From: Psychroflexus aestuariivivens
GTDB taxonomy: Bacteria; Bacteroidota; Bacteroidia; Flavobacteriales; Flavobacteriaceae
Assembly: GCF_004010055.1 (NCBI RefSeq)
Contig: NZ_RQVT01000018.1
Location: forward strand, 186,001 to 250,000
Length of the DNA stretch: 64,000 nt
Direction: 5' to 3'
Shown: piece by piece, positions 1-64,000 of the stretch
How the letters are laid out: each line of letters begins with the position of its first letter
How positions within the stretch are numbered: position 1 is the stretch's first letter
Notes under the pieces: generated by a model
What the model was told of the DNA's origin: nothing
Seen by the model: the letters and a program-made list of their open reading frames with translations, nothing else
The model's database searches: none
Position numbers and translations under genes: made by a program

Positions 1-537
1 TCTAATTCCTTGTCCTGAAATAATATCTTTATTAGCAGTAAATTTACCAATAGGAATATGTTCTGTTATAATAATATACTTAAAATCAACTAGTTTATTT
101 ACAATCTTTTGAATTTCATTATTCGATAAATGTTGTAAAACCTGCCTCAACAAAACACAATCTCCTGAAGGCAAATCATCAACTGCAATATCCAAGCAAT
201 GAAATTCTAAATGATCTACCTTAAATTTTTTGGCATTTCGCGCTATTAAGTTGTCAACAATATCAACAGCATGATAATTTTTGGTATAGTTAACTAGTTC
301 TTTTCCTATGTTAAAATCGCCACAGCCTAAGTCGCATATTATGGGTTTATTTTGAAATGAACTTAAAAATGTGGTTACAGCTTTTAGATATGGCTTTACA
401 ATTTCAGGATTATGAGAACCAACGCCTGAATAGAAATCGAAGTTTTCGCCTCCCCAAAGCTTCATTTCATAAATTTGCTTCATGGCTTCTTTCGTTGGCC
501 ATGGCTTTTTTAAGCCTTTAATATCTTTATCTTTCAT
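1..537 (-). CDS. SAM-dependent methyltransferase, partial (C-terminus beyond window edge)
   Basis: The reading frame starts at an ATG at 537 on the minus strand and stays open to base 1, giving 179 codons of a protein cut off by the window edge. A class I methyltransferase glycine loop (DLGCGDFNIG, residues 69-78) is followed by HAVDIVD, which fits the acidic loop that binds the ribose of S-adenosylmethionine. The substrate cannot be told. The N-terminal lead-in (about residues 10-45, containing WGGENFDFYSGVGSH) is like that of small standalone methyltransferases. The gene is divergent from the oxidoreductase at 633. The fold is well supported, the function is not. Confidence 0.8.
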   Translation of the reverse strand, partial: MKDKDIKGLKKPWPTKEAMKQIYEMKLWGGENFDFYSGVGSHNPEIVKPYLKAVTTFLSSFQNKPIICDLGCGDFNIGKELVNYTKNYHAVDIVDNLIARNAKKFKVDHLEFHCLDIAVDDLPSGDCVLLRQVLQHLSNNEIQKIVNKLVDFKYIIITEHIPIGKFTANKDIISGQGIR

Positions 538-605
538 TTAGAGCTCAAAATTAAAAAAATAACACTAGTTGTTTTTGGATTTATCTAAAACTAAAACATT
601 TCACT

Positions 606-613
606 TAACTTTG
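606..613 (+). promoter_or_regulatory. Putative -7 element (TAACTTTG)
   Basis: TAACTTTG matches the Bacteroidota -7 consensus TAnnTTTG and ends 19 nt before the ATG at 633. The nearest TTTG upstream (574-577) is 28 nt away, longer than the usual 17-23 nt, so only the -7 half is supported. Confidence 0.4.
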
Positions 614-632
614 AAATGATAAATTCAATATT

Positions 633-1607
633 ATGAAAACATTTAATTGGGGCATTTTAGGTTTGGGAAAAATTGCACACACTTTTGCTGAAGATTTACT
701 TCAAGCTCAAGATGCTAAACTTTATGCAGTTGCTTCACGAACCAAAGATAAAGCTGATACTTTTGCACATAAATTTAATGCTGAAAAGGCTTTCGGTAAC
801 TACGACGAATTGATTAATGATCCAAAAGTAGATGTGATTTACATCGCTACGCCTCATGCGTTTCATTTTGAAATTGCCATGCAATGTTTGAAAGCAAAAA
901 AACATATTTTATGTGAAAAACCCATGTGTTTGAACGCTAAGCAAACCCTTGAATTAATTGAAGAAGCCAAGTCGCAAAACTGCTTTTTGATGGAAGGCAT
1001 TTGGACTCGTTTTATACCAGCAACAATAATGTTGTTAGATTTGTTGAAAAGTAATAGAATCGGCAAACTTATTTCAGTTGAAGCCGATTTTGGTTTTGTA
1101 TCAGAATTTGACTCCAGCAGCAGATTGTTTAATAAATCACTGGGCGGTGGTTCTTTATTAGATATCGGAATTTATCCAGTTTTTTTGAGTTTGTTGTGTT
1201 GCGGAATACCAACTGAAATAAAAGCCATGGCAAGAAAAACTTCAACTGATGTTGATAGTTTTTGCAGTATGCTATTGGGTTTTTCTAAAGGTGAAAAAGC
1301 AATTTTAAAGTCTAGTTTTGAATGTGAAACTCCAACTGAGGCTATTATTTACGGCAGCAAGGGCAGTATCAAATTACACTCACGTTTTCATCATTCGGAA
1401 TGCATAGAAATCTTTGATGAGAATCTAGATTCGGTTGAAAAAATTCAACTTCCATACAAAGGCAATGGCTATATTCATGAAATTGAAGAAGTGAATTCTT
1501 GTATAGGTAATTCAAAAACTGAAAGTGATTTACTACCACTTGATTTCAGTTTACAACTCGCAAAAGTTTTGGATCGCATAAAAACAGATATTGATTTGAC
1601 TTATTGA
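633..1607 (+). CDS. Gfo/Idh/MocA family oxidoreductase
   Basis: A 324-residue NAD(P)-dependent oxidoreductase of the glucose-fructose oxidoreductase/inositol dehydrogenase superfamily, probably cytoplasmic. An N-terminal Rossmann loop (GILGLGKIA, residues 7-15) is followed by the family hallmark EKP at residues 95-97, whose lysine normally takes part in catalysis. The C-terminal half fits the alpha/beta substrate domain (GGGSLLDIGIYP near residue 175). Length is normal and it starts at an ATG. Substrates in this family range from sugars to trans-dihydrodiols, and nothing nearby narrows the choice. It converges with the small membrane protein at 1613, leaving a 5-nt gap. Confidence 0.88.
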   Translation: MKTFNWGILGLGKIAHTFAEDLLQAQDAKLYAVASRTKDKADTFAHKFNAEKAFGNYDELINDPKVDVIYIATPHAFHFEIAMQCLKAKKHILCEKPMCLNAKQTLELIEEAKSQNCFLMEGIWTRFIPATIMLLDLLKSNRIGKLISVEADFGFVSEFDSSSRLFNKSLGGGSLLDIGIYPVFLSLLCCGIPTEIKAMARKTSTDVDSFCSMLLGFSKGEKAILKSSFECETPTEAIIYGSKGSIKLHSRFHHSECIEIFDENLDSVEKIQLPYKGNGYIHEIEEVNSCIGNSKTESDLLPLDFSLQLAKVLDRIKTDIDLTY

Positions 1608-1612
1608 GGTTT

Positions 1613-1822
1613 TTAAAGTTTCTGTTTTCTACCAATTATAAAATATAAAATTGCTCCTAAAAAACTACCGAATAAGACAACTAATACCCAAACATTTTTA
1701 TTATTTCCATTAAACTCATTCCTAAGAATATCAATTAGCGCAATAATTGTTGGTAAAATAAAAATAAATATCGTTATTAATATTATAATAAGTTGCCAAG
1801 GTCCTATCATTGCTAAAATCAT
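1613..1822 (-). CDS. Small PLDc_N-like membrane protein
   Basis: A 69-residue protein with two predicted transmembrane helices (about residues 8-30 and 43-64) separated by a short polar loop, ending in a basic tail (GRKQKL). The pattern W-x-L-x-x-L-F-G-x-x-G-A-x-L-Y-F-x-I-G-R resembles the PLDc_N (phospholipase D nuclease N-terminal) domain, which also occurs as a freestanding small membrane protein in many bacteria. No catalytic domain is attached, so no enzymatic role should be assumed. It stands alone, convergent with the upstream oxidoreductase. Confidence 0.72.
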   Translation of the reverse strand: MILAMIGPWQLIIILITIFIFILPTIIALIDILRNEFNGNNKNVWVLVVLFGSFLGAILYFIIGRKQKL

Positions 1823-1893
1823 CTTTTATTTTGTTTTAAATTATCTCTTAGTTTAATCAGCATTAATGCCAGCTTATGAATAGCATTTCATTA

Positions 1894-1917
1894 TAATTCT
1901 AAATATTTTTAGAATTA
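1894..1917. repeat. Perfect 10-bp inverted repeat, 4-nt loop
   Basis: TAATTCTAAA at 1894-1903 and TTTAGAATTA at 1908-1917 are exact reverse complements around the loop TATT. It lies in the 290-nt AT-rich gap between the small membrane gene (start 1822) and ald (start 2113). No T-run follows on the plus strand, so it looks more like an operator or a chance AT-rich palindrome than a terminator. Confidence 0.45.
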
Positions 1918-2023
1918 CGAATATAAGCATAGTTTCAAACTTTCATTTTTTTATTTCAATTTAAAGAAGTTTTCTATGAATTGAAATAAATATTATAATT
2001 TAGAGTATTTTTAAAATTAAAAG

Positions 2024-2083
2024 AGGGGTTTAGTTTATTTAATGCTATTTATTTTATATTTACCCCTAAATAAAATAGGGGGT
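2024..2083 (+). promoter_or_regulatory. Alternative G/C-tract hairpins upstream of ald
   Basis: In very AT-rich DNA there are three short G/C tracts: AGGGGT at 2024-2029, ACCCCT at 2062-2067 and AGGGGGT at 2077-2083. The middle tract can pair with either flanking one, so two mutually exclusive stems are possible, the distal one ending 29 nt before the ald ATG. This arrangement could act as an RNA switch, or the tracts could be half-sites for a DNA-binding protein. No known riboswitch class is recognised. Confidence 0.3.
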
Positions 2084-2112
2084 GTTTTGAATTGATTTAA
2101 AATAAAAGTATT

Positions 2113-3198
2113 ATGAAAATAGGAATTCCAGTTGAATTGAAAAATAATGAAAGCCGCGTTTCGATAACTCCAGCTGGTGTTTTTGAACTCAATAAAAATA
2201 ATCATGAAGTCTATATTCAAAATAACGCAGGTTTAGCAAGTGGATTTTCTGACCAAGACTACAAAGAAGCTGGTGGTCTTATTCTACCAGATATTGCTTC
2301 CATTTACGAAGTCGCAGAAATGATAGTGAAAGTGAAAGAACCTGTAGAATCTGAATATAAACTTATCCGACCTAAACAAATTATATTCACTTATTTTCAT
2401 TTTGCATCCAGCAAAAAATTAACACAAGCTATGATCGATTCCAAATCGGTTTGCATCGCTTACGAAACTGTTCAAGATGAGGATGGCAGTTTGCCTCTTT
2501 TAACACCAATGTCGGAAGTTGCAGGACGAATGGCGACTCAACAGGGTGCAAAATATTTAGAAAAACCAATTAGAGGTAAAGGAATTTTACTTGGTGGTGT
2601 GCCTGGTGTGCCACCTGGAAAAGTTCTGGTTTTAGGTGCTGGAGTTGTTGGAATTCAAGCTGCAAAAATGGCTGCCGGATTGGGTGCACATGTAACGATT
2701 TTAGATGTCAATTTGAAGCGATTGCGTTATGTCAACGATATTATGCCAAGTCATGTTGTAACCGAATTTTCTAATGAATACAACATTCGTAAACACATAA
2801 AAAATTCAGATTTGATTATTGGGGCGGTCTTAATAGCTGGTGCAAAAGCGCCAAAATTGATTACCGAAGATATGTTGGAAGAAATGGCGCCTGGAACTGT
2901 TATGGTTGACGTCGCAGTTGATCAAGGTGGTTGTTTTGAAACGACTATGCCAACCACTCATCAAAATCCAACTTATGTGGTGAATGATATTTTGCATTAC
3001 TGTGTGACCAATATGCCAGGTGCGGTACCGTACACATCAACGCTGGCTTTGACCAATGTTACGTTTCCTTACGTATTGCAAATAGCAGATTTAGGCTGGC
3101 AAAAAGCATGTAAGAATAATAAATCTTTGAATAAAGGTTTGAGCATCGACCAAGGTAAGGTCATTTGTCCTGAAGTTAAAAAAGCCTTTGATTATTGA
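2113..3198 (+). CDS. ald: Alanine dehydrogenase
   Basis: A 361-residue L-alanine dehydrogenase, which interconverts L-alanine and pyruvate plus ammonia with NAD. The N-terminus ([20 protein letters not shown]) is the Ald/PNT signature. The substrate region contains VKVKEP (lysine near 74) and YFHFASS (histidine near 96). The NAD loop is [12 protein letters not shown], about residues 172-183. Length is slightly short of the usual 370 but all blocks are present. The start is an ATG. Its stop lies 3 nt from the stop of the convergent gldA with no terminator visible between them. The leader holds alternative hairpins (2024-2083). Confidence 0.95.
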
Positions 3199-3201
3199 GA
3201 T

Positions 3202-4101
3202 TTAAGAATTCTGGGTGAGTTCAATAAATAAACTTTCAAGATTTTTGTTTTTACGATTCAGAGAAATAATTTTTAGACCTTTGTCATGCGCAAAATCGAA
3301 CACATCAGGACGCATATCTTTTGTGGTATTGAAGGTTAATTCATATCGAAAACCTTCTGGGTTTTTAATATTTGTAATGCGATCGATTTCCTTCAAAGCG
3401 ACCTCTTCAATTCTATAGTTGAATTCAACTTCTATGACTTGTTGCTGTTCTTGGTTGAGGTCTTTCAAATACTTGTCCGAAACTATTTTCCCTTTGTTTA
3501 TAATAATCACACGATCACAAATCGCTTCTACTTCTTGCATGATATGTGTTGAAAGCAAAATGGTTTTATCTTGACTAATAGATTTGATTAATTCACGAAT
3601 TTCTATCAATTGATTGGGGTCGAGTCCAGTGGTTGGTTCATCTAAAATTAGCACTTCAGGATCGTGGAGTAGGGCAGCAGCCAAACCAACGCGCTGGCGA
3701 TAACCCTTGGATAATTGCTCTATTTTTTTGTTGGCTTCAGGCGTAAGTTTGGTTTGATGAATCACGGTCTCGATGCGAGTTTTATCTACATTAAAAATTC
3801 TAGCATGAAATTCTAAATATTCACGCACATACATTTCCAAATAAATAGGATTATGTTCTGGCAAATACCCAATTTGTTTTTGAATATCTGTTTTGGATTC
3901 CGAAAGTTGAATGCCATTGATTTTAGCATCTCCAGAAGTTGGAGAAATAAAACCGGTTAAAATTTTCATCAAAGTAGATTTTCCGGCACCATTTGGCCCC
4001 AACAAACCTACAATTTCTCCAGTGTTAACAGAAAAATTGATGCCGTCTAAAGCCAATTGAGAATGGTATTTTTTACTGATATGTTGAACTTCAATGGACA
4101 T
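3202..4101 (-). CDS. gldA: Gliding-motility ABC transporter ATPase GldA
   Basis: A 299-residue ABC ATPase that matches GldA of Flavobacteria closely in length and sequence. The Walker A loop is GPNGAGKST (35-43), the ABC signature LSKGYRQR (130-137) and Walker B LILDEP (151-156), followed by the switch region LLSTHIMQEVEAICDR. GldA works with the membrane proteins GldF and GldG in an exporter linked to gliding motility in Flavobacterium johnsoniae. Neither gldF nor gldG is in this window, which is usual for the family. A -7 motif (4124-4117) lies 15 nt before the ATG. Confidence 0.9.
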   Translation of the reverse strand: MSIEVQHISKKYHSQLALDGINFSVNTGEIVGLLGPNGAGKSTLMKILTGFISPTSGDAKINGIQLSESKTDIQKQIGYLPEHNPIYLEMYVREYLEFHARIFNVDKTRIETVIHQTKLTPEANKKIEQLSKGYRQRVGLAAALLHDPEVLILDEPTTGLDPNQLIEIRELIKSISQDKTILLSTHIMQEVEAICDRVIIINKGKIVSDKYLKDLNQEQQQVIEVEFNYRIEEVALKEIDRITNIKNPEGFRYELTFNTTKDMRPDVFDFAHDKGLKIISLNRKNKNLESLFIELTQNS

Positions 4102-4116
4102 AAATTAATTTTAAAT

Positions 4117-4124
4117 CAAAAATA
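4117..4124 (-). promoter_or_regulatory. Putative -7 element of gldA (TATTTTTG)
   Basis: Read on the minus strand, 4124-4117 is TATTTTTG, an exact TAnnTTTG match, 15 nt before the gldA ATG. The best upstream TTG (4152-4150) is 25 nt away, a little beyond the common spacer range. Confidence 0.45.
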
Positions 4125-4201
4125 CAAATTATATTTTGCATCTATTTCCCAATATTCTGCGCTTGTAAAATTCTTAACTCTTTTTTGAATCTGAAATTGT
4201 A

Positions 4202-4209
4202 TATATTTG
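4202..4209 (+). promoter_or_regulatory. Putative -7 element (TATATTTG)
   Basis: TATATTTG matches the Bacteroidota -7 consensus and lies 24 nt before the ATG at 4234. A TTTG at 4184-4187 leaves only a 14-nt spacer, so the -33 element is uncertain. Confidence 0.4.
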
Positions 4210-4233
4210 TAGGTATTCAACTATAAAAAAATT

Positions 4234-4674
4234 ATGGAAATACAAAGAACTATAGATCTTCTAACTGAATTCAGGAAAAATACCGATAGTTCTAAAAACA
4301 GAAAATATGCAGAAAATTTTATTCGTATTTTGAATGAATTGAACTCAATGCAAATTGATGAATTAGAAAGTAGAAGACTGAATTCTGAACTCAAACTTAT
4401 TCAACAGAATTTTGAAATTGAAAGTGAGAATGTAAATGTTAAAAGTGAATTGAAAAAATTTGTAAAATTTTTAAAATCCGAATTTTCAATGACAACGCCT
4501 TGGTATTACACCTATGTCGGCGCATCAATTGGTTTAGTAATTACTGTATTTTTTGGATTTATTTCTATGGTTGGAGGCGCTGTAATCGGTGGACTTATCG
4601 GTTATTTTTTAGATGAAAAAGCCAAAAAAGAAGGACGGAAATTGAAAACAGACTTAAGCGAATTTTACTTCTGA
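4234..4674 (+). CDS. Hypothetical protein with C-terminal glycine-zipper membrane segment
   Basis: I do not recognise this 146-residue protein. The first 90 residues are highly charged and probably helical (many E, K, L and N). They are followed by a hydrophobic stretch (about 96-128) with glycine-zipper spacing (GGAVIGGLIGYFLDE), then a lysine-rich tail. This suggests a protein anchored or inserted through its C-terminal part with a cytoplasmic helical domain. It starts at an ATG, has a -7 motif just upstream, and stands between divergent gldA and the DUF2459-like gene. The coding call rests on length, composition and promoter placement. Confidence 0.65.
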   Translation: MEIQRTIDLLTEFRKNTDSSKNRKYAENFIRILNELNSMQIDELESRRLNSELKLIQQNFEIESENVNVKSELKKFVKFLKSEFSMTTPWYYTYVGASIGLVITVFFGFISMVGGAVIGGLIGYFLDEKAKKEGRKLKTDLSEFYF

Positions 4675-4833
4675 AAAGTAAATAAGCGGTTTTAAAATAG
4701 TTTTCAAATTCAATTTTTGATTTCTTTACATACAAACCAAAATACATTAAAGGTCTCATATAAACTGCTTTCAAAAATTTCACCTGGTAATGTTATAATT
4801 GAATGAAAGAATAAACAAACTCAAACAACTCAC

Positions 4834-5481
4834 ATGAAAATATTCAAGACTATATTCAAATGGATTTTATATGTCTTGTTGATTCCTGTTTTATATTTTG
4901 TAATTTCTTTGATTCTGACAGCGATTACTGTAGATAGAAATGAAATTGAAGAGACCCCGACCCAAACAATTTATTTATCAACAAACGGTATTCATCTAGA
5001 TATTGTCATTCCTAAAGAAAACATCGATTCAAGTTTACTAAAGAATCTTGTTCACAAAAGCCAAGATGAATATTTTGCATTTGGTTGGGGCGACGAAAAT
5101 TTTTATCTCAACACGCCTTCTTGGAGCGACTTGAGTTTCAAAACAGCATTTAATGCCACCTTTTTAAAAACTTCAACATTAGTTCATGTAACGCGATATA
5201 AAATAGAGAACAAAGATTGGGTTGAAATTAAAATCACAGAATCTGAGTTAAACAAGCTGTGCGCATATATACTTAAAGCTTTCGCTTTAAATAGTAAAGG
5301 GGAAAAAGTGCTAATTGAAAATATTGGATACACAACAACGGATGATTTTTATAAAGCAAAAGGAAGTTATTCACTTTTTAAAACCTCAAATTCATGGGTG
5401 AATACTGGATTTAAAAAAAGTGGATTGAAATCTTGTCTATGGACACCTTTTGATTTTGGCTTGATTAATAAGTATAGATAA
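4834..5481 (+). CDS. DUF2459/TIGR02117 family protein
   Basis: A 215-residue protein with one N-terminal transmembrane segment (about residues 8-32) and a periplasm-facing domain. The blocks STNGIHLDIVIP and FAFGWGDENFYLNTPSW are typical of the DUF2459 (TIGR02117) family, once described as urease-associated but without proven activity. A conserved Trp/Gly region near the C-terminus (NSWVNTGFKKSGLKS) is also present. It starts at an ATG. No neighbour suggests a partner. Confidence 0.78.
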   Translation: MKIFKTIFKWILYVLLIPVLYFVISLILTAITVDRNEIEETPTQTIYLSTNGIHLDIVIPKENIDSSLLKNLVHKSQDEYFAFGWGDENFYLNTPSWSDLSFKTAFNATFLKTSTLVHVTRYKIENKDWVEIKITESELNKLCAYILKAFALNSKGEKVLIENIGYTTTDDFYKAKGSYSLFKTSNSWVNTGFKKSGLKSCLWTPFDFGLINKYR

Positions 5482-5579
5482 TTCGAGCTATTTTTTAAAA
5501 AAATCACTAATTTTAGCACAGAGAGAAGATAGTTGACAGTTTCTTCTTAACGAAACTCAATTCAAAACAAAAATCAATC

Positions 5580-7064
5580 ATGAAACATATTTGTCTTCTA
5601 TTTCCGCTCTTATGCATGTTTGCTATTTCTTGTAAGGAAGAAAGCAAAACCACATATTTCTCTGCCAAATTAGGGTATGAAAATGAAAAAGTAGAGCTTG
5701 TCCCTATTGATTCCTACTTTACAGGATTGAATAAGTTAGAAGAATTTTACATCACTGAATCAGATAGTACTGGGTTTTTTAATTTTGAACTAGAGAATTT
5801 CAGCTCAGGGTTTTATCAAGTATTATTAAATAATTATCCTATTTTAAATTATGACATTTACTTAGAACCAAACGATTCAATTTATGTTGAACAATCTTCT
5901 TGGCAAGACGAGCCATATTTTGAAATAACTGGAAGAGGTTCTGAAAAACTTCAATATCTTTTAGATGATTATCAGTTATTTAAAGGCACAAAAGAATTTT
6001 ACAAAAGATTGAAAAGCGATGAGTTTTCGGATGAAATGGATTACAAAAAATTCATTGACAGCATTTTCAAACCAAGATTCAAAAATCTTTCAGAATCCGA
6101 GATCAACAAAACAAATTTAGGGATTCAGTTCAGGAAATTTCTTACAATTCAACGTGCTGATTTTTTACTTCGTCATTTAAGATTTCGAAATTATTATATG
6201 GAAGATGAATTTAGCTATCATTTACCTGAAGAAAAATATATTGGTTTCTTGGATAGTATAAATATGAAAGAGGATTTTTTAAATGTGAAACAAACATTTG
6301 AGTTCGCTGAAAACTATCTCATTTATAAATCAGAAAAGGAATTAGATGAAAATCCTAATTTAGAAAACAAGCCAGAAAACTTGAATTTGAAATGGAAATA
6401 TATTACTGAACAAGAACCTTCATATTGGAATGATGCTTTGGCAATTAGTACCATCAACAGTTTTTCTTTTGGTATGCTAGAAGATAATTTTTTCAATGAC
6501 TTTTCAAATTACAAATCAAAATTAGATTCGCTGTTTTATGATGAAAAAAATAAAAAACTCTTTCACTTAAATGCAGAACCTTTTTTAAAATTAGCACCTG
6601 GAGAACAAGCACCTAATTTTGCATTGCCAGACGCCGATGGAAAAATTCACCGTTTAAGTGATTACAAAGGAAAAATTGTATATATTGATTTTTGGGGAAC
6701 CTGGTGTGGACCATGTATTGCTGAAATTCCAGCAAGTTTGGTTTTGCATGAAAAATACAAAGATGAACCGATTGTGTTTTTAAATGTAGCTTTAGAAGGT
6801 GGTAAGAAAGAAATTGAAGAATGGAGAGAGTTTATTGCAGGAGAAACTCCTTACGCTCAAAAAATATTAGATGGCAAAACATATACGGGCGTCCATTTGT
6901 TAGCTGAAGACCAATTTATAAATGAAGAAATCACTGATTATCTAATTAATTTTGCGCCAACTTACGTACTTGTTGACCAAAATGGGAAATTAGTAAACGC
7001 TCGTGCACCAAGACCCAAGAAAATAGAGGAAGACATTAATTTACTTTTGAGTAAAATGAAGTAA
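5580..7064 (+). CDS. TlpA-like thioredoxin-fold lipoprotein
   Basis: A 494-residue secreted lipoprotein: the signal peptide ends in a lipobox with Cys18 (MFAISCKEE). The N-terminal 330 residues are a variable domain of the kind often placed before TlpA domains in Bacteroidota. The C-terminal third is a TlpA/ResA thioredoxin domain with the redox motif WCGPC near residue 377 and the cis-proline segment NFAPTYVLVD. It probably reduces periplasmic disulfides, for example of apocytochromes, but no client is encoded beside it. It is a single gene with an ATG start. Confidence 0.85.
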   Translation: MKHICLLFPLLCMFAISCKEESKTTYFSAKLGYENEKVELVPIDSYFTGLNKLEEFYITESDSTGFFNFELENFSSGFYQVLLNNYPILNYDIYLEPNDSIYVEQSSWQDEPYFEITGRGSEKLQYLLDDYQLFKGTKEFYKRLKSDEFSDEMDYKKFIDSIFKPRFKNLSESEINKTNLGIQFRKFLTIQRADFLLRHLRFRNYYMEDEFSYHLPEEKYIGFLDSINMKEDFLNVKQTFEFAENYLIYKSEKELDENPNLENKPENLNLKWKYITEQEPSYWNDALAISTINSFSFGMLEDNFFNDFSNYKSKLDSLFYDEKNKKLFHLNAEPFLKLAPGEQAPNFALPDADGKIHRLSDYKGKIVYIDFWGTWCGPCIAEIPASLVLHEKYKDEPIVFLNVALEGGKKEIEEWREFIAGETPYAQKILDGKTYTGVHLLAEDQFINEEITDYLINFAPTYVLVDQNGKLVNARAPRPKKIEEDINLLLSKMK

Positions 7065-7197
7065 AGCAATGAATGAATAATATCAATTTTGGCTTATTAT
7101 TTCAGAAAAATCTTCGATAAACTTATTTTGACAAACATTAAATTCCAAAGCAGAACTCATTTCAGAATTCACAAAAATTAAAAGCATGCAAAAAGCC

Positions 7198-7227
7198 TTT
7201 GAAATGCTACAGATAAAGTTAATTTTG
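7198..7227 (+). promoter_or_regulatory. Promoter of the aro/rsgA/dtd run
   Basis: TTTG at 7198-7201, an 18-nt spacer and TAATTTTG at 7220-7227 match both elements of the Bacteroidota consensus. The -7 element ends only 5 nt before the ATG at 7233, so the predicted mRNA is leaderless or has a leader of a few nucleotides. Confidence 0.65.
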
Positions 7228-7232
7228 TATAT

Positions 7233-8315
7233 ATGAAAAATGACAAAGCTTTAAAAAATTGGCTACAAGCCATGAATTTAAATCACCCATTGGTGATTGC
7301 TGGACCATGCAGTGCAGAAACAGAATCCCAAATCTTGACCATCGCTCATCAACTCAAAGATTCTGACGCTACTGTGATGCGTGCTGGAATTTGGAAACCG
7401 AGAACACGTCCAGGAAACTTCGAGGGCGTCGGCGCAATAGGTCTCAATTGGCTTCAAAAAGCTAAAAAGGAAACCGGTCTGATGATTGCCACAGAAGTTG
7501 CCAATAAAAATCATGTCGACTTAGCTTTGGCGGCCGATGTTGATATTCTTTGGATTGGCGCAAGAAGTACGGTCAGTCCATTTATTGTTCAGGAAATTGC
7601 AGATGCCCTGAAAGGTACAGACAAAATCGTTTTGGTCAAAAATCCCGTCAATCCTGATTTAGCATTGTGGCTTGGTGGTGTAGAGCGTTTATACAATGCG
7701 AATATCAAAAATTTGGGCGTAATTCATCGTGGTTTTTCAACTTACGAAAAAGCCAAATACAGAAACAACCCTGAATGGCAAATCGCCATCGATTTGCAGA
7801 ACCAATTTCCAGATTTACCAATTTTAGTCGATCCGTCTCACATTTCAGGAAACCGAGATTTGGTGTTTGATATTTGCCAAACTGCACTAGATTTAAATTA
7901 TGATGGTATGATCGTGGAAACTCATCACAAGCCAGATGAAGCTTGGAGCGATGCAGCTCAGCAAATTACGCCAGAAAGTCTAAAGCAAATGACGGTAGAT
8001 TTACGGATCAGAAAAACTGAAGGCGCTGCAGAATTTCAGGAGAAATTAGAAGTTTTGCGTTCAAAAATAGATGTTGTTGATCGTCAAATGATTGAATTTC
8101 TAGGGAAACGCATGAAAATCGTCGATGATATCGGTGTTTTGAAAAAAGAAAATAATGTCGCTATCTTGCAACCTGAACGTTGGAACAAAGTTTTACAAAG
8201 TTTAATCATGGAAGGCGAAAAAAATCAATTATCCAAAGATTTTGTTTCTAGATTGACCAAAGCAATGCATGAAGAATCTATTCAGCACCAACATCAAATT
8301 ATCAGTAAAAATTAA
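7233..8315 (+). CDS. Bifunctional DAHP synthase / chorismate mutase (type II)
   Basis: A 360-residue fusion acting at the entry and branch point of aromatic amino acid synthesis. Residues about 10-265 form a type I DAHP synthase (HPLVIAGPCSAE, then VGAIGLNWLQ and DPSHISGNRDLV), condensing phosphoenolpyruvate with erythrose 4-phosphate. Residues about 272-350 form an AroQ-type chorismate mutase (LRSKIDVVDRQMIEFLGKRM). The combination is typical of Bacteroidota, and feedback control through the mutase domain is known in relatives. It starts at an ATG placed right behind the promoter and leads into rsgA 9 nt downstream. aroA lies in the same run. Confidence 0.95.
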   Translation: MKNDKALKNWLQAMNLNHPLVIAGPCSAETESQILTIAHQLKDSDATVMRAGIWKPRTRPGNFEGVGAIGLNWLQKAKKETGLMIATEVANKNHVDLALAADVDILWIGARSTVSPFIVQEIADALKGTDKIVLVKNPVNPDLALWLGGVERLYNANIKNLGVIHRGFSTYEKAKYRNNPEWQIAIDLQNQFPDLPILVDPSHISGNRDLVFDICQTALDLNYDGMIVETHHKPDEAWSDAAQQITPESLKQMTVDLRIRKTEGAAEFQEKLEVLRSKIDVVDRQMIEFLGKRMKIVDDIGVLKKENNVAILQPERWNKVLQSLIMEGEKNQLSKDFVSRLTKAMHEESIQHQHQIISKN

Positions 8316-8324
8316 ATAGATTTT

Positions 8325-9281
8325 ATGAAAGGAGTGGTGTACAAATCTACAGGAAGTTGGTATTTAGTCAAGGGTGAAGACGGTGAAATGTACCAATCCA
8401 GAATCAAAGGAAAATTCAGAATTCAAGGTATTAAAAGCACCAATCCTGTAGCTGTTGGCGATCATGTCGAAATCGATACTGAAACCAAAGGCGATGAAAC
8501 CATTGGCATTATCAAAGAAATTCATAATCGCAGAAATCACATTATACGGCGTTCGGTGAATTTATCCAAACAAACTCATATCATCGCAGCCAATATTGAT
8601 ATTGCCTTTTTGCTGATTACGTATAACAATCCACCGACCAGCACCACCTTCATCGATCGGTTTTTGGTCACTGCTGAAGCTTACCAAATTCCCGTTATTT
8701 TGTTATTCAACAAGGTTGATGCCTATAACATGGAAGAATTTGCAGAGATGAAATTCTTGGCAGAATTATACAGAAATATCGGTTACGAATGCATCGGTAT
8801 TTCAGCTGAAACTGGGAAAAATATCGATGAGGTTAAAGCTAAAATGACAAATAAAGTCAGTGTATTTGCTGGTCATAGTGGCGTGGGGAAATCAACTTTG
8901 GTCAATGCGCTAGAGCCAGGTTTAGATATCAAAACTGCAGAAATTTCTGACCAACATCGTCAAGGACAGCACACCACAACTTTTGCAAGAATGCACGATT
9001 TGAGCTTTGATGCTCAAATCATCGATACACCAGGAATCCGTGGATTTGGTGTTGTGGACATTGATAAATATGAATTGGACAATTATTTTCCAGAATTTTT
9101 CAAGCTCAAACATAAATGTAAATTCAATAATTGTATTCACGTAGATGAACCTAAATGTGCTGTTAAAGAAGCTTTAGAAAATGATGAAATTGCTTTCTCC
9201 AGATATAAAAGTTACTTACAAATTATGGAAGGCGATGAAGACGAATCATACAGAAAAGACCCATTTCAAGAATCTAAATAA
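8325..9281 (+). CDS. rsgA: Ribosome small subunit-dependent GTPase A
   Basis: A 318-residue circularly permuted GTPase that helps mature the 30S ribosomal subunit. After an N-terminal OB fold, the G motifs come in permuted order: NKVD (129-132), then the P-loop GHSGVGKST (183-191), then DTPGIRG (234-240). The C-terminal zinc site is complete: Cys265, Cys270, His272 and Cys278. It starts at an ATG 9 nt after the DAHP synthase gene, and its stop is separated by one base from the dtd start, so translational coupling is likely. Confidence 0.96.
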   Translation: MKGVVYKSTGSWYLVKGEDGEMYQSRIKGKFRIQGIKSTNPVAVGDHVEIDTETKGDETIGIIKEIHNRRNHIIRRSVNLSKQTHIIAANIDIAFLLITYNNPPTSTTFIDRFLVTAEAYQIPVILLFNKVDAYNMEEFAEMKFLAELYRNIGYECIGISAETGKNIDEVKAKMTNKVSVFAGHSGVGKSTLVNALEPGLDIKTAEISDQHRQGQHTTTFARMHDLSFDAQIIDTPGIRGFGVVDIDKYELDNYFPEFFKLKHKCKFNNCIHVDEPKCAVKEALENDEIAFSRYKSYLQIMEGDEDESYRKDPFQESK

Positions 9282-9282
9282 T

Positions 9283-9735
9283 ATGCGAGCAGTTTTACAA
9301 AGAGTTGATCGAGCTTCAGTAAAAGTTGATTTCGAAATTACAGGAAAAATCAATCAAGGTCTTTTAATCTTATTAGGTATAGAATCTGAAGATCGGCAAG
9401 AAGATATTGATTGGCTGGTCAAAAAAATTGTTAATATGAGGATTTTCCCTGATGAAAATTCTAAAATGAATTCCAGCTTGCTAGACATTAAAGGTGAGGC
9501 TTTGGTGGTTAGTCAATTTACTTTGCATGCATCTACTAAAAAAGGCAATCGGCCAAGTTTCACGAAAGCTGCAGCTCCAGATTTTGCCAGAACTATGTAT
9601 GAACAATTTATTTCTAAACTACAAGAAAATATAACAACTGGTGTGCAAACAGGTAAATTTGGTGGCGATATGTCTGTAGAATTAGTTAATAATGGCCCAG
9701 TGACAATTAACATAGATTCAAAAGATAAAGTTTGA
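9283..9735 (+). CDS. dtd: D-aminoacyl-tRNA deacylase
   Basis: A 150-residue DTD, which removes D-amino acids (and glycine mischarged on tRNA-Ala) from tRNAs. The start is the ATG at 9283, one base after the rsgA stop. A longer in-frame extension back to 9181 lies inside rsgA and has no family similarity. The motifs are RAVLQRVDRASVKVD at the N-terminus, the active-site SQFTLHAST near residue 78, and the cis Gly-Pro motif NNGPVTI near the C-terminus. It is probably co-transcribed with rsgA. Confidence 0.95.
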   Translation: MRAVLQRVDRASVKVDFEITGKINQGLLILLGIESEDRQEDIDWLVKKIVNMRIFPDENSKMNSSLLDIKGEALVVSQFTLHASTKKGNRPSFTKAAAPDFARTMYEQFISKLQENITTGVQTGKFGGDMSVELVNNGPVTINIDSKDKV

Positions 9736-9741
9736 AAATTC

Positions 9742-9773
9742 TTGTTAATAAAACCTAAATTTTTATATTTTTG
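9742..9773 (+). promoter_or_regulatory. Promoter of the DUF3857 gene pair
   Basis: TTG at 9742-9744, a 21-nt spacer and TATTTTTG at 9766-9773 fit the Bacteroidota consensus. The -7 element covers the upstream TTG codon at 9771, which argues that translation starts at the ATG at 9786 instead. Confidence 0.6.
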
Positions 9774-9785
9774 AAAAAAAATATT

Positions 9786-11678
9786 ATGAAAAAACTACTT
9801 GTCCTAACTTTCCTATTAGGTTATATTTCTTTTTCTCAGGGTGATGCTAAGGAACTCGTTGCTTCTATCGGTTTAATGGATAATGCCAACTCATTGGTTT
9901 TGAATCATGAAACAGTGATTGAAATAACATCTTATGATGATATGCGAATTACTGAAAGTAAAGAAATTTTAGTATTGAACAAGAAAGGTTTTTCTGACAT
10001 TGGAGCTTTTGAACCTTACGATGCAGTTACTAAAGTTAAAAATATTGAAGCCATTATCTACGATTCGAATGGGAATGAAATAGAAAAATTTAAGAAAAGA
10101 CATTTTAAAGATGTTTCTGCAGTGTCTAACGGTACAATGTATTCGGATAGTCGAGTTTATTATTTAGATTATACGCCAATCAAATATCCTATAAAAGTTA
10201 AATATTCAAGTGAAATTAAAACTAAAAACACGGCATTTATTCGATCTTTTAGACCAATTTCAAATTATTATCAATCTGTAAAATCTTACAGTTTTAAAAT
10301 AATAAACACATCAGACTCGGAACTACGTATTCATAAGAATGAGTATGTAACGGAAGATGTGAGTGAAGACATAAAGTCCAATCCAAAAACTTTCACCTTC
10401 ACCGCAAAAAACTTAAAAGCAATTCAAACTGAGCCTTACAGCCCGTCTTTAGAAAATTTTACTCCAAAAATAATGTTTGCTTTATCTAAATTTGAATTAG
10501 AAGGTGTGACAGGTGAAGCTACCAACTGGTCAAGTTTTGGGCAATGGCAAAATGAAAACTTATTGAGTGGGGTCAATAATTTGCCAGAATCTACGATTAA
10601 AACTATTCAAGATCTTGTGGCCAATTTAGAAACTGTAGAAGATAAAGCCAGATTAGTGTACGAATATGTGCAAAACAATACCAGATACATCAGCCTTCAG
10701 ATAGGAATTGGTGGTTGGAAACCCATATCAGCTGAAATGGTTGATGACACCCAATATGGAGATTGCAAAGGTCTCACCAATTATACAAAATCCCTACTCG
10801 AAGCGGTTGGCATTCCATCTAATTATTGCGTCGTGCAGTCAGGTTCAGAGATTTCAGATTTAGAAGCCGATTTTGCATCAATGCAAGGAGATCACGTCAT
10901 TCTCAATATTCCTCAAGACAACAGTGAAGGCTACTGGATGGAATGCACAGATCAAAAAATACCTTTCAATTTTTTAGGAAGTTTTACCGATAATCGTAAT
11001 GTTTTAGCAATAGGAAATCAAGGCAGCGAAATTATAAAAACACCAGCTTATATCGAAGACGACAATCATCAATCTACTTACGCCAAAATAGATATTTCAG
11101 GTATTGATATAATAGCAGAAGTCGAAATTGTAACAAAAGGAACTCAATACCAATCGCATTATTTTCTAGCCGATGCCGATGATAAACGCATCCAGAAACA
11201 TTACAATAATTATTGGTCACACCTAAAAAGATTGAATTTGAAACAATACCAATTCAATAACAATAAAAAAGAAGTTCAATTTTCTGAAAATTTAAATATC
11301 GAGGTTCAAAATTATATTAAACAATACGGAAACGATTTGATTTTTGAAGTGAATCCATTCAATAAGATTTCTTTTAACCTTTCAAATTCTAAAGAACGCG
11401 AAAATCCATTTTTGGTCTCAAGAGGATTCGTAGTTGAAGATGTTTTTGAATTTCATATTGGAGAAATGACTGTAGAAACCATTCCAGAAGATATTATCTT
11501 AGAAAGTAAATTTGGAATCTATAAACTCAATTTTCAAATAAAAGATAACACATTCCTTGTCAAGCGATACATCAAACTAAATAAAAATAATTACGAAAAA
11601 TCTGACTATTCAAACTTTGTAGAATTTACCAAACAAATAGAAACTTATGACCAAATCAAAGCCAGCTTTAAATCTTAA
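9786..11678 (+). CDS. DUF3857 protein with intact transglutaminase-like domain
   Basis: A secreted protein of 630 residues with a signal peptide (MKKLLVLTFLLGYISFSQG). A DUF3857 domain is followed by a transglutaminase-like core whose presumed Cys-His-Asp triad is complete: Cys327 in YGDCKGLT, His370 in GDHVILN and Asp389 in ECTDQ. The activity is unknown; the fold suggests peptide-bond or isopeptide chemistry in the envelope. The ATG at 9786 is chosen because the in-frame TTG at 9771 sits inside the promoter. The next gene is a paralogue whose triad is broken. Confidence 0.85.
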   Translation: MKKLLVLTFLLGYISFSQGDAKELVASIGLMDNANSLVLNHETVIEITSYDDMRITESKEILVLNKKGFSDIGAFEPYDAVTKVKNIEAIIYDSNGNEIEKFKKRHFKDVSAVSNGTMYSDSRVYYLDYTPIKYPIKVKYSSEIKTKNTAFIRSFRPISNYYQSVKSYSFKIINTSDSELRIHKNEYVTEDVSEDIKSNPKTFTFTAKNLKAIQTEPYSPSLENFTPKIMFALSKFELEGVTGEATNWSSFGQWQNENLLSGVNNLPESTIKTIQDLVANLETVEDKARLVYEYVQNNTRYISLQIGIGGWKPISAEMVDDTQYGDCKGLTNYTKSLLEAVGIPSNYCVVQSGSEISDLEADFASMQGDHVILNIPQDNSEGYWMECTDQKIPFNFLGSFTDNRNVLAIGNQGSEIIKTPAYIEDDNHQSTYAKIDISGIDIIAEVEIVTKGTQYQSHYFLADADDKRIQKHYNNYWSHLKRLNLKQYQFNNNKKEVQFSENLNIEVQNYIKQYGNDLIFEVNPFNKISFNLSNSKERENPFLVSRGFVVEDVFEFHIGEMTVETIPEDIILESKFGIYKLNFQIKDNTFLVKRYIKLNKNNYEKSDYSNFVEFTKQIETYDQIKASFKS

Positions 11679-11682
11679 AAAA

Positions 11683-13653
11683 ATGACCAGTAAAATTTTA
11701 TTCTTAATTTGTTTAGTTAGTACTTGTATTGGGTTTTCGCAACCACAAGAATTGGAAGATATTACAGTTGAGATGCTCAAATCTACGCAAAGTGAAATCG
11801 ACTCTACGGCTTCAGCAGAAGTTTTATATGAAAAGGGAAAGATTTCATTTATATTAGATGATCTTGGTTGGAGATATGTTTTTGAAATGCATCGAAGAAT
11901 AAAAATTTTCAATAAAGATGGTTATGATCAAGCCAATATCGAAATTCCGTATTATGTAGGAGAATCTAATTCAGCCAAAGAAAATATTAAAAGAATAAAG
12001 GCTTACACCTATTATTTAGAAAATGATAAAATTGAAGACGAAAAAGTAAGAAATAAAGATATTTACGATCTAGAATTGAGTGAACTTGTAGAAGCTAAAA
12101 AATTCACATTTCCAAAAATTCAAGACGGTGTAATTATTGATTACAGCTTTATTATTGAATCTCCACACATCAGAAACTTACCTAAGTGGTCTTTTCAATC
12201 GAAAATACCAACAAGATATTCAGAATATGCAACCGTTATTCCTACTGAATATTTGAACTACCGATCTCAGTCACGAGGATTTTACAGAATAGAGACGACT
12301 ACGGAAGAGTTAGATATTTCATTACAGACTATGAATGGCGGCGTACAAACTAAGAGTATACGCACAAGAAATTATACAAGAAATCTGCCGGGTATTGAGC
12401 CAGAGAATCATGTTAATAACATTTCTAATTACACCACAGCAGTAAGTTATGAATTGTCTTCTTATCGCTCTGGAGGTCAGTATGATATTGAATACTTATC
12501 TTCAAGTTGGAAAGATGTAATTAAAAATTTGAAAGAATCTGAAACTTTTTCAAAAGAATTGCAACGTACTAATTATTTTGAAGAAGATTTAGCCAATGTT
12601 TTGGAGGGAGCAAGTTCACAAATGGATAAAATAAATCGTATTTTGAATTTTGTAAAATCTAAAATGAAATGGAACGAAGAAAATAGGCGATTTTGTAGTG
12701 ACAAACTCAAGCGAGTTTATGACGATGGAGTTGGAAATTCTGCAGATATAAATATTATGTTGACTGCAATGTTAAGACATGCAAATTTGAATGCCAATCC
12801 TGTTGTTTCTAGTACAATATCAAATGGAATTCCTTTCTTTCCAACAGTTTCAGGATTCAACTATGTGCTTAGCGGTGTAACTGTAGATGGACAATATTAT
12901 TTATTAGATGCCACTGATAATTTTTCTAGTTTGAATTTATTGCCAACGCGAACGATGAATTGGCAAGGAATAGAATTGACTCCTGACAGCAGTAGAGATA
13001 TAAGACTTGTACCAGAAAAGGCATCCAAAGTAAATTTCAATGTGTTTGCAAAAATCAATAAAGATGGGATGCTTTCTGGCCAATGTCGCGTGTATTATTT
13101 CGATCAGTTTGCACTTAATGCTAGAAACGCCTTTAGTAAGACTTCTGAAGAAAAAGTTAAAGAAGCTTATGAGAAACAATATAAAGTTAATAATGTACAT
13201 GATTTCAGTCAGGATAATTTAGAATCCTTGAATAAACCACTAGTCCAAACCTTTAAATTTGGTGAAACTGAAGGTTTTGTAGAGAAAATTGGTGAGAAAC
13301 TCTATATTTCTCCACTTGTTTTCTTAAAATCTGAAAATAATCCATTTAAAGCCAAGGAACGCAATTATCCAATAGATTATACATTTCCAAAAAGCTATAA
13401 ATTTAGATTGAATATTGACTTGCCAGAAGGTTATGAAGTAGATTATGTACCTGAAAAAAATATTTTCAATTTCTCTGATGAAATGTTGAGTTTCACTTAC
13501 ATTATCAATGCCGCGAATGGAAAACTAGTCATAGATGTTACAAAAGACATTAATGTGGCAATAATTCCAACTCAATACTACACAAATTTAAGAGAATATT
13601 ATATTTCAATGTTAGACAAAGAAAACGAAAAAGTAGTTTTAGTAAAACAGTAA
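11683..13653 (+). CDS. DUF3857 protein with degenerate transglutaminase-like domain
   Basis: A 656-residue secreted paralogue of the preceding protein. The signal peptide starts at the ATG at 11683 (MTSKILFLICLVSTCIGFSQ), 4 nt after the upstream stop; an in-frame ATG at 11647 lies inside the upstream gene. The domain order is the same, but the catalytic motif reads GNSADIN (Ser353 in place of Cys) and the His motif reads FNYVLSGV, with only the Asp segment (LLDATD) kept. It therefore looks catalytically dead, perhaps a binding partner of its neighbour. Confidence 0.83.
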   Translation: MTSKILFLICLVSTCIGFSQPQELEDITVEMLKSTQSEIDSTASAEVLYEKGKISFILDDLGWRYVFEMHRRIKIFNKDGYDQANIEIPYYVGESNSAKENIKRIKAYTYYLENDKIEDEKVRNKDIYDLELSELVEAKKFTFPKIQDGVIIDYSFIIESPHIRNLPKWSFQSKIPTRYSEYATVIPTEYLNYRSQSRGFYRIETTTEELDISLQTMNGGVQTKSIRTRNYTRNLPGIEPENHVNNISNYTTAVSYELSSYRSGGQYDIEYLSSSWKDVIKNLKESETFSKELQRTNYFEEDLANVLEGASSQMDKINRILNFVKSKMKWNEENRRFCSDKLKRVYDDGVGNSADINIMLTAMLRHANLNANPVVSSTISNGIPFFPTVSGFNYVLSGVTVDGQYYLLDATDNFSSLNLLPTRTMNWQGIELTPDSSRDIRLVPEKASKVNFNVFAKINKDGMLSGQCRVYYFDQFALNARNAFSKTSEEKVKEAYEKQYKVNNVHDFSQDNLESLNKPLVQTFKFGETEGFVEKIGEKLYISPLVFLKSENNPFKAKERNYPIDYTFPKSYKFRLNIDLPEGYEVDYVPEKNIFNFSDEMLSFTYIINAANGKLVIDVTKDINVAIIPTQYYTNLREYYISMLDKENEKVVLVKQ

Positions 13654-13657
13654 TAAA

Positions 13658-13984
13658 ATGAACATACAAGACGCCCAAAAGGCTGTAGACGAATGGATTA
13701 AAGATCATGGCGTTCGCTATTTTGACGAACTGACAAATATGGCACAATTGACTGAAGAAGTTGGGGAAGTGGCTAGAATCATTGCTCGTCGTTACGGTGA
13801 ACAAAGCGAAAAAGAAAGTGACAAAAATAAAGACTTGGGTGAGGAATTAGCAGATGTTGTTTTTGTAATTTTGTGCTTGGCAAACCAAACCGGAATCGAT
13901 TTGCAAAAATCCTTTGACAAAAAATTGGATTTGAAAACAAAACGTGACCACGACCGCCATCATAATAACGAAAAACTTAAATAA
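13658..13984 (+). CDS. MazG-type nucleotide pyrophosphohydrolase
   Basis: A 108-residue all-alpha NTP pyrophosphohydrolase of the MazG/dUTPase superfamily, likely cleaving (possibly non-canonical) nucleoside triphosphates to monophosphate and pyrophosphate. The metal-binding motifs are visible: EEVGEVAR near residue 30 and EELADVVF near residue 65, giving the EExxE...ExxD arrangement. It is a single-domain short form. It follows the second DUF3857 gene by 4 nt, and its stop overlaps the next start as TAATG, indicating an operon. Confidence 0.9.
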   Translation: MNIQDAQKAVDEWIKDHGVRYFDELTNMAQLTEEVGEVARIIARRYGEQSEKESDKNKDLGEELADVVFVILCLANQTGIDLQKSFDKKLDLKTKRDHDRHHNNEKLK

Positions 13985-14247
13985 TGTTTCAAAAAGTAAT
14001 TTCTTCCAACGGCTTTTGGAAGTCTGTCATAAGCTTAGCAATTGGTTTTATTTTAATATATAATTTGGTCGATGTTTGGTTTTCTTTCGATTTCGAATTT
14101 GGACTCTGGGCTGAAGAACGACTAGCCGAAGACTACTTATTGCGCTTCTTTGTTGCTAATATAATGAGTGGCTTCGTGTACGGTTTTGTAGTTACTTTTT
14201 TGAAATTCAGAGGGAAAATTAAAAAAGGGGAAAAACCTCAAAAATGA
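13984..14247 (+). CDS. Small membrane protein in the aroA operon
   Basis: An 87-residue protein with two predicted transmembrane helices (about residues 12-32 and 51-73) and a basic tail (FRGKIKKGEKPQK), so the C-terminus is probably cytoplasmic. I recognise no named domain. Its ATG shares one base with the stop of the MazG gene, and its stop overlaps the aroA start by 4 nt (ATGA), so it is translationally coupled on both sides. The coupling is the main evidence that it is real. Confidence 0.75.
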   Translation: MFQKVISSNGFWKSVISLAIGFILIYNLVDVWFSFDFEFGLWAEERLAEDYLLRFFVANIMSGFVYGFVVTFLKFRGKIKKGEKPQK

Positions 14248-15470
14248 AACTCAACTTTCAAAAACCAAATTCACTACCACAATTAATTAAAATCACCGGT
14301 TCGAAAAGTATTTCTAACCGGTATTTGATTTTACAAGCCTTGTATCCAAAACTCAAACTTGAAGGTCTATCTGAAAGTGACGATACCTTGGTTTTAAAAA
14401 AAGCCTTAGAATCTTTTCAAAATTCAGAAGTTATAGATGTTCATCACGCAGGTACGGCCATGCGATTTTTAACCGCATTTCTAGCCACAAACGCTAACAA
14501 CTCTATTGTATTAACAGGTAGTTCACGCATGCAAGAACGTCCAATAGGTATTCTTGTTGATGCCTTAAGGGATTTAGGAGCAAACATTGAATATCAAAAA
14601 AACACAGATTTTCCACCACTAAAAATTGAAGGACGAGATTTGTTGAAAAATGAATTAAAAATACCAGCTAACATCAGTAGTCAATTTATTTCAGCATTGA
14701 TGTTGATAGCGCCAAGTTTAAAAGAAGGACTAAACATTCAACTGACTTCTAACTTAACTTCACGTCCCTATTTGGAAATGACCGCTAAAATTTTAAAATC
14801 TATTGGTATTCAAGTTGAATTTAAAGACGAAAACATTCAAATTTCATATCAACCTCATGTAGATTACCAAACAGTTTCAATCGAATCTGATTGGAGTTCT
14901 GCCTCTTATTTTTATAGTGCGCTAGCTTTACTTCCTGAAGGTGAAATACGACTAGCTGAATATCATAAAGACAGTATTCAAGGTGATGCTAAGGTGGCTG
15001 AAATCTATAAACAATTTGGAATTGAAACACAATTCAAATCCAATACCATTAAACTATCTAAAAACAAGGATTTCACTTTACCTAAATTTATTCAACTCGA
15101 TTTGAACGATACGCCCGATTTGGCACAGACCATTGCAGTAACTTGCTTAGGTTTGAATATTAGTTGCATTTTGACTGGTTTGCAGACTTTGAAAGTTAAA
15201 GAAACCGATCGTTTACAAGCCTTAAAAAATGAAATTGAAAAATTTGGTGCTGAAGTAAATATTACTGATTCTACTTTAGAAATGAAAACTTCAAGTGAAT
15301 TGAATTCAGGGGTTAAAATTGAAACCTATAATGATCATCGTATGGCGATGTCTTTTGCACCATTAGCAATAAAAACTGACCTTCACATTCTAAATCCAAA
15401 AGTTGTTACTAAATCATTTCCTGATTTTTGGGTTCAAATAAATGCGCTTGGTATAAAAGAAATTTATTAA
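14244..15470 (+). CDS. aroA: 3-phosphoshikimate 1-carboxyvinyltransferase (EPSP synthase)
   Basis: A 408-residue EPSP synthase, sixth step of the shikimate pathway, joining shikimate 3-phosphate and phosphoenolpyruvate. Visible blocks: KITGSKSISNR near the N-terminus, HHAGTAMRFLTAFL (the family's NAGTxxR region), NDTPDLAQT, KETDRLQAL and YNDHRMAMSFAPLA. It is about 20 residues shorter than the E. coli enzyme but complete. The 4-nt overlap with the upstream small membrane gene shows operon membership. The other shikimate enzyme in this run is the DAHP synthase at 7233. Confidence 0.95.
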   Translation: MKLNFQKPNSLPQLIKITGSKSISNRYLILQALYPKLKLEGLSESDDTLVLKKALESFQNSEVIDVHHAGTAMRFLTAFLATNANNSIVLTGSSRMQERPIGILVDALRDLGANIEYQKNTDFPPLKIEGRDLLKNELKIPANISSQFISALMLIAPSLKEGLNIQLTSNLTSRPYLEMTAKILKSIGIQVEFKDENIQISYQPHVDYQTVSIESDWSSASYFYSALALLPEGEIRLAEYHKDSIQGDAKVAEIYKQFGIETQFKSNTIKLSKNKDFTLPKFIQLDLNDTPDLAQTIAVTCLGLNISCILTGLQTLKVKETDRLQALKNEIEKFGAEVNITDSTLEMKTSSELNSGVKIETYNDHRMAMSFAPLAIKTDLHILNPKVVTKSFPDFWVQINALGIKEIY

Positions 15471-15506
15471 AAAGCACAAATTTTTGATAAATAATCAATG
15501 ATTTAC

Positions 15507-15538
15507 TTGACAACGCCTGTTTGCAGATTGTATATTTG
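15507..15538 (+). promoter_or_regulatory. Promoter of queA
   Basis: TTG at 15507-15509, a 21-nt spacer and TATATTTG at 15531-15538 match the Bacteroidota consensus. The element lies 22 nt before the ATG at 15561, so queA has its own promoter although it follows aroA. Confidence 0.65.
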
Positions 15539-15560
15539 CGTTTTTTAAAAATACAGCCTT

Positions 15561-16616
15561 ATGGGAATGAAACTTTCACAATTTGATTTTACTTTACCAG
15601 ACGAATTATTGGCAGAATATCCGTCAGAAAACCGAGACGAAGCCAAGCTTATGGTCGTCAATAGGAAAGATGGTTCTATAGAACACAAGATGTTCAAGGA
15701 TTTAATTGAATATTTTGAAGAGAAAGATGTGATGGTTTTCAACAATACGAAAGTTTTTCCAGCAAGATTATACGGTAACAAAGAGAAAACTGGAGCCAAA
15801 ATTGAAGTTTTCTTATTGAGAGAACTCAATCCTGAAACTAGACTTTGGGATGTTTTGGTAGATCCAGCTCGAAAAATAAGAATCGGGAACAAACTTTATT
15901 TCGGTGAAGACGAAAGTTTAGTGGCAGAAGTCATTGACAATACAACCAACCGTGGCCGAACGCTACGTTTCTTATATGATGGCTCTTACCAAGATTTTAG
16001 AGCTAAATTGACAGAACTTGGACAAACACCATTGCCTAAATACATAAAACGTGATGTTGTGCCAGAAGATGCTGAAAGATACCAAACTATTTATGCAAAA
16101 GAGGAAGGTGCTGTGGCTGCTCCAACTGCTGGTTTACATTTTTCTAAACACTTACTAAAGCGTTTAGAAATAAAAGGAATTGATTTTGCAGAAGTTACTT
16201 TGCACATCGGTTTAGGAACATTCAACCCTGTTGAAGTTGAAGATTTGTCTAAGCATAAAATGGACAGTGAGCAGATTAAAGTAAACGACGACGCTGTTGA
16301 AATTATCAACAAAGCAAAAAATGAAAAGCGAAAAGTTTGTGCTGTAGGAACAACTGTTATGCGAACTTTAGAAAGTGCAGTTAGTTCAAACCATAGATTG
16401 AATCCATACGATGGTTGGACCAATAAATTCATTTTTCCTCCTTTTGATTTCAGTATTGCAGATTGTATGATTACGAATTTTCATATGCCAAAATCTACAT
16501 TATTGATGATGATTTCTGCATTTGCAGGCCATGATTTGATGGAGAAAGCTTACAAAGAAGCTGTTAAAGAGAAATATAGGTTTTATTCATATGGCGATGC
16601 CATGTTGATTTTATAA
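15561..16616 (+). CDS. queA: S-adenosylmethionine:tRNA ribosyltransferase-isomerase
   Basis: A 351-residue QueA, which transfers and rearranges the ribosyl part of S-adenosylmethionine onto 7-deazaguanine-modified tRNA to make epoxyqueuosine. Characteristic blocks are [52 protein letters not shown] and [13 protein letters not shown]. The start could be the ATG at 15561 or the one at 15567, and the latter matches the usual N-terminus (MKLSQF). A strong hairpin terminator follows. No other queuosine gene is nearby. Confidence 0.95.
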
Positions 16617-16640
16617 AAGAATTCTATTCATATAAATTAT

Positions 16641-16680
16641 AAAAAGCTGTTTCGTAATATTTTTCGAATCAGCTTTTTTT
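16641..16680 (+). terminator. Rho-independent terminator of queA
   Basis: AAAAAGCTG at 16641-16649 pairs with CAGCTTTTT at 16670-16678. After one mismatch the stem extends by four more pairs (16651-16654 with 16665-16668), and it ends in a run of T residues. Confidence 0.8.
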
Positions 16681-16779
16681 CGTTTTTATTGTATAATTGA
16701 ATTATATTTCAGAATATTGTTGGTATTAAATTCAATTTTTTTAAATACACTTAATTACTATTTCTAATCAACTCTTCCT

Positions 16780-17592
16780 ATGAAAAACAATATCCTAGTT
16801 TCGTTTAGCTTAATACTACTGTTTACAATTTTATCTTGTTCAACTTCACCAGATAAAGTGTTATTTGCTGTAGCTGGACAAAGTAATGCCAGAGGAGCAG
16901 GTGATAGTTTAAAGTCTCCAGACGCTAGTCATTGTTGTTTTGAATATGATTCTCGAGCCCAAAAATTCATACCGTTGAAAGATCCTGTTGGCCAATACCA
17001 TATGGGATTTCAAAAATCAAGAAATGGAAGTTTTACTCCTTCTCTTGCGTCTAATTTTTATGAACGAACTGGCGCGAATGTTTATATTGTTCAAACTGCA
17101 AAAGGTGAAAGTGCATTACACCCAAAAGCAGAACAAAAAGATTGGGGTGTTTGGGGAACAAACGGTAATTTGCTGCAAAAAAGTTTTCAAAAAATTGATT
17201 CTGCGCAAGCTAAAGCAAACTTAAATCTTAGAGCTATTATTTGGTCACAAGGAGAAAATGATGGTGTTGCAATAGCTCAAAATAAAATTTCAATTGAAGA
17301 TTATAAATCAGAGCTTAACCAATTGATCGATCAATATTTGGCTCGTTACGAAGAGGCAGATTTTGTTATTGTTTCGACAGGAACGCATTCCAATAAATTG
17401 AAAAATGAAGGGTTTTCAAAAGTTAGGAAAGCACAAGAGGAAGTAGCTAACAAACGAGAAAGAGTTCACATAGGATATAATAAAACGCATACTTTTGCTG
17501 ATAAAGATTGGCTAAAAGATCCAGTTCATTACAACCAAAAAGCCCTTAATGACATCGGTAAAAGTTTGGCAGAATTTATTGATAAACTATAG
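16780..17592 (+). CDS. SGNH/sialate O-acetylesterase-like lipoprotein
   Basis: A 270-residue lipoprotein (lipobox TILSCSTS, Cys near residue 20) of the sialate O-acetylesterase/SASA branch of SGNH hydrolases. The nucleophile block is VAGQSNARGAG (GQSN), the second block IIWSQGENDG and the catalytic His block KDPVHYNQKA, so Ser, Asp and His are all present. It probably removes acetyl groups from envelope or external carbohydrates; the exact substrate is not determinable. It starts at an ATG, is monocistronic and has no polysaccharide-utilisation genes nearby. Confidence 0.82.
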   Translation: MKNNILVSFSLILLFTILSCSTSPDKVLFAVAGQSNARGAGDSLKSPDASHCCFEYDSRAQKFIPLKDPVGQYHMGFQKSRNGSFTPSLASNFYERTGANVYIVQTAKGESALHPKAEQKDWGVWGTNGNLLQKSFQKIDSAQAKANLNLRAIIWSQGENDGVAIAQNKISIEDYKSELNQLIDQYLARYEEADFVIVSTGTHSNKLKNEGFSKVRKAQEEVANKRERVHIGYNKTHTFADKDWLKDPVHYNQKALNDIGKSLAEFIDKL

Positions 17593-17748
17593 TTGAAAGT
17601 TAGATTTAAACGGTAATTTCTTTTAAAACACACTCCATTTTTCTAAATAATTTGAAAAACTTCGAAAATTATTCATAGTTTTAAGAATCTATTATCACCT
17701 TGGTTGTTTTCAATTGTTTAATTTACAATGAATCTTAAATTTAAAAAC

Positions 17749-18753
17749 ATGAAAGCTGCACAAATACAAGAAGCCGAGGGAGATTTTAAAATTGTTGACT
17801 TAGAAAAACCCTCACCTAAACCAAATGAAGTTTTAATAAAAGTTGAAGCTTGTGGGATTTGCCATTCAGATGCATTTGTAAAAGATGGTACTTTCCCAGG
17901 CTTAGAATATCCAAGAGTACCAGGTCATGAAGTTGTTGGTCGAGTTGAAGCTTTAGGAAGTGATGTAAATAATTGGAAAATCGATCAGCGTGTCGGAGTA
18001 GGCTGGCACGGTGGACATTGTTTTGAGTGCGAGCCTTGTCGTCGCGGAGATTTTATAAGTTGCGAAAATGCAAAAATTAGTGGGATATCTTACGATGGTG
18101 GTTATGCTGAATATATGTGTGCACCAAAAGAAGCTATTGTTGCCGTCCCTGATGATTTAAATTCTGCAGATGCCGCGCCTTTACTTTGTGCGGGAATCAC
18201 GGTATTCAATGCTTTAAGAAATTCTGGAATTCAAGCTGGAGATACTGTAGCTATTCAAGGAATTGGCGGTTTAGGACATTTAGCGATACAATATGCCAAT
18301 AAAATGGGTATGCGTACAATTGCACTTTCGACAAGCGATGATAAACAAGAGTTGGCTAAAGATTTGGGTGCTCATCACTTTATAAATGCAAAATCTGAAG
18401 ATGCTGCTGAATCTCTTCAAAAGCTTGGTGGAGCAAGACTTATTCTTGCAACAGCTCCTAACGCCAAAGCGATGACTTCAGTAATTGGCGGGTTAGGTAT
18501 AGATGGAAAACTTTTAATCGTTGGAGCAACTGGAGATGCTGTTGAAGTAAATCCTATGGAAATGTTGATGGGTAGAAAATCTGTGGCAGGTTGGCCAAGC
18601 GGAACAGCAACAGATTCTGAAGATACACTAAAGTTTAGTGCGCTTTTTGATACTAAGCCTATGATTGAAGAATATAAACTTGATGATGTTAAAGAAGCTT
18701 ACGCCAGAATGATTGACAACAAAGCAAGATTTAGAGTTGTTTTGAAGCCTTAA
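17749..18753 (+). CDS. Zinc-dependent alcohol dehydrogenase
   Basis: A medium-chain dehydrogenase/reductase of 334 residues that interconverts alcohols and aldehydes. The catalytic-zinc block is CGICHSDAF with PGHEVVG, the structural-zinc cysteines are in CFECEPCRRGDFISC, and the nucleotide loop is GIGGLGHLAIQYA. I prefer the ATG at 17749 (MKAAQIQEAEGDF) because relatives start there. An in-frame ATG at 17728 would add seven residues. The gene is followed by a strong terminator shared with the convergent dipeptidase gene. Confidence 0.92.
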   Translation: MKAAQIQEAEGDFKIVDLEKPSPKPNEVLIKVEACGICHSDAFVKDGTFPGLEYPRVPGHEVVGRVEALGSDVNNWKIDQRVGVGWHGGHCFECEPCRRGDFISCENAKISGISYDGGYAEYMCAPKEAIVAVPDDLNSADAAPLLCAGITVFNALRNSGIQAGDTVAIQGIGGLGHLAIQYANKMGMRTIALSTSDDKQELAKDLGAHHFINAKSEDAAESLQKLGGARLILATAPNAKAMTSVIGGLGIDGKLLIVGATGDAVEVNPMEMLMGRKSVAGWPSGTATDSEDTLKFSALFDTKPMIEEYKLDDVKEAYARMIDNKARFRVVLKP

Positions 18754-18782
18754 TTTATGATATGATTTAACTTGATATTTTC

Positions 18783-18813
18783 AAAACCTCTGCCTTAAAT
18801 GCGGAGGTTTTTT
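18783..18813. terminator. Bidirectional terminator hairpin
   Basis: An 11-bp stem (18783-18793 with 18801-18811, one T-G wobble) surrounds the loop CTTAAAT and is flanked by A-runs on one side and T-runs on the other. It lies between the convergent alcohol dehydrogenase and D-Ala-D-Ala dipeptidase genes and could serve both. Confidence 0.85.
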
Positions 18814-18838
18814 GGTTAAAAGGAAATTAAAATTAAAT

Positions 18839-19531
18839 CTACTGATTTCTTAAATCTTCAAAACTCAAATTCATCAGTGGATTTTCTTCCCAACCTACAT
18901 AGTCGAAATGCCACCATTCGTAAGGATAAACTTTAAATCCGTGTGCTTGCATAACATCGATGAGCAATTTTCTATTCGCCAAAACTTGTTGAGACAAATC
19001 CATGTAATTTGGATGCGCTTTTTTAGTAAAATCATCGTATTCTGTTGGCATTTCTAAAGGCTTTCCACTTTTCAAATCCACCAAAGTGAGGTCGACAGCA
19101 CAACCTCGATTGTGCCTTGAACCGCTGAATGGTGAAGCAACATAAGTTGTATCCTCAACGCTTTCATAAAACTTAACAGTAGCTTCATAAGGTCGATAAG
19201 CATCAAAAATTTTTAGACCTAAACCTAGAGATTCCAAAGTATCTTGAATTTGACTTAAAGCTTCAGCTACAGCTTTCCGAGCAAAAGCATCGGCAGATGG
19301 ATAAACTTTTTGTTCTACGAAATTGTTTGTCGTTGCATACCGAATGTCAAACTGAATTCCATCAATGTTTCTTAAGTTAACTAGCTTGTATTTTTCATCA
19401 GCTTTCATTTTTTTTCGATAATCCTCAATATCATTCATTACTCGAACACCATACTTATTTTTTTCTTGTGCAAATCCAATATTTGAAAAAACACAAAGCC
19501 ATAGCAAAATAACTAATAATCTAACTGACAT
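18839..19531 (-). CDS. ddpX: D-alanyl-D-alanine dipeptidase (VanX/DdpX type, M15)
   Basis: A 230-residue zinc peptidase of family M15D with a signal peptide (about residues 1-22), placing it in the periplasm. The zinc motif SRHNRGCAVD (SxHxxGxAxD) is near residues 131-140 and the C-terminal zinc/catalytic motif EWWHFDY near 202-208. Such enzymes hydrolyse D-Ala-D-Ala, and the exported forms act in peptidoglycan turnover rather than vancomycin resistance. No vanH, vanA or regulator genes are nearby. It starts at an ATG. Confidence 0.88.
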   Translation of the reverse strand: MSVRLLVILLWLCVFSNIGFAQEKNKYGVRVMNDIEDYRKKMKADEKYKLVNLRNIDGIQFDIRYATTNNFVEQKVYPSADAFARKAVAEALSQIQDTLESLGLGLKIFDAYRPYEATVKFYESVEDTTYVASPFSGSRHNRGCAVDLTLVDLKSGKPLEMPTEYDDFTKKAHPNYMDLSQQVLANRKLLIDVMQAHGFKVYPYEWWHFDYVGWEENPLMNLSFEDLRNQ

Positions 19532-19615
19532 ATTTTTGAAATTTTCAGGTTTTTAGTGTAAAAATATTTAAATTTTACATTTAAATTCAATGTGAAATTT
19601 TTGGGTGATGATTTT

Positions 19616-20023
19616 TTATGGTGCTAAGTAACAAAACGGCGCGTATGGGATATTTCTAATAATCCAAAATCCAACAACTAAAATCAAAATAACCCAGGGC
19701 GTAGCATTATGATATAGTAAATTTTGATTAGATTTTTGGGGACGCTTTTTATTTCGGAAAAACACAAAAAATTTATAGCCAATGATGAGAACTGCCAAAA
19801 CTATTAATAAATTGTGTTGAATTCCTCCAATAATATTTCCATGCAATATTTCGTGAAAGGCTCTTTGGCTACCGCAGCCAGGACAATGGAAACCAGTCAA
19901 AACATAAAAAGGACATTTCGGAAAAAAATTAAAACTTTTTGGACTGAAATTAAAATAGAAAACGACAATTGCAATTGAAGCAATTGTTGTTAAAATATAA
20001 ACTATTTTTTTTGTCAAACTCAA
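19616..20023 (-). CDS. DUF2752 membrane protein
   Basis: A small membrane protein with the DUF2752 signature (CPFYVLTGFHCPGCGSQRAF) and about three hydrophobic segments. The best start is a TTG at 20023, where TTGA overlaps the stop of the upstream CD225 gene, giving 135 residues. An in-frame ATG at 20119 would add 32 residues lying entirely inside the upstream gene. The function of DUF2752 is unknown; its paired Cys-Pro-Gly-Cys suggests metal or redox chemistry. It is the third gene of a CD225, CD225, DUF2752 operon. Confidence 0.8.
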   Translation of the reverse strand: MSLTKKIVYILTTIASIAIVVFYFNFSPKSFNFFPKCPFYVLTGFHCPGCGSQRAFHEILHGNIIGGIQHNLLIVLAVLIIGYKFFVFFRNKKRPQKSNQNLLYHNATPWVILILVVGFWIIRNIPYAPFCYLAP

Positions 20024-20307
20024 TGTTGAAACGAAAAAGCTGTTAATCCCACAAAAATATAAAATATAAATATGAGAATAAAAATCCCAGCAAATGATAC
20101 CGCCGACACTATTGCCCAAGTTTTAGCATTCTGAGATGCACGATAAGCACCTTCATAGTCTTGTGACATCCATTTTCTATTTACTTCTGAAGCATAAACG
20201 ATACTGACAATTCCAGCTGGTAAACAACATAAAATTGTTGTTATAATCGCAAAAGCTAAATAATTTGGCGGTGGTGCTTTTGGGTTATAGTTTTGACTCT
20301 GTTCCAA
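20020..20307 (-). CDS. CD225/dispanin family protein, copy 2
   Basis: A 95-residue CD225-domain protein: a proline-rich N-terminus (NYNPKAPPPNY), a hydrophobic segment containing CCLPAGIVSIVYA, a polar loop (QDYEGAYRASQNAK) and a second hydrophobic segment, giving a dispanin-like topology. No ATG is available in frame, so it must start at the TTG at 20307, 9 nt after the stop of copy 1. The bacterial role is unknown; eukaryotic relatives (IFITM) alter membrane curvature and fusion. It shares a 38-bp identical tract with copy 1. Confidence 0.82.
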   Translation of the reverse strand: MEQSQNYNPKAPPPNYLAFAIITTILCCLPAGIVSIVYASEVNRKWMSQDYEGAYRASQNAKTWAIVSAVSFAGIFILIFIFYIFVGLTAFSFQH

Positions 20308-20316
20308 ATTAATTAT

Positions 20317-20643
20317 TTATTGTTGCAACTGTTCTTGACGCTCCATTTCTCTTTGGATTTGTTCCATAATATCATCGCCAGCAAAAGCAAAAACAAATAC
20401 TATGTAGCCAATTAATATTACTAATGCTGTAACCATAGATACAATCCACCAAGTTTTAGCGTTTTTAGAAGCGCGTTGCGCACCTTCATAATCTCCTGCA
20501 TTGTATTTTGAATTGACTTGAGTTGCATAAACGATACTGACAATTCCAGCTGGTAAACAACAAATAATTGTTGTTATAATAGCCATAGCTAAGTGATTGC
20601 TTGGCTGTGGTGGCTGTGGCTGGTTGGTTTGATTCATTTCCAT
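20317..20643 (-). CDS. CD225/dispanin family protein, copy 1
   Basis: A 108-residue paralogue of the next gene with the same architecture: a Gln/Pro-rich N-terminus (QTNQPQPPQPSNH), a first hydrophobic segment with IICCLPAGIVSIVYA, the loop GDYEGAQRASKNAK, a second hydrophobic segment and a charged Glu/Gln-rich tail. It starts at the ATG at 20643 and is the first gene of the operon. DNA identity with copy 2 is concentrated in the conserved core (20525-20562 versus 20192-20229). The membrane topology is predicted and the function unknown. Confidence 0.85.
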   Translation of the reverse strand: MEMNQTNQPQPPQPSNHLAMAIITTIICCLPAGIVSIVYATQVNSKYNAGDYEGAQRASKNAKTWWIVSMVTALVILIGYIVFVFAFAGDDIMEQIQREMERQEQLQQ

Positions 20644-20713
20644 TTTTGTTGATTTAAATATTTCGTTGTTAAAATTAGTATTTTATTAACTTATGACAAG
20701 TAAAACTTTAAAA

Positions 20714-22003
20714 TTATTTTAATGTCCCAGCAAATTCTTTTAACGCACTTAATGTTTTGTCTAAATCTTCATAAGACAAAGCGTTGTTCAGAAAATAACT
20801 TTCAAACGCGCTTGGTGGTAAATACACACCACGTTCTAACATGCCATGGAAATATGTTTTGAATTTAGGGTTATTTCCTTTTGCTGCGCTTTCAAAATCT
20901 CTAACAGGGTTTTCACAGAAATGAACCGAAATCATTGAGCCCAAACGATTTATTTGATGTGTAACTCCAGCTTCTGTCAAAATTTCAGCAATTCCATTAT
21001 GCAAATAAGCTGTTTTTTCTTCTAGGCTTTTATAAATTTCAGGATTGTTGTTTAGCTCAGTCAGCATAGCAAGTCCTGCTGCCATAGCTAGTGGATTCCC
21101 ACTCAAGGTTCCGGCTTGATAAACAGGACCATCCGGTGCTAAATAATCCATAATTTCTGATTTTCCAGCAAAAGCGCCAACGGGTAAACCACCACCTATA
21201 ACTTTACCGAATGTTACAAGATCAGCTTTTACACCTAATAATTCCTGAACGCCACCCTTTGCAAGTCTAAATCCTGTCATTACTTCATCAAAAATCAGTA
21301 AAATATCATTGTCATCGCAAACCTGACGCAAGCCTTCTAAAAAGTCTTTTTCAGGAATAATACAACCCATATTTCCCGGAACGGGTTCAATAATGATACA
21401 GGCGATCTCGCCTTTATTTTCTTCAATAAGCTTTTTTACACTTTCCAGATCGTTATAATTTGCTAAAAGTGTGTCTTTAGCTGTTCCTTTTGTAACTCCT
21501 GGTGAATTTGGTTCGCCAAAAGTTGCACCGCCACTTCCAGCCTGAATCAAAAACGAATCGCTGTGTCCGTGGTAGCAGCCAGCAAATTTTATAATCTTAT
21601 CTTTTTTAGTAAATCCTCTAGCAAGCCTAACAGCGCTCATACAAGCTTCTGTACCACTATTTACAAATCTAATTTTGTCAATATTTGGAACCATTTCAAC
21701 CGCAAGTTTGGCGATTTTAGTCTCAATTTCTGTTGGAATTCCAAATGATGTTCCCAATTTGGTTTTTTCGGTCACAGCATCAACGACTGGTTGGTGCGCA
21801 TGACCCAAAATCATCGGTCCCCAAGATGCAATATAATCTATGATTTTTCTATCGTCTTCATCATAGAGGTAAGCACCTTCGGCTTTTTTGATATAAATAG
21901 GCTCTCCGCCAACTGCTGAAAATGCTCTTACAGGTGAGTTGACGCCGCCTGGGATGTATTTTTTAGCTTCGTTGAATAATGCACTACTTCTTTTGTAAAT
22001 CAT
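20714..22003 (-). CDS. hemL: Glutamate-1-semialdehyde 2,1-aminomutase
   Basis: A 429-residue PLP enzyme that converts glutamate-1-semialdehyde to 5-aminolevulinate, the C5 route into haem synthesis. The Schiff-base lysine is Lys267 in [15 protein letters not shown]. The substrate loop GPMILGHAH and the [10 protein letters not shown] phosphate-binding block are also present. It starts at an ATG 7 nt after the stop of the glucosaminidase gene, probably in one operon with it and the desulfhydrase. The hemN gene at 54199 acts later in the same pathway. Confidence 0.96.
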
Positions 22004-22010
22004 ATATTTT

Positions 22011-22865
22011 TTAATTTTTAACTTTCAATTTTTGTCCAATTTGAATATTGTCAGATTTTAATTTATTAATCAATTTCAATTCTTCAACAGTTAAATCAAA
22101 TCGTTCTGAAATATTATATAAGGTGTCTCCTTTTTTTACTGAATACAATTCGGAATGTTCAGTAGTTTTAGCAGGCTTTGGTAATTTTTTTGAATCCCCA
22201 TCTAGTATTTCTCGGTCAAAATCATCTAGATTGTATCGCTCTATTAAACTGATTAATTTATTTGGGTATCTTGGATCTGTTGCATAACCAGCCCGTTTCA
22301 GTCCTTTCGCCCAGGCTTTATAATCATCGCTATCATAGTCAAACAAAAAGGCGTAACGCTGACGTTCAAATAAAAAAAGCGAATGATCTCTGAAAGAGTA
22401 TCTCGCATCGTTGTATTTTCTGAAACATTCTTGAGCTTCATCATCATCGTGATATACTTTTTCACCTTTCCAGCCATTGCATTTTATTCCAAAATGGTTA
22501 TTAGATTTTTGAGTCAATGGTCCACTTCCTGACCCTGATTCTAGAATTCCTTGTGCCAAAGTAATACTGGCAGGAATACCATATAATTGCATTTCTTCCT
22601 TTGCAATTTCAGCAAAATCAAAGATATAAAGTTCCACAGCACTCATTTTGCTTCTATCGATTCCAGTATCTTTGTTTTCAGTAGATTCTGTGTTGATATG
22701 ATAATCATCTTCAGAATCTTTCATTGAGGTGTCTCGCTGTGTAGAAACTTGTCTGTCAACTTGTGAATTCTGTCGAGATTGCTCTTGCTGAGCAACTTTA
22801 CGTTTTGAGCCACATGAGGCTAAAGTTAAAATAATTAAGATATAAAGCAGTGATTTAAACGTCAT
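22011..22865 (-). CDS. Glucosaminidase-LysM lipoprotein
   Basis: A 284-residue lipoprotein (lipobox TLASCGSK) with a glucosaminidase domain of glycoside hydrolase family 73 type (about residues 75-210; [15 protein letters not shown] carries the likely catalytic Glu) and a C-terminal LysM domain ([14 protein letters not shown]...[10 protein letters not shown]). It should cut glycan strands of peptidoglycan at the outer-membrane side of the periplasm. The ATG at 22865 is chosen because it gives a clean signal peptide; it overlaps the end of the upstream gene by 11 nt. A further upstream start would precede the signal with a charged stretch. Confidence 0.9.
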
Positions 22866-23799
22866 TGTAATGTATTTTTTCAAGTCCTTTTTTATCAAGT
22901 AAAACATTCATGCCCTCGATACCTTGTAAACCGCCAGTATGAACCGCTAAAATACGAGTATTTTTTGAAAAATAACCGTCTTCAATACGTTGAAGGATAC
23001 CAAAAATCATTTTACCAGTGTAAATAGGATCGAGTTGAATGCGAAATTTTGTTTTGAAATCATTGATAAATCGAATTAATTCTGAATCGATTTTTGCATA
23101 ACCACCAAAATGAAATTCATCGTCGATTATCCAATTGGTTTTTGAAGTATATTTTTGAATTTCATTTTTCAAAAAATCTCCTTTTAAAGCTGGAAATCCT
23201 ATCAACTTTTGATGACTTTTAGAGGCTTCAATTAATCCTGAAAAAGTACCACCAGTGCCTATTGATGAGCAAATAACATCAAAATAATCATCTTTGTTTT
23301 TTAAAATTTCTCGACAACCTTTTATAGCTAATTCGTTAGTGCCTCCTTCTGGAATGACATAAGTTGAAGTCGATTTTTGAATAATTTCTTGAACAAGAGG
23401 CATTTCAACTTTTTGCCGATAATCCGTTCGGTTGACAAATTTTAGTGTCATTCCTGATTTGACAGCAAAAGCTAAAGTTTTATTTTGACTTAATGTTTTG
23501 CTTAGATTTTCTCTTAATTCTTCACCGCGAATAATTCCAATACTAGGTAATTTCATTATTTCGCAAGCTTTGGCTGTGGCTGCAATATGATTGGAAAATG
23601 CACCCCCAAAAGTCAAAATTTGTTGTGCATTTTTAGATTTCGCTTCTAACAAATTGTATTTCAGTTTTCTAAATTTATTTCCAGAAACAAAAGGATGAAT
23701 TAAATCTTCACGTTTTATATATAAACTGACATTGTTTTTCTCCAACACAAATTCATTTTCAGAAATTGGTGAATTTTCAAAAAAAATTAATTCTTTCAT
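22855..23799 (-). CDS. D-cysteine desulfhydrase / ACC deaminase-like PLP enzyme
   Basis: A 314-residue fold-type II PLP enzyme of the 1-aminocyclopropane-1-carboxylate deaminase/D-cysteine desulfhydrase family. The Schiff-base lysine lies in SGNKFRKLKYN, the next block is FGGAFSNHIAATA, and the phosphate-binding block is SSIGTGGTFSGL. The two activities cannot be separated by eye; in bacteria the D-cysteine role is common. It starts at an ATG with a -7 motif (23840-23833) 33 nt upstream, and probably leads the operon with the glucosaminidase and hemL. Confidence 0.87.
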   Translation of the reverse strand: MKELIFFENSPISENEFVLEKNNVSLYIKREDLIHPFVSGNKFRKLKYNLLEAKSKNAQQILTFGGAFSNHIAATAKACEIMKLPSIGIIRGEELRENLSKTLSQNKTLAFAVKSGMTLKFVNRTDYRQKVEMPLVQEIIQKSTSTYVIPEGGTNELAIKGCREILKNKDDYFDVICSSIGTGGTFSGLIEASKSHQKLIGFPALKGDFLKNEIQKYTSKTNWIIDDEFHFGGYAKIDSELIRFINDFKTKFRIQLDPIYTGKMIFGILQRIEDGYFSKNTRILAVHTGGLQGIEGMNVLLDKKGLEKIHYNDV

Positions 23800-23850
23800 A
23801 TAATATTGTTGAAAACGAATGATATTATTTTACAAAATTACAGTCTAAAA

Positions 23851-23881
23851 TTCGATATAAATATGGGATTCATTAAATTTG
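23851..23881 (+). promoter_or_regulatory. Promoter of the DUF5522-hutU operon
   Basis: TTCG at 23851-23854 (one change from TTTG), a 19-nt spacer and TAAATTTG at 23874-23881. Only 3 nt separate the -7 element from the ATG at 23885, which predicts a leaderless mRNA. A divergent -7 motif for the desulfhydrase gene (CAAAATTA on the plus strand) lies at 23833-23840. Confidence 0.6.
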
Positions 23882-23884
23882 TGC

Positions 23885-24046
23885 ATGAATTTTTTTAAAA
23901 AACAAATTCCATTGGAAGATGGTGATTTTTATATCACAGAAGAAGGTTATCGTTGCTTTACCGAGCAATACCATTTAAAACGTGGCTATTGTTGTAAAAG
24001 CGGTTGCCGACATTGTCCCTATGGATTTGATAAAAGCAAAAACTAA
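23885..24046 (+). CDS. DUF5522 small cysteine-rich protein
   Basis: A 53-residue protein missed by length-limited gene finding. It starts at the ATG at 23885 directly behind a promoter and ends with a TAA that shares a base with the hutU ATG (TAATG). The C-terminal block CCKSGCRHCPYG, preceded by EGYRCFTEQYHL, fits the DUF5522 family, whose clustered cysteines suggest a zinc or Fe-S site. The function is unknown; the overlap suggests coupling to urocanate hydratase. Confidence 0.82.
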   Translation: MNFFKKQIPLEDGDFYITEEGYRCFTEQYHLKRGYCCKSGCRHCPYGFDKSKN

Positions 24047-26073
24047 TGCAAACATTTCAAGAAGAAATATTAGAAGGCATTCCTTCAAAACTCCCACTGC
24101 CAAAGGCTTATGATGAAAATATCAATCACGCACCAAAGCGAAAAAAAATATTGAGCAAAACTGAAGAAGTTTTAGCTTTAAAAAACGCATTACGTTATTT
24201 TGAAACGGAACATCATGAGGTTTTACTAAAAGAATTCAAAGAAGAATTGGAGCAATACGGCAGAATTTACATGTATCGTTTGAGACCAGAACATGATATT
24301 TATGCGCGTTCTATCGATGAATATCCAGGCCAAAGTTTACAAGCTAAAGCCATTATGTTGATGATTCAAAATAATCTTGACAAAGCTGTTGCGCAACATC
24401 CACATGAATTGATTACTTATGGCGGAAATGGTGGTGTGTTTCAAAACTGGGCGCAATATAGATTGACCATGAAATATCTAGCCGAAATGACCGATGAACA
24501 AACATTGGTGATGTATTCTGGACATCCGATGGGTTTATTTCCTTCGCATGAAACTGCACCAAGAGTAGTGGTAACCAACGGGATGACAATTCCGAATTAT
24601 TCTAAACCAGATGATTGGGAAAAATTCAATGCGCTAGGTGTTTCTCAATATGGTCAAATGACCGCAGGAAGTTATATGTATATCGGGCCGCAAGGAATTG
24701 TTCACGGAACGACAATTACAGTATTAAACGCTTTCAGAAAGATTAACAAGTCTCCAAAAGGAGGTTTGTTTGTTACTGCTGGACTTGGCGGTATGAGTGG
24801 CGCTCAACCAAAAGCTGGTAACATAGCAGGTTGTGTGACTGTTTGTGCAGAAGTCAATCCAAAAGCAACTCAAGTTAGACACTCTCAGGGTTGGGTTGAC
24901 GAAGTTATTAGCGATTTAGATAAATTAGTTGAACGTGTTCAAACTGCAAAATCCAATAAAGAAGCAGTTTCAATTGCTTACGATGGAAATGTGGTAGATG
25001 TTTGGGAAAAATTTGACCAAGCCAATGTGAAAATTGACTTGGGTTCTGACCAAACTTCACTTCACAATCCTTGGGCTGGTGGATATTATCCTGCAGGAAT
25101 GACTTACGATGAAGCTAATAAATTGATGTCTGAACAGCCACAAAAATTTAAAGCCGAAGTTCAAGAAAGTCTTCGTCGTCATGCATCTGCCATCAACAAT
25201 CACACTGCGAAAGGCACTTATTTCTTCGATTATGGAAATGCGTTTTTATTGGAAGCTTCAAGAGCTGGTGCCGCAATTCATAAGGATGAAAATGGAAATT
25301 TAGTGGAAAAAATTAAAGCTGGAGAAAATGCAGAAAAATTTGCTTACTCAAGTTATGTCCAAGATATAATGGGACCAATGTGTTTCGATTACGGTTTTGG
25401 TCCTTTTCGTTGGGTTTGTGCTTCCGGAAAGGCTGAAGATTTACAAAAAACCGATGAAATTGCTACTAAAGTTTTAGAAGAACAAAAGAAAAATTCTGAA
25501 GAAGACATTCAGCAACAAATGCAAGACAATATCACTTGGATTAAAGGTGCTCAGGAGAATAAATTAGTCGTTGGTTCACAAGCTAGAATTTTGTATGCTG
25601 ATGCTTTAGGGAGAATGAAAATAGCAGAAGTTTTTAATAAAGCTATTGCAAATAATGAAATTGGGCCAGTTATCTTAGGTCGTGATCATCACGATGTTTC
25701 CGGAACAGACTCACCATTTAGAGAGACCTCAAATATTTATGATGGAAGCAAGTTTACCGCAGATATGGCAATTCAAAATGTAATTGGTGATAGTTTTCGC
25801 GGAGCAACTTGGGTTAGCATTCATAACGGTGGTGGCGTAGGCTGGGGCGAAGTTATTAATGGTGGTTTTGGCATGTTACTTGATGGTAGTACAGTAGCAG
25901 ATTCCAAGTTGAAATCAATGTTACATTGGGATGTCAATAACGGCATTGCCAGAAGGTCTTGGGCAAGAAATGAAGGCGCAGAAATCGCCATCAAAAGAGC
26001 GATGAATATAGAGCCCAATCTAAAAGTAACTTTGCCAAAACATGTGGATGATGCTTTGTTTAATAACATTTAA
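24046..26073 (+). CDS. hutU: Urocanate hydratase
   Basis: A 675-residue urocanate hydratase, second step of histidine degradation (urocanate to imidazolonepropionate, with tightly bound NAD as electrophile). It is the long bacterial form, over 100 residues longer than the Pseudomonas enzyme. Visible blocks: ITYGGNGGVFQNWAQYRL, YSGHPMGLFPSH, VTAGLGGMSGAQPKA for NAD, MGPMCFDYGFGPFRW and IHNGGGVGWGEVINGGFG. The other hut genes are not in this window. The start overlaps the DUF5522 stop, and a DUF4136 lipoprotein follows 10 nt downstream. Confidence 0.95.
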   Translation: MQTFQEEILEGIPSKLPLPKAYDENINHAPKRKKILSKTEEVLALKNALRYFETEHHEVLLKEFKEELEQYGRIYMYRLRPEHDIYARSIDEYPGQSLQAKAIMLMIQNNLDKAVAQHPHELITYGGNGGVFQNWAQYRLTMKYLAEMTDEQTLVMYSGHPMGLFPSHETAPRVVVTNGMTIPNYSKPDDWEKFNALGVSQYGQMTAGSYMYIGPQGIVHGTTITVLNAFRKINKSPKGGLFVTAGLGGMSGAQPKAGNIAGCVTVCAEVNPKATQVRHSQGWVDEVISDLDKLVERVQTAKSNKEAVSIAYDGNVVDVWEKFDQANVKIDLGSDQTSLHNPWAGGYYPAGMTYDEANKLMSEQPQKFKAEVQESLRRHASAINNHTAKGTYFFDYGNAFLLEASRAGAAIHKDENGNLVEKIKAGENAEKFAYSSYVQDIMGPMCFDYGFGPFRWVCASGKAEDLQKTDEIATKVLEEQKKNSEEDIQQQMQDNITWIKGAQENKLVVGSQARILYADALGRMKIAEVFNKAIANNEIGPVILGRDHHDVSGTDSPFRETSNIYDGSKFTADMAIQNVIGDSFRGATWVSIHNGGGVGWGEVINGGFGMLLDGSTVADSKLKSMLHWDVNNGIARRSWARNEGAEIAIKRAMNIEPNLKVTLPKHVDDALFNNI

Positions 26074-26083
26074 ATGAAACATT

Positions 26084-26620
26084 ATGAAAAGTTTTAAAAT
26101 TTTATTTTTCACCTTATTTGCTACCATTTTGATGTCTTGTTCATCTATTAAAGTAGCAACAGATTACGACCGAAAAGTCGATTTTGACCAATACGAAAGT
26201 TTTGCATTTTATAAGCCTGGCATTGATAAAGCAGAAATTTCTGATTTAGACAAAAAAAGGATTCTTAGAGCTATTGAAGCCAATCTTACTGCCAAAGGGA
26301 TGACTAAATCCAAAAATCCTGATTTATTGGTAAGTATATTTACAGAAACGACAGAAAATGTGAATATTTACCAAAACAATTTTGGTTATGGCTGGGGTTG
26401 GAATCCTTACTTTTGGGGAGGTGCAGGAAGAAATACTGTATCGAGAAATGTTGAAGGAACGCTTTACATCGATTTGATAGATGCAGAGCAGAATGAGCTA
26501 GTTTGGCAAGGATTAGGGACAGGAATTTTAAGTCTTGATATGGAAAAGAAACAAGAAAAAATTAATGAAATTGTTCAAAAGATTTTAGAAAAATATCCAC
26601 CACAATTAGAAGAAAAATAG
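26084..26620 (+). CDS. DUF4136 lipoprotein
   Basis: A 178-residue lipoprotein: a signal peptide with lipobox LMSCSS (Cys near residue 19), then the DUF4136 start VATDYDRKVDFDQYESFAFY and a Gly/Trp/Asn-rich middle (YGWGWNPYFWGGAG). This family is common in the Bacteroidota envelope and has no assigned role. It starts at an ATG 10 nt behind hutU, so it is probably transcribed with it, and a perfect 14-bp terminator hairpin follows. Confidence 0.87.
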   Translation: MKSFKILFFTLFATILMSCSSIKVATDYDRKVDFDQYESFAFYKPGIDKAEISDLDKKRILRAIEANLTAKGMTKSKNPDLLVSIFTETTENVNIYQNNFGYGWGWNPYFWGGAGRNTVSRNVEGTLYIDLIDAEQNELVWQGLGTGILSLDMEKKQEKINEIVQKILEKYPPQLEEK

Positions 26621-26650
26621 TTTGTAGTTGATTATTTTTTGTTTGACGAA

Positions 26651-26697
26651 TAAGGCTGTTCAAATGTAAGTCACTTTTGAACAGCCTTATTTATTTT
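26651..26697 (+). terminator. Terminator after the hutU-DUF4136 operon
   Basis: A perfect 14-bp stem (26651-26664 with 26676-26689) has the 11-nt loop TGTAAGTCACT and is followed by a T-rich tract. It is the strongest hairpin in the window. Confidence 0.88.
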
Positions 26698-26804
26698 GAA
26701 ATAAATATTAGATAAATTGAATTTATATTTCCGATGTGAATGAGATTGCTTTATTTTGCAACTATTTTGAAGAAGATTTTCAATTCAATTATAAAATTTT
26801 AATT

Positions 26805-27146
26805 ATGGAGCAAGATCAACGGCCTTGGGGTTCTTACTATGTTTTGGAAGATGCTGATACGCACAAAGTTAAACGCATTATTGTAAAACCAGGAGGTCGA
26901 CTTTCATATCAATTTCATTATAAAAGATCTGAAGTTTGGACTATTGTGAAAGGCGAAGCAAGAATTACTTTGAATGATGTCGATACAGACTACAAAGCTG
27001 GTGATGTTATAAAAATCCCTTTGAAAGCCAGACACAGAATTCAAAATATTGGCGAAAACGAATTAATTTTTATAGAAGTTCAACTCGGTACTTATTTTGG
27101 CGAAGACGATATTGTTAGAATTGAAGACGATTATAAACGTTCTTAG
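26805..27146 (+). CDS. Mannose-6-phosphate isomerase type II-like cupin
   Basis: A 113-residue single-cupin protein similar to the C-terminal isomerase half of bifunctional mannose-1-phosphate guanylyltransferase/phosphomannose isomerase: RPWGSYYVL, YQFHYKRSEVWTIVKGEA and GDVIKIPLKARHRIQN with the metal-binding His and Glu residues. The ATG at 26805 is chosen; a GTG at 26736 would add an unrelated N-terminus. As a stand-alone cupin its sugar-isomerase activity is likely but unproven. Confidence 0.85.
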   Translation: MEQDQRPWGSYYVLEDADTHKVKRIIVKPGGRLSYQFHYKRSEVWTIVKGEARITLNDVDTDYKAGDVIKIPLKARHRIQNIGENELIFIEVQLGTYFGEDDIVRIEDDYKRS

Positions 27147-27168
27147 CTAAAGCTATTTTCTTTCAGAT

Positions 27169-27822
27169 TCACATAGTTTTTTTAGCTTTTAATATATTCA
27201 TAAAATTATTTCGGCTAATTTCTTTTGCTCCAAGACTCTCTAAATGTTTTGTGTAAACTTGGCAATCTATAGTTTTGATACTGTTTTTCTCCATATTTTT
27301 TACCATAGTTATAAAACCAAATTTCGAAGCATTGCTAACTTCACTAAACATACTTTCACCACAAAATACTTGTTGTTCTTTCAGTAAAATACCATACAAT
27401 CCGCCAACAATTTTATCATTTTGCCAGACTTCAAAAGATTTCGCAACACCTTCTTCATGAAGTGAAATATATGCAGAAATCATGTCTTCAGTAATCCATG
27501 TTTCATCTTGACCAGGACGATTGATTTGGGCACATTTTCTAATCACATGTTCAAAATTTTCATTGAAAGTCACTTTGAAAGCCTTTTCTTTGAATAGTTT
27601 GATCATAGATTTTGATACTTTTAAATCTTCAGTAAAAAGAACCATTCTAGGGTCTGGACTCCACCATAATATTGGTTGACCTTCTGCAAACCATGGGAAA
27701 ATTCCATTTTCATAAGCAATTTTTAAGCGTTCTGTACTCAAGTCACCACCGAAAGCAAGCAATCCTTTTTCGTCTGCAAGATTTGGGTGTGGAAAAATAA
27801 GGTCTGAAGTAAGTTTGTACAT
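27169..27822 (-). CDS. aat: Leucyl/phenylalanyl-tRNA--protein transferase
   Basis: A 217-residue Aat, the N-end-rule enzyme that adds Leu or Phe from aminoacyl-tRNA to proteins with N-terminal Lys or Arg, marking them for ClpAP through ClpS. Family blocks: FPHPNLADEKGLLAFGGDLS, ENGIFPWFAEGQPILWWSPDPR, and FCGESMFSEVSNASK. It starts at an ATG 4 nt after the upstream transporter stop, so the two are probably co-transcribed. clpS and clpA are not nearby. Confidence 0.94.
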   Translation of the reverse strand: MYKLTSDLIFPHPNLADEKGLLAFGGDLSTERLKIAYENGIFPWFAEGQPILWWSPDPRMVLFTEDLKVSKSMIKLFKEKAFKVTFNENFEHVIRKCAQINRPGQDETWITEDMISAYISLHEEGVAKSFEVWQNDKIVGGLYGILLKEQQVFCGESMFSEVSNASKFGFITMVKNMEKNSIKTIDCQVYTKHLESLGAKEISRNNFMNILKAKKTM

Positions 27823-27826
27823 AAAT

Positions 27827-29188
27827 TTAAAATATAAATAGAAGTCCTAAAATATAAATGATGCTGCCAATAATAAACAAAATGAATGTAAATGGAAAAA
27901 TGTCGCTAGCTTTTAATTTTGTTATGGCTAAAAGCGGCAAAGCCCAAAAGGGTTGCAACATGTTAGTAATTTGGTCGCCGTATGACAATGCCATGACAAT
28001 TTTGGGCAGTGGCACACCGAGTTTTGAGGCAGAATCTATAGCAATTGGCCCTTGAATAGCCCATTGCCCGCCACCGCTTGGTACAAAAATATTGACTATT
28101 CCTGAACTGATAAATGTGAAAATCGGAAGGGTAGTTTCATTGGAAATACTAACAAAAAAGTTAGCGAAATTGATAGCCAAACCACTGTCTTTCATCAAAC
28201 CAATGATGCCAAAGTATAGCGGAAATTGAATTAAAATTCCAGAAGCACCTTTGATAGCTTCAGAAAGTGCTTTTAAATATTTAAAGATGTTTTTATGAAG
28301 TAAAACACCTAAACCAAGCATGAAGAAATTAAGCATGTTTGGAGTTAAGTTCAAACTTTTAATATTTTCAAAATACGAAATAAAAAATGCGATTAACAGT
28401 AAACTACCAAAAACTAAACTTACAATTCTGTGTTGTTCTAATGGATGTTTATGATCAGAATCCGTTTGGTCACTTGTTTTGTCGATAAGAATATTGACTC
28501 TGAAATTTAATTTAGAATAGTGCTGAATTTTTCTGAATATAATAGGAACAGCAACAAGCACAATTCCAAAAATAATTAAATTTTCAATGCTAAAAATTGT
28601 ATCGGATGTGGAAATATAATCAGGAAAAATATTGGAGTTTTCTCCCATCATGTTTTTTAAATGTCCCTTTTCAGCGACTTTTAAAGGTGCAGAACCAGAG
28701 AGACCGCCATGCCAAATCATCATTCCTGAATAGCCCAATGCACCAACTAATGGATAATTGATATTCAGGTTCTCATTTGCTGATTTTTCGCCTATTTTCC
28801 TGACCAAAATTGCACCGAAAATAAGTCCTAAACCCCAGTTGAAAAATCCCATTAGCATTGTTGCTACAGTGACTAAAACTACAGCGCTTTTAGTGTCGCT
28901 AACAAAACTTGTAATTTTCTTCAGGACAATATTTACTGGTTGACTCAGTACTAAAATATGTCCTAAGACCAAAATTAACATCATTTGGTAACCAAAAACT
29001 AACAAATCTGAATTCCAAATACCGTTTTGCCATGCTTTGAAGACAGAAAAAATTTGAGATTGATCTGAATCAAAATCTCCAAACAAATAAGCCAAAATCA
29101 AGCTTATGATACTCAAAATAATACTTAGAGTAAAAGGCGAGGGTAGGAACTTGGCAAAAAAACTTTCTATTTTGGAAATCAATTTCAT
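27827..29188 (-). CDS. atoE: Short-chain fatty acid transporter, AtoE family
   Basis: A 453-residue inner-membrane protein with about ten hydrophobic segments, similar throughout to AtoE-type short-chain fatty acid transporters (LPSPFTLSIILSIISL near the N-terminus, MGFFNWGLGLIFGAILVRKIG, VPSGGGQWAIQGPI and GDQITNMLQPFWALPLL). Transport of acetoacetate or butyrate is inferred from the family. No ato or acyl-CoA genes flank it. It starts at an ATG and aat follows. Confidence 0.9.
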   Translation of the reverse strand: MKLISKIESFFAKFLPSPFTLSIILSIISLILAYLFGDFDSDQSQIFSVFKAWQNGIWNSDLLVFGYQMMLILVLGHILVLSQPVNIVLKKITSFVSDTKSAVVLVTVATMLMGFFNWGLGLIFGAILVRKIGEKSANENLNINYPLVGALGYSGMMIWHGGLSGSAPLKVAEKGHLKNMMGENSNIFPDYISTSDTIFSIENLIIFGIVLVAVPIIFRKIQHYSKLNFRVNILIDKTSDQTDSDHKHPLEQHRIVSLVFGSLLLIAFFISYFENIKSLNLTPNMLNFFMLGLGVLLHKNIFKYLKALSEAIKGASGILIQFPLYFGIIGLMKDSGLAINFANFFVSISNETTLPIFTFISSGIVNIFVPSGGGQWAIQGPIAIDSASKLGVPLPKIVMALSYGDQITNMLQPFWALPLLAITKLKASDIFPFTFILFIIGSIIYILGLLFIF

Positions 29189-29220
29189 TCAACTAAAGTA
29201 AAGAATTGTGTGGCATATTT

Positions 29221-29255
29221 AAAAACAAAAAAGCTTCAGCAAAAATACTGAAGCT
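29221..29255 (-). terminator. Terminator of the DUF3127 gene
   Basis: AGCTTCAG at 29232-29239 pairs with CTGAAGCT at 29248-29255 (8-bp stem, 8-nt loop). Read on the minus strand it is followed by a T-rich run (29231-29221), downstream of the gene ending at 29283. Confidence 0.75.
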
Positions 29256-29282
29256 AAATTTAAAATATGATGTAAGTTCAAT

Positions 29283-29657
29283 TTAAAAAGGCAAATCGTC
29301 TTCGTTATCGTCGTTCAAATCTTGAACTGGTTCAAATTGATCTGACGGTGGAACTGGTGGAGCTCCAGCACTATTGCTTTGTTCATAATTTTCTATTCTC
29401 CAGCCATTCAAAGAGTTGAAATATTTGGTTTCTCCCTGTGGACTGACCCATTCACGACCTCTCAAATTGATACCGACTTTTACATTTTGACCAACTTTAA
29501 ATTTATCGAGCAAATTTGTTTTATCTTGAACAAACTCTATCAGAATGTGTTGTGGATATTGCTCTTCTGTAGTCACGACCATTTCTCTTTTTCTGAAACC
29601 ATTGCTTCCGAATTCTTTGGTTTCTCCAATCACTTTAATTTTTCCTTGTACTTCCAT
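29283..29657 (-). CDS. DUF3127 domain protein
   Basis: A 124-residue protein of the Bacteroidota DUF3127 family: MEVQGKIKVIGETKEFGSNG, then RKREMVVTTEEQYPQHILIEF, consistent with a small OB-like beta barrel, followed by an acidic, proline-rich tail (PVPPSDQF...DDNEDDLPF). That tail resembles the acidic C-terminal tip of single-stranded DNA binding proteins, so nucleic-acid or partner binding is possible but unproven. It starts at an ATG 2 nt after the stop of the flavin reductase gene, and a terminator follows. Confidence 0.85.
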   Translation of the reverse strand: MEVQGKIKVIGETKEFGSNGFRKREMVVTTEEQYPQHILIEFVQDKTNLLDKFKVGQNVKVGINLRGREWVSPQGETKYFNSLNGWRIENYEQSNSAGAPPVPPSDQFEPVQDLNDDNEDDLPF

Positions 29658-29659
29658 AA

Positions 29660-30532
29660 TTATTGTTTTGCGAGTAATATTTTCCAGGCTTTGTCTACCT
29701 CATTTTTATTTAAATATTCTTGTGCGATAATCTGTATTTTTTCTTCAGAACTTTCTTCCATGAAATTTGCTAACTCATTAGATTCTACAAAATGTTTTAC
29801 TGCTTTTGCATCTGGTAAACGCTCTACATTTGCCAATTTTCCTAGATCGTTTCCAGTTAGTGTTTTGCTAAATCTAATATATTCTGGGATTTTGTCCACG
29901 CCAATACCAAGTGTAGATAATGGTTTTTCAACCTCAAACATGCCTTGGTTTGCTCTGGAATACCAGTTGCCACCCATTCTGGCAACCAAATCTATTTTAT
30001 GTTGATCTATTTTTAAATTGTCATCTAGCAAATCTTCTCTTACGTGAACTTTGACGACTTCAGAAATAATTAAATTTCCTGCTCCACCTTCTTTGCCTAA
30101 ATGAACGATTTCATTCACTTTACATTCATATTGAACCGGAGATTCTTTCACTCGGTAAGGCTTTACTATGTCTGATTTCAACATATTCAAACCAGATTTT
30201 TCAAATTCATTTACTCCAGCCTCGTATTCTGTACTGGACAATGACATTTGCTGAACAATGTCCCAATTGACAACATTGATCACAACTTCTTTGGTTTTTT
30301 CTATATTTTCTAAAGTGTGTTTTGTTGTATTATTTCTGACGCGTCTCGCCGGAGAAAAAATCATAATCGGCGGATTCGCACTGAACACATTGAAAAAACT
30401 ATATGGCGAAAGGTTTGGTTTTCCATCAGCATCCATCGTACTGGCAAAAGCAATAGGTCTTGGACCGATGGATCCTAATAAAATTCCATGGAGTTCAGGT
30501 GTTTTCAATTCTGAAGGCAGGAAACTTTTCAT
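29660..30532 (-). CDS. Flavin reductase family protein
   Basis: A 290-residue FMN-binding split-barrel protein of the flavin reductase family (GSIGPRPIAFASTMDADGKPNLSPYSFFN near the N-terminus). Such proteins either reduce free flavin with NAD(P)H for a partner monooxygenase or act on other small molecules. No partner is adjacent. The ATG at 30532 is used; an in-frame TTG lies 9 nt further upstream. A -7 element (30555-30548, TACATTTG) stands 15 nt before the ATG. DUF3127 follows at 2 nt. Confidence 0.87.
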   Translation of the reverse strand: MKSFLPSELKTPELHGILLGSIGPRPIAFASTMDADGKPNLSPYSFFNVFSANPPIMIFSPARRVRNNTTKHTLENIEKTKEVVINVVNWDIVQQMSLSSTEYEAGVNEFEKSGLNMLKSDIVKPYRVKESPVQYECKVNEIVHLGKEGGAGNLIISEVVKVHVREDLLDDNLKIDQHKIDLVARMGGNWYSRANQGMFEVEKPLSTLGIGVDKIPEYIRFSKTLTGNDLGKLANVERLPDAKAVKHFVESNELANFMEESSEEKIQIIAQEYLNKNEVDKAWKILLAKQ

Positions 30533-30547
30533 ATTAATCAATTTTTA

Positions 30548-30555
30548 CAAATGTA
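30548..30555 (-). promoter_or_regulatory. Putative -7 element of the flavin reductase gene (TACATTTG)
   Basis: The minus strand reads TACATTTG at 30555-30548, an exact TAnnTTTG match 15 nt before the ATG at 30532. No clear TTG was found 17-23 nt further upstream. Confidence 0.4.
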
Positions 30556-30610
30556 ATTAATCTTTGTTGAATATCGGTCTCGTCTATGAGTAGTTGCATG
30601 GTTTAGCATT

Positions 30611-30712
30611 TAACTTTGCAAGTACAAAACAAGTTGGAAATTCGAATTAATTTCCAAAGTAGGCGAGAACAAGTTATTAAATATAGTCACTGTTAGTAGC
30701 TGGCTTCTTTTT
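30611..30712 (+). other. Structured intergenic element with 9-bp hairpin
   Basis: This gap between two minus-strand genes contains, on the plus strand, a -7-like TAACTTTG (30611-30618), a perfect 9-bp hairpin (TTGGAAATT at 30634-30642, AATTTCCAA at 30649-30657), a G-rich segment starting GTAGGCGAGAAC, and a final T-run (30709-30715). No open reading frame fits. It could be a small RNA gene or a degenerate copy of a dispersed repeat. Confidence 0.3.
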
Positions 30713-30730
30713 TTCTATTATCTTCAATTA

Positions 30731-31033
30731 TTAATTTTGGATTTCTAATTTCAAGTATTTATTTCTTCCAAAGGTTATGTAGTATAAAGCTAAAAATGGA
30801 TTCGTTCCTTTCAGTGATATATTTTTATTTTCTCCCTCTTTTATATCCAATTTTATTTCGTTCGATTGACACCAATCAATTTTTGCCTTTAATATATGTT
30901 TTCCTGGATTCACATTTATAGTTTTATCTTCACCATCTTTTATTTTATATTTTACTTGATTATCTAATACGAGTTTTATTTTTCTCAATTTATTAGAGTA
31001 TCCAGAGATTCTATTAATTGTAATTTGAGCCAT
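30731..31033 (-). CDS. Hypothetical small beta-rich protein
   Basis: I do not recognise this 100-residue protein with certainty. There is no signal peptide or membrane anchor. The pattern of alternating strands around VNPGKHILKAKIDWCQSNE, with a glycine turn and the later segment KEGENKNISLKG, resembles a PEGA-like beta sandwich. It starts at an ATG and stands alone between rsmD and the structured element upstream of the flavin reductase gene. It is coding by length and composition; its role is unknown. Confidence 0.6.
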   Translation of the reverse strand: MAQITINRISGYSNKLRKIKLVLDNQVKYKIKDGEDKTINVNPGKHILKAKIDWCQSNEIKLDIKEGENKNISLKGTNPFLALYYITFGRNKYLKLEIQN

Positions 31034-31120
31034 TTCAAATGTGTTTAATTATTTAATTTGAAGTTAGTTTTACTTATTTGCTTGACTCTAACTTTTTGAA
31101 TAAAAATGAGTCTGAAATAT

Positions 31121-31660
31121 TTATGATATTTTGAAAAAACTAAATACTGAATTTCCATAACGTCTTTGTTCAGAAAAGGTTTCAATATGCGATAAATCGG
31201 TGTGTTTGCTGTGTTCCAATATCAAAATCCCTTCGTTTTGAAGTAATTTTCGTTCTCGAACAAGAAATTCAATCTTTTCTAACTGTTCAATTTCAAAAAC
31301 ATAAGGTGGATCAGCGAAAATAAGGTCGAATTTGTTGTTTGTTTTTTCTAAAAAATCAAATACATCACTTTTTACAAGATTCAAATTTGTATCTAATTCA
31401 AGATTCGTTTTTGATAAAAATTTGATACACTCGTAATTTTTGTCAACACTTGTAATCGTTGTGGTTCCTCTGGAAGCAAATTCAAAAGAAATGCTTCCGA
31501 TGCCAGCAAAAAGGTCTAAAACTACCAGGTCTTGAAAGTGAACTTTGTGGTTCAAAATATTGAATAAACCTTCCTTTGCCATATCTGTTGTGGGTCTGAC
31601 AGGTAATTTTTTTGGTGCAATAATTCGGCGACCTTTCAGGCTTCCAGAAACAATTCGCAT
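31121..31660 (-). CDS. rsmD: 16S rRNA (guanine(966)-N(2))-methyltransferase
   Basis: A 179-residue RsmD, which methylates G966 of 16S rRNA during 30S assembly. The N-terminal block is SGSLKGRRIIAPKKLPVRPT followed by EGLFNIL, the SAM loop is LDLFAGIGSISFE, and the base-methylation motif is DPPY (FADPPYVFE). It starts at an ATG 5 nt after the DUF3822 stop and is the last gene of a three-gene operon that begins at 33106. Confidence 0.94.
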   Translation of the reverse strand: MRIVSGSLKGRRIIAPKKLPVRPTTDMAKEGLFNILNHKVHFQDLVVLDLFAGIGSISFEFASRGTTTITSVDKNYECIKFLSKTNLELDTNLNLVKSDVFDFLEKTNNKFDLIFADPPYVFEIEQLEKIEFLVRERKLLQNEGILILEHSKHTDLSHIETFSEQRRYGNSVFSFFKIS

Positions 31661-31665
31661 AGGTA

Positions 31666-32466
31666 TTAAATTAAATTAAGATGTTGAAGATAAGATTTCT
31701 TAGATGAAAATTGACCTGAAACTTCAAGATTATATTGACTTTCCTGAATATTTTGAATATAATTTTTTAAGATAACATATTTTTCATCGTCATTGTTGAA
31801 GTTCATTTCACCTAAAATTTTAAGTTGAAGTGTTTCTCGATTGAAATTCAATTCTTCTAATGTAAACAATGTATAATATACAAAATCTTCAGCAGTATCG
31901 TAAGTGAAAGTATTAGCTACAATGAGTTTTCCATTTCTGTAGGCTATAAAATCTAATTCTGTATTTCTATCATTCAAAAGAACAAATTCTTTAGATGTTA
32001 TGGCTTCTTCTGAAAATTTATTTAGGCAAATACTCAAATGGTGTTTGTATGAAAAACTGCCAAAAATTTCAAATAAATAATTATGAATATTTACGTAAGG
32101 AATGTAAACGTTTTTACCATTTAGAGAAGGAATATCATCATATTCAAAATCATCGCCTTCTAACAATTTTGCATTATATTTTAAGTAGTGTGGTAAATAA
32201 TTTTCATCGAAAAGTTCATCTGGAACTATTGAAAACAAAGGATTGACATAAATTAAATTTAAATCTTCAACCTGATGTTTGTCCTGAAAATCCTTATTGA
32301 TGTATTTTTTTAAATATTTTAATATCTGATTTGGCGCTAACTTTTGCTGCAAAAAATGACTTTCGAATTCTATAATTTCTTGGTGATGAACGACCAAAAA
32401 AGAAAATCCATCTTGGTGAATCAAGATGGATAAACTTTTAATATTGTATTTGGATAAATTATTCAC
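31666..32466 (-). CDS. DUF3822 protein
   Basis: A 266-residue DUF3822 protein, a Bacteroidota family regularly found beside rsmD. The N-terminus SLSILIHQDGFSFLVV and the middle VYIPYVNIHNYLFEIFGSF fit the family, which is thought to have an actin-like fold, but no function is established. No in-frame ATG exists; the best start is the GTG at 32466, which overlaps the stop of the upstream gene (GTGAATAA), while longer starts would run well inside that gene. Confidence 0.85.
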   Translation of the reverse strand: MNNLSKYNIKSLSILIHQDGFSFLVVHHQEIIEFESHFLQQKLAPNQILKYLKKYINKDFQDKHQVEDLNLIYVNPLFSIVPDELFDENYLPHYLKYNAKLLEGDDFEYDDIPSLNGKNVYIPYVNIHNYLFEIFGSFSYKHHLSICLNKFSEEAITSKEFVLLNDRNTELDFIAYRNGKLIVANTFTYDTAEDFVYYTLFTLEELNFNRETLQLKILGEMNFNNDDEKYVILKNYIQNIQESQYNLEVSGQFSSKKSYLQHLNLI

Positions 32467-33106
32467 CAATTGCTCCAAAATTCTTTGGCCAGTTACCGCT
32501 GGTTTTAACCTCGTCCATAGAACCAACTCTAATGTGAGTCCCGTTTACGCCGTCAACAGATTTAACTTGTTTTTCCTGTTCTACTAAATCTTGGTCTTGA
32601 TCTGCTAAAATCAAGTCTTTAGAGACTTTAACTTCAAAAACAGGAATTTCTTTTTCGTTGTCTAAATATCCAGCATCGATGTCAAATTTAGCTTGATCTG
32701 TATGTGGCACATACATCAAATCTTTGTAGCGGTCTGTGCCATCAAAAAGTGAATCTTTTACAGAGTAAAACCCTAAAGTGTCGATTACTACTTCTTCAAC
32801 ATATTTGTCTACATTATAAGTTTCTAAATATTCTTGATCTAAAATCAAAGTATCTCTTCTTTGCGTCAACACAAATTCAGCAGTATCGATAAATTTGATT
32901 AAGCCTTCGAAATCATCTTCATAATTGCCGACAATATCTTTGTGTGCAATTTGAGATTCACGAATATCTTTCATCTTTTCGACAACATCTTTGTATCGTC
33001 TATCTCTAATTTTATTGAACTCAACAGGTCCGTAAACAGCGTGATAGGTAAAGTAACCTAGTACACCAATAATAACCCATAATACTATTTGAAAAACAAT
33101 CTTCAT
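32459..33106 (-). CDS. Conserved hypothetical membrane-anchored protein
   Basis: A 215-residue protein with one N-terminal transmembrane helix (about residues 5-24, MKIVFQIVLWVIIGVLGYFT) followed by a soluble region that is helical and acidic (KIRDRRYKDVVEKMKDIRES, later strands near KEIPVFEVKVSKDL). The helix is not followed by a cleavage motif, so it is probably anchored with the bulk in the periplasm. I recognise no named domain. It is the first gene of the operon with DUF3822 and rsmD, preceded by a strong promoter. Confidence 0.75.
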   Translation of the reverse strand: MKIVFQIVLWVIIGVLGYFTYHAVYGPVEFNKIRDRRYKDVVEKMKDIRESQIAHKDIVGNYEDDFEGLIKFIDTAEFVLTQRRDTLILDQEYLETYNVDKYVEEVVIDTLGFYSVKDSLFDGTDRYKDLMYVPHTDQAKFDIDAGYLDNEKEIPVFEVKVSKDLILADQDQDLVEQEKQVKSVDGVNGTHIRVGSMDEVKTSGNWPKNFGAIGE

Positions 33107-33135
33107 AATTTTAAATTAAGAATTTTAGCTGTAGA

Positions 33136-33164
33136 CAAAACTACAACTTTTTTTTAATCACAAA
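33136..33164 (-). promoter_or_regulatory. Promoter of the DUF3822-rsmD operon
   Basis: On the minus strand: TTTG at 33164-33161, a 17-nt spacer and TAGTTTTG at 33143-33136, 29 nt before the ATG at 33106. Its -33 element abuts that of the divergent helicase promoter. Confidence 0.65.
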
Positions 33165-33166
33165 AG

Positions 33167-33196
33167 TTTCGGTGTGAAAAATCGTGCTTATATTTG
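33167..33196 (+). promoter_or_regulatory. Promoter of the RecD-like helicase gene
   Basis: TTTC at 33167-33170 (one change from TTTG), an 18-nt spacer and TATATTTG at 33189-33196, 27 nt before the ATG at 33224. The -7 element covers the upstream in-frame TTG at 33194, which excludes that TTG as the start codon. Confidence 0.6.
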
Positions 33197-33223
33197 AACT
33201 TTTCACAATTATTTAATTTGAAA

Positions 33224-34657
33224 ATGGATTCCAAAGAATTTTATCAAGCACTCAAAAAAGATTTTGGACATTCGCCAACGGCAAAACAAGACATCACACT
33301 TGAGTTATTGTCAAAATTTGTTTTGGAAACCACAAACAATCGTTTATTTCTCCTCAAAGGTTATGCCGGAACTGGTAAAACAACAATTATCGGTACATTG
33401 GTAAAGAATATTTGGAAGATTAAGAAAAAAATTGTCCTCACTGCACCCACAGGGCGAGCAGCAAAAGTGATTACAAATTACAGCAAGCATAACGCCCAAA
33501 CCATACATCGCAAAATATATCAACCTAAAAGTACAAGTGGAGGCGGAGTTGAATTTGTTCCACAAGAAAACAAACACAAAGACACTATTTTTATTGTCGA
33601 TGAAGCGTCTATGATTCCTGATTTTCCAACGGGAGATAATCTTTTTAACCGTGGTTCTGTTTTAGATGATTTGATGGAATATGTGTATTCTGGCGAAAAC
33701 TGTAAGCTTATTTTTATTGGCGATACAGCACAATTGCCACCTGTAAAATCTGATTTGAGTCCAGCTTTGTCTGCTCAAACACTTAGCAATCACTATCATA
33801 TGGATGTGATTCCTGTAGAATTAGACGAAGTTGTCAGACAACGACACGAAAGTGATATTTTGTTGAATGCAACTAATATTAGAGAATGCCTTCAAACGGA
33901 AGATTTCGAAAATTTCAAATTCGAATTGACCAATAATACCGATATGATTCGATTGGTAGATGGTTACGATATAATGGACGCCATCAATGATTCTTACGAC
34001 AATTTAGGACACGAAGAAACTGCAATTATTGTACGTTCAAACAAACGTGCAAATATGTATAATCAGCAAATCCGTAGTCGAATTTTGTTTCGTGAAGAAG
34101 AAATCGCACCCGGCGATTTTCTTATGGTAGTGAAAAACAATTATTTCTGGGTTAAACCTAGCAGTGATGCGGGATTTATTGCTAATGGTGATATTGTGGA
34201 AATTTTAGAAATTTTTGGACTGAAAGATTTGTACGGATTTCGATTTGCAGAAGTGAAAGTTCAAATGGTGGATTATCCTAAGATGAAGCCATTTGAAACG
34301 GTTATTATGTTGGACACTTTAAGTCTGAATTCACCATCGTTGCCTTACGAAGATTCGAATAAACTGTATCAAGAAGTGCTTAAAGACTACGACGATATTC
34401 AGTCAAAATATAAGAAATTCCTGAAGGTGAAAAAAAATAAATATTTCAATGCATTGCAAGTCAAATTTAGTTATGCGATTACTTGTCACAAATCGCAAGG
34501 TGGACAATGGCACACGGTTTTTGTAGAACAACCCTATTTGCCAGATGGCGTTTCAAAAGACTATTTGCGCTGGTTGTATACAGCCTGTACGCGTGCTAAA
34601 GAAAAATTGTACTTAATCGGTTTTAAAGACGATTTTTTTGGTGAGCAAAAACTTTGA
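33224..34657 (+). CDS. RecD-like superfamily 1 DNA helicase
   Basis: A 477-residue ATP-dependent helicase of the RecD/PIF1-related type. The Walker A loop is GYAGTGKTT (46-54), Walker B FIVDEASMI, motif III FIGDTAQLPPVKS, and the C-terminal UvrD_C_2 block YAITCHKSQGGQW with LYTACTRAKEKLYLIG. It is shorter than RecD2 (no long N-terminal extension) and has no RecB or RecC partners nearby. It is found as a single gene in many Bacteroidota and probably acts in DNA repair. The ATG at 33224 is used. Confidence 0.9.
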   Translation: MDSKEFYQALKKDFGHSPTAKQDITLELLSKFVLETTNNRLFLLKGYAGTGKTTIIGTLVKNIWKIKKKIVLTAPTGRAAKVITNYSKHNAQTIHRKIYQPKSTSGGGVEFVPQENKHKDTIFIVDEASMIPDFPTGDNLFNRGSVLDDLMEYVYSGENCKLIFIGDTAQLPPVKSDLSPALSAQTLSNHYHMDVIPVELDEVVRQRHESDILLNATNIRECLQTEDFENFKFELTNNTDMIRLVDGYDIMDAINDSYDNLGHEETAIIVRSNKRANMYNQQIRSRILFREEEIAPGDFLMVVKNNYFWVKPSSDAGFIANGDIVEILEIFGLKDLYGFRFAEVKVQMVDYPKMKPFETVIMLDTLSLNSPSLPYEDSNKLYQEVLKDYDDIQSKYKKFLKVKKNKYFNALQVKFSYAITCHKSQGGQWHTVFVEQPYLPDGVSKDYLRWLYTACTRAKEKLYLIGFKDDFFGEQKL

Positions 34658-34697
34658 TGAAAATTTTAGTTGAAACAAATAAACTCAAAAAATAATT

Positions 34698-35426
34698 ATG
34701 AAAATAATAGCCATGATTCCAGCGAGATATGAAGCAAGTAGATTTCCTGGAAAACTAATGCAAGATTTAGGTGGAAAAACTGTTATTATGCGAACTTATG
34801 AAGCTGCTAAAGCCTCAAAGCTTTTTGATGAAGTTTATGTTGTAACCGATTCTGATATCATTTTTCAGGAAATTGAAAAGCACGGTGGAATTGCTTTAAA
34901 GAGTCACAAAAATCATGAATGTGGTAGTGACAGAATTGCTGAAGCTGTAGAGAATATCGATGCTGATATTGTGGTGAATGTTCAAGGTGACGAACCTTTT
35001 ATTAATAAAAAAGCATTGTCTAAATTAATAAATGTATTCGAAAATGATTCAAAACAAAATATAGATTTAGCTTCTTTAAAAACTCCAATCAAAGACACTA
35101 AATCAGTTCAAAATCCTAATAACGTAAAAGTCATCACAGATTTGAATAATCATGCTTTATATTTTTCTCGCTCTCCGATTCCTTTTCATCGTGATCAAAA
35201 TATTGAGGTGAAATATTATAAACATGTTGGAATTTATGCGTTTCGGAAACAAGCCCTTTTAGATTTTTATCACACACCAATGTCGCCTTTGGAAGCCACC
35301 GAAAAGATAGAATGCATTCGTTATCTTGAACACGGAAAAACTATAAAGATGGTTGAAACTGACCAAGTCAGTATCGGAATTGATACTCCAGAAGATTTGG
35401 AAGAGGCAAGAAATTTTTTCGCTTAA
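34698..35426 (+). CDS. kdsB: 3-deoxy-manno-octulosonate cytidylyltransferase
   Basis: A 242-residue KdsB, which activates Kdo with CTP to CMP-Kdo for lipopolysaccharide inner-core synthesis. The N-terminal block is [20 protein letters not shown], followed by VNVQGDEPF and the substrate region [12 protein letters not shown], then [13 protein letters not shown]. It starts at an ATG 40 nt behind the helicase gene, with which it may be co-transcribed. It shows that the cell makes a Kdo-containing lipid A core. Confidence 0.96.
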
Positions 35427-35444
35427 TTCCAATTATAATTGTCT

Positions 35445-36902
35445 CTAATCTATTTTATTTCTTAAAGTATGCTTGTTAACAATGGTTTGGCCTTGAATTT
35501 TTGAACTTTCAGATTGAATAATTGACCAAAGTTCATTAGATGCTTTTTGTCTGGCTTCCTCTAAATTCACAATTGGCGCTGGATAATCTTTACCCAATTG
35601 AAAATCGTACAACTGTTCTTCCATCGGTGTGATTTTCCACGGTTCGTGCACAAATGTTTTTGGAATTTTTTTCAATTCTGGAATGTATTGTAGTATAAAC
35701 TCTCCATCTGGGTCATGTTTGTATGAATTTTTAATCGGATTGTAGATTCGCAAAGTGTGAATGCCAGTTGTCCCAGCTTGCATTTGCAACTGTGGGAAAT
35801 GAATGCCAGGTTCAAAATCTAAAAATAAACTTGCCAAATGGGCTGAAGCGTATTGCCATTTTTGCCATAAAATGTGTGTGAAAAATGACACCAAAAGTGC
35901 ACGCATTCTGAAGTTTAAAAAACCGGTTTGCAACAAACATCGCATGCTAGCATCTACTAAAGGAAAACCAGTTCGACCATTTTCCCAAGCTTTGATTAAA
36001 TGCTCGTTTTTTGGTTGCTTCAATTGATCGAAAGCTGAATTAAAATTTTGAAATTCAACGCGTTCTTCCATTTCAAACTTTTGAATGAAATGTGCTTGCC
36101 AACGCAATCGCGACATGAATTGAGCTAAAGCCGACTTGTATTTTGTGTTTTGACTGGTTTCTGTGGCGGCTTGGATGACTTCTCTCATAGAAAAATTTCC
36201 CCAAGTAATATATGGTGATAATCGACTACAGGATTTTCGTGCAGCTAAGGGTTTAGAGATGTTTTTCTGATAATTAGCATGTCTTTCATTTAAAAAAGAT
36301 TTCAAGTATTTTTCACCATAATTTCTACCACCTTTTTGAAATTTAGGATGGCTTTCAGTTTCAAGATTTACAATTTCAAAATGCTTTGAAAGCTCATCGA
36401 TGTGTTCAATATTTAGAAAATTAGCAGAATTCCCATTGAAAACATAAGGCTTTTGATTCATATGATTTTCCCAAAGATTCACCCATTTTTTTCTGTTTTT
36501 CAATCCTCTGAAAACTCCGTTTGTAGTAGATTCTTTCCAAGTAATATCTTTCTTTTGAAAGAATTTTTTCAACTCTAAATCTCGTTGATAAGTAATTTTA
36601 ATTCCGGTTTCTTGATGTGAAAATACGGTCTGAATCTTTTCTATTTCATCTAGTTTTTCAAATACAGAATTGGCTTCACCATGAACAACTAAAACTTGTG
36701 TTTGATAGTTTGCTAATTCTTTTTGTAATTCTAGTAAAGATTGTTTGATGAATCTAAAATGTCTTTCACTGTAGTGATTGTCACTTAATATAATAGGTTC
36801 AAAAGTGTAGAGTAGGAGCGTCGAAGATTTTTCTTGAGTAGCTAAATGTAGTGGCTCATGGTCTTGCAAGCGCAAATCTCTTTTATACCAAACAACATTC
36901 AT
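35445..36902 (-). CDS. Photolyase/cryptochrome-family protein lacking conserved tryptophans
   Basis: A 485-residue flavoprotein of the cryptochrome/photolyase superfamily: an N-terminal alpha/beta domain ([16 protein letters not shown]) and a C-terminal FAD domain ([22 protein letters not shown]). Where the canonical class has GGWQWxAGxGxDAAPYFRxFNP, this protein reads [21 protein letters not shown], so both tryptophans and the Asp-Ala-Ala motif are lost. Photoreduction of FAD must differ or be absent. It lies 1 nt downstream of the canonical photolyase gene. DNA repair or light sensing are both possible. Confidence 0.85.
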
Positions 36903-36903
36903 T

Positions 36904-38214
36904 CTAGCTTTTTTTAACCGCTGCTTTGTAAGTTTCTAAGCAGCGTTCTCTAGCTTTTTTATGTTCAACCATTGGCTCAGGATAATTTTTTGTTTCATAT
37001 TCAGGAACCCATCTTTTTATATATTTTTCATTTTTGTCAAATTTTTCAGTTTGGGAATAAGGGTTAAACACCCTGAAATATGGCGCTGCATCTACGCCAG
37101 AACCGGCAACCCACTGCCAGCCCCCAACATTGGAAGACATTTCGTAATCCAGTAATTTTTCTGCGAAATAAGCTTCGCCCCAACGCCAATCGATAAGTAA
37201 ATGTTTGCATAAGAAACTGCCCACAACCATTCGGATTCTGTTGTGCATCCAACCGGTTTCATTTAGTTGTCGCATGCCAGCATCTACGATTGGATAACCA
37301 GTTTGACCTGTTTTCCATTTTTCAAATTCTTGTTCATTATTGCGCCATTCGATATTATCGTATTTAGCTTTGAAAGCTTCATCCGTGGTTTTTGGAAATT
37401 TCTTAAGAATTACTTTATAAAATTCTCGCCAAATCAATTCATTAAGGAAAGTTTTATTTTCCACACTCAAAGCTTTTTGAACGACTTTACGATATCCAAT
37501 TGTACCAAACCTCAAATACGGGCTCAACCTAGAAGTGCCTTCTATGGCAGGAATATTTCTGGTATCTTCATAGTTTGCTAATAATTCTTCATCCAAATTG
37601 TGATCTGGCACTTCAATATCTGAATTCACAAACCCCATATCCGCCAAACTTAAATTTGGTAATCGAGAGTTTTTGTAAAGATTATTTAAATGTAATTCTG
37701 AAGGAACTGGATTTGCTTCAATATTTTTGAATTCTTTTTTCCACTGCTTCATGTATGGCGTAAATACTAAATAAGTCCCACCTTCTTTTTTTTGAACTTC
37801 TTCAGCTTCAAAAATAACCTGATCTTTATAATCATGGAAACCGATGTTTTTCTTATCTAGAAAAGACTTGATTTCAGCATCTCGATTTAATGCATAAGGT
37901 TCATAATCTCGATTGGTAAATACTGCATTGATGTTGAATTCTTTTGAAATTCTTTTGAAAATATCTAAAGGTTTACCGTAATATGTAGCGATTGAAGATT
38001 GATAATTGTCTTGCAGATGTTGTCTAATCTTTTGAAGTTCTTTGAAAATGAAACTCACTCTTGCATCATTTTCTGGCAATTCTTCGAGAATATTTTCATC
38101 GAAAATAAATAATGGAATTACTGGAAAATCATTATTTAAAGCTTCAAATAAGCCAACATTGTCATCCAATCTTAAATCTCTTCTGTACCAAAATATATTT
38201 ACCTTGTCTTTCAT
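36904..38214 (-). CDS. phr: Deoxyribodipyrimidine photolyase (class I CPD type)
   Basis: A 436-residue photolyase that splits UV-induced cyclobutane pyrimidine dimers using blue light and FADH-. The antenna domain starts [20 protein letters not shown]. The FAD domain has [46 protein letters not shown] and [25 protein letters not shown], so the tryptophan electron path and flavin ligands are intact. It starts at an ATG. The terminator at 38242-38276 separates it from the SDR gene upstream, so it needs its own promoter or read-through. Confidence 0.93.
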
Positions 38215-38234
38215 CTTTATTTTATGACTTACTA

Positions 38235-38276
38235 AAAATAAAAAATTCCTGTAAGTTAGAAACCAACAGGAATTTT
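38235..38276 (-). terminator. Terminator between the SDR and photolyase genes
   Basis: A perfect 11-bp stem (38242-38252 with 38266-38276) is followed on the minus strand by a T-rich run. It lies after the SDR stop (38293) and only 21 nt before the photolyase start (38214). Confidence 0.8.
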
Positions 38277-38292
38277 AAATTAGAATAATTTC

Positions 38293-38991
38293 TTAACTGA
38301 CGTTTAGCGTAGACATTCCGCCATCTACACCAATAACTTGTCCTGTAATCCAAGAGCTGTCTTCAGAAAGTAGGAAGCTTGCTATTTTGCCAATATCTTT
38401 GGCTTCACCAACACGTTTAAGCGGGTGTCTTTCATCCATCTTTTCTTTTTTCTTGTCGCTTCCTAAAAGTTTTCCTGCAAGTTGTGTATTGACCAATGAT
38501 GGAGCAATTACATTTACTCTAAAGGAAGGCGCATATTCAGCTGCAAGCGATTTTGCAAAACCTTCGATGGCACCTTTGGCGGCAGCTACACTAGTGTGGA
38601 ATGGCATACCGGTTTGTACCGCAACAGTACTAAAATATACAATACTTGCTTGGTCCGATTTCTTAAGTTTGTCAAGTAAAGCATGTGTATTTTTGACTAA
38701 ACTCAAAAAATTCAAATGAAAGTCTTCTTCAAAAATTTCTGGTTTCATCATTTTGAAAGGTTTCAAATTGATACTTCCAGGACAATAGACCAAACCATCT
38801 AATTTTTCTGGTAAATCAAGAGTTGATACATCATCTTTGGTAGCATCAAATTCTAAATGTGTAACATCAAAGTCAGATAAATTTTCTTTACTTCGTGAAG
38901 CTACATAAATATTGTGCTTATCGTGTAAATCTTTAACAATTTCTAGTCCAATTCCTTTGGAACCTCCGATTAGTAAGATATTCTTTTTCAT
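38293..38991 (-). CDS. SDR-family protein without catalytic tyrosine
   Basis: A 232-residue short-chain dehydrogenase/reductase-fold protein. The nucleotide loop is GGSKGIGLEI near the N-terminus and the usual NAG block is replaced by YCPGS. The active-site region reads FHTSVAAAKGAIEGF: the Lys of YxxxK is present, but the tyrosine position holds Val, and the serine is kept in YFSTVA. It may bind NAD(P) without classical redox activity. It follows the SRPBCC gene by 14 nt, matching clusters linked to photolyases elsewhere. Confidence 0.85.
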   Translation of the reverse strand: MKKNILLIGGSKGIGLEIVKDLHDKHNIYVASRSKENLSDFDVTHLEFDATKDDVSTLDLPEKLDGLVYCPGSINLKPFKMMKPEIFEEDFHLNFLSLVKNTHALLDKLKKSDQASIVYFSTVAVQTGMPFHTSVAAAKGAIEGFAKSLAAEYAPSFRVNVIAPSLVNTQLAGKLLGSDKKKEKMDERHPLKRVGEAKDIGKIASFLLSEDSSWITGQVIGVDGGMSTLNVS

Positions 38992-39005
38992 AGTAATTTT
39001 AATTT

Positions 39006-39467
39006 TTATTTATATTCTCCGAATAAATTAGTCATTTTCTCTGTTCTTGCTTTGAAAATACTGTTCAATTTTGGTTTTATTAAAAGCGGATGTAACATTC
39101 TACCAAATATTCCAAAAGGTACTTTGTAATGTACCAAATCTTCAATTTCAACACCATTTTCAATTTCATTGATAAAATGTTTATGATGCCATAAGCTGTA
39201 AGGTCCAGATAATTGAATATCAACAAAATAATCTGGTTTTTCAACGTGAGTTATTTCTGTGACCCATTTTGTACTAAAACCTGGTAGAGGCGTTACATTA
39301 TATTGTAAAATTTGGCCAGTAAACATAGATTTATCAGCACCAGAAAGAATTTTGAAACCCATATCTTTTGGCATAATTTCCTGAAGATTTTTCGGGTTTG
39401 ATAAAAAATTCCATGCTTTTTCTTTCGAGATTGGCAACCTTTGTTTGGTATGTATTTCGTAAATCAT
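39006..39467 (-). CDS. SRPBCC (START-like) family protein
   Basis: A 153-residue SRPBCC helix-grip protein (YEIHTKQRLPISKEKAWNFL, then FVDIQLSGPYSLWHHKH and LVHYKVPFGIFG), the type annotated as ligand-binding or cell-division-inhibitor-like. It has no membrane segment. The ligand is unknown; relatives often neighbour photolyases and carotenoid genes under light-responsive control. It starts at an ATG only 4 nt behind a -7 element and leads the SRPBCC-SDR-photolyase run. Confidence 0.82.
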   Translation of the reverse strand: MIYEIHTKQRLPISKEKAWNFLSNPKNLQEIMPKDMGFKILSGADKSMFTGQILQYNVTPLPGFSTKWVTEITHVEKPDYFVDIQLSGPYSLWHHKHFINEIENGVEIEDLVHYKVPFGIFGRMLHPLLIKPKLNSIFKARTEKMTNLFGEYK

Positions 39468-39471
39468 TTCT

Positions 39472-39500
39472 CAAAAATATAATTATTTTTGTTTATCAAA
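39472..39500 (-). promoter_or_regulatory. Promoter of the SRPBCC-SDR operon
   Basis: On the minus strand: TTTG at 39500-39497, a 17-nt spacer and TATTTTTG at 39479-39472. The -7 element ends 4 nt before the ATG at 39467. A second TATTTTTG occurs at 39504-39497. I see no MerR/LitR-type long palindrome here. Confidence 0.6.
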
Positions 39501-39627
39501 AATATTTTAAAGTTAAACAAAAGTTATTGTTAGTTTGTTTAGGTTTAATGTTTTGATAAATATTTATTGATTTAATGCTTTTTTAGATATGTATTAATTT
39601 ACTTTGCAATAAATTAAATTTATTATA

Positions 39628-40122
39628 ATGCGTTATTTTAAAATATTGATTGTTTTGTGTATTGTTTTTTCTTGTAAATCTTCAAAAACAGGTTTGCCAG
39701 CTATGATCGACTGTCCTGATGGTGGTGAATGTGATGTAAAAGTGATGAAAAATTCTATGCTAAATTTAAAATCTGATAGCATAGGCGAAATTTATCCAGA
39801 AGTTACCGAAGAAGAAGGTTGGCAAGTCATAGAAGTGACATTTTCAAAAAAAGCTCCTGAAAATACCGTTGATGGTCAATATTCTGAAATCGTCTATTTA
39901 CAAGTCCCAATGTCATTTAAAGATATTCAATCTTCTAATAAGTCACTTCAAAATCAAAAAGTAATTTTTGGAAAATTTTGTAAATGTCCAGAAGCCGGAT
40001 ACGAAAAAGTAATCTCTGGTGATTTAGAATTGGTCAATTCCAAAGGTAGTATTTTGTTGAATCTAACTTTCGACACAGAAAAAGAAAAAGAATTAGAAAA
40101 AATTCAGGCGGAGTTGAATTAA
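39628..40122 (+). CDS. Hypothetical lipoprotein
   Basis: A 164-residue lipoprotein with lipobox VFSCKS (Cys near residue 16). The mature part starts GLPAMIDCPDGGECDVKV, with two cysteines, and continues as a beta-rich domain with a further Cys pair (GKFCKCPEAGYEKV). The four cysteines could form disulfides in the periplasm. I recognise no named family. It starts at an ATG. Its stop overlaps the stop of the convergent gene at 40119 by 4 nt. Confidence 0.72.
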   Translation: MRYFKILIVLCIVFSCKSSKTGLPAMIDCPDGGECDVKVMKNSMLNLKSDSIGEIYPEVTEEEGWQVIEVTFSKKAPENTVDGQYSEIVYLQVPMSFKDIQSSNKSLQNQKVIFGKFCKCPEAGYEKVISGDLELVNSKGSILLNLTFDTEKEKELEKIQAELN

Positions 40123-40676
40123 TAATCCTTAACGTCTCCTTTGAATGGTGGTACACCTGGTGAAGGACTAGGTGTATTTTTTTTGTCTTCTTCAGATTTC
40201 AGTTCTAAAACTCGATATGGATAATTTTTTGAAATGATTTTCGATCTTTTCTTACAATTTAGTTTTATATAATTTTCATCATATTCTTCCTTAGATTTCA
40301 AATCCCAGGCATACAGATAAACTTCACGGATGTAATTTAAAACCATTTCGTAACGGTCTTTTTCACCATAAGAAGCCAATGCAATAATTGCTTTTTTTGG
40401 AGATTCAGCTTTATCTTTATCAGAATTTGGGTTATTCAAGAAAGTGTAAACCAATTCTTTAAACTTGATTTCAGACAGGTCATTTCGCTCCTTTTCATTT
40501 ATAATCAAATTATTATCTTGGTCGATAATGACGGTCAGAATATTTCGCTCATTAGTCGATTCATATTCAGCTTCAGAAACTTCATCTTCTATTTCACATT
40601 GCTGGTCATACCATTTCTGACCAAAAACTCCTGTCGAAGCTAGGACTAATCCCAAAAAAAATACAATACTTTTCAT
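40119..40676 (-). CDS. Hypothetical secreted protein
   Basis: A 185-residue protein with a signal peptide (MKSIVFFLGLVLASTGVFGQ) and a mature acidic, helical and beta region (TNERNILTVIIDQDNNLIIN, with TVIIDQDNNLIIN resembling the start of ExbD-like periplasmic domains, though no transmembrane ExbD helix is present). It ends in a proline-rich tail (PSPSPGVPPFKG). Similar proteins occur in Flavobacteriaceae, but I cannot name a family. A -7 motif (40713-40706, TATATTTG) lies 29 nt upstream. Confidence 0.68.
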   Translation of the reverse strand: MKSIVFFLGLVLASTGVFGQKWYDQQCEIEDEVSEAEYESTNERNILTVIIDQDNNLIINEKERNDLSEIKFKELVYTFLNNPNSDKDKAESPKKAIIALASYGEKDRYEMVLNYIREVYLYAWDLKSKEEYDENYIKLNCKKRSKIISKNYPYRVLELKSEEDKKNTPSPSPGVPPFKGDVKDY

Positions 40677-40743
40677 AAGCTAAATCTATGTTAGTTTGAA
40701 TAAAACAAATATAAGAACTAATATCTATTTTTTTAATAAATAC

Positions 40744-40786
40744 TGATTCTTGTCATTTTTATAAACATCGATATGTCAGAATTTTG
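40744..40786 (+). promoter_or_regulatory. Crp/Fnr-type dyad and -7 element of ccoI
   Basis: TGATTCTTGTCA at 40744-40755 is a TGA-N6-TCA dyad centred at 40749.5. GAATTTTG at 40779-40786 matches TAnnTTTG with one change and starts exactly 29.5 nt from the dyad centre, the same spacing as for ccoS and hemN. The ATG follows at 40807. Confidence 0.55.
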
Positions 40787-40806
40787 TCTTCATTATAAAA
40801 GTGAAA

Positions 40807-43182
40807 ATGTCTATACACACATGTTACCATTGTGGCGATTCTTGCAAAACGAATGCCATTCATTACGATGACAAAGATTTTTGTTGCCGGGGCTGCAAAA
40901 CGGTTTACGAAATTTTCTCTGAAAACGACTTGAATTGTTATTATGATTTGGAACATACTCCTGGAGCTACACCAAGTGATATTCAAGGCAAATATGATTA
41001 TTTGGCTGATGCTAAAATCATTGAAAAGCTTGTAGATTTTCAAGATGAAGACACAGAAGTCGTCACACTTTATATTCCTCATATCCATTGCAGTTCTTGT
41101 ATTTGGGTATTAGAAAACCTCAATAAATTGATTTCTCAAGTTGTAACTTCCCAAGTAGATTTTCCAAGTAAAAAAGTGAGCGTTACATATCATACAGAAA
41201 ATTTTTCACTTCAGAAGTTGGTAGAAACTTTGTCTAAAATTGGGTACGAACCTTATATCAGTTTAGAAAATTACGATAAAAAAAGCACTGAAGTAGACCG
41301 AAGTTTAATCTATAAGATTGGCGTTGCTGGTTTTGCTTTTGGCAACGTTATGTTTCTAAGTTTTCCAGAATATTTTGAAGTTTCAGAATATTGGTTAGAA
41401 CAATACAAACCACTTTTTAGATGGTTGATGTTTTCCTTTAGTTTGCCGGTGGTTTTCTATGCTGGATTAGATTATTTCGTATCTGCATTCAAAGGCATTA
41501 AAAACAAAATTTTAAATATTGATATTCCTATTGCATTAGGTATTTCTGTACTTTTCATTCGAAGCAGTATTGATATTATTTTCGATTTTGGTTCAGGTTT
41601 TTTCGATAGTTTAACGGGTTTGGTTTTCTTTTTATTACTGGGAAAAGTCGTTCAGCAGAAAACATACAAGTTCATGTCTTTCGAAAGAGATTATAAATCT
41701 TATTTTCCGATTGCTGTCACTAAAATTAAAACCGACAAAACAGAAGAGAATATTCAGGTTTACGATATCAAGTCAGGCGATGAGTTACTGATTAGAAACC
41801 AAGAGCTAATTCCTGTCGATGGAATTTTGATGTCGGATTCTGCAGAAATAGATTATAGTTTTGTTACAGGCGAAGCTAAAATTGTCCATAAATCTTCTGG
41901 CGATCGTGTTTTTGCAGGAGGTAAACAAATCGGAAACGCCATAGAAGTTGTAGCTGAAAAATCAGTAGAACAAAGTTATCTGACCCAACTTTGGAGTAAC
42001 GACGTTTTTGGGAAAAACTATGATCCGAAGTTTCAAACACTCATCAATAAAATTAGCAGAAAATTTACGATAGCAGTTTTAACCATTGCGTTTTCGGGAT
42101 TGATATTTTGGTTATTTTATGACGCTAGTTTGGCACTAAACGTGTTTACCGCTGTTCTGATTATTGCATGTCCTTGCGCTATTGCGTTGGCAACACCTTT
42201 TGCATTAGGAAACTTACTTCGCATTTTCGGGCAACGCGGTTTTTATTTGAAAAATACCAATAGTTTAGAGCAATTGGCAGACATCAATGCTTTTGTTTTC
42301 GATAAAACAGGCACCTTAACTACCAATCAGAAAAGTGAAATCACCTACGAGGGCCTAGACTTAGAGGATGAAGATCGCTTGGTGCTAAAGAATTCTTTTC
42401 GAAATTCTAATCATCCTTTAAGCCGTGAATTATATCAATTTTTGGAAAGCAATGACATATTGACTTCAGATTCTTTTGAGGAGCATTTGGGTGAAGGAAT
42501 TGTATCCAAACACAACAACCATACTTATAAATTAGGTTCTGCTAAATTCGTTTCAGGTCAGGTTTCATCTACGCTTTCTACAGCTGTCCACATCAGTAAG
42601 GACGAAGAATATTTAGGTAAATTCGTTTTTGAAACTCAATATAGAGATGGAATTCAAGAACTTTTTCAAGCAATGGATGAGCATTTTAAACTTATTATTT
42701 TATCTGGAGATAATGAAGGTGAAAAGGCATTTTTGACTAAGATGTTGCCCAAAACAACGCAAATGTTCTTCAATCAAAAACCAGACTCTAAACTCAGATT
42801 CATCAAAAAAATCCAAGACGAAAACAAAAAAGTTTGCATGCTTGGTGATGGACTGAATGACGCCGGCGCATTGAAACAAGCCGATGTCGGTATTGCGATT
42901 TCAGAAAACGTGAATGTGTTTTCTCCTGCCTGCGATGCTATTATGGATGCCAAAATACTTCCTAAACTTGACATTTTCGTTCAGATTGCAAAACAAGGAA
43001 TCACAATCATAAAACTCAGTTTTATTTTTTCATTTATTTATAATGCAATCGGATTGTATTTCGCACTCACGGGACAATTGAAACCAGTTATTGCAGCAAT
43101 TTTAATGCCGCTGAGTTCTATCAGCATTGTTGTTTTTACAACTTTAGCAACAAATTATATATCAAAAAAATTGAAGAATTAA
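40807..43182 (+). CDS. ccoI: Cbb3 oxidase-associated copper P-type ATPase
   Basis: A P1B-type ATPase of 791 residues that moves copper for cbb3 oxidase maturation. The N-terminus has a cysteine-rich metal domain (CYHCGDSC...FCCRGC), then an HMA-like domain with HCSSC, eight predicted helices, the translocation motif CPC (455-457), phosphorylation site DKTGTLT starting at Asp499 and the hinge GDGLNDAGAL. The ATG at 40807 is preferred over the in-frame GTG at 40801. ccoS follows, but with its own promoter. Confidence 0.94.
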   Translation: MSIHTCYHCGDSCKTNAIHYDDKDFCCRGCKTVYEIFSENDLNCYYDLEHTPGATPSDIQGKYDYLADAKIIEKLVDFQDEDTEVVTLYIPHIHCSSCIWVLENLNKLISQVVTSQVDFPSKKVSVTYHTENFSLQKLVETLSKIGYEPYISLENYDKKSTEVDRSLIYKIGVAGFAFGNVMFLSFPEYFEVSEYWLEQYKPLFRWLMFSFSLPVVFYAGLDYFVSAFKGIKNKILNIDIPIALGISVLFIRSSIDIIFDFGSGFFDSLTGLVFFLLLGKVVQQKTYKFMSFERDYKSYFPIAVTKIKTDKTEENIQVYDIKSGDELLIRNQELIPVDGILMSDSAEIDYSFVTGEAKIVHKSSGDRVFAGGKQIGNAIEVVAEKSVEQSYLTQLWSNDVFGKNYDPKFQTLINKISRKFTIAVLTIAFSGLIFWLFYDASLALNVFTAVLIIACPCAIALATPFALGNLLRIFGQRGFYLKNTNSLEQLADINAFVFDKTGTLTTNQKSEITYEGLDLEDEDRLVLKNSFRNSNHPLSRELYQFLESNDILTSDSFEEHLGEGIVSKHNNHTYKLGSAKFVSGQVSSTLSTAVHISKDEEYLGKFVFETQYRDGIQELFQAMDEHFKLIILSGDNEGEKAFLTKMLPKTTQMFFNQKPDSKLRFIKKIQDENKKVCMLGDGLNDAGALKQADVGIAISENVNVFSPACDAIMDAKILPKLDIFVQIAKQGITIIKLSFIFSFIYNAIGLYFALTGQLKPVIAAILMPLSSISIVVFTTLATNYISKKLKN

Positions 43183-43198
43183 TGAAATACCACAAACA

Positions 43199-43241
43199 TG
43201 ACAGAAGTCATTTTTTAAGCTTCTGTTCACATTTATTTTTG
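43199..43241 (+). promoter_or_regulatory. Crp/Fnr-type dyad and -7 element of the ccoS-ccoNOQP operon
   Basis: ATGACAGAAGTCAT (43198-43211) is a 5-4-5 palindrome (ATGAC-N4-GTCAT) with core TGAC-N4-GTCA at 43199-43210, centre 43204.5. TATTTTTG at 43234-43241 is a perfect -7 element starting 29.5 nt from that centre. There is no good -33 TTTG, as expected for a promoter that depends on an activator bound near -41. The ATG follows at 43260. Confidence 0.65.
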
Positions 43242-43259
43242 AAACAAATTTAAATCACT

Positions 43260-43466
43260 ATGAATGTCATTTACGGTTTGTTAGCTATCAGTATTATTGT
43301 TGCCCTTGTGTTTTTTGTGATGTTTATTCTTTCAGTGAAAAAGGGACAATTTGACGATGCTTACACACCTTCAGTAAGAATGCTTTTCGATGACGAAATC
43401 GTCAAAGACAAAACAAAAGAAACCAAAGAAAAATCTAAAAATTCTAATACACAAAAACAATCATAA
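43260..43466 (+). CDS. ccoS: Cbb3-type oxidase assembly protein CcoS
   Basis: A 68-residue CcoS: one N-terminal transmembrane helix (about residues 5-28), then the family block KKGQFDDAYTPSVRMLFDDE and a lysine-rich tail. CcoS is needed to insert haem and copper into the catalytic subunit of cbb3 oxidase in studied bacteria. It starts at an ATG 19 nt behind a strong -7 element and ends 2 nt before ccoNO, so it is the first gene of the structural operon. Confidence 0.92.
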   Translation: MNVIYGLLAISIIVALVFFVMFILSVKKGQFDDAYTPSVRMLFDDEIVKDKTKETKEKSKNSNTQKQS

Positions 43467-43468
43467 CT

Positions 43469-45664
43469 ATGGAGTTACAGCAATTTCATTACGATAATAA
43501 AATCGTAAAAAACTTCCTCTATGCCACAATTATTTGGGGTGTAGTTGGTATGTCTGTAGGGCTTTTATTAGCCTTTATGTTTATTTTTCCAAGCGTGACC
43601 GATGGGATTTCTTGGCTGAGTTTTGGTCGATTAAGACCGCTACATACAAATGCAGTTATTTTTGCTTTTATAGGTAATGCAATTTTTGCAGGTGTGTATT
43701 ATTCTACACAGCGATTACTTAAGGCTAGAATGTTTAGTGATGTTTTAAGCAAAATCAATTTTTGGGGTTGGCAATTAATTATTGTCGCAGCTGCAATCAC
43801 TTTGCCTTTAGGCTTTACCAGTTCTAAAGAATATGCAGAATTGGAGTGGCCAATTGATATTATGATTGCTGTAGTTTGGGTTGTTTTCGGCTGGAATTTA
43901 ATAGGAACTATTTTAAGACGTCGCCAACGCCATTTGTATGTGGCGATTTGGTTTTACCTAGCTACCTTCGTTACTGTTGCCGTACTTCATATTTTTAATA
44001 GTTTAGCACTTCCTGTAAACTTTTTGAAAAGTTATTCCGCTTATGCCGGAGTTCAGGATGCACTTGTGCAATGGTGGTACGGTCATAATGCGGTAGCTTT
44101 CTTTTTGACGACACCATTTTTAGGTCTCATGTATTATTTTGTTCCAAAAGCGGCCAATAGACCTGTGTATTCTTATAAATTATCTATCATCCACTTTTGG
44201 TCTCTGATTTTTATATATATCTGGGCTGGACCTCACCATTTGCTTTATACAGCTTTACCAGATTGGGCTCAAAATCTTGGTGTAACTTTTTCCGTAATGT
44301 TACTGATGCCATCTTGGGGAGGAATGATCAACGGTTTATTAACGCTTCGTGGCGCTTGGGATAAAGTTAGAACAAGTCCAGTACTCAAATTTATGGTAGT
44401 TGCTATTACTGGTTATGGTATGGCAACTTTTGAAGGCCCGATGTTGTCTTTGAAAAATGTAAATGCAATTGCTCACTTTACAGATTGGATTATTGCTCAC
44501 GTTCATGTTGGCGCTTTGGCGTGGAATGGTTTCTTGACTTTTGGTATGGTTTACTGGTTAGTGCCGAGATTGTTTAAAACCAAACTATTCTCAATTGGCT
44601 TAGCCAACTTGCATTTTTGGTTGGGAACTTTAGGTATTGTAGTTTATGCTTTACCTATGTATGTAGCTGGATTCCTACAAGCGTCAATGTGGAAACAATT
44701 TAATCCAGATGGCAGTTTATTTTATGGTAACTTTTTAGAAACTGTTACTGAAATCATGCCGATGTATTGGATGAGAGCTATTGGCGGAAGTATGTATATC
44801 ATCGGTGCTTTTGTTATGATTTATAACGTTATCCAAACTGCAAGATCTGGTTCAAAAGTTGAAGATGAATTGGCAGAAGCTGCTGCTTTATCTAAAATTA
44901 CTGGTAGAAAGCGTGGCGAGAAATTCCATACTTGGTTAGAAAGAAAACCAATTCAACTTACAATTTTAGCCACTATCGCTATTTTAATTGGTGGAATTGT
45001 TCAAATCATACCAACACTTTTGGTAAAATCTAATATTCCGACGATTACAAGTGTAAAACCTTACACGCCACTGGAATTGGAAGGACGAGACATTTATATA
45101 AGAGAAGGTTGTGTCGGTTGTCACTCGCAAATGGTGAGACCATTCCGAAGCGAAGTTGAACGTTACGGCGAATACGCAAAAGCTGGAGAATTTGTTTACG
45201 ACCGACCATTCTTATGGGGAAGTAAACGTACTGGACCAGATTTATTGAGAGTTGGCGGAAAATACTCAGACAGCTGGCACTTTAACCACATGTACGATCC
45301 ACAAAGCACGTCTTCAGGCTCAATCATGCCTAGTTACCAATGGCTAATTAAAGATAAATTGGATAAATCTTCGACAGAAGGGAAAATGAAAACCATGGCA
45401 GATCTTGGAGTTCCATACAGTGAAGAAGATATTGAAAATGCAAAACAAAGTATGGATAAACAAGGAAAACAGATAGAGAAAAATCTATATGATGATCCAG
45501 ATTTTGTTAAAAGTTATGAAGCAGACAAAGCTTATGCAGAACAAAATAACGAAGACTTTGTTGAAATGAAAGACCGTGAAATTGTCGCGCTTATTGCTTA
45601 TCTCCAAAGATTAGGAACAGATATTAAAGTCAAAGATAATAATGAAGTTTCAACTTCAAATTAA
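43469..45664 (+). CDS. ccoNO: Fused cbb3 cytochrome oxidase subunits I/II (CcoN-CcoO)
   Basis: A 731-residue fusion. The N-terminal part (to about 500) is a CcoN haem-copper oxidase with the expected histidines (RPLHTNAVIFAF, WYGHNAVAFFL, WAGPHHLLYTALPDW, HVHVGALAWNG). The C-terminal part (about 500-720) is a CcoO cytochrome c domain with haem motif CVGCH (Cys548-His552) and a long MVRPFRSEVERYGEYAKAGE region. It reduces oxygen at very low concentration. The fusion is typical of Bacteroidota. It starts at an ATG. Confidence 0.96.
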   Translation: MELQQFHYDNKIVKNFLYATIIWGVVGMSVGLLLAFMFIFPSVTDGISWLSFGRLRPLHTNAVIFAFIGNAIFAGVYYSTQRLLKARMFSDVLSKINFWGWQLIIVAAAITLPLGFTSSKEYAELEWPIDIMIAVVWVVFGWNLIGTILRRRQRHLYVAIWFYLATFVTVAVLHIFNSLALPVNFLKSYSAYAGVQDALVQWWYGHNAVAFFLTTPFLGLMYYFVPKAANRPVYSYKLSIIHFWSLIFIYIWAGPHHLLYTALPDWAQNLGVTFSVMLLMPSWGGMINGLLTLRGAWDKVRTSPVLKFMVVAITGYGMATFEGPMLSLKNVNAIAHFTDWIIAHVHVGALAWNGFLTFGMVYWLVPRLFKTKLFSIGLANLHFWLGTLGIVVYALPMYVAGFLQASMWKQFNPDGSLFYGNFLETVTEIMPMYWMRAIGGSMYIIGAFVMIYNVIQTARSGSKVEDELAEAAALSKITGRKRGEKFHTWLERKPIQLTILATIAILIGGIVQIIPTLLVKSNIPTITSVKPYTPLELEGRDIYIREGCVGCHSQMVRPFRSEVERYGEYAKAGEFVYDRPFLWGSKRTGPDLLRVGGKYSDSWHFNHMYDPQSTSSGSIMPSYQWLIKDKLDKSSTEGKMKTMADLGVPYSEEDIENAKQSMDKQGKQIEKNLYDDPDFVKSYEADKAYAEQNNEDFVEMKDREIVALIAYLQRLGTDIKVKDNNEVSTSN

Positions 45665-45682
45665 TTCAAAAATTTAAAAGCT

Positions 45683-45868
45683 ATGTTGAAATTTATAAAA
45701 GGACACATGGAAACCATTGAAGGTATAGAAATCTACCCAATAATTTCCTTACTGATATTCTTTCTCTTTTTTGTTGGACTTTTCTGGTGGGTTTTTACTG
45801 CCAAAAAGGATTATGTAGAGAAGGTTAGCCAAATTCCATTAGAAAACCAAAACGATAACGAATTATGA
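45683..45868 (+). CDS. ccoQ: CcoQ-like cbb3 oxidase subunit
   Basis: A 61-residue protein with one transmembrane helix (about residues 20-39, ending FFVGLFWWVFTAKKDYVEKV). The Trp-rich helix and the following Lys-Lys-Asp-Tyr match the CcoQ/FixQ family, which stabilises the oxidase complex. Position between ccoNO and ccoP supports the call. Its stop overlaps the ccoP start by 4 nt (ATGA), showing translational coupling. Confidence 0.85.
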   Translation: MLKFIKGHMETIEGIEIYPIISLLIFFLFFVGLFWWVFTAKKDYVEKVSQIPLENQNDNEL

Positions 45869-46758
45869 GAAAATTATCATCATTTTTAAGATTAATAGCA
45901 TTGCTTGGCATTGCTTGGTTAGGCGTCGAACTTTTGTTAGAAACAGAATCCGGACAATGGGCGATTGTGGAATATCCAATGTCTTGGCTTTTTTTAGGTG
46001 TGGTTTTTCTTTTTGCTCTGGCGATGGAAGCTTCTGTATCGGCTTTGCAAAACACCCTTTATAAGTCATTATCCGAAGAAAAAAGAGAAAAATACCACGA
46101 ACTTGAAACTGATAGATTAGAAAATCTGAAGTCGAAGTTCAATTGGATTTTTATATCTCTAACAAGATCTAAACCCGTTGAAGAGGAAGATGAAATTGAA
46201 CTTGATCACAATTACGATGGAATACGTGAATTGGATAACAAACTTCCGCCTTGGTGGTTGTATAGTTTTTATGCAAGTATTGTTTTTGCCGCAGTTTATC
46301 TTGTGAGATTTCATGTCTTCAATGATTATGATCAAATTGAAGAATATGAAGCTGAAGTCGCTCAAGCTAAAATTGATATAGAAGAATACAAAAAAACTGC
46401 TAAAGACTTAGTTACTATAGAAAATGTATCAGTTCTTGAAGAAGCAGCAGATTTAGAAGTTGGAAATCAAATCTATCTAAATAATTGTGTAGCCTGTCAT
46501 AAAGCTGATGGTGGAGGTGGAATTGGTCCTAATCTAACCGATGAACATTGGATTCTTGGTGGCGGGATTAAAAACGTTTACAAAACTTTAGTTGAAGGCG
46601 GAAGACCTGGAAAAGGTATGGTAGCTTGGAAAAACGATTTTTCACCATACGAGCTTCAGCAAGTTGCGAGTTATGTATTGAGCTTGCAAGGTACAGAACC
46701 AGCAGAACCCAAAGAACCTCAAGGTGAAATTTGGGAAGATGATTCAGATTCAGAATAA
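45865..46758 (+). CDS. ccoP: Cbb3 oxidase subunit III, single-haem CcoP
   Basis: A 297-residue CcoP. Two N-terminal hydrophobic segments (about 7-60) are followed by a charged loop, the CcoP N-terminal block DGIRELDNKLPPWWLY with a third helix, and one cytochrome c domain with CVACH (Cys208-His212), GIGPNLTDEHW and KGMVAWKNDFSP. The usual CcoP has two CxxCH motifs; only one is present here. It would carry electrons to the catalytic subunit. It overlaps ccoQ by 4 nt. Confidence 0.93.
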   Translation: MRKLSSFLRLIALLGIAWLGVELLLETESGQWAIVEYPMSWLFLGVVFLFALAMEASVSALQNTLYKSLSEEKREKYHELETDRLENLKSKFNWIFISLTRSKPVEEEDEIELDHNYDGIRELDNKLPPWWLYSFYASIVFAAVYLVRFHVFNDYDQIEEYEAEVAQAKIDIEEYKKTAKDLVTIENVSVLEEAADLEVGNQIYLNNCVACHKADGGGGIGPNLTDEHWILGGGIKNVYKTLVEGGRPGKGMVAWKNDFSPYELQQVASYVLSLQGTEPAEPKEPQGEIWEDDSDSE

Positions 46759-46776
46759 AACTTAGCAAGCAAAAGT

Positions 46777-48192
46777 ATGGACAATCAGGAAAAGTTTAGA
46801 GACAGTATCGGTACCTTGGATGATGAGGGGAAACGCAAGTGGGTTTATCCAAAGCAGCCAAGTGGCAGATATTATGATTACCGAAAATGGGTAAGCTACG
46901 CACTCTTAATTTTCCTTTTTGCAGCACCTTTTATCAAAATAAACGGCAATCAGTTTTTATTGTTTAATGTATTGGAACGGAAATTCAATATTTTTGGATT
47001 TCCGTTTTGGCCTCAAGATTTTTATCTTTTTGTCATTTCAATGATTATTGGTGTGGTGTTTATCGCACTTTTTACAGTTGCTTTTGGAAGAATTTTCTGT
47101 GGCTGGATTTGTCCTCAAACCATTTTTTTAGAAATGGTTTTCAGAAGAATAGAATATGCCATAGAAGGTGATCGTGGCAAACAAATTAGATTGGATAAAA
47201 TGCCTTGGAATCGCGAAAAGATTGTCAAAAAATCTTCGAAATGGGCTATTTTTGCATTGATTTCCTTTCTAATTGCCAATGTATTTTTAGCCTATTTAGT
47301 CGGTAGCGACCAACTTTTAAAATACATCATCAACGGTCCTTCTGGTCATTTGGGAACTTTCATTCCGCTACTTATTTTTACTGCTGTCTTTTATTTCATT
47401 TTTGCTTGGTTTAGAGAACAAGTCTGCATTATTGCTTGTCCTTATGGCAGATTGCAAGGTGTGCTTTTGGACAATAAATCAGTAGTTGTAGCCTACGATC
47501 ACAAACGCGGTGAGCGAGAAGAAGGACGTCAAAAGTTTAAGAAGAATCAAGATAGGAAAGCCAGTGGAATAGGGGATTGTATCGATTGTTTTCAATGCGT
47601 ACAGGTTTGCCCAACCGGAATTGACATAAGAAACGGAACGCAGTTGGAATGTGTAAATTGTACTGCATGTATTGATGCTTGTGATGATATTATGGTAAAA
47701 GTTGATTTGCCAAAAGGTCTGATTCGTTACGCAAGTGAAGAAAATATAGAAAAGAAAGCCAAATTTAAATTCAATGCCAGAATGAAAGGCTACACGGCTG
47801 TTTTGGCAATATTAATCGGTTTATTGGTTGGCATGCTCATGATTAGAAGTGATGTTGAAGCGAAAGTTTTAAGATTACCTGGTCAAATTTATGAAACAAA
47901 AGACAATGGTAATATTTCCAATGTATTCACTTATAAATTAATCAATAAGACCAACCAAGATATGGATAGTATTCATTTTAAACTGCATAACATTGATGGT
48001 GATTTGAAGCTGGTCAAAAAAGATTATTTTCTGTTGGAAGAAAGTGGGCTAGCCAAAGGCACATTGTTTATAGAAATTGAGCCTGAGTTACTGAAAGAAG
48101 CCAATAACAAAATTGAAATTGGCGTCTACAGCAAAGACGAATTAATAGATATGGCAACCACTAATTTTATGGGGCCAAGAACTTTTAGATAA
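46777..48192 (+). CDS. ccoG: Cbb3 oxidase accessory Fe-S protein CcoG
   Basis: A 471-residue membrane ferredoxin of the CcoG/RdxA/FixG family. It has about five transmembrane helices, the conserved block FCGWICPQTIFLEMVFRR, a second cysteine group in CIIACPYGRLQG, and two ferredoxin-like clusters (CIDCFQCVQVCPTGID and CVNCTACIDACDD). Studied CcoG proteins reduce Cu(II) to Cu(I) for oxidase assembly. The C-terminal part is an Ig-like periplasmic domain. It starts at an ATG 18 nt after ccoP and 6 nt before ccoH. Confidence 0.94.
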   Translation: MDNQEKFRDSIGTLDDEGKRKWVYPKQPSGRYYDYRKWVSYALLIFLFAAPFIKINGNQFLLFNVLERKFNIFGFPFWPQDFYLFVISMIIGVVFIALFTVAFGRIFCGWICPQTIFLEMVFRRIEYAIEGDRGKQIRLDKMPWNREKIVKKSSKWAIFALISFLIANVFLAYLVGSDQLLKYIINGPSGHLGTFIPLLIFTAVFYFIFAWFREQVCIIACPYGRLQGVLLDNKSVVVAYDHKRGEREEGRQKFKKNQDRKASGIGDCIDCFQCVQVCPTGIDIRNGTQLECVNCTACIDACDDIMVKVDLPKGLIRYASEENIEKKAKFKFNARMKGYTAVLAILIGLLVGMLMIRSDVEAKVLRLPGQIYETKDNGNISNVFTYKLINKTNQDMDSIHFKLHNIDGDLKLVKKDYFLLEESGLAKGTLFIEIEPELLKEANNKIEIGVYSKDELIDMATTNFMGPRTFR

Positions 48193-48198
48193 AAAATT

Positions 48199-48645
48199 AT
48201 GAAACTGAATTGGGGAACTTCCATTGTTATCGCATTTGTACTTTTTATAGGTTTCATCATGTTTATGGTGGTGCAAATGGTTTCTAGTAAAGAATTGGAA
48301 CACGACTTGGTCGTCGAATCTTATTATCAAAAAGAATTGACATTCCAGAATGAACTTGATGAGGCACAAAATGCCGTAGATTTAGACGCAGATATAGAGA
48401 TTAAAAAATCGAGCGAAGGGCTAAAGTTTATTTTTCCTGAAACTATAGAATTTTCAAAAATTTCTGGTGAAGTTTTCATGTATCGACCTTCTGATAAAAC
48501 ACTTGATTTTACGGTAGACTTGAAATTGAAAACACAAGAGTTTGTCATTCCAAGACAACTCATTAAATCTGGACGTTGGAATGTCAATTTGAAATTTAAA
48601 ATAGATGAAAAGTCTTATTTAATTAAAAAAGAAATCTTGTTTTAG
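48199..48645 (+). CDS. ccoH: FixH family protein
   Basis: A 148-residue FixH/CcoH protein with one N-terminal transmembrane helix (about residues 8-30) and a periplasmic beta domain. The block DLVVESYYQKELTFQNELDEAQNA is the family signature. CcoH is associated with late assembly of cbb3 oxidase. It starts at an ATG 6 nt after ccoG, and its stop directly abuts the start of the SafE-like gene, so it is clearly in the operon. Confidence 0.9.
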   Translation: MKLNWGTSIVIAFVLFIGFIMFMVVQMVSSKELEHDLVVESYYQKELTFQNELDEAQNAVDLDADIEIKKSSEGLKFIFPETIEFSKISGEVFMYRPSDKTLDFTVDLKLKTQEFVIPRQLIKSGRWNVNLKFKIDEKSYLIKKEILF

Positions 48646-49350
48646 ATGCTTTGGTCGGCTTTCATATTTGGTTTATTAGGAAGTTTGCACTGCGTCGGTA
48701 TGTGTGGGCCAATTGCACTAATGCTACCTGTCGACCGACAAAATAAAACCCGAAAGTTTTTTCAAATTTTCCTCTATCATTTAGGTCGAATTTCGACTTA
48801 TGCATTGATCGGACTCCTTTTTGGCCTGATTGGTGAAAGTTTTGCAATGTTCGGTTTTCAGCAGCAATTGTCCATAATCATAGGTGTTTTGATGTTGCTT
48901 TCTGTAATTTTACCTCAATCGACATTGAATTCAATTAAAATTACACAACCATTATATAGATTCATCGGTAAAATAAAATCTGAAATCGGTCAATCTTTGA
49001 AGAAAAAAGAAATTGATACATTTTTTTATCTAGGATTTCTGAATGGTTTTTTACCCTGTGGATTGGTTTACATGGCGGTTTTCGCTTCAGTTGCAGTTTC
49101 TGACCTTTTGAATAGTTCAGCTTACATGGTGATTTTTGGATTAGGAACTATTCCTTTGATGACTTTAGTGATTTATGCTAAGGATTTCATTCAAAAAATA
49201 ATTAAATTCAATGTTAGAAAAATTATTCCTGTTGCTGTGGGAATTATCGGGATTTTATTTATTTTGAGAGGAATGGGTCTAGGTATTCCATATGTTTCAC
49301 CGAAACCGGCAACAGAACAAGTAGACGCATCAAAGTCGTGTCACTTTTAA
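48646..49350 (+). CDS. Sulfite exporter TauE/SafE-like protein of the cco locus
   Basis: A 234-residue polytopic membrane protein with six predicted helices. The first helix ends in LHCVGMCGPIALM (Cys-x3-Cys with a preceding His) and a later block reads FLNGFLPCGLVYMAVF, both typical of the TauE/SafE-like family found in cbb3 and copper loci (relatives named CcoH2 or YggP-like). A role in copper handling rather than sulfite export is likely. Its ATG directly follows the ccoH stop. Confidence 0.88.
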   Translation: MLWSAFIFGLLGSLHCVGMCGPIALMLPVDRQNKTRKFFQIFLYHLGRISTYALIGLLFGLIGESFAMFGFQQQLSIIIGVLMLLSVILPQSTLNSIKITQPLYRFIGKIKSEIGQSLKKKEIDTFFYLGFLNGFLPCGLVYMAVFASVAVSDLLNSSAYMVIFGLGTIPLMTLVIYAKDFIQKIIKFNVRKIIPVAVGIIGILFILRGMGLGIPYVSPKPATEQVDASKSCHF

Positions 49351-49368
49351 AATTTAAAACTCAATTTT

Positions 49369-50652
49369 ATGCAAAATTATATCGACAAATCAACCGCTGT
49401 ATCTTTAGTCAATAGCGGCGATCGAATTTTCTTTCAAGGTGCCGCCATGACGCCTAAAATTTTAATAGAAGCTTTATGTCATCGCTACGAGAATCTTTCT
49501 GAAGTGGAAATTGTTCAACTTCATACCGAAGGCGAGGCGCTTTATACGCAAGATCCTTATCGAAAAGCTTTCAAAACCAACTCTTGTTTTGTAGGTGGAA
49601 ACGTCAGGAAAGCAGTAAATTCTGATTATGGGGATTATATTCCGATTTTTCTGAGTGAAATTCATCTACTTTTCAAACGCGGAATTTTACCGCTAGATGT
49701 TGCTTTTATCCAAGTATCTCCACCAGACAAACACGGCTATTGTTCATTAGGAACTTCTGTAGATGTCACGCTTGCAGCCATACAATCGGCTAAAAAAGTC
49801 ATCGCCCAAGTGAATCCAAAAGTACCGCGTTCTCACGGTGACGGCATCGTGCACATCAGCCAAATAGATGCTGCTGTAGAAGTCGATATGCCAATTCACG
49901 GGCACGATCCGCTAGTTGCCAATGAAATTGAAGAAAAAATCGGTCAGCATGTGGCACATTTAGTTGAAGACGGTGCAACTTTACAAATGGGAATCGGTGC
50001 TATTCCAAATGCGGTTTTGAATAATTTGTATCATCACAAAGGTTTAGGGATTCATACTGAAATGTTTTCAGATGGAATTTTGCCTTTGGTAGAAAAAGGA
50101 ATTATTACTGGTGAACATAAAGTCGTCAAACCGGGTAAAATTGTGACTTGTTTCGCGATGGGTTCGCAGAAATTATACGATTACATAGATGAAAATCCAA
50201 TGGTACATTTCAAAGAAGCCGCTTATACAAACGACACTGCGATTATAAGAAGAAACCCTAAAGTTACGGCGATTAACTCTGCTATAGAAATAGATTTAAC
50301 TGGACAAATTTGCGCTGATACTATTGGAAGACGACAATATTCTGGTGTTGGCGGTCAGATGGATTTCATTAGAGGTGCATCGCTTTCTGAAGGCGGAAAA
50401 GCTATTATTGCCATGCCTTCAGCAACTTACAAGGGAATTTCCAAAATTACACCATTTCTAAATGAAGGTGCAGGCGTGACCACAACAAGAGCACATGTTC
50501 ATTATGTGGTGACCGAAAATGGCGTGGTCAATTTATATGGAAAAAATTTAAAACAACGTGCCAAAGCTCTGATTTCTATCGCACATCCAGATCATCAGGA
50601 AAGCTTAGAAAAAGCAGCTTTTGAAAGATTTGAATCTTCAAAATTGAACTAA
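49369..50652 (+). CDS. Acetyl-CoA hydrolase/transferase family protein
   Basis: A 427-residue CoA-transferase of the 4-hydroxybutyrate/acetyl-CoA hydrolase type. The glycine-rich block is LQMGIGAIPNAVL and the catalytic Glu lies in HTEMFSDGILPL. Later come GQICADTIG and FIRGASLSEGGKAIIAMPS. It could exchange CoA between acetate and another short acid. It starts at an ATG 18 nt after the SafE-like gene with no terminator, so it probably belongs to the cco transcript. The exact substrate is uncertain. Confidence 0.9.
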   Translation: MQNYIDKSTAVSLVNSGDRIFFQGAAMTPKILIEALCHRYENLSEVEIVQLHTEGEALYTQDPYRKAFKTNSCFVGGNVRKAVNSDYGDYIPIFLSEIHLLFKRGILPLDVAFIQVSPPDKHGYCSLGTSVDVTLAAIQSAKKVIAQVNPKVPRSHGDGIVHISQIDAAVEVDMPIHGHDPLVANEIEEKIGQHVAHLVEDGATLQMGIGAIPNAVLNNLYHHKGLGIHTEMFSDGILPLVEKGIITGEHKVVKPGKIVTCFAMGSQKLYDYIDENPMVHFKEAAYTNDTAIIRRNPKVTAINSAIEIDLTGQICADTIGRRQYSGVGGQMDFIRGASLSEGGKAIIAMPSATYKGISKITPFLNEGAGVTTTRAHVHYVVTENGVVNLYGKNLKQRAKALISIAHPDHQESLEKAAFERFESSKLN

Positions 50653-51036
50653 ATGGAAGATATTGAGAGTAGGGAAGATGTGAGAATTTTAGTCGAAAAG
50701 TTTTATGAGAAAATAAGGCAGAATGATGAAATCGGTCATTTTTTCAATGAAACAATTACAGATTGGGAAGCGCATTTAGAAAAGTTGACTGATTTCTGGG
50801 AAAGCAACTTGTTTTTTAAATCCACATTTACAGGAAATCCAAAGCGGGCTCATATCAAAGTCGATCAAGCATTTGGTGAAAAAATCACCAATTATCACTT
50901 TGGGATTTGGATGAATTTGTGGTTTGAAACCATCGATGAGCTATACAGTGGAGAAATTGCACATCGTGCTAAAACTAATGCGAGAAAAATGTCGGTGCAT
51001 TTGTTTTTAGGAATTTATAAAGCCAGGTCGAAATAG
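50653..51036 (+). CDS. Group III truncated haemoglobin
   Basis: A 127-residue two-over-two truncated haemoglobin: VRILVEKFYEKIRQNDEIGHFF, then FWESNLFFKSTFTGNPKRAH and the haem His region HFGIWMNLWFETID. The length and Trp pattern fit group III. It would bind oxygen, NO or another small ligand in the cytoplasm. Its ATG directly abuts the stop of the CoA-transferase gene, so it is the last gene of the cco-linked run. NO detoxification near a cbb3 oxidase would make sense but is inference. Confidence 0.9.
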   Translation: MEDIESREDVRILVEKFYEKIRQNDEIGHFFNETITDWEAHLEKLTDFWESNLFFKSTFTGNPKRAHIKVDQAFGEKITNYHFGIWMNLWFETIDELYSGEIAHRAKTNARKMSVHLFLGIYKARSK

Positions 51037-51146
51037 GGCTTCCTTCGTATATAAATATTCACGTCAAATAGAAGTTCAGCTTTATAAGACCGCAAACTCT
51101 TATCATTTTTTTTATATTCGTATTTGTACTTCTGAAAACAAATATT

Positions 51147-51713
51147 ATGAAAAACATGTTTTTAGCATTATTAGCGATGAGTTTGTTTGCTTGTAGTAAT
51201 GATGACGACATTCAGGATAACGACCAAGACAACCAAGAATTCTTAAATAGTGTCCTAGGAAGTTATGAATTGAAAGCAGCTTATACCGATGTTACTCTAG
51301 ATTTAAATCACGACGGCAAGAAAACCACCGATCTTTTTGAAGAAGCCACATTTTGCAATATGTCTTCACTTCTAGAGTCATATAGAGGTTGGATTACTGA
51401 TGAAAATTTTTCTGAAATTGCGATTAAAATTCCCTACTCATACTATCTTGTAGAAACTGAAAATTTCAGTACTTGTTTAATGGATACTACTGTGTTTTAT
51501 AAAATCAATATTGATGAAGACCAAGAAGAAGTATCTTTGATTCCTAATGATTTTGAAGATGATTTCATTTCTGAATTCAATGCGGTATTTGTAGAGATGT
51601 ATTGGGAAAATGAAGTGGCATATTTTACCATAGAAAAAGAATTCTATAATTCTAACGGCGAGTGGCAAGAAGCGACGCTTTATATGGAATATGAGAAATT
51701 TCGAGATAAATAA
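51147..51713 (+). CDS. Hypothetical lipoprotein (lipocalin-like pattern)
   Basis: A 188-residue lipoprotein with lipobox LFACSN (Cys near residue 16) and an acidic Asp/Asn/Gln linker (DDDIQDNDQDNQEF). The mature domain begins GSYELKAAYTDVTLDLNHDG, a pattern seen in lipocalin-like Bacteroidota lipoproteins, and continues as a beta-rich domain with two further cysteines (residues in FCNMSS and STCLMDT). No family is certain. It starts at an ATG and a terminator follows. Confidence 0.72.
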   Translation: MKNMFLALLAMSLFACSNDDDIQDNDQDNQEFLNSVLGSYELKAAYTDVTLDLNHDGKKTTDLFEEATFCNMSSLLESYRGWITDENFSEIAIKIPYSYYLVETENFSTCLMDTTVFYKINIDEDQEEVSLIPNDFEDDFISEFNAVFVEMYWENEVAYFTIEKEFYNSNGEWQEATLYMEYEKFRDK

Positions 51714-51743
51714 CATTCAAAATAATTATTTTAATTGAGATTT

Positions 51744-51772
51744 AAATCCCTGCTTTTTTGTGGGGATTTTTT
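51744..51772 (+). terminator. Terminator after the lipoprotein gene
   Basis: AAATCCC at 51744-51750 pairs with GGGATTT at 51763-51769. Two wobble pairs and one C-G pair extend the stem to 10 bp around a TTTTTT loop, and a T-rich tail follows. Confidence 0.75.
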
Positions 51773-51808
51773 ATACTTGGCATTATGACCAATACAGTTA
51801 AGTTCAAG

Positions 51809-51839
51809 TTTGATATTGGTATAATTTGCACGATATTTG
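51809..51839 (+). promoter_or_regulatory. Putative promoter of the thioredoxin gene
   Basis: TTTG at 51809-51812, a 19-nt spacer and GATATTTG at 51832-51839 (one change from TAnnTTTG), 30 nt before the ATG at 51870. Confidence 0.45.
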
Positions 51840-51869
51840 AATAGAGGTTTTTAATGAAAACAATAAATT

Positions 51870-52163
51870 ATGAGTAAGTTTAGTCAGATTATTTCAGGAG
51901 ACACACCGGTTTTAGTAGATTTCTTTGCAGATTGGTGCGGCCCTTGTAAAACTTTAGCACCAATTCTAAAAGACCTCAAAGCGGATTTAGGCGATGAGGT
52001 GAAAATTGTAAAAATAGATGTTGATAAAAATCAAAGTTTAGCCGCAAAATATCAAGTGCGTGGCGTTCCAACACTGATTTTATTTAAAAATGGAGAACAA
52101 CAATGGCGACAAAGTGGTGTCCTACAAAAAGATGACTTAATCAAAGTGATTGAGTCTGTCTAA
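51870..52163 (+). CDS. trxA: Thioredoxin
   Basis: A 97-residue cytoplasmic thioredoxin, without signal peptide. The redox motif WCGPC is near residues 23-27 ([14 protein letters not shown]) and the cis-proline is in [13 protein letters not shown]. It is a few residues shorter at the N-terminus than the 105-109 typical of TrxA, as are many Bacteroidota thioredoxins. It keeps cytoplasmic dithiols reduced through thioredoxin reductase. A single gene with its own promoter and an ATG start. Other thioredoxins probably exist in the genome, so trxA is used loosely. Confidence 0.9.
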
Positions 52164-52185
52164 ATTTAAAAGTATATTTCTGAAA

Positions 52186-52842
52186 TTAGTTATTTTCTAA
52201 AGAAACGATAAGCCCTAAAGCAAAAGTGACGAAATTATTTTTATTCAAATAATCACTCTCCTGACGTGGTGCATCTATTGAGTTTGACAAAGAAAAATGA
52301 AAATTTGAACTAGCAAAAGCACGTAATGTTTGTTTTTCATTTAAGTAATACGAAACCTGTAAATCATTTTTTATGCCGTTATAATTTAAAATGTAGTTTC
52401 CAGTAAAATAGCTATTTCCTTCATTAACTTTGTGCCTTATGCTTCCATTAAAATATCCAAAATTTATGGTAGCGAGCAAGTTTTTGGTAATGAAATGTTC
52501 GTAATACACGAAAAAACTTAAAGTTGCCAAATGTTCTTTTTCAAAATTATCGCCTAGAAATACTTGACTATCCAACGATAGTTCAGTTCGGGAATAATTA
52601 ATTCCAATGCCACCTAAATTTTTTATTCCTCCTAAAATTCCCACGTTGATGCCTAAACTTGGGTCATAAGCTTCACTGAAGTAGCCATCGCTTAGACTTG
52701 ATAACAATTGACCGCCAGCAGTTATTTGAACTGTAAAATTGTCGTCATAACGTTGATCTAGATCATTCAAATTAGTACTTAAACTATCGGTTTGAGCAAT
52801 TATAATTTGACAAAATAAAAGTAAGCAAAGTGTTTTTTTCAT
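52186..52842 (-). CDS. Hypothetical outer-membrane beta-barrel-like protein
   Basis: A 218-residue protein with a signal peptide (MKKTLCLLLFCQIIIAQ) and a mature part made of alternating amphipathic strands with many Gly, Asn, Tyr and Phe residues (YEHFITKNLLATINFGYFNG), ending in a hydrophobic strand with aromatic residues (FVTFALGLIVSLENN). This suggests a small outer-membrane barrel of about eight strands. No family is recognised. It starts at an ATG 2 nt after the lipoprotein gene and is in an operon with it. Confidence 0.7.
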   Translation of the reverse strand: MKKTLCLLLFCQIIIAQTDSLSTNLNDLDQRYDDNFTVQITAGGQLLSSLSDGYFSEAYDPSLGINVGILGGIKNLGGIGINYSRTELSLDSQVFLGDNFEKEHLATLSFFVYYEHFITKNLLATINFGYFNGSIRHKVNEGNSYFTGNYILNYNGIKNDLQVSYYLNEKQTLRAFASSNFHFSLSNSIDAPRQESDYLNKNNFVTFALGLIVSLENN

Positions 52843-52844
52843 AA

Positions 52845-53282
52845 TTATTCAGATGGAATCAGTTGAATTGTGCCTAAATCATAATACAATTGGTCAGTAT
52901 TTACAGGAATTATAACATTATCTCTTTCTATAAATTCACCTTCAAATAAATACCTGAATTCGAGATCTGATGCTTCGAGATATAAAACCAAATCCAAAAA
53001 ATTAGTGCCAGGAAAATACATTTTGAATTCCCCAGCGGAATTGGTAGAAACGTTCATCCTTAAACTAATCGGGTTGCTGTAAAATGAATTGTTGATAATG
53101 TATTCATGCTCATTTTCACCTAGAAAAATCTTTAAATTTTCAACTGGTTGATTATTTTCATCGACAACTTTGCCTTCAAAAACATTTACAACATTATTCC
53201 TGAATTCATTTTTACAGCTAACTAAACTCAGTAGAAGGCAAGCTGAAATTAGCTTGAATATAAAACGATTGGTCGATTTCAT
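52845..53282 (-). CDS. Lipoprotein with carboxypeptidase-regulatory-like domain
   Basis: A 145-residue lipoprotein (lipobox LVSCKN, Cys near residue 22) with a CarboxypepD_reg-like/Ig-like domain: VFEGKVVDENNQPVENLKIFLGEN and STNSAGEFKMYFPG are the usual start and middle of that fold. It probably binds or displays at the outer membrane together with the barrel-like protein encoded next. The ATG at 53282 is used because the -7 element ends 3 nt upstream; a TTG at 53288 overlaps that element. Confidence 0.75.
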   Translation of the reverse strand: MKSTNRFIFKLISACLLLSLVSCKNEFRNNVVNVFEGKVVDENNQPVENLKIFLGENEHEYIINNSFYSNPISLRMNVSTNSAGEFKMYFPGTNFLDLVLYLEASDLEFRYLFEGEFIERDNVIIPVNTDQLYYDLGTIQLIPSE

Positions 53283-53285
53283 TTT

Positions 53286-53318
53286 CAAACATAATAAAAA
53301 AGAGGCTAATTTTGCAAA
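53286..53318 (-). promoter_or_regulatory. Promoter of the lipoprotein/barrel operon
   Basis: On the minus strand: TTTG at 53318-53315, a 21-nt spacer and TATGTTTG at 53293-53286. Only 3 nt lie between the -7 element and the ATG at 53282. The -33 element lies in the loop of the terminator of the preceding universal stress protein gene. Confidence 0.6.
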
Positions 53319-53326
53319 AAGCCTCT
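53295..53326 (-). terminator. Terminator of the universal stress protein gene
   Basis: AGAGGCT at 53326-53320 on the minus strand pairs with AGCCTCT at 53307-53301 (7-bp stem, 12-nt loop), followed by a T-run. It lies 28 nt after the stop at 53354 and overlaps the next promoter. Confidence 0.78.
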
Positions 53327-53353
53327 ATTAAATTTCGGTAAAGTTTTAAATAT

Positions 53354-54187
53354 TTAGATTTTAAAAGTCATCACTGGCAATTCTGAATGGTTCACCACAT
53401 CTTCACCAATACTGCCATTGAAAAAATGTGACAATCCTTTTCTACCGTGAGTTGGCATGGCTATTAAATCTGCTTTCAGTGATCTAGCACCGTTAATGAC
53501 ACCCTGTTCTATAGTGTAATCGTTATAAATTTCAATATTTTCTCTTGAAAGTGGCACTTCAACTTTATTCAAGAATTTACGCATTTGCTCACGGATTTCT
53601 TCAGTGCTGTAAAATTGATTGCCAGGTAAATTCACATAAAGCAATTGGATTTTAGCATCAAAACTATCAGCAAAATTTTTAGCTTTTTTATAAGCGTCTA
53701 AATTTTCCAATTCAAAATTTGAAGCAAAAACTACATTTTTGATATTGAAATCTTCAATTTCATTTTTTACAACCAAAATTGGAACTTTGGAATATCTTAC
53801 TACTTTTTCTGTATTAGAACCTATGACAATTTCCTCAAAACCAGAACTACCGCTTGATCCCATGACTACCAAATCGATGTCGTTTTTTTCTACGGATTCG
53901 TTGATTCCAAAAGTCGTTGAACCAGATTCTACATTGTCAATCACATTTACGTCTTTTAGAAAGTCTTTATCTAAAAACTTACTAAACCTTTGTTTTGCCA
54001 GTTTCATAAAGAAAATGATTTGCTCATCATCAACATTGAATTGTGCTCCTCCGAATAGTGATTCTGCCAATTCAATAACGTGTAAAACATGCAGTTCTGC
54101 GTTATTTTTTTTAGCCAATTGTGCTGCAATTCTCAAGGCATTTTCAGATGGTTTTGAAAAGTCTACGGGTACTAATATTTTTTTCAT
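53354..54187 (-). CDS. Universal stress protein (two Usp domains)
   Basis: A 277-residue tandem UspA protein. The first domain begins KKILVPVDFSKPSENALRIA and ends with VVMGSSGSSGFEEIVIGS; the second begins NVVFASNFELENLDAYKKA and ends PTHGRKGLSHFFNGSIGED. The G-x2-G-x9-G-S/T nucleotide motif is complete in the first domain and recognisable in the second (HGRKGLSHFFNGSIG). It starts at an ATG 11 nt after the hemN stop and is probably co-transcribed with it, fitting the link of Usp proteins with low-oxygen regulons elsewhere. Confidence 0.9.
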   Translation of the reverse strand: MKKILVPVDFSKPSENALRIAAQLAKKNNAELHVLHVIELAESLFGGAQFNVDDEQIIFFMKLAKQRFSKFLDKDFLKDVNVIDNVESGSTTFGINESVEKNDIDLVVMGSSGSSGFEEIVIGSNTEKVVRYSKVPILVVKNEIEDFNIKNVVFASNFELENLDAYKKAKNFADSFDAKIQLLYVNLPGNQFYSTEEIREQMRKFLNKVEVPLSRENIEIYNDYTIEQGVINGARSLKADLIAMPTHGRKGLSHFFNGSIGEDVVNHSELPVMTFKI

Positions 54188-54198
54188 TGTTTTAGGTT

Positions 54199-55545
54199 TT
54201 AAATAGTCATTGAAAATAATTTGGTTTCAGGTTGTTTTGATTTTAATCTTAAATCGAAAGCCATACAAATATTTCTTATAAAGGCTTTTCCCTTATTTTT
54301 TACAATAATTTTATTGTTTTGTATTGAAATTAACTCATCTTGCTCGAACTCTTTTAAATCTGTGATAATATCGTTAAAAATCAAGTTATTTTCATCATTT
54401 TTATCCCAACTTGTTTCAAAGTTACACATTAAATTTAAAATATGTCGACGAATATTTAAATCTTTTTGATTCAAAATATGACCTCTAAATACTGGTAATT
54501 TCATTTCTGAAATTCGACTGTAATAATCTTCCAATTTTTTTTCATTTTGGGCAAATGCAAACCAACTATCACTAATTGCAGAAACTCCTAAACCGATAAG
54601 TTGTTCGGTTTTTGTAGTGGTATAACCCATAAAATTTCTGTGTAATTTTCCATTTTGAAAAGCGATGTTTAGTTCATCTTCTGGAAGTGCAAAATGATCC
54701 ATACCAATTTCAATATAACCGATATCTTCTAGCATTTTTTTGCCAGTTTCATATTGCAAACGCTTCTGTTTTGGAGAAGGTAAATCCGTTTCGCTAAATC
54801 CGCGTTGTCCATTGCCTTTGGTCCAAGGGACGTGCGCATAACTGTAAAATGCAATTCTGTCTGGCATCAAGATTTTGGTTTTCTTGATTGTGTTTATGAT
54901 GTCTTCCAGAGTTTGTTTTGGCAAACCGTAAATAATATCATGACCAACAGAAGTATAACCTATTTTTCTTGCATTTTCGGTTGCTTTTTGAACGTTTTCA
55001 AAAGATTGAATTCTGTGAATTGCTTTTTGAACTTCAGGGTTGTAATCTTGAATGCCATAACTGACTCTGCGAAAGCCAAGATTGAATAAAGTTTCAAGAT
55101 GTGATTTTGTGGTGTTATTTGGGTGACCTTCAAAACTGAAATTGATATCTTCCGTTTTTGCTGAAGTTTTTAATAAAGTTTCAATGAGAAATTTTAAATT
55201 TTCTGGATTGAAAAAAGTTGGTGTACCACCGCCTAAATGAATTTCTTTGATTTTAGGTTTATGAGAAAAAATATCCAAGTACATATTCCATTCTTGAAGC
55301 AATGCTTGGATGTAAGGAGATTCGACCTCGTGTCTTTTGGTGATTCGCTTATTGCAGGCACAAAATGTACATAGGCTTTCACAAAATGGCAAATGAATAT
55401 ACAAGCTGATTTCATCACTACCATGTTGCTGAAGTGATTTTTTCCAACTAGCGATTGAAAAATTAGCCTCTTCCCAGTATGGCACTGTTGGATAGCTTGT
55501 GTATCTCGGCCCTGGTACATTGTATTTTTCAATTAAATTTCTCAT
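54199..55545 (-). CDS. hemN: Oxygen-independent coproporphyrinogen III oxidase
   Basis: A 448-residue radical-SAM enzyme that decarboxylates coproporphyrinogen III to protoporphyrinogen IX without oxygen. The Fe-S motif is C-x3-C-x2-C-x-C (Cys55, 59, 62, 64 in PFCESLCTFCACN), preceded by GPRYTSYPTVPYW and followed by EIHLGGGTPTFF. The length and the C-terminal HemN domain fit true HemN rather than HemW. The ATG at 55545 is used (a TTG lies 6 nt upstream). The promoter carries the same operator as the cco genes. Confidence 0.94.
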   Translation of the reverse strand: MRNLIEKYNVPGPRYTSYPTVPYWEEANFSIASWKKSLQQHGSDEISLYIHLPFCESLCTFCACNKRITKRHEVESPYIQALLQEWNMYLDIFSHKPKIKEIHLGGGTPTFFNPENLKFLIETLLKTSAKTEDINFSFEGHPNNTTKSHLETLFNLGFRRVSYGIQDYNPEVQKAIHRIQSFENVQKATENARKIGYTSVGHDIIYGLPKQTLEDIINTIKKTKILMPDRIAFYSYAHVPWTKGNGQRGFSETDLPSPKQKRLQYETGKKMLEDIGYIEIGMDHFALPEDELNIAFQNGKLHRNFMGYTTTKTEQLIGLGVSAISDSWFAFAQNEKKLEDYYSRISEMKLPVFRGHILNQKDLNIRRHILNLMCNFETSWDKNDENNLIFNDIITDLKEFEQDELISIQNNKIIVKNKGKAFIRNICMAFDLRLKSKQPETKLFSMTI

Positions 55546-55563
55546 TCTCAACTAAATTTAAAT

Positions 55564-55606
55564 CAAAGATACTGGCTAACTTCAGCATCGTAAATGATAT
55601 AAATCA
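55564..55606 (-). promoter_or_regulatory. Crp/Fnr-type dyad and -7 element of hemN
   Basis: TGATATAAATCA at 55595-55606 (TGAT-N4-ATCA, the core of the classical FNR box) is centred at 55600.5. On the minus strand the -7 element TATCTTTG occupies 55571-55564, starting 29.5 nt from the dyad centre, the same geometry as the ccoI and ccoS promoters. The ATG is at 55545. Confidence 0.65.
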
Positions 55607-55697
55607 GTAAATATGATATTTTGAAAAACTAGTTTTTAGGTTAAATTTTATTCCTCATCAAAATTGTAATATTCAAATTTTAGTTTTACAATTTTTG

Positions 55698-55740
55698 TGA
55701 CTTGTGTGACAAAAGTAGAATGAAAATCTGTTTACTTTTG
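55698..55740 (+). promoter_or_regulatory. Imperfect dyad and -7 element of the sterol-desaturase-like gene
   Basis: TACTTTTG at 55733-55740 is a perfect -7 element 15 nt before the ATG at 55756. Centred 29.5 nt upstream of it is TGACTTGTGTGA (55698-55709), which matches TGAC-N4-GTCA except for one base of the second half-site. It may be a weak version of the operator seen at ccoS and hemN. Confidence 0.4.
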
Positions 55741-55755
55741 CCTTAAAATTTATTG

Positions 55756-56625
55756 ATGGATAAATACATCGACATTTTCTTAAACTCTTTCACAGGTTAC
55801 TTTAATTATTTGGTAGAAGAAATTCAAAATCCATCTTGGACCAATTACTTTTGGTGGCTTTTAGGTTTGTCTTTTCTAGTTCTAATTCTTGAAATCCTAA
55901 TTCCTTGGCGTAAAGATCAAAAAATATTCAGACGTGGATTTTGGTTAGATGTCTTTTACATTTTTTTTAATTTCTTCATATTTTCATTAATAGGATACAA
56001 TGCTATTTCCAATATTTTTGTTGAATTATTCAATGATTTTTTAAACTTATTTGGCATAGATAATATTGTAGCTTTTCACATTCAGGATTTTCCAGTTTGG
56101 CTGCAATTGCTTATCATGTTTTTAGTGGCAGATTTTATTCAATGGAATGTTCATATACAATTACACAAACAGCCGTGGTTGTGGAAGTTTCATAAAGTTC
56201 ATCATAGTGTTAAAGAAATGGGTTTTGCAGCCCAATTTCGATTTCATTTCATGGAAACGATTGTTTATAAAAGTGTTCAGTATTTGCCTTTAGCAATGAT
56301 TGGTTTTGGTATTGAAGCTTTTTTTGTCGTTCATATGTTTGGTGTGCTCATCGGTCATTTGAATCATGCCAATTTATCTTGGGATTATGGTATTTTCAAA
56401 TATATTTTCAACAATCCTAAGATGCATATTTGGCATCACTCTAAAGCCTTGCCCAAATCGCATCCGTATGGCATGAATTTCGGTTTATCTTTGAGTATTT
56501 GGGATTATCTTTTTGGTACAGCACACGTCCCAAAAGATGGCAGGGATATCGAATTGGGTTTTGAAAATGATGAAGATTATCCGCAAGATTTTTGGAAACA
56601 ATTGAAACAACCTTTCAAGGAATAG
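55756..56625 (+). CDS. Sterol desaturase/fatty acid hydroxylase family protein
   Basis: A 289-residue integral membrane di-iron enzyme. After several helices come the histidine boxes HIQLHKQPWLW, FHKVHHSV, HLNHAN and MHIWHHSKALPKSHP, matching the eight-histidine pattern of the fatty acid hydroxylase superfamily. The substrate is unknown; bacterial members act on lipids, carotenoids or hopanoids. The ATG at 55756 is used (a TTG lies 3 nt upstream). It is divergent from hemN and convergent with the small membrane gene at 56671. The reaction would use oxygen. Confidence 0.9.
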   Translation: MDKYIDIFLNSFTGYFNYLVEEIQNPSWTNYFWWLLGLSFLVLILEILIPWRKDQKIFRRGFWLDVFYIFFNFFIFSLIGYNAISNIFVELFNDFLNLFGIDNIVAFHIQDFPVWLQLLIMFLVADFIQWNVHIQLHKQPWLWKFHKVHHSVKEMGFAAQFRFHFMETIVYKSVQYLPLAMIGFGIEAFFVVHMFGVLIGHLNHANLSWDYGIFKYIFNNPKMHIWHHSKALPKSHPYGMNFGLSLSIWDYLFGTAHVPKDGRDIELGFENDEDYPQDFWKQLKQPFKE

Positions 56626-56670
56626 ATTTTATCTTAATTGAATTAAATTCTTATTAAACTTACTCTAGTT

Positions 56671-56895
56671 TCACTCATCAAACATTGCACTCAAAATAAT
56701 TTTTATTCCTCTAAAAATTAAATATCCAGCAATAATGCAAATTATAATTCCTAATATTAAAACTGGCCAGTACAAAGGTTTGTCCTGATTGTTGAATGCA
56801 CTAAAAATTATCGAAGGTCCTAAGAATATGAGTGGTAGAGAACCTGCAACGAATTTTATGCCTTTGCCCAGAGTATTTTTATTGGTATGTTTCAT
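56671..56895 (-). CDS. Small DUF6095-like membrane protein
   Basis: A 74-residue protein with two transmembrane helices (about residues 11-32 and 41-65) joined by a short loop (NNQDKPLYWP). The pattern GIKFVAGSLPLIFLGPSIIFSAFNN fits the DUF6095 family of Flavobacteriaceae, as far as I recall it. The function is unknown. It starts at an ATG that overlaps the end of murQ by 17 nt, so it is the last gene of the TonB receptor-DUF4249-murQ operon. Confidence 0.72.
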   Translation of the reverse strand: MKHTNKNTLGKGIKFVAGSLPLIFLGPSIIFSAFNNQDKPLYWPVLILGIIICIIAGYLIFRGIKIILSAMFDE

Positions 56896-57694
56896 TGGCG
56901 ATTGCTTTTCTTACACTACCGTGTTTTTCCAGTAGTTCTTTAGCTTTATCTAAATTTACATTCAAAGTTTCCATAATTAATTTTGCCCCTCGCTGTTTCA
57001 GTTTTTCATTGCTGAGTTGCATGTCAACCATTTTGTTGTCTTTCACTCGGCCTAACTGAATCATCGTAGAAGTAGAAATCATATTCAGAATTAATTTTTG
57101 TGCTGTTCCTGCTTTCATTCTTGAACTGCCAGTGACAAATTCTGGCCCAACTATTACTTCAATAGGGAAATCTGAAACTTTTGACATCGGAGAACCTTCA
57201 TTACAAGTGATGCAAGCGGTTTTTATTTGATGAGCTTGGCAATCTTTCAAACCACCTATAACGTAAGGCGTGGTTCCCGATGCAGCAATTCCAACAACAA
57301 CATCTTTGTCATTAATTTCAAATGTCAATAAATCTTTCCAGGCCTGAGTTGTGTCGTCTTCGGCATTTTCTACGGCATAACGAATGGCATGATCTCCACC
57401 AGCAATAATACCGTTTACTAAATCGGAAGACACGCCAAAAGTTGGCGGACATTCACTAGCATCCAAAATTCCTAATCTTCCGCTTGTTCCTGCGCCAATA
57501 TAAAATAAGCGTCCGCCTAGCTTCAATTGTTCAACAATTTTTTGAACTAATTTTTCTAACTGTGGAATGACTTTCTGAACTGCTAAAGCAACACTTTGGT
57601 CTTCATTGTTGATGTTAACCAAGATCTCTTCAACTGACATTTTTTCTAAATGTCGGTATTTTGAATCTGATTCTGTGATTTTTTTGAAACTCAT
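56879..57694 (-). CDS. murQ: N-acetylmuramic acid 6-phosphate etherase
   Basis: A 271-residue MurQ, which cleaves the lactyl ether of N-acetylmuramic acid 6-phosphate to GlcNAc 6-phosphate and lactate in cell-wall recycling. The SIS-domain loop is GAGTSGRLG (67-75), followed by DASECPPTFG with the catalytic Glu region, and GPEFVTGSSRMKAGTAQK. It starts at an ATG that overlaps the DUF4249 stop by 4 nt. No MurNAc kinase gene is adjacent, so the phosphate must be added elsewhere. Confidence 0.95.
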   Translation of the reverse strand: MSFKKITESDSKYRHLEKMSVEEILVNINNEDQSVALAVQKVIPQLEKLVQKIVEQLKLGGRLFYIGAGTSGRLGILDASECPPTFGVSSDLVNGIIAGGDHAIRYAVENAEDDTTQAWKDLLTFEINDKDVVVGIAASGTTPYVIGGLKDCQAHQIKTACITCNEGSPMSKVSDFPIEVIVGPEFVTGSSRMKAGTAQKLILNMISTSTMIQLGRVKDNKMVDMQLSNEKLKQRGAKLIMETLNVNLDKAKELLEKHGSVRKAIANETYQ

Positions 57695-58515
57695 TCTTCC
57701 TCTTCTTCTTCAATGATAAATTCGCGTTGGTTCATTTCTGAAAGACTAAAATAACCAAAAATTAATTCATCTGGATTTTCTGTATTTTTAATATTTCCTC
57801 TTACTGTAGCTGGTTGCGTGGCAAAAGGTCCGCCAGAACTTCCAATCTGATCCAAAAGTATATCTAGAAAATTGTAATAACTTTCTGAAATGCCTAACAT
57901 TTCAATATCGATAACATCTCCCGGCTCGAGCTCGTCGTCTGAATAAGTAGCAGAAATTTGATTTCCATTGGTGAATCCATCATCAAAAATGTTGAATTCT
58001 GGATAAGCGAAATTTGGATCGTCAAAGGTGAACAAATAAAAATTCTCTTCCTCTTCTGGGTCTAAAAAAGTGATTTCAATTTCTATATTATCTCCGAAAA
58101 AACCACCTTCATTATTCTGATAAACAAATTCAATCGGTACTATTGGAGTCATTATTTCAGTAGCTGTGTAAGTTTTGCCATCAACTGAAATTTCCAGCCG
58201 ATATTCCATGCCAATTTCAGGAATGAAAGTCGAAGTTTTGTATGTTCCAGCCTCAGTTTCTTCAAAAATAAATATATCTCCGTTGCTGTTTTCTATGTGA
58301 ATTTCTGCATCTGAAACTTTCTCTAATTCATCAGCATAAAATCCGCCAGATCTTGATAAATATATGAATTGTTCATTACCGTAAGTTTGTTTTTCCCATT
58401 TTATCGCTGCATCTACAACGAGTCTTGGTTCTGCATCTTCAAGGTCGACTTTTACAACATCTTCACAAGCTGTAAAGCTGAAAATCAATATTATATAAAT
58501 GAAAAGTTTTTTCAT
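57691..58515 (-). CDS. DUF4249 lipoprotein, TonB receptor partner
   Basis: A 274-residue lipoprotein (signal peptide ends FTACED, Cys near residue 17) of the DUF4249 family: VDLEDAEPRLVVDAAIKWE, then EVSDAEIHIENSNGD-like strands and FDDGFTNGNQISATYSDDELEPGD. It is acidic and ends in a run of glutamates. DUF4249 proteins are regularly encoded next to TonB receptors with a carboxypeptidase-like domain, as here (2-nt gap), and probably serve as surface substrate-binding partners. The ligand is unknown. Confidence 0.88.
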   Translation of the reverse strand: MKKLFIYIILIFSFTACEDVVKVDLEDAEPRLVVDAAIKWEKQTYGNEQFIYLSRSGGFYADELEKVSDAEIHIENSNGDIFIFEETEAGTYKTSTFIPEIGMEYRLEISVDGKTYTATEIMTPIVPIEFVYQNNEGGFFGDNIEIEITFLDPEEEENFYLFTFDDPNFAYPEFNIFDDGFTNGNQISATYSDDELEPGDVIDIEMLGISESYYNFLDILLDQIGSSGGPFATQPATVRGNIKNTENPDELIFGYFSLSEMNQREFIIEEEEEE

Positions 58516-58517
58516 GA

Positions 58518-60884
58518 CTAAAATTTAAAATTATAACTCACCGACGGTACAATACCAAATATTGAAAACCTAACCGCCTCGTTTTGTCCAGTAGTTTCAT
58601 TTTGTTCAAAATTCAGTGAAGCTGCATTTCTTCGGTTATATAAATTATAAATACCGAAATTCCATGAAGATTCCCAAGCTTTTTGTTGTTTTCTTGGTGT
58701 GTAAGTCGCAGAAACATCAAATCTGTGAAAAGTCGGTAAACGATTCAGATTTCGTCCTTCATAAATTGGAATATTCAAGTCTTGGTATTCAAATTGTCCC
58801 ACAGGAAAATTGACTGGTCTACCAGTTTGCAAGTTGAAATTTGCATTGAATGACCAGGCTTTATTCAATTCGTAACTACCAACGATGGACAAATCATGTG
58901 TTTTGTCGTAGGGGTTGAGATACCAATCTCCATTATTGATGCCTATTTCTTCTGGTGAACGCCCTGGTGTGCGTTGTTCACTTCTCGATAATGTGTAAGA
59001 TATCCACCCTGTAAATTTACCAGTATTTTTCTTGAAATAAACTTCCCAGCCATAAGCTCGAGATTCACCGTTCAAAATTACACGTTCAATCGCATCATTT
59101 GCTATTAAATTTGCTCCGTCTATATAATCGATGCGGTTATTTATTTTTTTATAGAAAACTTCTGTTTCAAGTGTGTAAGGTGAATTTTTGAAGTCTTTAA
59201 AAAAACCAACAGCAAATTGGTCTAATTGCTGCGGTTTTACATATTTTCCGCTGGGTGTCCACACATCAAAAGGTGTTGGTGAAGAAGTGTTGGATAATAA
59301 ATGTAAGTTTTGAACCATCCTATTATAGCTGGCTTTGATGGAGGTGTTATCATTTAAAATATAAGATACTCCAAGTCTAGGTTCCAGATTGAAATAAGTT
59401 TTTTCAATTTCAGATTCATCGCCATCGATAGTTTCAATCGGAGAAGCTTCTACATAAATATCTCTATTTTCATCATATAACAGTGGTTGGTCATTCTCAT
59501 AGATGTCTATTGTTTTGTCTTGCATTCTGGAAAATGCATTGACTCTCAATCCGTACTGTAAATTTATATTATCGGTAAGTGAATGTTTTACAGAAAAATA
59601 TGCAGAATTATCATAAGCGTATTTGTTATTTAGAATTCTAGCGTTAAAACTAGATGTCACTGAAGTAGGAATTATTTCTCCTGGATTGATAGCAAACCGA
59701 ATACTATTTATGCCGTAATTGAAATCTAAATTTTCATTGATATTGTGTTTCAAATCATAATTGATTTTGAAATTAGAAATACTATTTTTGAAATTGAAAC
59801 CAACCTCTGGCAATTCCAATTCATAACCATATCTACTAAATGAAAAATTTAAGTCGCTAGTTAGATTTTCATCAAATCGATGTTTCCAATTTACAACGCC
59901 AAACGCATTGCCGAATATATTACTAAAACTATCATTAATATTTATTAAATCCCGACCATAATAGCCAGAAAAACTCAGTTGGTTTTTTTCATCCAGTCTG
60001 AAGTTGAATCTAGTATTAATGTCATAAAAGTATGCCGAGTTATTATTGTCTGTGAGTTTTAGAAAAAGATGTGCGTAAGTTCCACGACCACTGACGAGAA
60101 AAGAACTTTTGTTTTTTTGAATTGGCCCTTCTAAGCTAAGTTTACTAGAAATCACGCCAATGCCACCTTCACCTTTTAGCTTTTGAGTATTACCTGTTTT
60201 TTGACGAATGTCTAAAACCGAAGACACTCGACCGCCAAAACTGGCAGGAATTCCACCTTTGTAAAGTTTCAGATAATCGACCGCGTCTGGATTGAAAATG
60301 GAAAAGAATCCAAATAGGTGAGAGGATTCATAAATAATAGCATCATCGATCAATATTAAATTCTGATCGGCTGCGCCACCACGAACATTGAAACCAGATG
60401 TTCCTTCACCACCATTCGAGATTCCAGGTAACTGTAATAAAGAACGAATGACGTCTGGCTCGCCAAAAACCACGGGAATTTTTTTTACACTAGAAGCGTC
60501 AAGTTTACTTACGCTCATATCTGTATCACGAATGTTGACTTTTTCAACACTACTAGAAATAACAACTTCTTCTAAATCCTCAGATTTGGGTTCAAGCTGA
60601 AAGTCTAAAGTCAAATTTTTGTTGAGATTGACGGTTTCAGTGATTTCTTTAAAACCGAGATAACTAATTTTTAGATTGTATTCACCTTGTGGCAAAGTAA
60701 TACTGAAATTTCCCTTGTCATCACTAACTGTACCGCGATTTTCGCCTACAATAATTACATTTGCGCCAAGAATAGATTCACCTTGATCATCGGTGATTTG
60801 TCCAGAAATTTTAAAATTTTGACCAAAACTGCTTAAGGCGCAAAAGAACAAAATTGAAAAAAATAACTTATAGATTGGTGTCAA
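58518..60884 (-). CDS. TonB-dependent receptor with carboxypeptidase-regulatory-like domain
   Basis: A 788-residue outer-membrane receptor. A signal peptide is followed by a CarboxypepD_reg-like domain (ISGQITDDQGESILGANV, SYLGFKEI), a plug (SGFNVRGGAADQNLILIDDA) and a 22-strand barrel ending in Phe (SVSYNFKF). There is no ATG near the N-terminus; the signal peptide begins directly after a TTG at 60884, which must be the start. A -7 element (60902-60895) lies 10 nt upstream. It is the first gene of the operon with DUF4249 and murQ. Confidence 0.92.
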   Translation of the reverse strand: MTPIYKLFFSILFFCALSSFGQNFKISGQITDDQGESILGANVIIVGENRGTVSDDKGNFSITLPQGEYNLKISYLGFKEITETVNLNKNLTLDFQLEPKSEDLEEVVISSSVEKVNIRDTDMSVSKLDASSVKKIPVVFGEPDVIRSLLQLPGISNGGEGTSGFNVRGGAADQNLILIDDAIIYESSHLFGFFSIFNPDAVDYLKLYKGGIPASFGGRVSSVLDIRQKTGNTQKLKGEGGIGVISSKLSLEGPIQKNKSSFLVSGRGTYAHLFLKLTDNNNSAYFYDINTRFNFRLDEKNQLSFSGYYGRDLININDSFSNIFGNAFGVVNWKHRFDENLTSDLNFSFSRYGYELELPEVGFNFKNSISNFKINYDLKHNINENLDFNYGINSIRFAINPGEIIPTSVTSSFNARILNNKYAYDNSAYFSVKHSLTDNINLQYGLRVNAFSRMQDKTIDIYENDQPLLYDENRDIYVEASPIETIDGDESEIEKTYFNLEPRLGVSYILNDNTSIKASYNRMVQNLHLLSNTSSPTPFDVWTPSGKYVKPQQLDQFAVGFFKDFKNSPYTLETEVFYKKINNRIDYIDGANLIANDAIERVILNGESRAYGWEVYFKKNTGKFTGWISYTLSRSEQRTPGRSPEEIGINNGDWYLNPYDKTHDLSIVGSYELNKAWSFNANFNLQTGRPVNFPVGQFEYQDLNIPIYEGRNLNRLPTFHRFDVSATYTPRKQQKAWESSWNFGIYNLYNRRNAASLNFEQNETTGQNEAVRFSIFGIVPSVSYNFKF

Positions 60885-60894
60885 TTTTTTAGAG

Positions 60895-60902
60895 CAAATA
60901 TA
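60895..60902 (-). promoter_or_regulatory. Putative -7 element of the TonB receptor operon (TATATTTG)
   Basis: The minus strand reads TATATTTG at 60902-60895, an exact TAnnTTTG match 10 nt before the TTG start at 60884. No clear TTG lies 17-23 nt further upstream. The rest of the 252-nt gap up to 61137 is AT-rich with nothing recognisable. Confidence 0.45.
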
Positions 60903-61136
60903 TTTAAGAAAAGTAAACGAACTCTAATAATAGTTTTAAATAAAACTAAATTTTTCGGATTAAAATTCTTTTTTTGTTAAATAAAAATCTTCACTAAATA
61001 CAACTTTGAGTTCAACTAAAAAAGAGATTTAATTTTACAAAAACCAAAAGGAGTTAATTTTATAAGTTCTTTTAGCAAAAATAAAGGTTCACAACGAACT
61101 TATTTTGATTCATTATGAAAAAAACTAACGAAAAAA

Positions 61137-61778
61137 CTATTTCTTCCTCGAGATCGTCAAACCATCTCGAATTGGCAATACGATAGTTTCGATGCGGGAA
61201 TCTTCTTTAAGTAAACGGTTGAAAGTTAAAAGTGCTTTCGTTGAAATATCATTTGGATCAACTTTCTCAACAACTTTGCCGCTCCATAAAACATTGTCTG
61301 ATAGAATGACACCACCTGAATTCAACTTATCCATTACTAATTCAAAGTATTTAGGATAAGAAGTTTTATCTGCATCTATAAATACCAAATCAAAACTTTT
61401 TTCCAACTTTGGAATAATTTCCTTAGCATCTCCAGTATGCTGGAAGATTTGTTTTCCATAGCCACTCAAATTAAAATATTTTCGCTGCAAATCATGTAAT
61501 TCTTCATTGATATCTATTGTGTGCAATTCGCCATTTTCGGATAAACCTTCTGCAAGGCTAAGTGCGGAATATCCTGTATAAGTGCCAATTTCCAGAATAT
61601 TTTCTGGTCTAATTATTTTGGATAAAATACTCAACAAACGCCCTTGGTAGTGTCCGCTCAACATTCTTGGCTGAAGCACTTTTTGCCAAGTTTCTTTATT
61701 CAACTGTTGAAGCAATTCTGGCTCTGCTTCGGAATGTTTTTCTACATAATCTTGAAGTGATTCATCAATAAAATCCAT
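61137..61778 (-). CDS. Class I O-methyltransferase at the end of the kynurenine operon
   Basis: A 213-residue SAM-dependent O-methyltransferase of the catechol/caffeoyl-CoA type (Methyltransf_3). The SAM loop is EIGTYTGYSALSLAEGL, the metal-binding Asp is in FIDADKTSYPKYF, and the C-terminus is LPIRDGLTISRK. It methylates ortho-dihydroxy or similar aromatics in relatives. The ATG at 61778 overlaps the stop of the decarboxylase gene by one base (TGATG). Because of that coupling a hydroxy-aromatic tryptophan catabolite is a possible substrate. Confidence 0.9.
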   Translation of the reverse strand: MDFIDESLQDYVEKHSEAEPELLQQLNKETWQKVLQPRMLSGHYQGRLLSILSKIIRPENILEIGTYTGYSALSLAEGLSENGELHTIDINEELHDLQRKYFNLSGYGKQIFQHTGDAKEIIPKLEKSFDLVFIDADKTSYPKYFELVMDKLNSGGVILSDNVLWSGKVVEKVDPNDISTKALLTFNRLLKEDSRIETIVLPIRDGLTISRKK

Positions 61779-62860
61779 CAACTCAATATTTTGTTTACTA
61801 ATTTATTTTTGCTTTCATCGTCGCTGCCATAAAGCCATTGAAGTACATTATCCGACCAGATTTCATCTTTTTCAGTTTCAGATATGATTTTCTCGTTTAA
61901 AGCTAAATCCAAAATTTTTCCTGGATATGAAGATTGCGGAGCACTTTCCATTTCACCTAAAGGATAAGGGTCATCTAGTCCGGCTAAAATTTGAGAACTT
62001 TTCTGGTTCTCAAGTAAGAGTTTCAATGACCTTGTGTCGTGTACAAGTGTATCAAAAAAGATGTTTTTGTGTCCAACTGATTTTCGAGGGTGTGTTTTGC
62101 CTTCAAATAAATCTGGTCTTCCATCGAATCCCTGTATTCTTCTTCCTAAATTAATTTGTGCCAACTGACCGCCATGAGCAAAGCAAACACGCATATTTGG
62201 ATATTTATCTGGATAACCGTTCAATGTTAAAAAATGATAAGCATCTGCACATTGCGCCAACATCCATATCAGATGAAATCGCCAAGCTGTGTTTTCTAAT
62301 TTAATGAACTTTTCGCCATCATAAGGATGGATTTCTACAGCTAAATTGAATTCGCTTGCCATTTCAAATATTGGCTCATTTTCTTCATCAAAAATACAAC
62401 GCCAAGTCCCAATACTGTCCATATAATGCGTTGGTAAGCATAATAATTTCAAGTCGAGTTCTTTCACGCAACGTTCTATTTCCCAAAGCGCACTTCTTAC
62501 AAAAGCTGGATGAACAACAAATCCGCAGGAGAATTTTTTAGGATGGTTATGCTGTACTTTCGCATTGAAATCATTTTGAAAACGCAAAGCTTTTTTCATT
62601 TCTTCTACGCGCAAACCATTGCCATATAATTGAGATAAATTAAGCACTACAGCATGGTCAATATTATATCGCTCCATCCATTCTAGTTTTTCATTCAAGA
62701 AAAAACTAGAATCTGTTACTGGGCGTTTCCAGTTTTTTTGGAGCATAAATTTCTTATCCTCATCAATCCAAAAAATTTCCTTTTCCCTCATGAAATCAGG
62801 AATTTCCTCAGGGTATGGCAATAAATGAGAATGTCCGTTAATTCTGAGTTTTCTCTTCAT
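61778..62860 (-). CDS. Aminocarboxymuconate-semialdehyde decarboxylase-like amidohydrolase
   Basis: A 360-residue metal-dependent decarboxylase of the amidohydrolase_2 family. The metal site begins with His10-x-His12 (INGHSHLLP), followed by FAHGGQLAQ and the Asp block GLDDPYPLGE. Sequence and neighbours (SDR, aldehyde dehydrogenase) point to ACMSD, which converts 2-amino-3-carboxymuconate semialdehyde to 2-aminomuconate semialdehyde in tryptophan breakdown. It starts at an ATG, 50 nt after the SDR stop. Confidence 0.88.
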   Translation of the reverse strand: MKRKLRINGHSHLLPYPEEIPDFMREKEIFWIDEDKKFMLQKNWKRPVTDSSFFLNEKLEWMERYNIDHAVVLNLSQLYGNGLRVEEMKKALRFQNDFNAKVQHNHPKKFSCGFVVHPAFVRSALWEIERCVKELDLKLLCLPTHYMDSIGTWRCIFDEENEPIFEMASEFNLAVEIHPYDGEKFIKLENTAWRFHLIWMLAQCADAYHFLTLNGYPDKYPNMRVCFAHGGQLAQINLGRRIQGFDGRPDLFEGKTHPRKSVGHKNIFFDTLVHDTRSLKLLLENQKSSQILAGLDDPYPLGEMESAPQSSYPGKILDLALNEKIISETEKDEIWSDNVLQWLYGSDDESKNKLVNKILS

Positions 62861-62910
62861 AATTTTAGAATTTTGGAATCTTTTGTTGAGATTTTTTTAG
62901 TTTGAAATCA

Positions 62911-63696
62911 CTATAAACTTTTGGTACGTCCACCATCGATAGGCAAACTTACACCGTTGATATAGCTAGCAGCTTCACCAGCCAAAAATGCAATAGCATT
63001 GGCTAATTCTTCTGGTTGACCGAAACGTTTTGCGGGCACGCTGTTTTTCATAGCTTCAGCTACTTCACTTTCAGACTTATTTTGTTTTTTTGATTTGTTG
63101 GCAATAATTTGATCTAAACGACCAGTAGCCGTGAATCCTGGTAAGATATTATTTACTGTAATTCCAAATTCACCTAATTCGTTTGCCATAGTTTTGCTCC
63201 AGCTAGCAACGGCACCGCGGACAGTATTACTTACACCAAGTCCATCAATCGGTTGTTTCACTGAAGTTGAAATTACATTGATGATTCGACCGTATTTGGC
63301 TTTTTTCATTCCAGGAACCAAAGCTTGAACCAAAATTTGATTGCAAATAACATGTTGTGAAAACGCATTAGTAAACTCATTGGTTTCAGCTTCATAAATT
63401 GGTCCACCTTTAGGACCGCCAGTATTGTTCAGTAGAATATGATAATCTTTTTGCTTTGTTGCAGTTTCAACTTTAACTTTTAGATTTTCAGGAGCATTAA
63501 AATCGGCAACAATATAATCATGTGTTTGACCTGCCACTTTAGATAATTTTTTCAGTGTAGATTTTAATTTTTCTTCATCTCTAGCCACCAAAGTTATGTT
63601 AGCACCCAAATCTGCCATCAATAGAGCAGTGGCTTGTCCGATTCCTGCAGTACTGCCACAAATCAAGGCGTTTTTATTTTTTAAATTGATATTCAT
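62911..63696 (-). CDS. SDR-family protein lacking the YxxxK motif (kynurenine operon)
   Basis: A 261-residue SDR-fold protein with nucleotide loop GSTAGIGQATA (about residues 14-24) and NNTGG. The active-site segment reads GLGVSNTVRGAVASW: relative to YxxxK the tyrosine is Ser and the lysine is Arg, while the serine before it (ISTSV) is kept. The substrate-side block LPGFTATGRLD is present. It probably binds a nucleotide but should not work as a normal dehydrogenase. It is 12 nt downstream of the aldehyde dehydrogenase gene. Confidence 0.85.
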   Translation of the reverse strand: MNINLKNKNALICGSTAGIGQATALLMADLGANITLVARDEEKLKSTLKKLSKVAGQTHDYIVADFNAPENLKVKVETATKQKDYHILLNNTGGPKGGPIYEAETNEFTNAFSQHVICNQILVQALVPGMKKAKYGRIINVISTSVKQPIDGLGVSNTVRGAVASWSKTMANELGEFGITVNNILPGFTATGRLDQIIANKSKKQNKSESEVAEAMKNSVPAKRFGQPEELANAIAFLAGEAASYINGVSLPIDGGRTKSL

Positions 63697-63708
63697 AAAT
63701 TAAAATTT

Positions 63709-64000
63709 TTATTCGTAAGTAATACAAATGTTTTTAGGTTCCGTAAAAAATCGCAAAGCTTCTAAACCGCCTTCTCGACCAACGCCACTTTGTTTGGTGC
63801 CGCCAAAAGGGGTTCGCAAATCTCGATTCAGCCAAGTATTGACCCAAACAATACCACATTCAAGTTTTTTGGACATTCGCATCACGCGATTCATATCGGA
63901 AGTCCATAATGTAGAAGACAAACCGTATTTGGTGTCATTTGCCATGTTCAATGCTTCTGTTTCTGTTTCAAATGGCATGATGCTGACGATTGGTCCGAAA
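63709..64000 (-). CDS. Aldehyde dehydrogenase, partial (likely 2-aminomuconate semialdehyde dehydrogenase)
   Basis: The C-terminal 96 residues of an NAD-dependent aldehyde dehydrogenase; the frame stays open to the window edge (FGPIVSI before MPFETETEALNMAND). Family blocks: FGPIV, TKYGLSSTLWTSD, CGIVWVNTW, PFGGTKQSGVGREGG and LRFFTEPKNICI. With the ACMSD-like gene in the same operon it is probably the 2-aminomuconate semialdehyde dehydrogenase. The catalytic Cys and Glu lie outside the window. Confidence 0.9.
   Translation of the reverse strand, partial: FGPIVSIMPFETETEALNMANDTKYGLSSTLWTSDMNRVMRMSKKLECGIVWVNTWLNRDLRTPFGGTKQSGVGREGGLEALRFFTEPKNICITYE

Follow-up and report, generated by a model that had tools for sequence, protein, structure and literature searches.

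Does the TGA-N6-TCA dyad shared by the ccoI, ccoS and hemN promoters of Psychroflexus aestuariivivens act as an operator, and which protein would read it? The window (the whole stretch of DNA analysed, 64,000 nucleotides) carries all three genes together with ccoNO (Table 1). A first-pass annotation had placed each dyad centre 29.5 nt upstream of the first base of the -7 element. The dyad sequences and coordinates that it gave are all correct on recheck, and the offset is the same at all three promoters, with the dyad centre and first -7 base at 40749.5 and 40779 (ccoI), 43204.5 and 43234 (ccoS), and 55600.5 and 55571 (hemN, minus strand). This offset corresponds to 23 bases between the end of the dyad and the -7 element (N=23). 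The 68-aa reading frame upstream of ccoNO is one that we take to be ccoS from its position. The hemN gene and the universal stress protein (usp) gene are probably on one transcript, judging by their shared strand and 11-nt gap.

Table 1. Promoter elements and genes in the window (positions count from its first letter).
Feature	Position	Strand	Remarks
ccoI operator TGATTCTTGTCA	40744..40755	+	dyad in 20/23 other-genus ccoI loci
ccoI -7 element GAATTTTG	40779..40786	+	nAnnTTTG variant, same in relatives' ccoI
Operator TGACAGAAGTCA ahead of ccoS and cbb3 oxidase genes	43199..43210	+	dyad conserved
ccoS -7 element TATTTTTG	43234..43241	+
hemN operator, TGATATAAATCA on + strand, TGATTTATATCA on gene strand	55595..55606	-	in register in relatives
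hemN -7 element TATCTTTG	55564..55571	-
185-aa protein, divergent from ccoI	40119..40676	-	no Pfam family
ccoI, copper-transporting P-type ATPase	40801..43182	+	Pfam E1-E2_ATPase, HMA, ATPase-cat_bd
ccoS (presumed), small cbb3 assembly protein, 68 aa	43260..43466	+	short similar ORF at same place in 25 relatives
ccoNO fusion, cbb3 oxidase	43469..45664	+	Pfam COX1 and FixO
Universal stress protein, directly 3' of hemN	53354..54187	-	Pfam Usp
hemN, oxygen-independent coproporphyrinogen III oxidase	54199..55545	-	NCBIfam TIGR00538 above cut-off

The dyads might be chance occurrences of a pattern that is frequent in AT-rich DNA, with a shared offset noticed only afterwards, and TGA-N6-TCA by itself is indeed common in the window (43 occurrences, 31.2 expected). 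In register with nAnnTTTG, however, exactly these three are found on the two strands, while in-register TGAYN4RTCA has a mean of 0.03 in 200 random Markov-1 windows, none of which holds three. Other spacings in the window have means of 0.17 for TGA-N6-TCA and 0.05 for TGAYN4RTCA. The earlier statement of three in-register dyads stands, with the caveat that the odds of 1 in 4096 attached to it take no account of the post hoc choice of offset. The -7 element of ccoI departs from TAnnTTTG.

A search of the whole genome for TGAYN4RTCA upstream of TAnnTTTG, over 31 spacings, gives 25 matches, six of them at N=23 (binomial p 1.2e-4 for the one spacing, 0.004 corrected, and 0.006 without ccoS and hemN). 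Four of the six have a fitting gene, namely ccoS, hemN, a usp-like gene (contig C9) and an HYC_CC_PP gene (C52). The other two may be chance: C56:216773 is inside a reading frame, and C48:223348 has no nearby reading frame of 90 aa on its strand. With an unrestricted centre (TGA-N6-TCA) there are 113 matches, eight at N=23, and the peak is weak; the Y/R restriction made it sharper. Allowing one mismatch at N=23 gives 88 matches, including eight exact ones. Of the 80 inexact sites, eight were inspected (C1:125393, C51, C52:35243, C57:54073, C57:226744, C57:278081, C61 and C64); a fitting gene is present at five of these, C57:278081 is inside a reading frame, C64 has no such gene, and C1:125393 is ambiguous.

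The relatives speak against chance. In a first scan of other genera, dyads are kept upstream of the orthologous genes at ccoS in 25/25 loci and at ccoI in 20/23. The ccoS dyad is in register in all 19 same-genus loci and the hemN dyad in 20 of 25 family genomes (this genome counted in both sets), the hemN exceptions being four genomes with no dyad and one with a dyad 1 nt off. Across 80 related loci, TGAYN4RTCA followed by TAnnTTTG occurs 106 times at N=23, whereas 40 other spacings average 1.0 (nine at N=24 and six at N=25); the spacing is specific. Those of the first-pass annotation's own refuting conditions that could be checked, conservation at orthologues and specificity of spacing, both came out in its favour. 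The N=23 count is 48 after promoters between the genes for REC-CRP (described below) and usp were filtered out, a figure that still contains at least two of them (L291, L312); control dyads give 0 to 3. We regard chance as a negligible explanation. Because of the spacing peak and the conservation at orthologues, the sequences identify the ccoI, ccoS and hemN dyads as a CRP/FNR operator, probably of class II. One further in-register dyad, in G060, lies ahead of a ScdA_N/hemerythrin gene of the iron-sulfur repair type.

Taking the -7 element as a proxy for the start site, the operator would be centred near -41; class II activation by FNR and CRP uses an operator centred near -41.5. The two arrangements share the TGA-N6-TCA dyad, the dimer geometry and an activator in place of an upstream promoter element. 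They differ in that the promoter here is of the Bacteroidota TAnnTTTG type and lacks the -33 TTG consensus, with a T and a T-rich stretch following the dyad. Bound some 41 bp ahead of the start site, an activator dimer would contact RNA polymerase and so replace the missing -33 element.

As for the reader of the operator, 20 of the 22 other genera first sampled carry an FNR-like gene next to ccoI or close by (adjoining in 19, about 4 kb off in one). It is absent here (P0001 has no counterpart in G000 at E 1e-30), and the position that it has in most sampled genera is occupied in this genome by the 185-aa protein, which has relatives at the same place in three same-genus genomes. The genome encodes only two cNMP/HTH_Crp proteins. 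The first, the receiver-CRP fusion REC-CRP (C9), combines Response_reg, cNMP_binding and HTH_Crp_2 within one 343-aa protein, and its receiver Asp and acidic pocket (D10, D11, D53, S83, K105) are invariant in six aligned genera. The phosphate-binding Arg-Ser of CRP, which binds the cyclic nucleotide, seems absent in an alignment judged by eye. Among the best 60 of 292 structure matches there is no solved REC-CRP chain; each covers one half. The FNR-like proteins of the Flavobacteriaceae have a recognition helix nearly identical to that of REC-CRP and the same operators, but are stand-alone, with an N-terminal CxxC in 19/20.

The second protein (C25, 208 aa) has a neighbouring gene that by eye is rhodanese-like, and as one of only two CRP-family proteins it could itself read a real operator. 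We consider this very improbable. At the place of CRP Glu181 it has Val, and at the 180-equivalent Arg, whereas Glu and Arg are conserved in REC-CRP and in the FNR-like proteins; PMC1274295 gives residue 181 as a specificity position in the CRP family, and by the correlation described there TGA half-sites are therefore not expected for the C25 protein. Its neighbours, too, resemble sulfur genes by eye.

The distribution of FNR and REC-CRP also bears on the question. The 62 cbb3-bearing family genomes examined comprise 17 with FNR only, 14 with both, 31 with REC-CRP only and none with neither; by these cut-offs FNR is absent from this genome and 30 others, and the weak FNR matches were assigned by judgement (G028, 35%, and G055, 37%, as paralogues; G018, 43%, as FNR). 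Leaving this genus out, REC-CRP occurs in 9/9 FNR-less genomes versus 13/30 with FNR (p 0.0025, kinship ignored); in a kinship-corrected pair test the differing pairs are in the expected direction, but number four and are not significant. Outside the family, ccoNO occurs with neither regulator, at the same cut-offs, in six relatives that have small genomes (0.3-0.6 Mb, f15). The most likely reader of the operator here is REC-CRP and not FNR.

A histidine kinase adjoins REC-CRP in 80/80 loci, and a usp gene follows in 79/80. In all 80 rows the REC-CRP-to-usp gap contains a dyad and, at the same offset, TA; the stricter -7 pattern is present in 71. In G001 REC-CRP is present and no in-register dyad follows, so that this copy may be another paralogue. 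Besides a putative haem PAS domain the kinase has HisKA and HATPase, and the best PDB matches of the PAS domain are the haem oxygen sensors DosP and FixL, with which it shares the PAS sequence, the aligned haem His and the distal Arg; unlike them, it is coupled to a REC-CRP regulator. Of 81 kinases, 78 retain the His (it is changed or missing in three, one of them truncated at the end of a contig) and 65 retain the Arg (changed or missing in 16). With these residues taken as axial His and distal Arg, the kinase fits the FixL type by its sequence features.

We consider it likely that a CRP/FNR-type activator uses the dyads as class II operators, and that here this activator is REC-CRP phosphorylated by the adjacent haem-PAS kinase (C9). 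REC-CRP would unite in a single protein a receiver resembling FixJ and a DNA-binding part resembling FixK, and low oxygen would switch on ccoI (copper loading), ccoS-ccoNO and the following genes (cbb3 oxidase), and hemN (oxygen-independent haem synthesis). The signal might instead be NO or redox state, with the haem-PAS kinase sensing NO or another kinase driving REC-CRP. NO and CO are among the possible ligands of haem PAS domains, and the ScdA_N/hemerythrin dyad in G060 would suit such a signal, but the best PAS matches are oxygen sensors and the target genes are microaerobic, so we hold oxygen the better candidate and NO or redox state rather unlikely.

The central operator bases bear on the apparent change of regulator. 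They are A/T only in 56/57 sites where FNR is retained versus 15/44 with REC-CRP only, and G or C occurs in 1/57 and 29/44, respectively (kinship ignored; only sites passing the -7 pattern and, from G030, the hemN site that is 1 nt off, the window's own ccoI site excluded). A reduced count gives 9/22 (p 2e-5), with G051, of the same genus label, still included. The kinship-corrected pair test again has differing pairs as expected, four in number and not significant. GC content was rejected as the cause (locus GC 0.366 vs 0.367, spacer GC 0.293 vs 0.277). The cco loci of four of 13 FNR-less genomes (G051, G055, G059, G060) have all-A/T cores, and REC-CRP and FNR differ in strictness at most, because 52/77 sites after REC-CRP have no core G or C. 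A CcoI tree covering 34 genomes rejects the hypothesis that FNR loss had a single origin (AU p 3e-12, four or more changes forced), the number of losses being uncertain given one gene tree, the very long G018 branch and possible gene transfer. The core-base difference suggests that one regulator replaced another while the operators stayed in place.

It could also be that REC-CRP reads only usp-type stress genes, with ccoI, ccoS and hemN under another, unknown activator or their dyads relics of the FNR era. The tie to usp is far closer than that to ccoI, ccoNO, hemN or an FNR-like gene, which lie in the flank (up to 6 kb) in 20/80 loci, and G051 has unchanged A/T cores though its close relative G048 keeps FNR. 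Against this, the ccoS dyad preserves its half-sites and its register throughout the same-genus loci while core bases vary, which argues for selection, and apart from the C25 protein the CRP-family proteins are exhausted. We judge this reading unlikely, and retain REC-CRP as the probable activator of all three promoters.

The nearest parallel is in rhizobia, where, according to PMC7888657, FixL-FixJ-FixK and hFixL-FxkR-FixK act with FnrN in parallel, the anaeroboxes (TTGAT-N4-ATCAA) ahead of fixNOQP and fixGHIS serve both a CRP-type protein and an Fe-S FNR protein, and activating anaeroboxes are given at -32 to -34. A haem-PAS kinase, a response regulator and a CRP-type protein on similar boxes are common to both systems, but FixJ and FixK are separate in rhizobia, whereas here receiver and CRP parts are fused, so that neither a FixK gene of its own nor a further operator step would be needed. 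Control of the cbb3 oxidase is well described in rhizobia; our literature search listed no paper on it in Flavobacteriaceae, and no title or abstract opening that deals with this operator or REC-CRP in that family, although the REC-CRP architecture may be described already.

Taken jointly, we lean towards a history in which the Fe-S protein FNR was lost more than once, in several Flavobacteriaceae lineages, its class II operators passing to a haem-PAS kinase and a FixJ-FixK fusion within one protein. The core, A/T wherever FNR stays, would then have drifted, so that the sequence records the sensor in charge, and the same module would drive usp and ribosome-hibernation genes in a dormancy-like low-oxygen regulon. 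The rule of TGAYN4RTCA, 23 bases and TAnnTTTG makes the low-oxygen regulons of a large family searchable by promoter, a candidate sensor for such a regulon is now named, and the apparent regulator replacements offer a natural series for following how operators change after a swap.

As the first-pass annotation had claimed, TGA-N6-TCA dyads precede ccoI, ccoS and hemN, with an identical offset of 29.5 nt from the dyad centre to the -7 element (23 bases past the dyad end; N=23, or "in register"). No other dyad in the window, whichever the strand, has nAnnTTTG so placed. Since the dyad by itself is frequent (43 in the window vs 31 expected), the signal lies in the register; for the stricter form TGAYN4RTCA, in-register sites averaged 0.03 in 200 random windows, and three were never reached. 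Across the genome (3.1 Mb, 64 contigs), 6 of the 25 TGAYN4RTCA/TAnnTTTG pairs found over 31 spacings lie at N=23 (Table), with no fitting gene at those on contigs C48 and C56. At five of the eight one-mismatch sites inspected (out of 80 at N=23), a fitting gene was present. In-register dyads also occur at S30AE-like genes in several other-genus loci of REC-CRP, a receiver-CRP fusion. On C52, two near-identical promoter copies lie before the HYC_CC_PP and AraC-type genes, with a usp (universal stress protein) gene farther downstream.

Features with sites or genes discussed in the text
Feature	Location	Remarks
185-aa protein of no Pfam family	window 40119-40676, minus strand	at the place of the FNR-like gene; relatives in same genus
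REC-CRP	C9	343 aa; receiver, cNMP_binding, HTH_Crp_2; adjoins PAS histidine kinase
ccoS	window	N=23 site
hemN	window	N=23 site
usp-like gene directly after REC-CRP gene	C9	N=23 site
HYC_CC_PP-family gene	C52	N=23 site
ccoI		one-mismatch site
Ribosome-hibernation gene (Ribosomal_S30AE)	C57:54073-54115; L079:2241-2543	one-mismatch site; dyad L079:2605; -7 TAnnTTTA in register
YceI gene		one-mismatch site
Redox-enzyme/2Fe-2S ferredoxin gene pair		one-mismatch site
AraC-type gene		one-mismatch site
Promoter copies, C52	L081:3480 and 4244	in-register dyads
ScdA_N/hemerythrin gene, G060	L396:671	in-register dyad
ScdA_N/hemerythrin gene, G024	L224:2046	in-register dyad

The dyads are also conserved upstream of orthologues. 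For hemN (31 family genomes, one per genus, this genome among them), the orthologue is present in 25 and the dyad is in register in 20 of these; in G030 the spacing is 1 nt longer, and no hemN dyad was found in G011, G013, G020 and G022. The ccoS dyad occurs in all 25 other-genus loci, where the -7 element satisfies the script pattern in 17, is TAnnTTTA in register in 7 more (rows read by eye), and in G022 has a displaced TA ahead of an in-register TTTG; within the genus it is in register in 19/19 loci, this genome counted (19 of 23 genomes entered, the other four being outside the count). At ccoI, 20 of 23 other-genus loci have the dyad, 16 with nAnnTTTG in register; of the rest, one is 1 nt off and three went unscored because the scan ended close to the annotated start. 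G006, dyad-less at ccoI in the first scan, has the dyad once the true upstream region is taken.

A CRP-family gene of ~220-240 aa (FNR-like) lies on the opposite strand in 20 of the 22 other-genus loci showing ccoI and its upstream region; 19 adjoin ccoI, the G018 copy is ~4 kb off, and G024 and G028 have none at ccoI. An N-terminal CxxC occurs in 19 of the 20 proteins, and all 20 have Cys in one shared motif, which we take to be the equivalent of E. coli FNR C122. This genome encodes two CRP-family proteins. One is REC-CRP, 76% identical to its Psychroflexus longus counterpart, which points to Psychroflexus (Flavobacteriaceae) as the genus; the other has 208 aa and is encoded on C25. The specificity positions of the recognition helix are occupied by Glu and Arg in REC-CRP as in the FNR-like proteins; in the C25 protein the Glu is replaced by Val.

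Among 72 family genomes (23 of the same genus, 49 others), ccoNO is present in 62, of which 17 have FNR only, 14 both regulators, 31 REC-CRP only and none neither; the ten without ccoNO have neither (7) or FNR (3). Outside the genus, REC-CRP is found in 9/9 FNR-less cbb3 genomes vs 13/30 with FNR (Fisher 0.0025, kinship ignored); within it, FNR is missing in 22/23 and REC-CRP present in 23/23. In other families of the order, 20 of 26 ccoNO genomes have an FNR-like match, and six small symbiont-like genomes (f15) have ccoNO and neither regulator. Counted ccoNO reading frames include some with internal stop codons (G004, G038, G092, and the small-genome relatives G094, G101, G112 and G116). In G055, G059, G060, G070 and G071, picked for being FNR-less, the cco-locus dyads are still in register. 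Near ccoI in FNR-less G060 and G024, an in-register dyad precedes a gene of the ScdA_N/hemerythrin iron-sulfur repair type (Pfam support for G060 only), hinting at a link to NO.

The same spacing dominates the REC-CRP loci (80 named, ~2 Mb over both strands; the best 80 of at least 555 candidate relatives, so close ones). Here 106 TGAYN4RTCA dyads are followed by strict TAnnTTTG at N=23, and the other 40 spacings from 5 to 45 average 1.0 (maximum 9, at N=24); controls using different flanks or half-sites yield 0 to 3. Removal of the REC-CRP-to-usp promoters leaves 48, at least two such promoters having escaped the filter, and many of the 48 stand before genes that, going by their N-terminal residues, code for Usp or ribosome-hibernation proteins (Pfam confirms one). 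All 106 sites have T immediately 3' of the dyad, and they show no -33 TTG consensus.

The four core bases inside TGAY...RTCA at ccoS, ccoI and hemN are A/T-only in 56/57 sites of FNR-keeping genomes, REC-CRP present or not; G or C occurs in 29/44 sites of REC-CRP-only genomes (9/22 after thinning mostly to one genome per genus, p 2e-5). Locus GC and spacer GC are alike in the two groups. Sites between REC-CRP and usp were detected in 77 of the 80 loci (best 80 of at least 555), and since 25 of the 77 carry G or C, REC-CRP too seems to prefer A/T cores, less strictly than FNR. Along the CcoI tree the pattern runs in one direction, with too few pairs for the kinship-corrected test. Four of the 13 FNR-less genomes retain A/T cores. 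One of the four is G051, which has a close, FNR-keeping relative in G048; recent FNR loss would give such cores.

In all 80 loci (best 80 of at least 555 relatives) the kinase is immediately upstream of REC-CRP and a dyad lies between REC-CRP and the downstream gene, which is usp in 79. The best solved-structure matches of the kinase PAS are DosP (E 3e-18) and FixL (E 7e-17); the kinase residues corresponding to their haem-ligand His and distal Arg are conserved in 78 and 65 of the 81 sequences, respectively, and the phosphoacceptor His in 81/81. The operator is a predicted, ordinary class II CRP/FNR site, a conserved element on a Bacteroidota promoter; what stands out is its regulator. In this organism the reader is quite probably REC-CRP driven by the haem-PAS kinase; judging from the protein families, the signal would be oxygen, passed from kinase to REC-CRP by phosphorelay.
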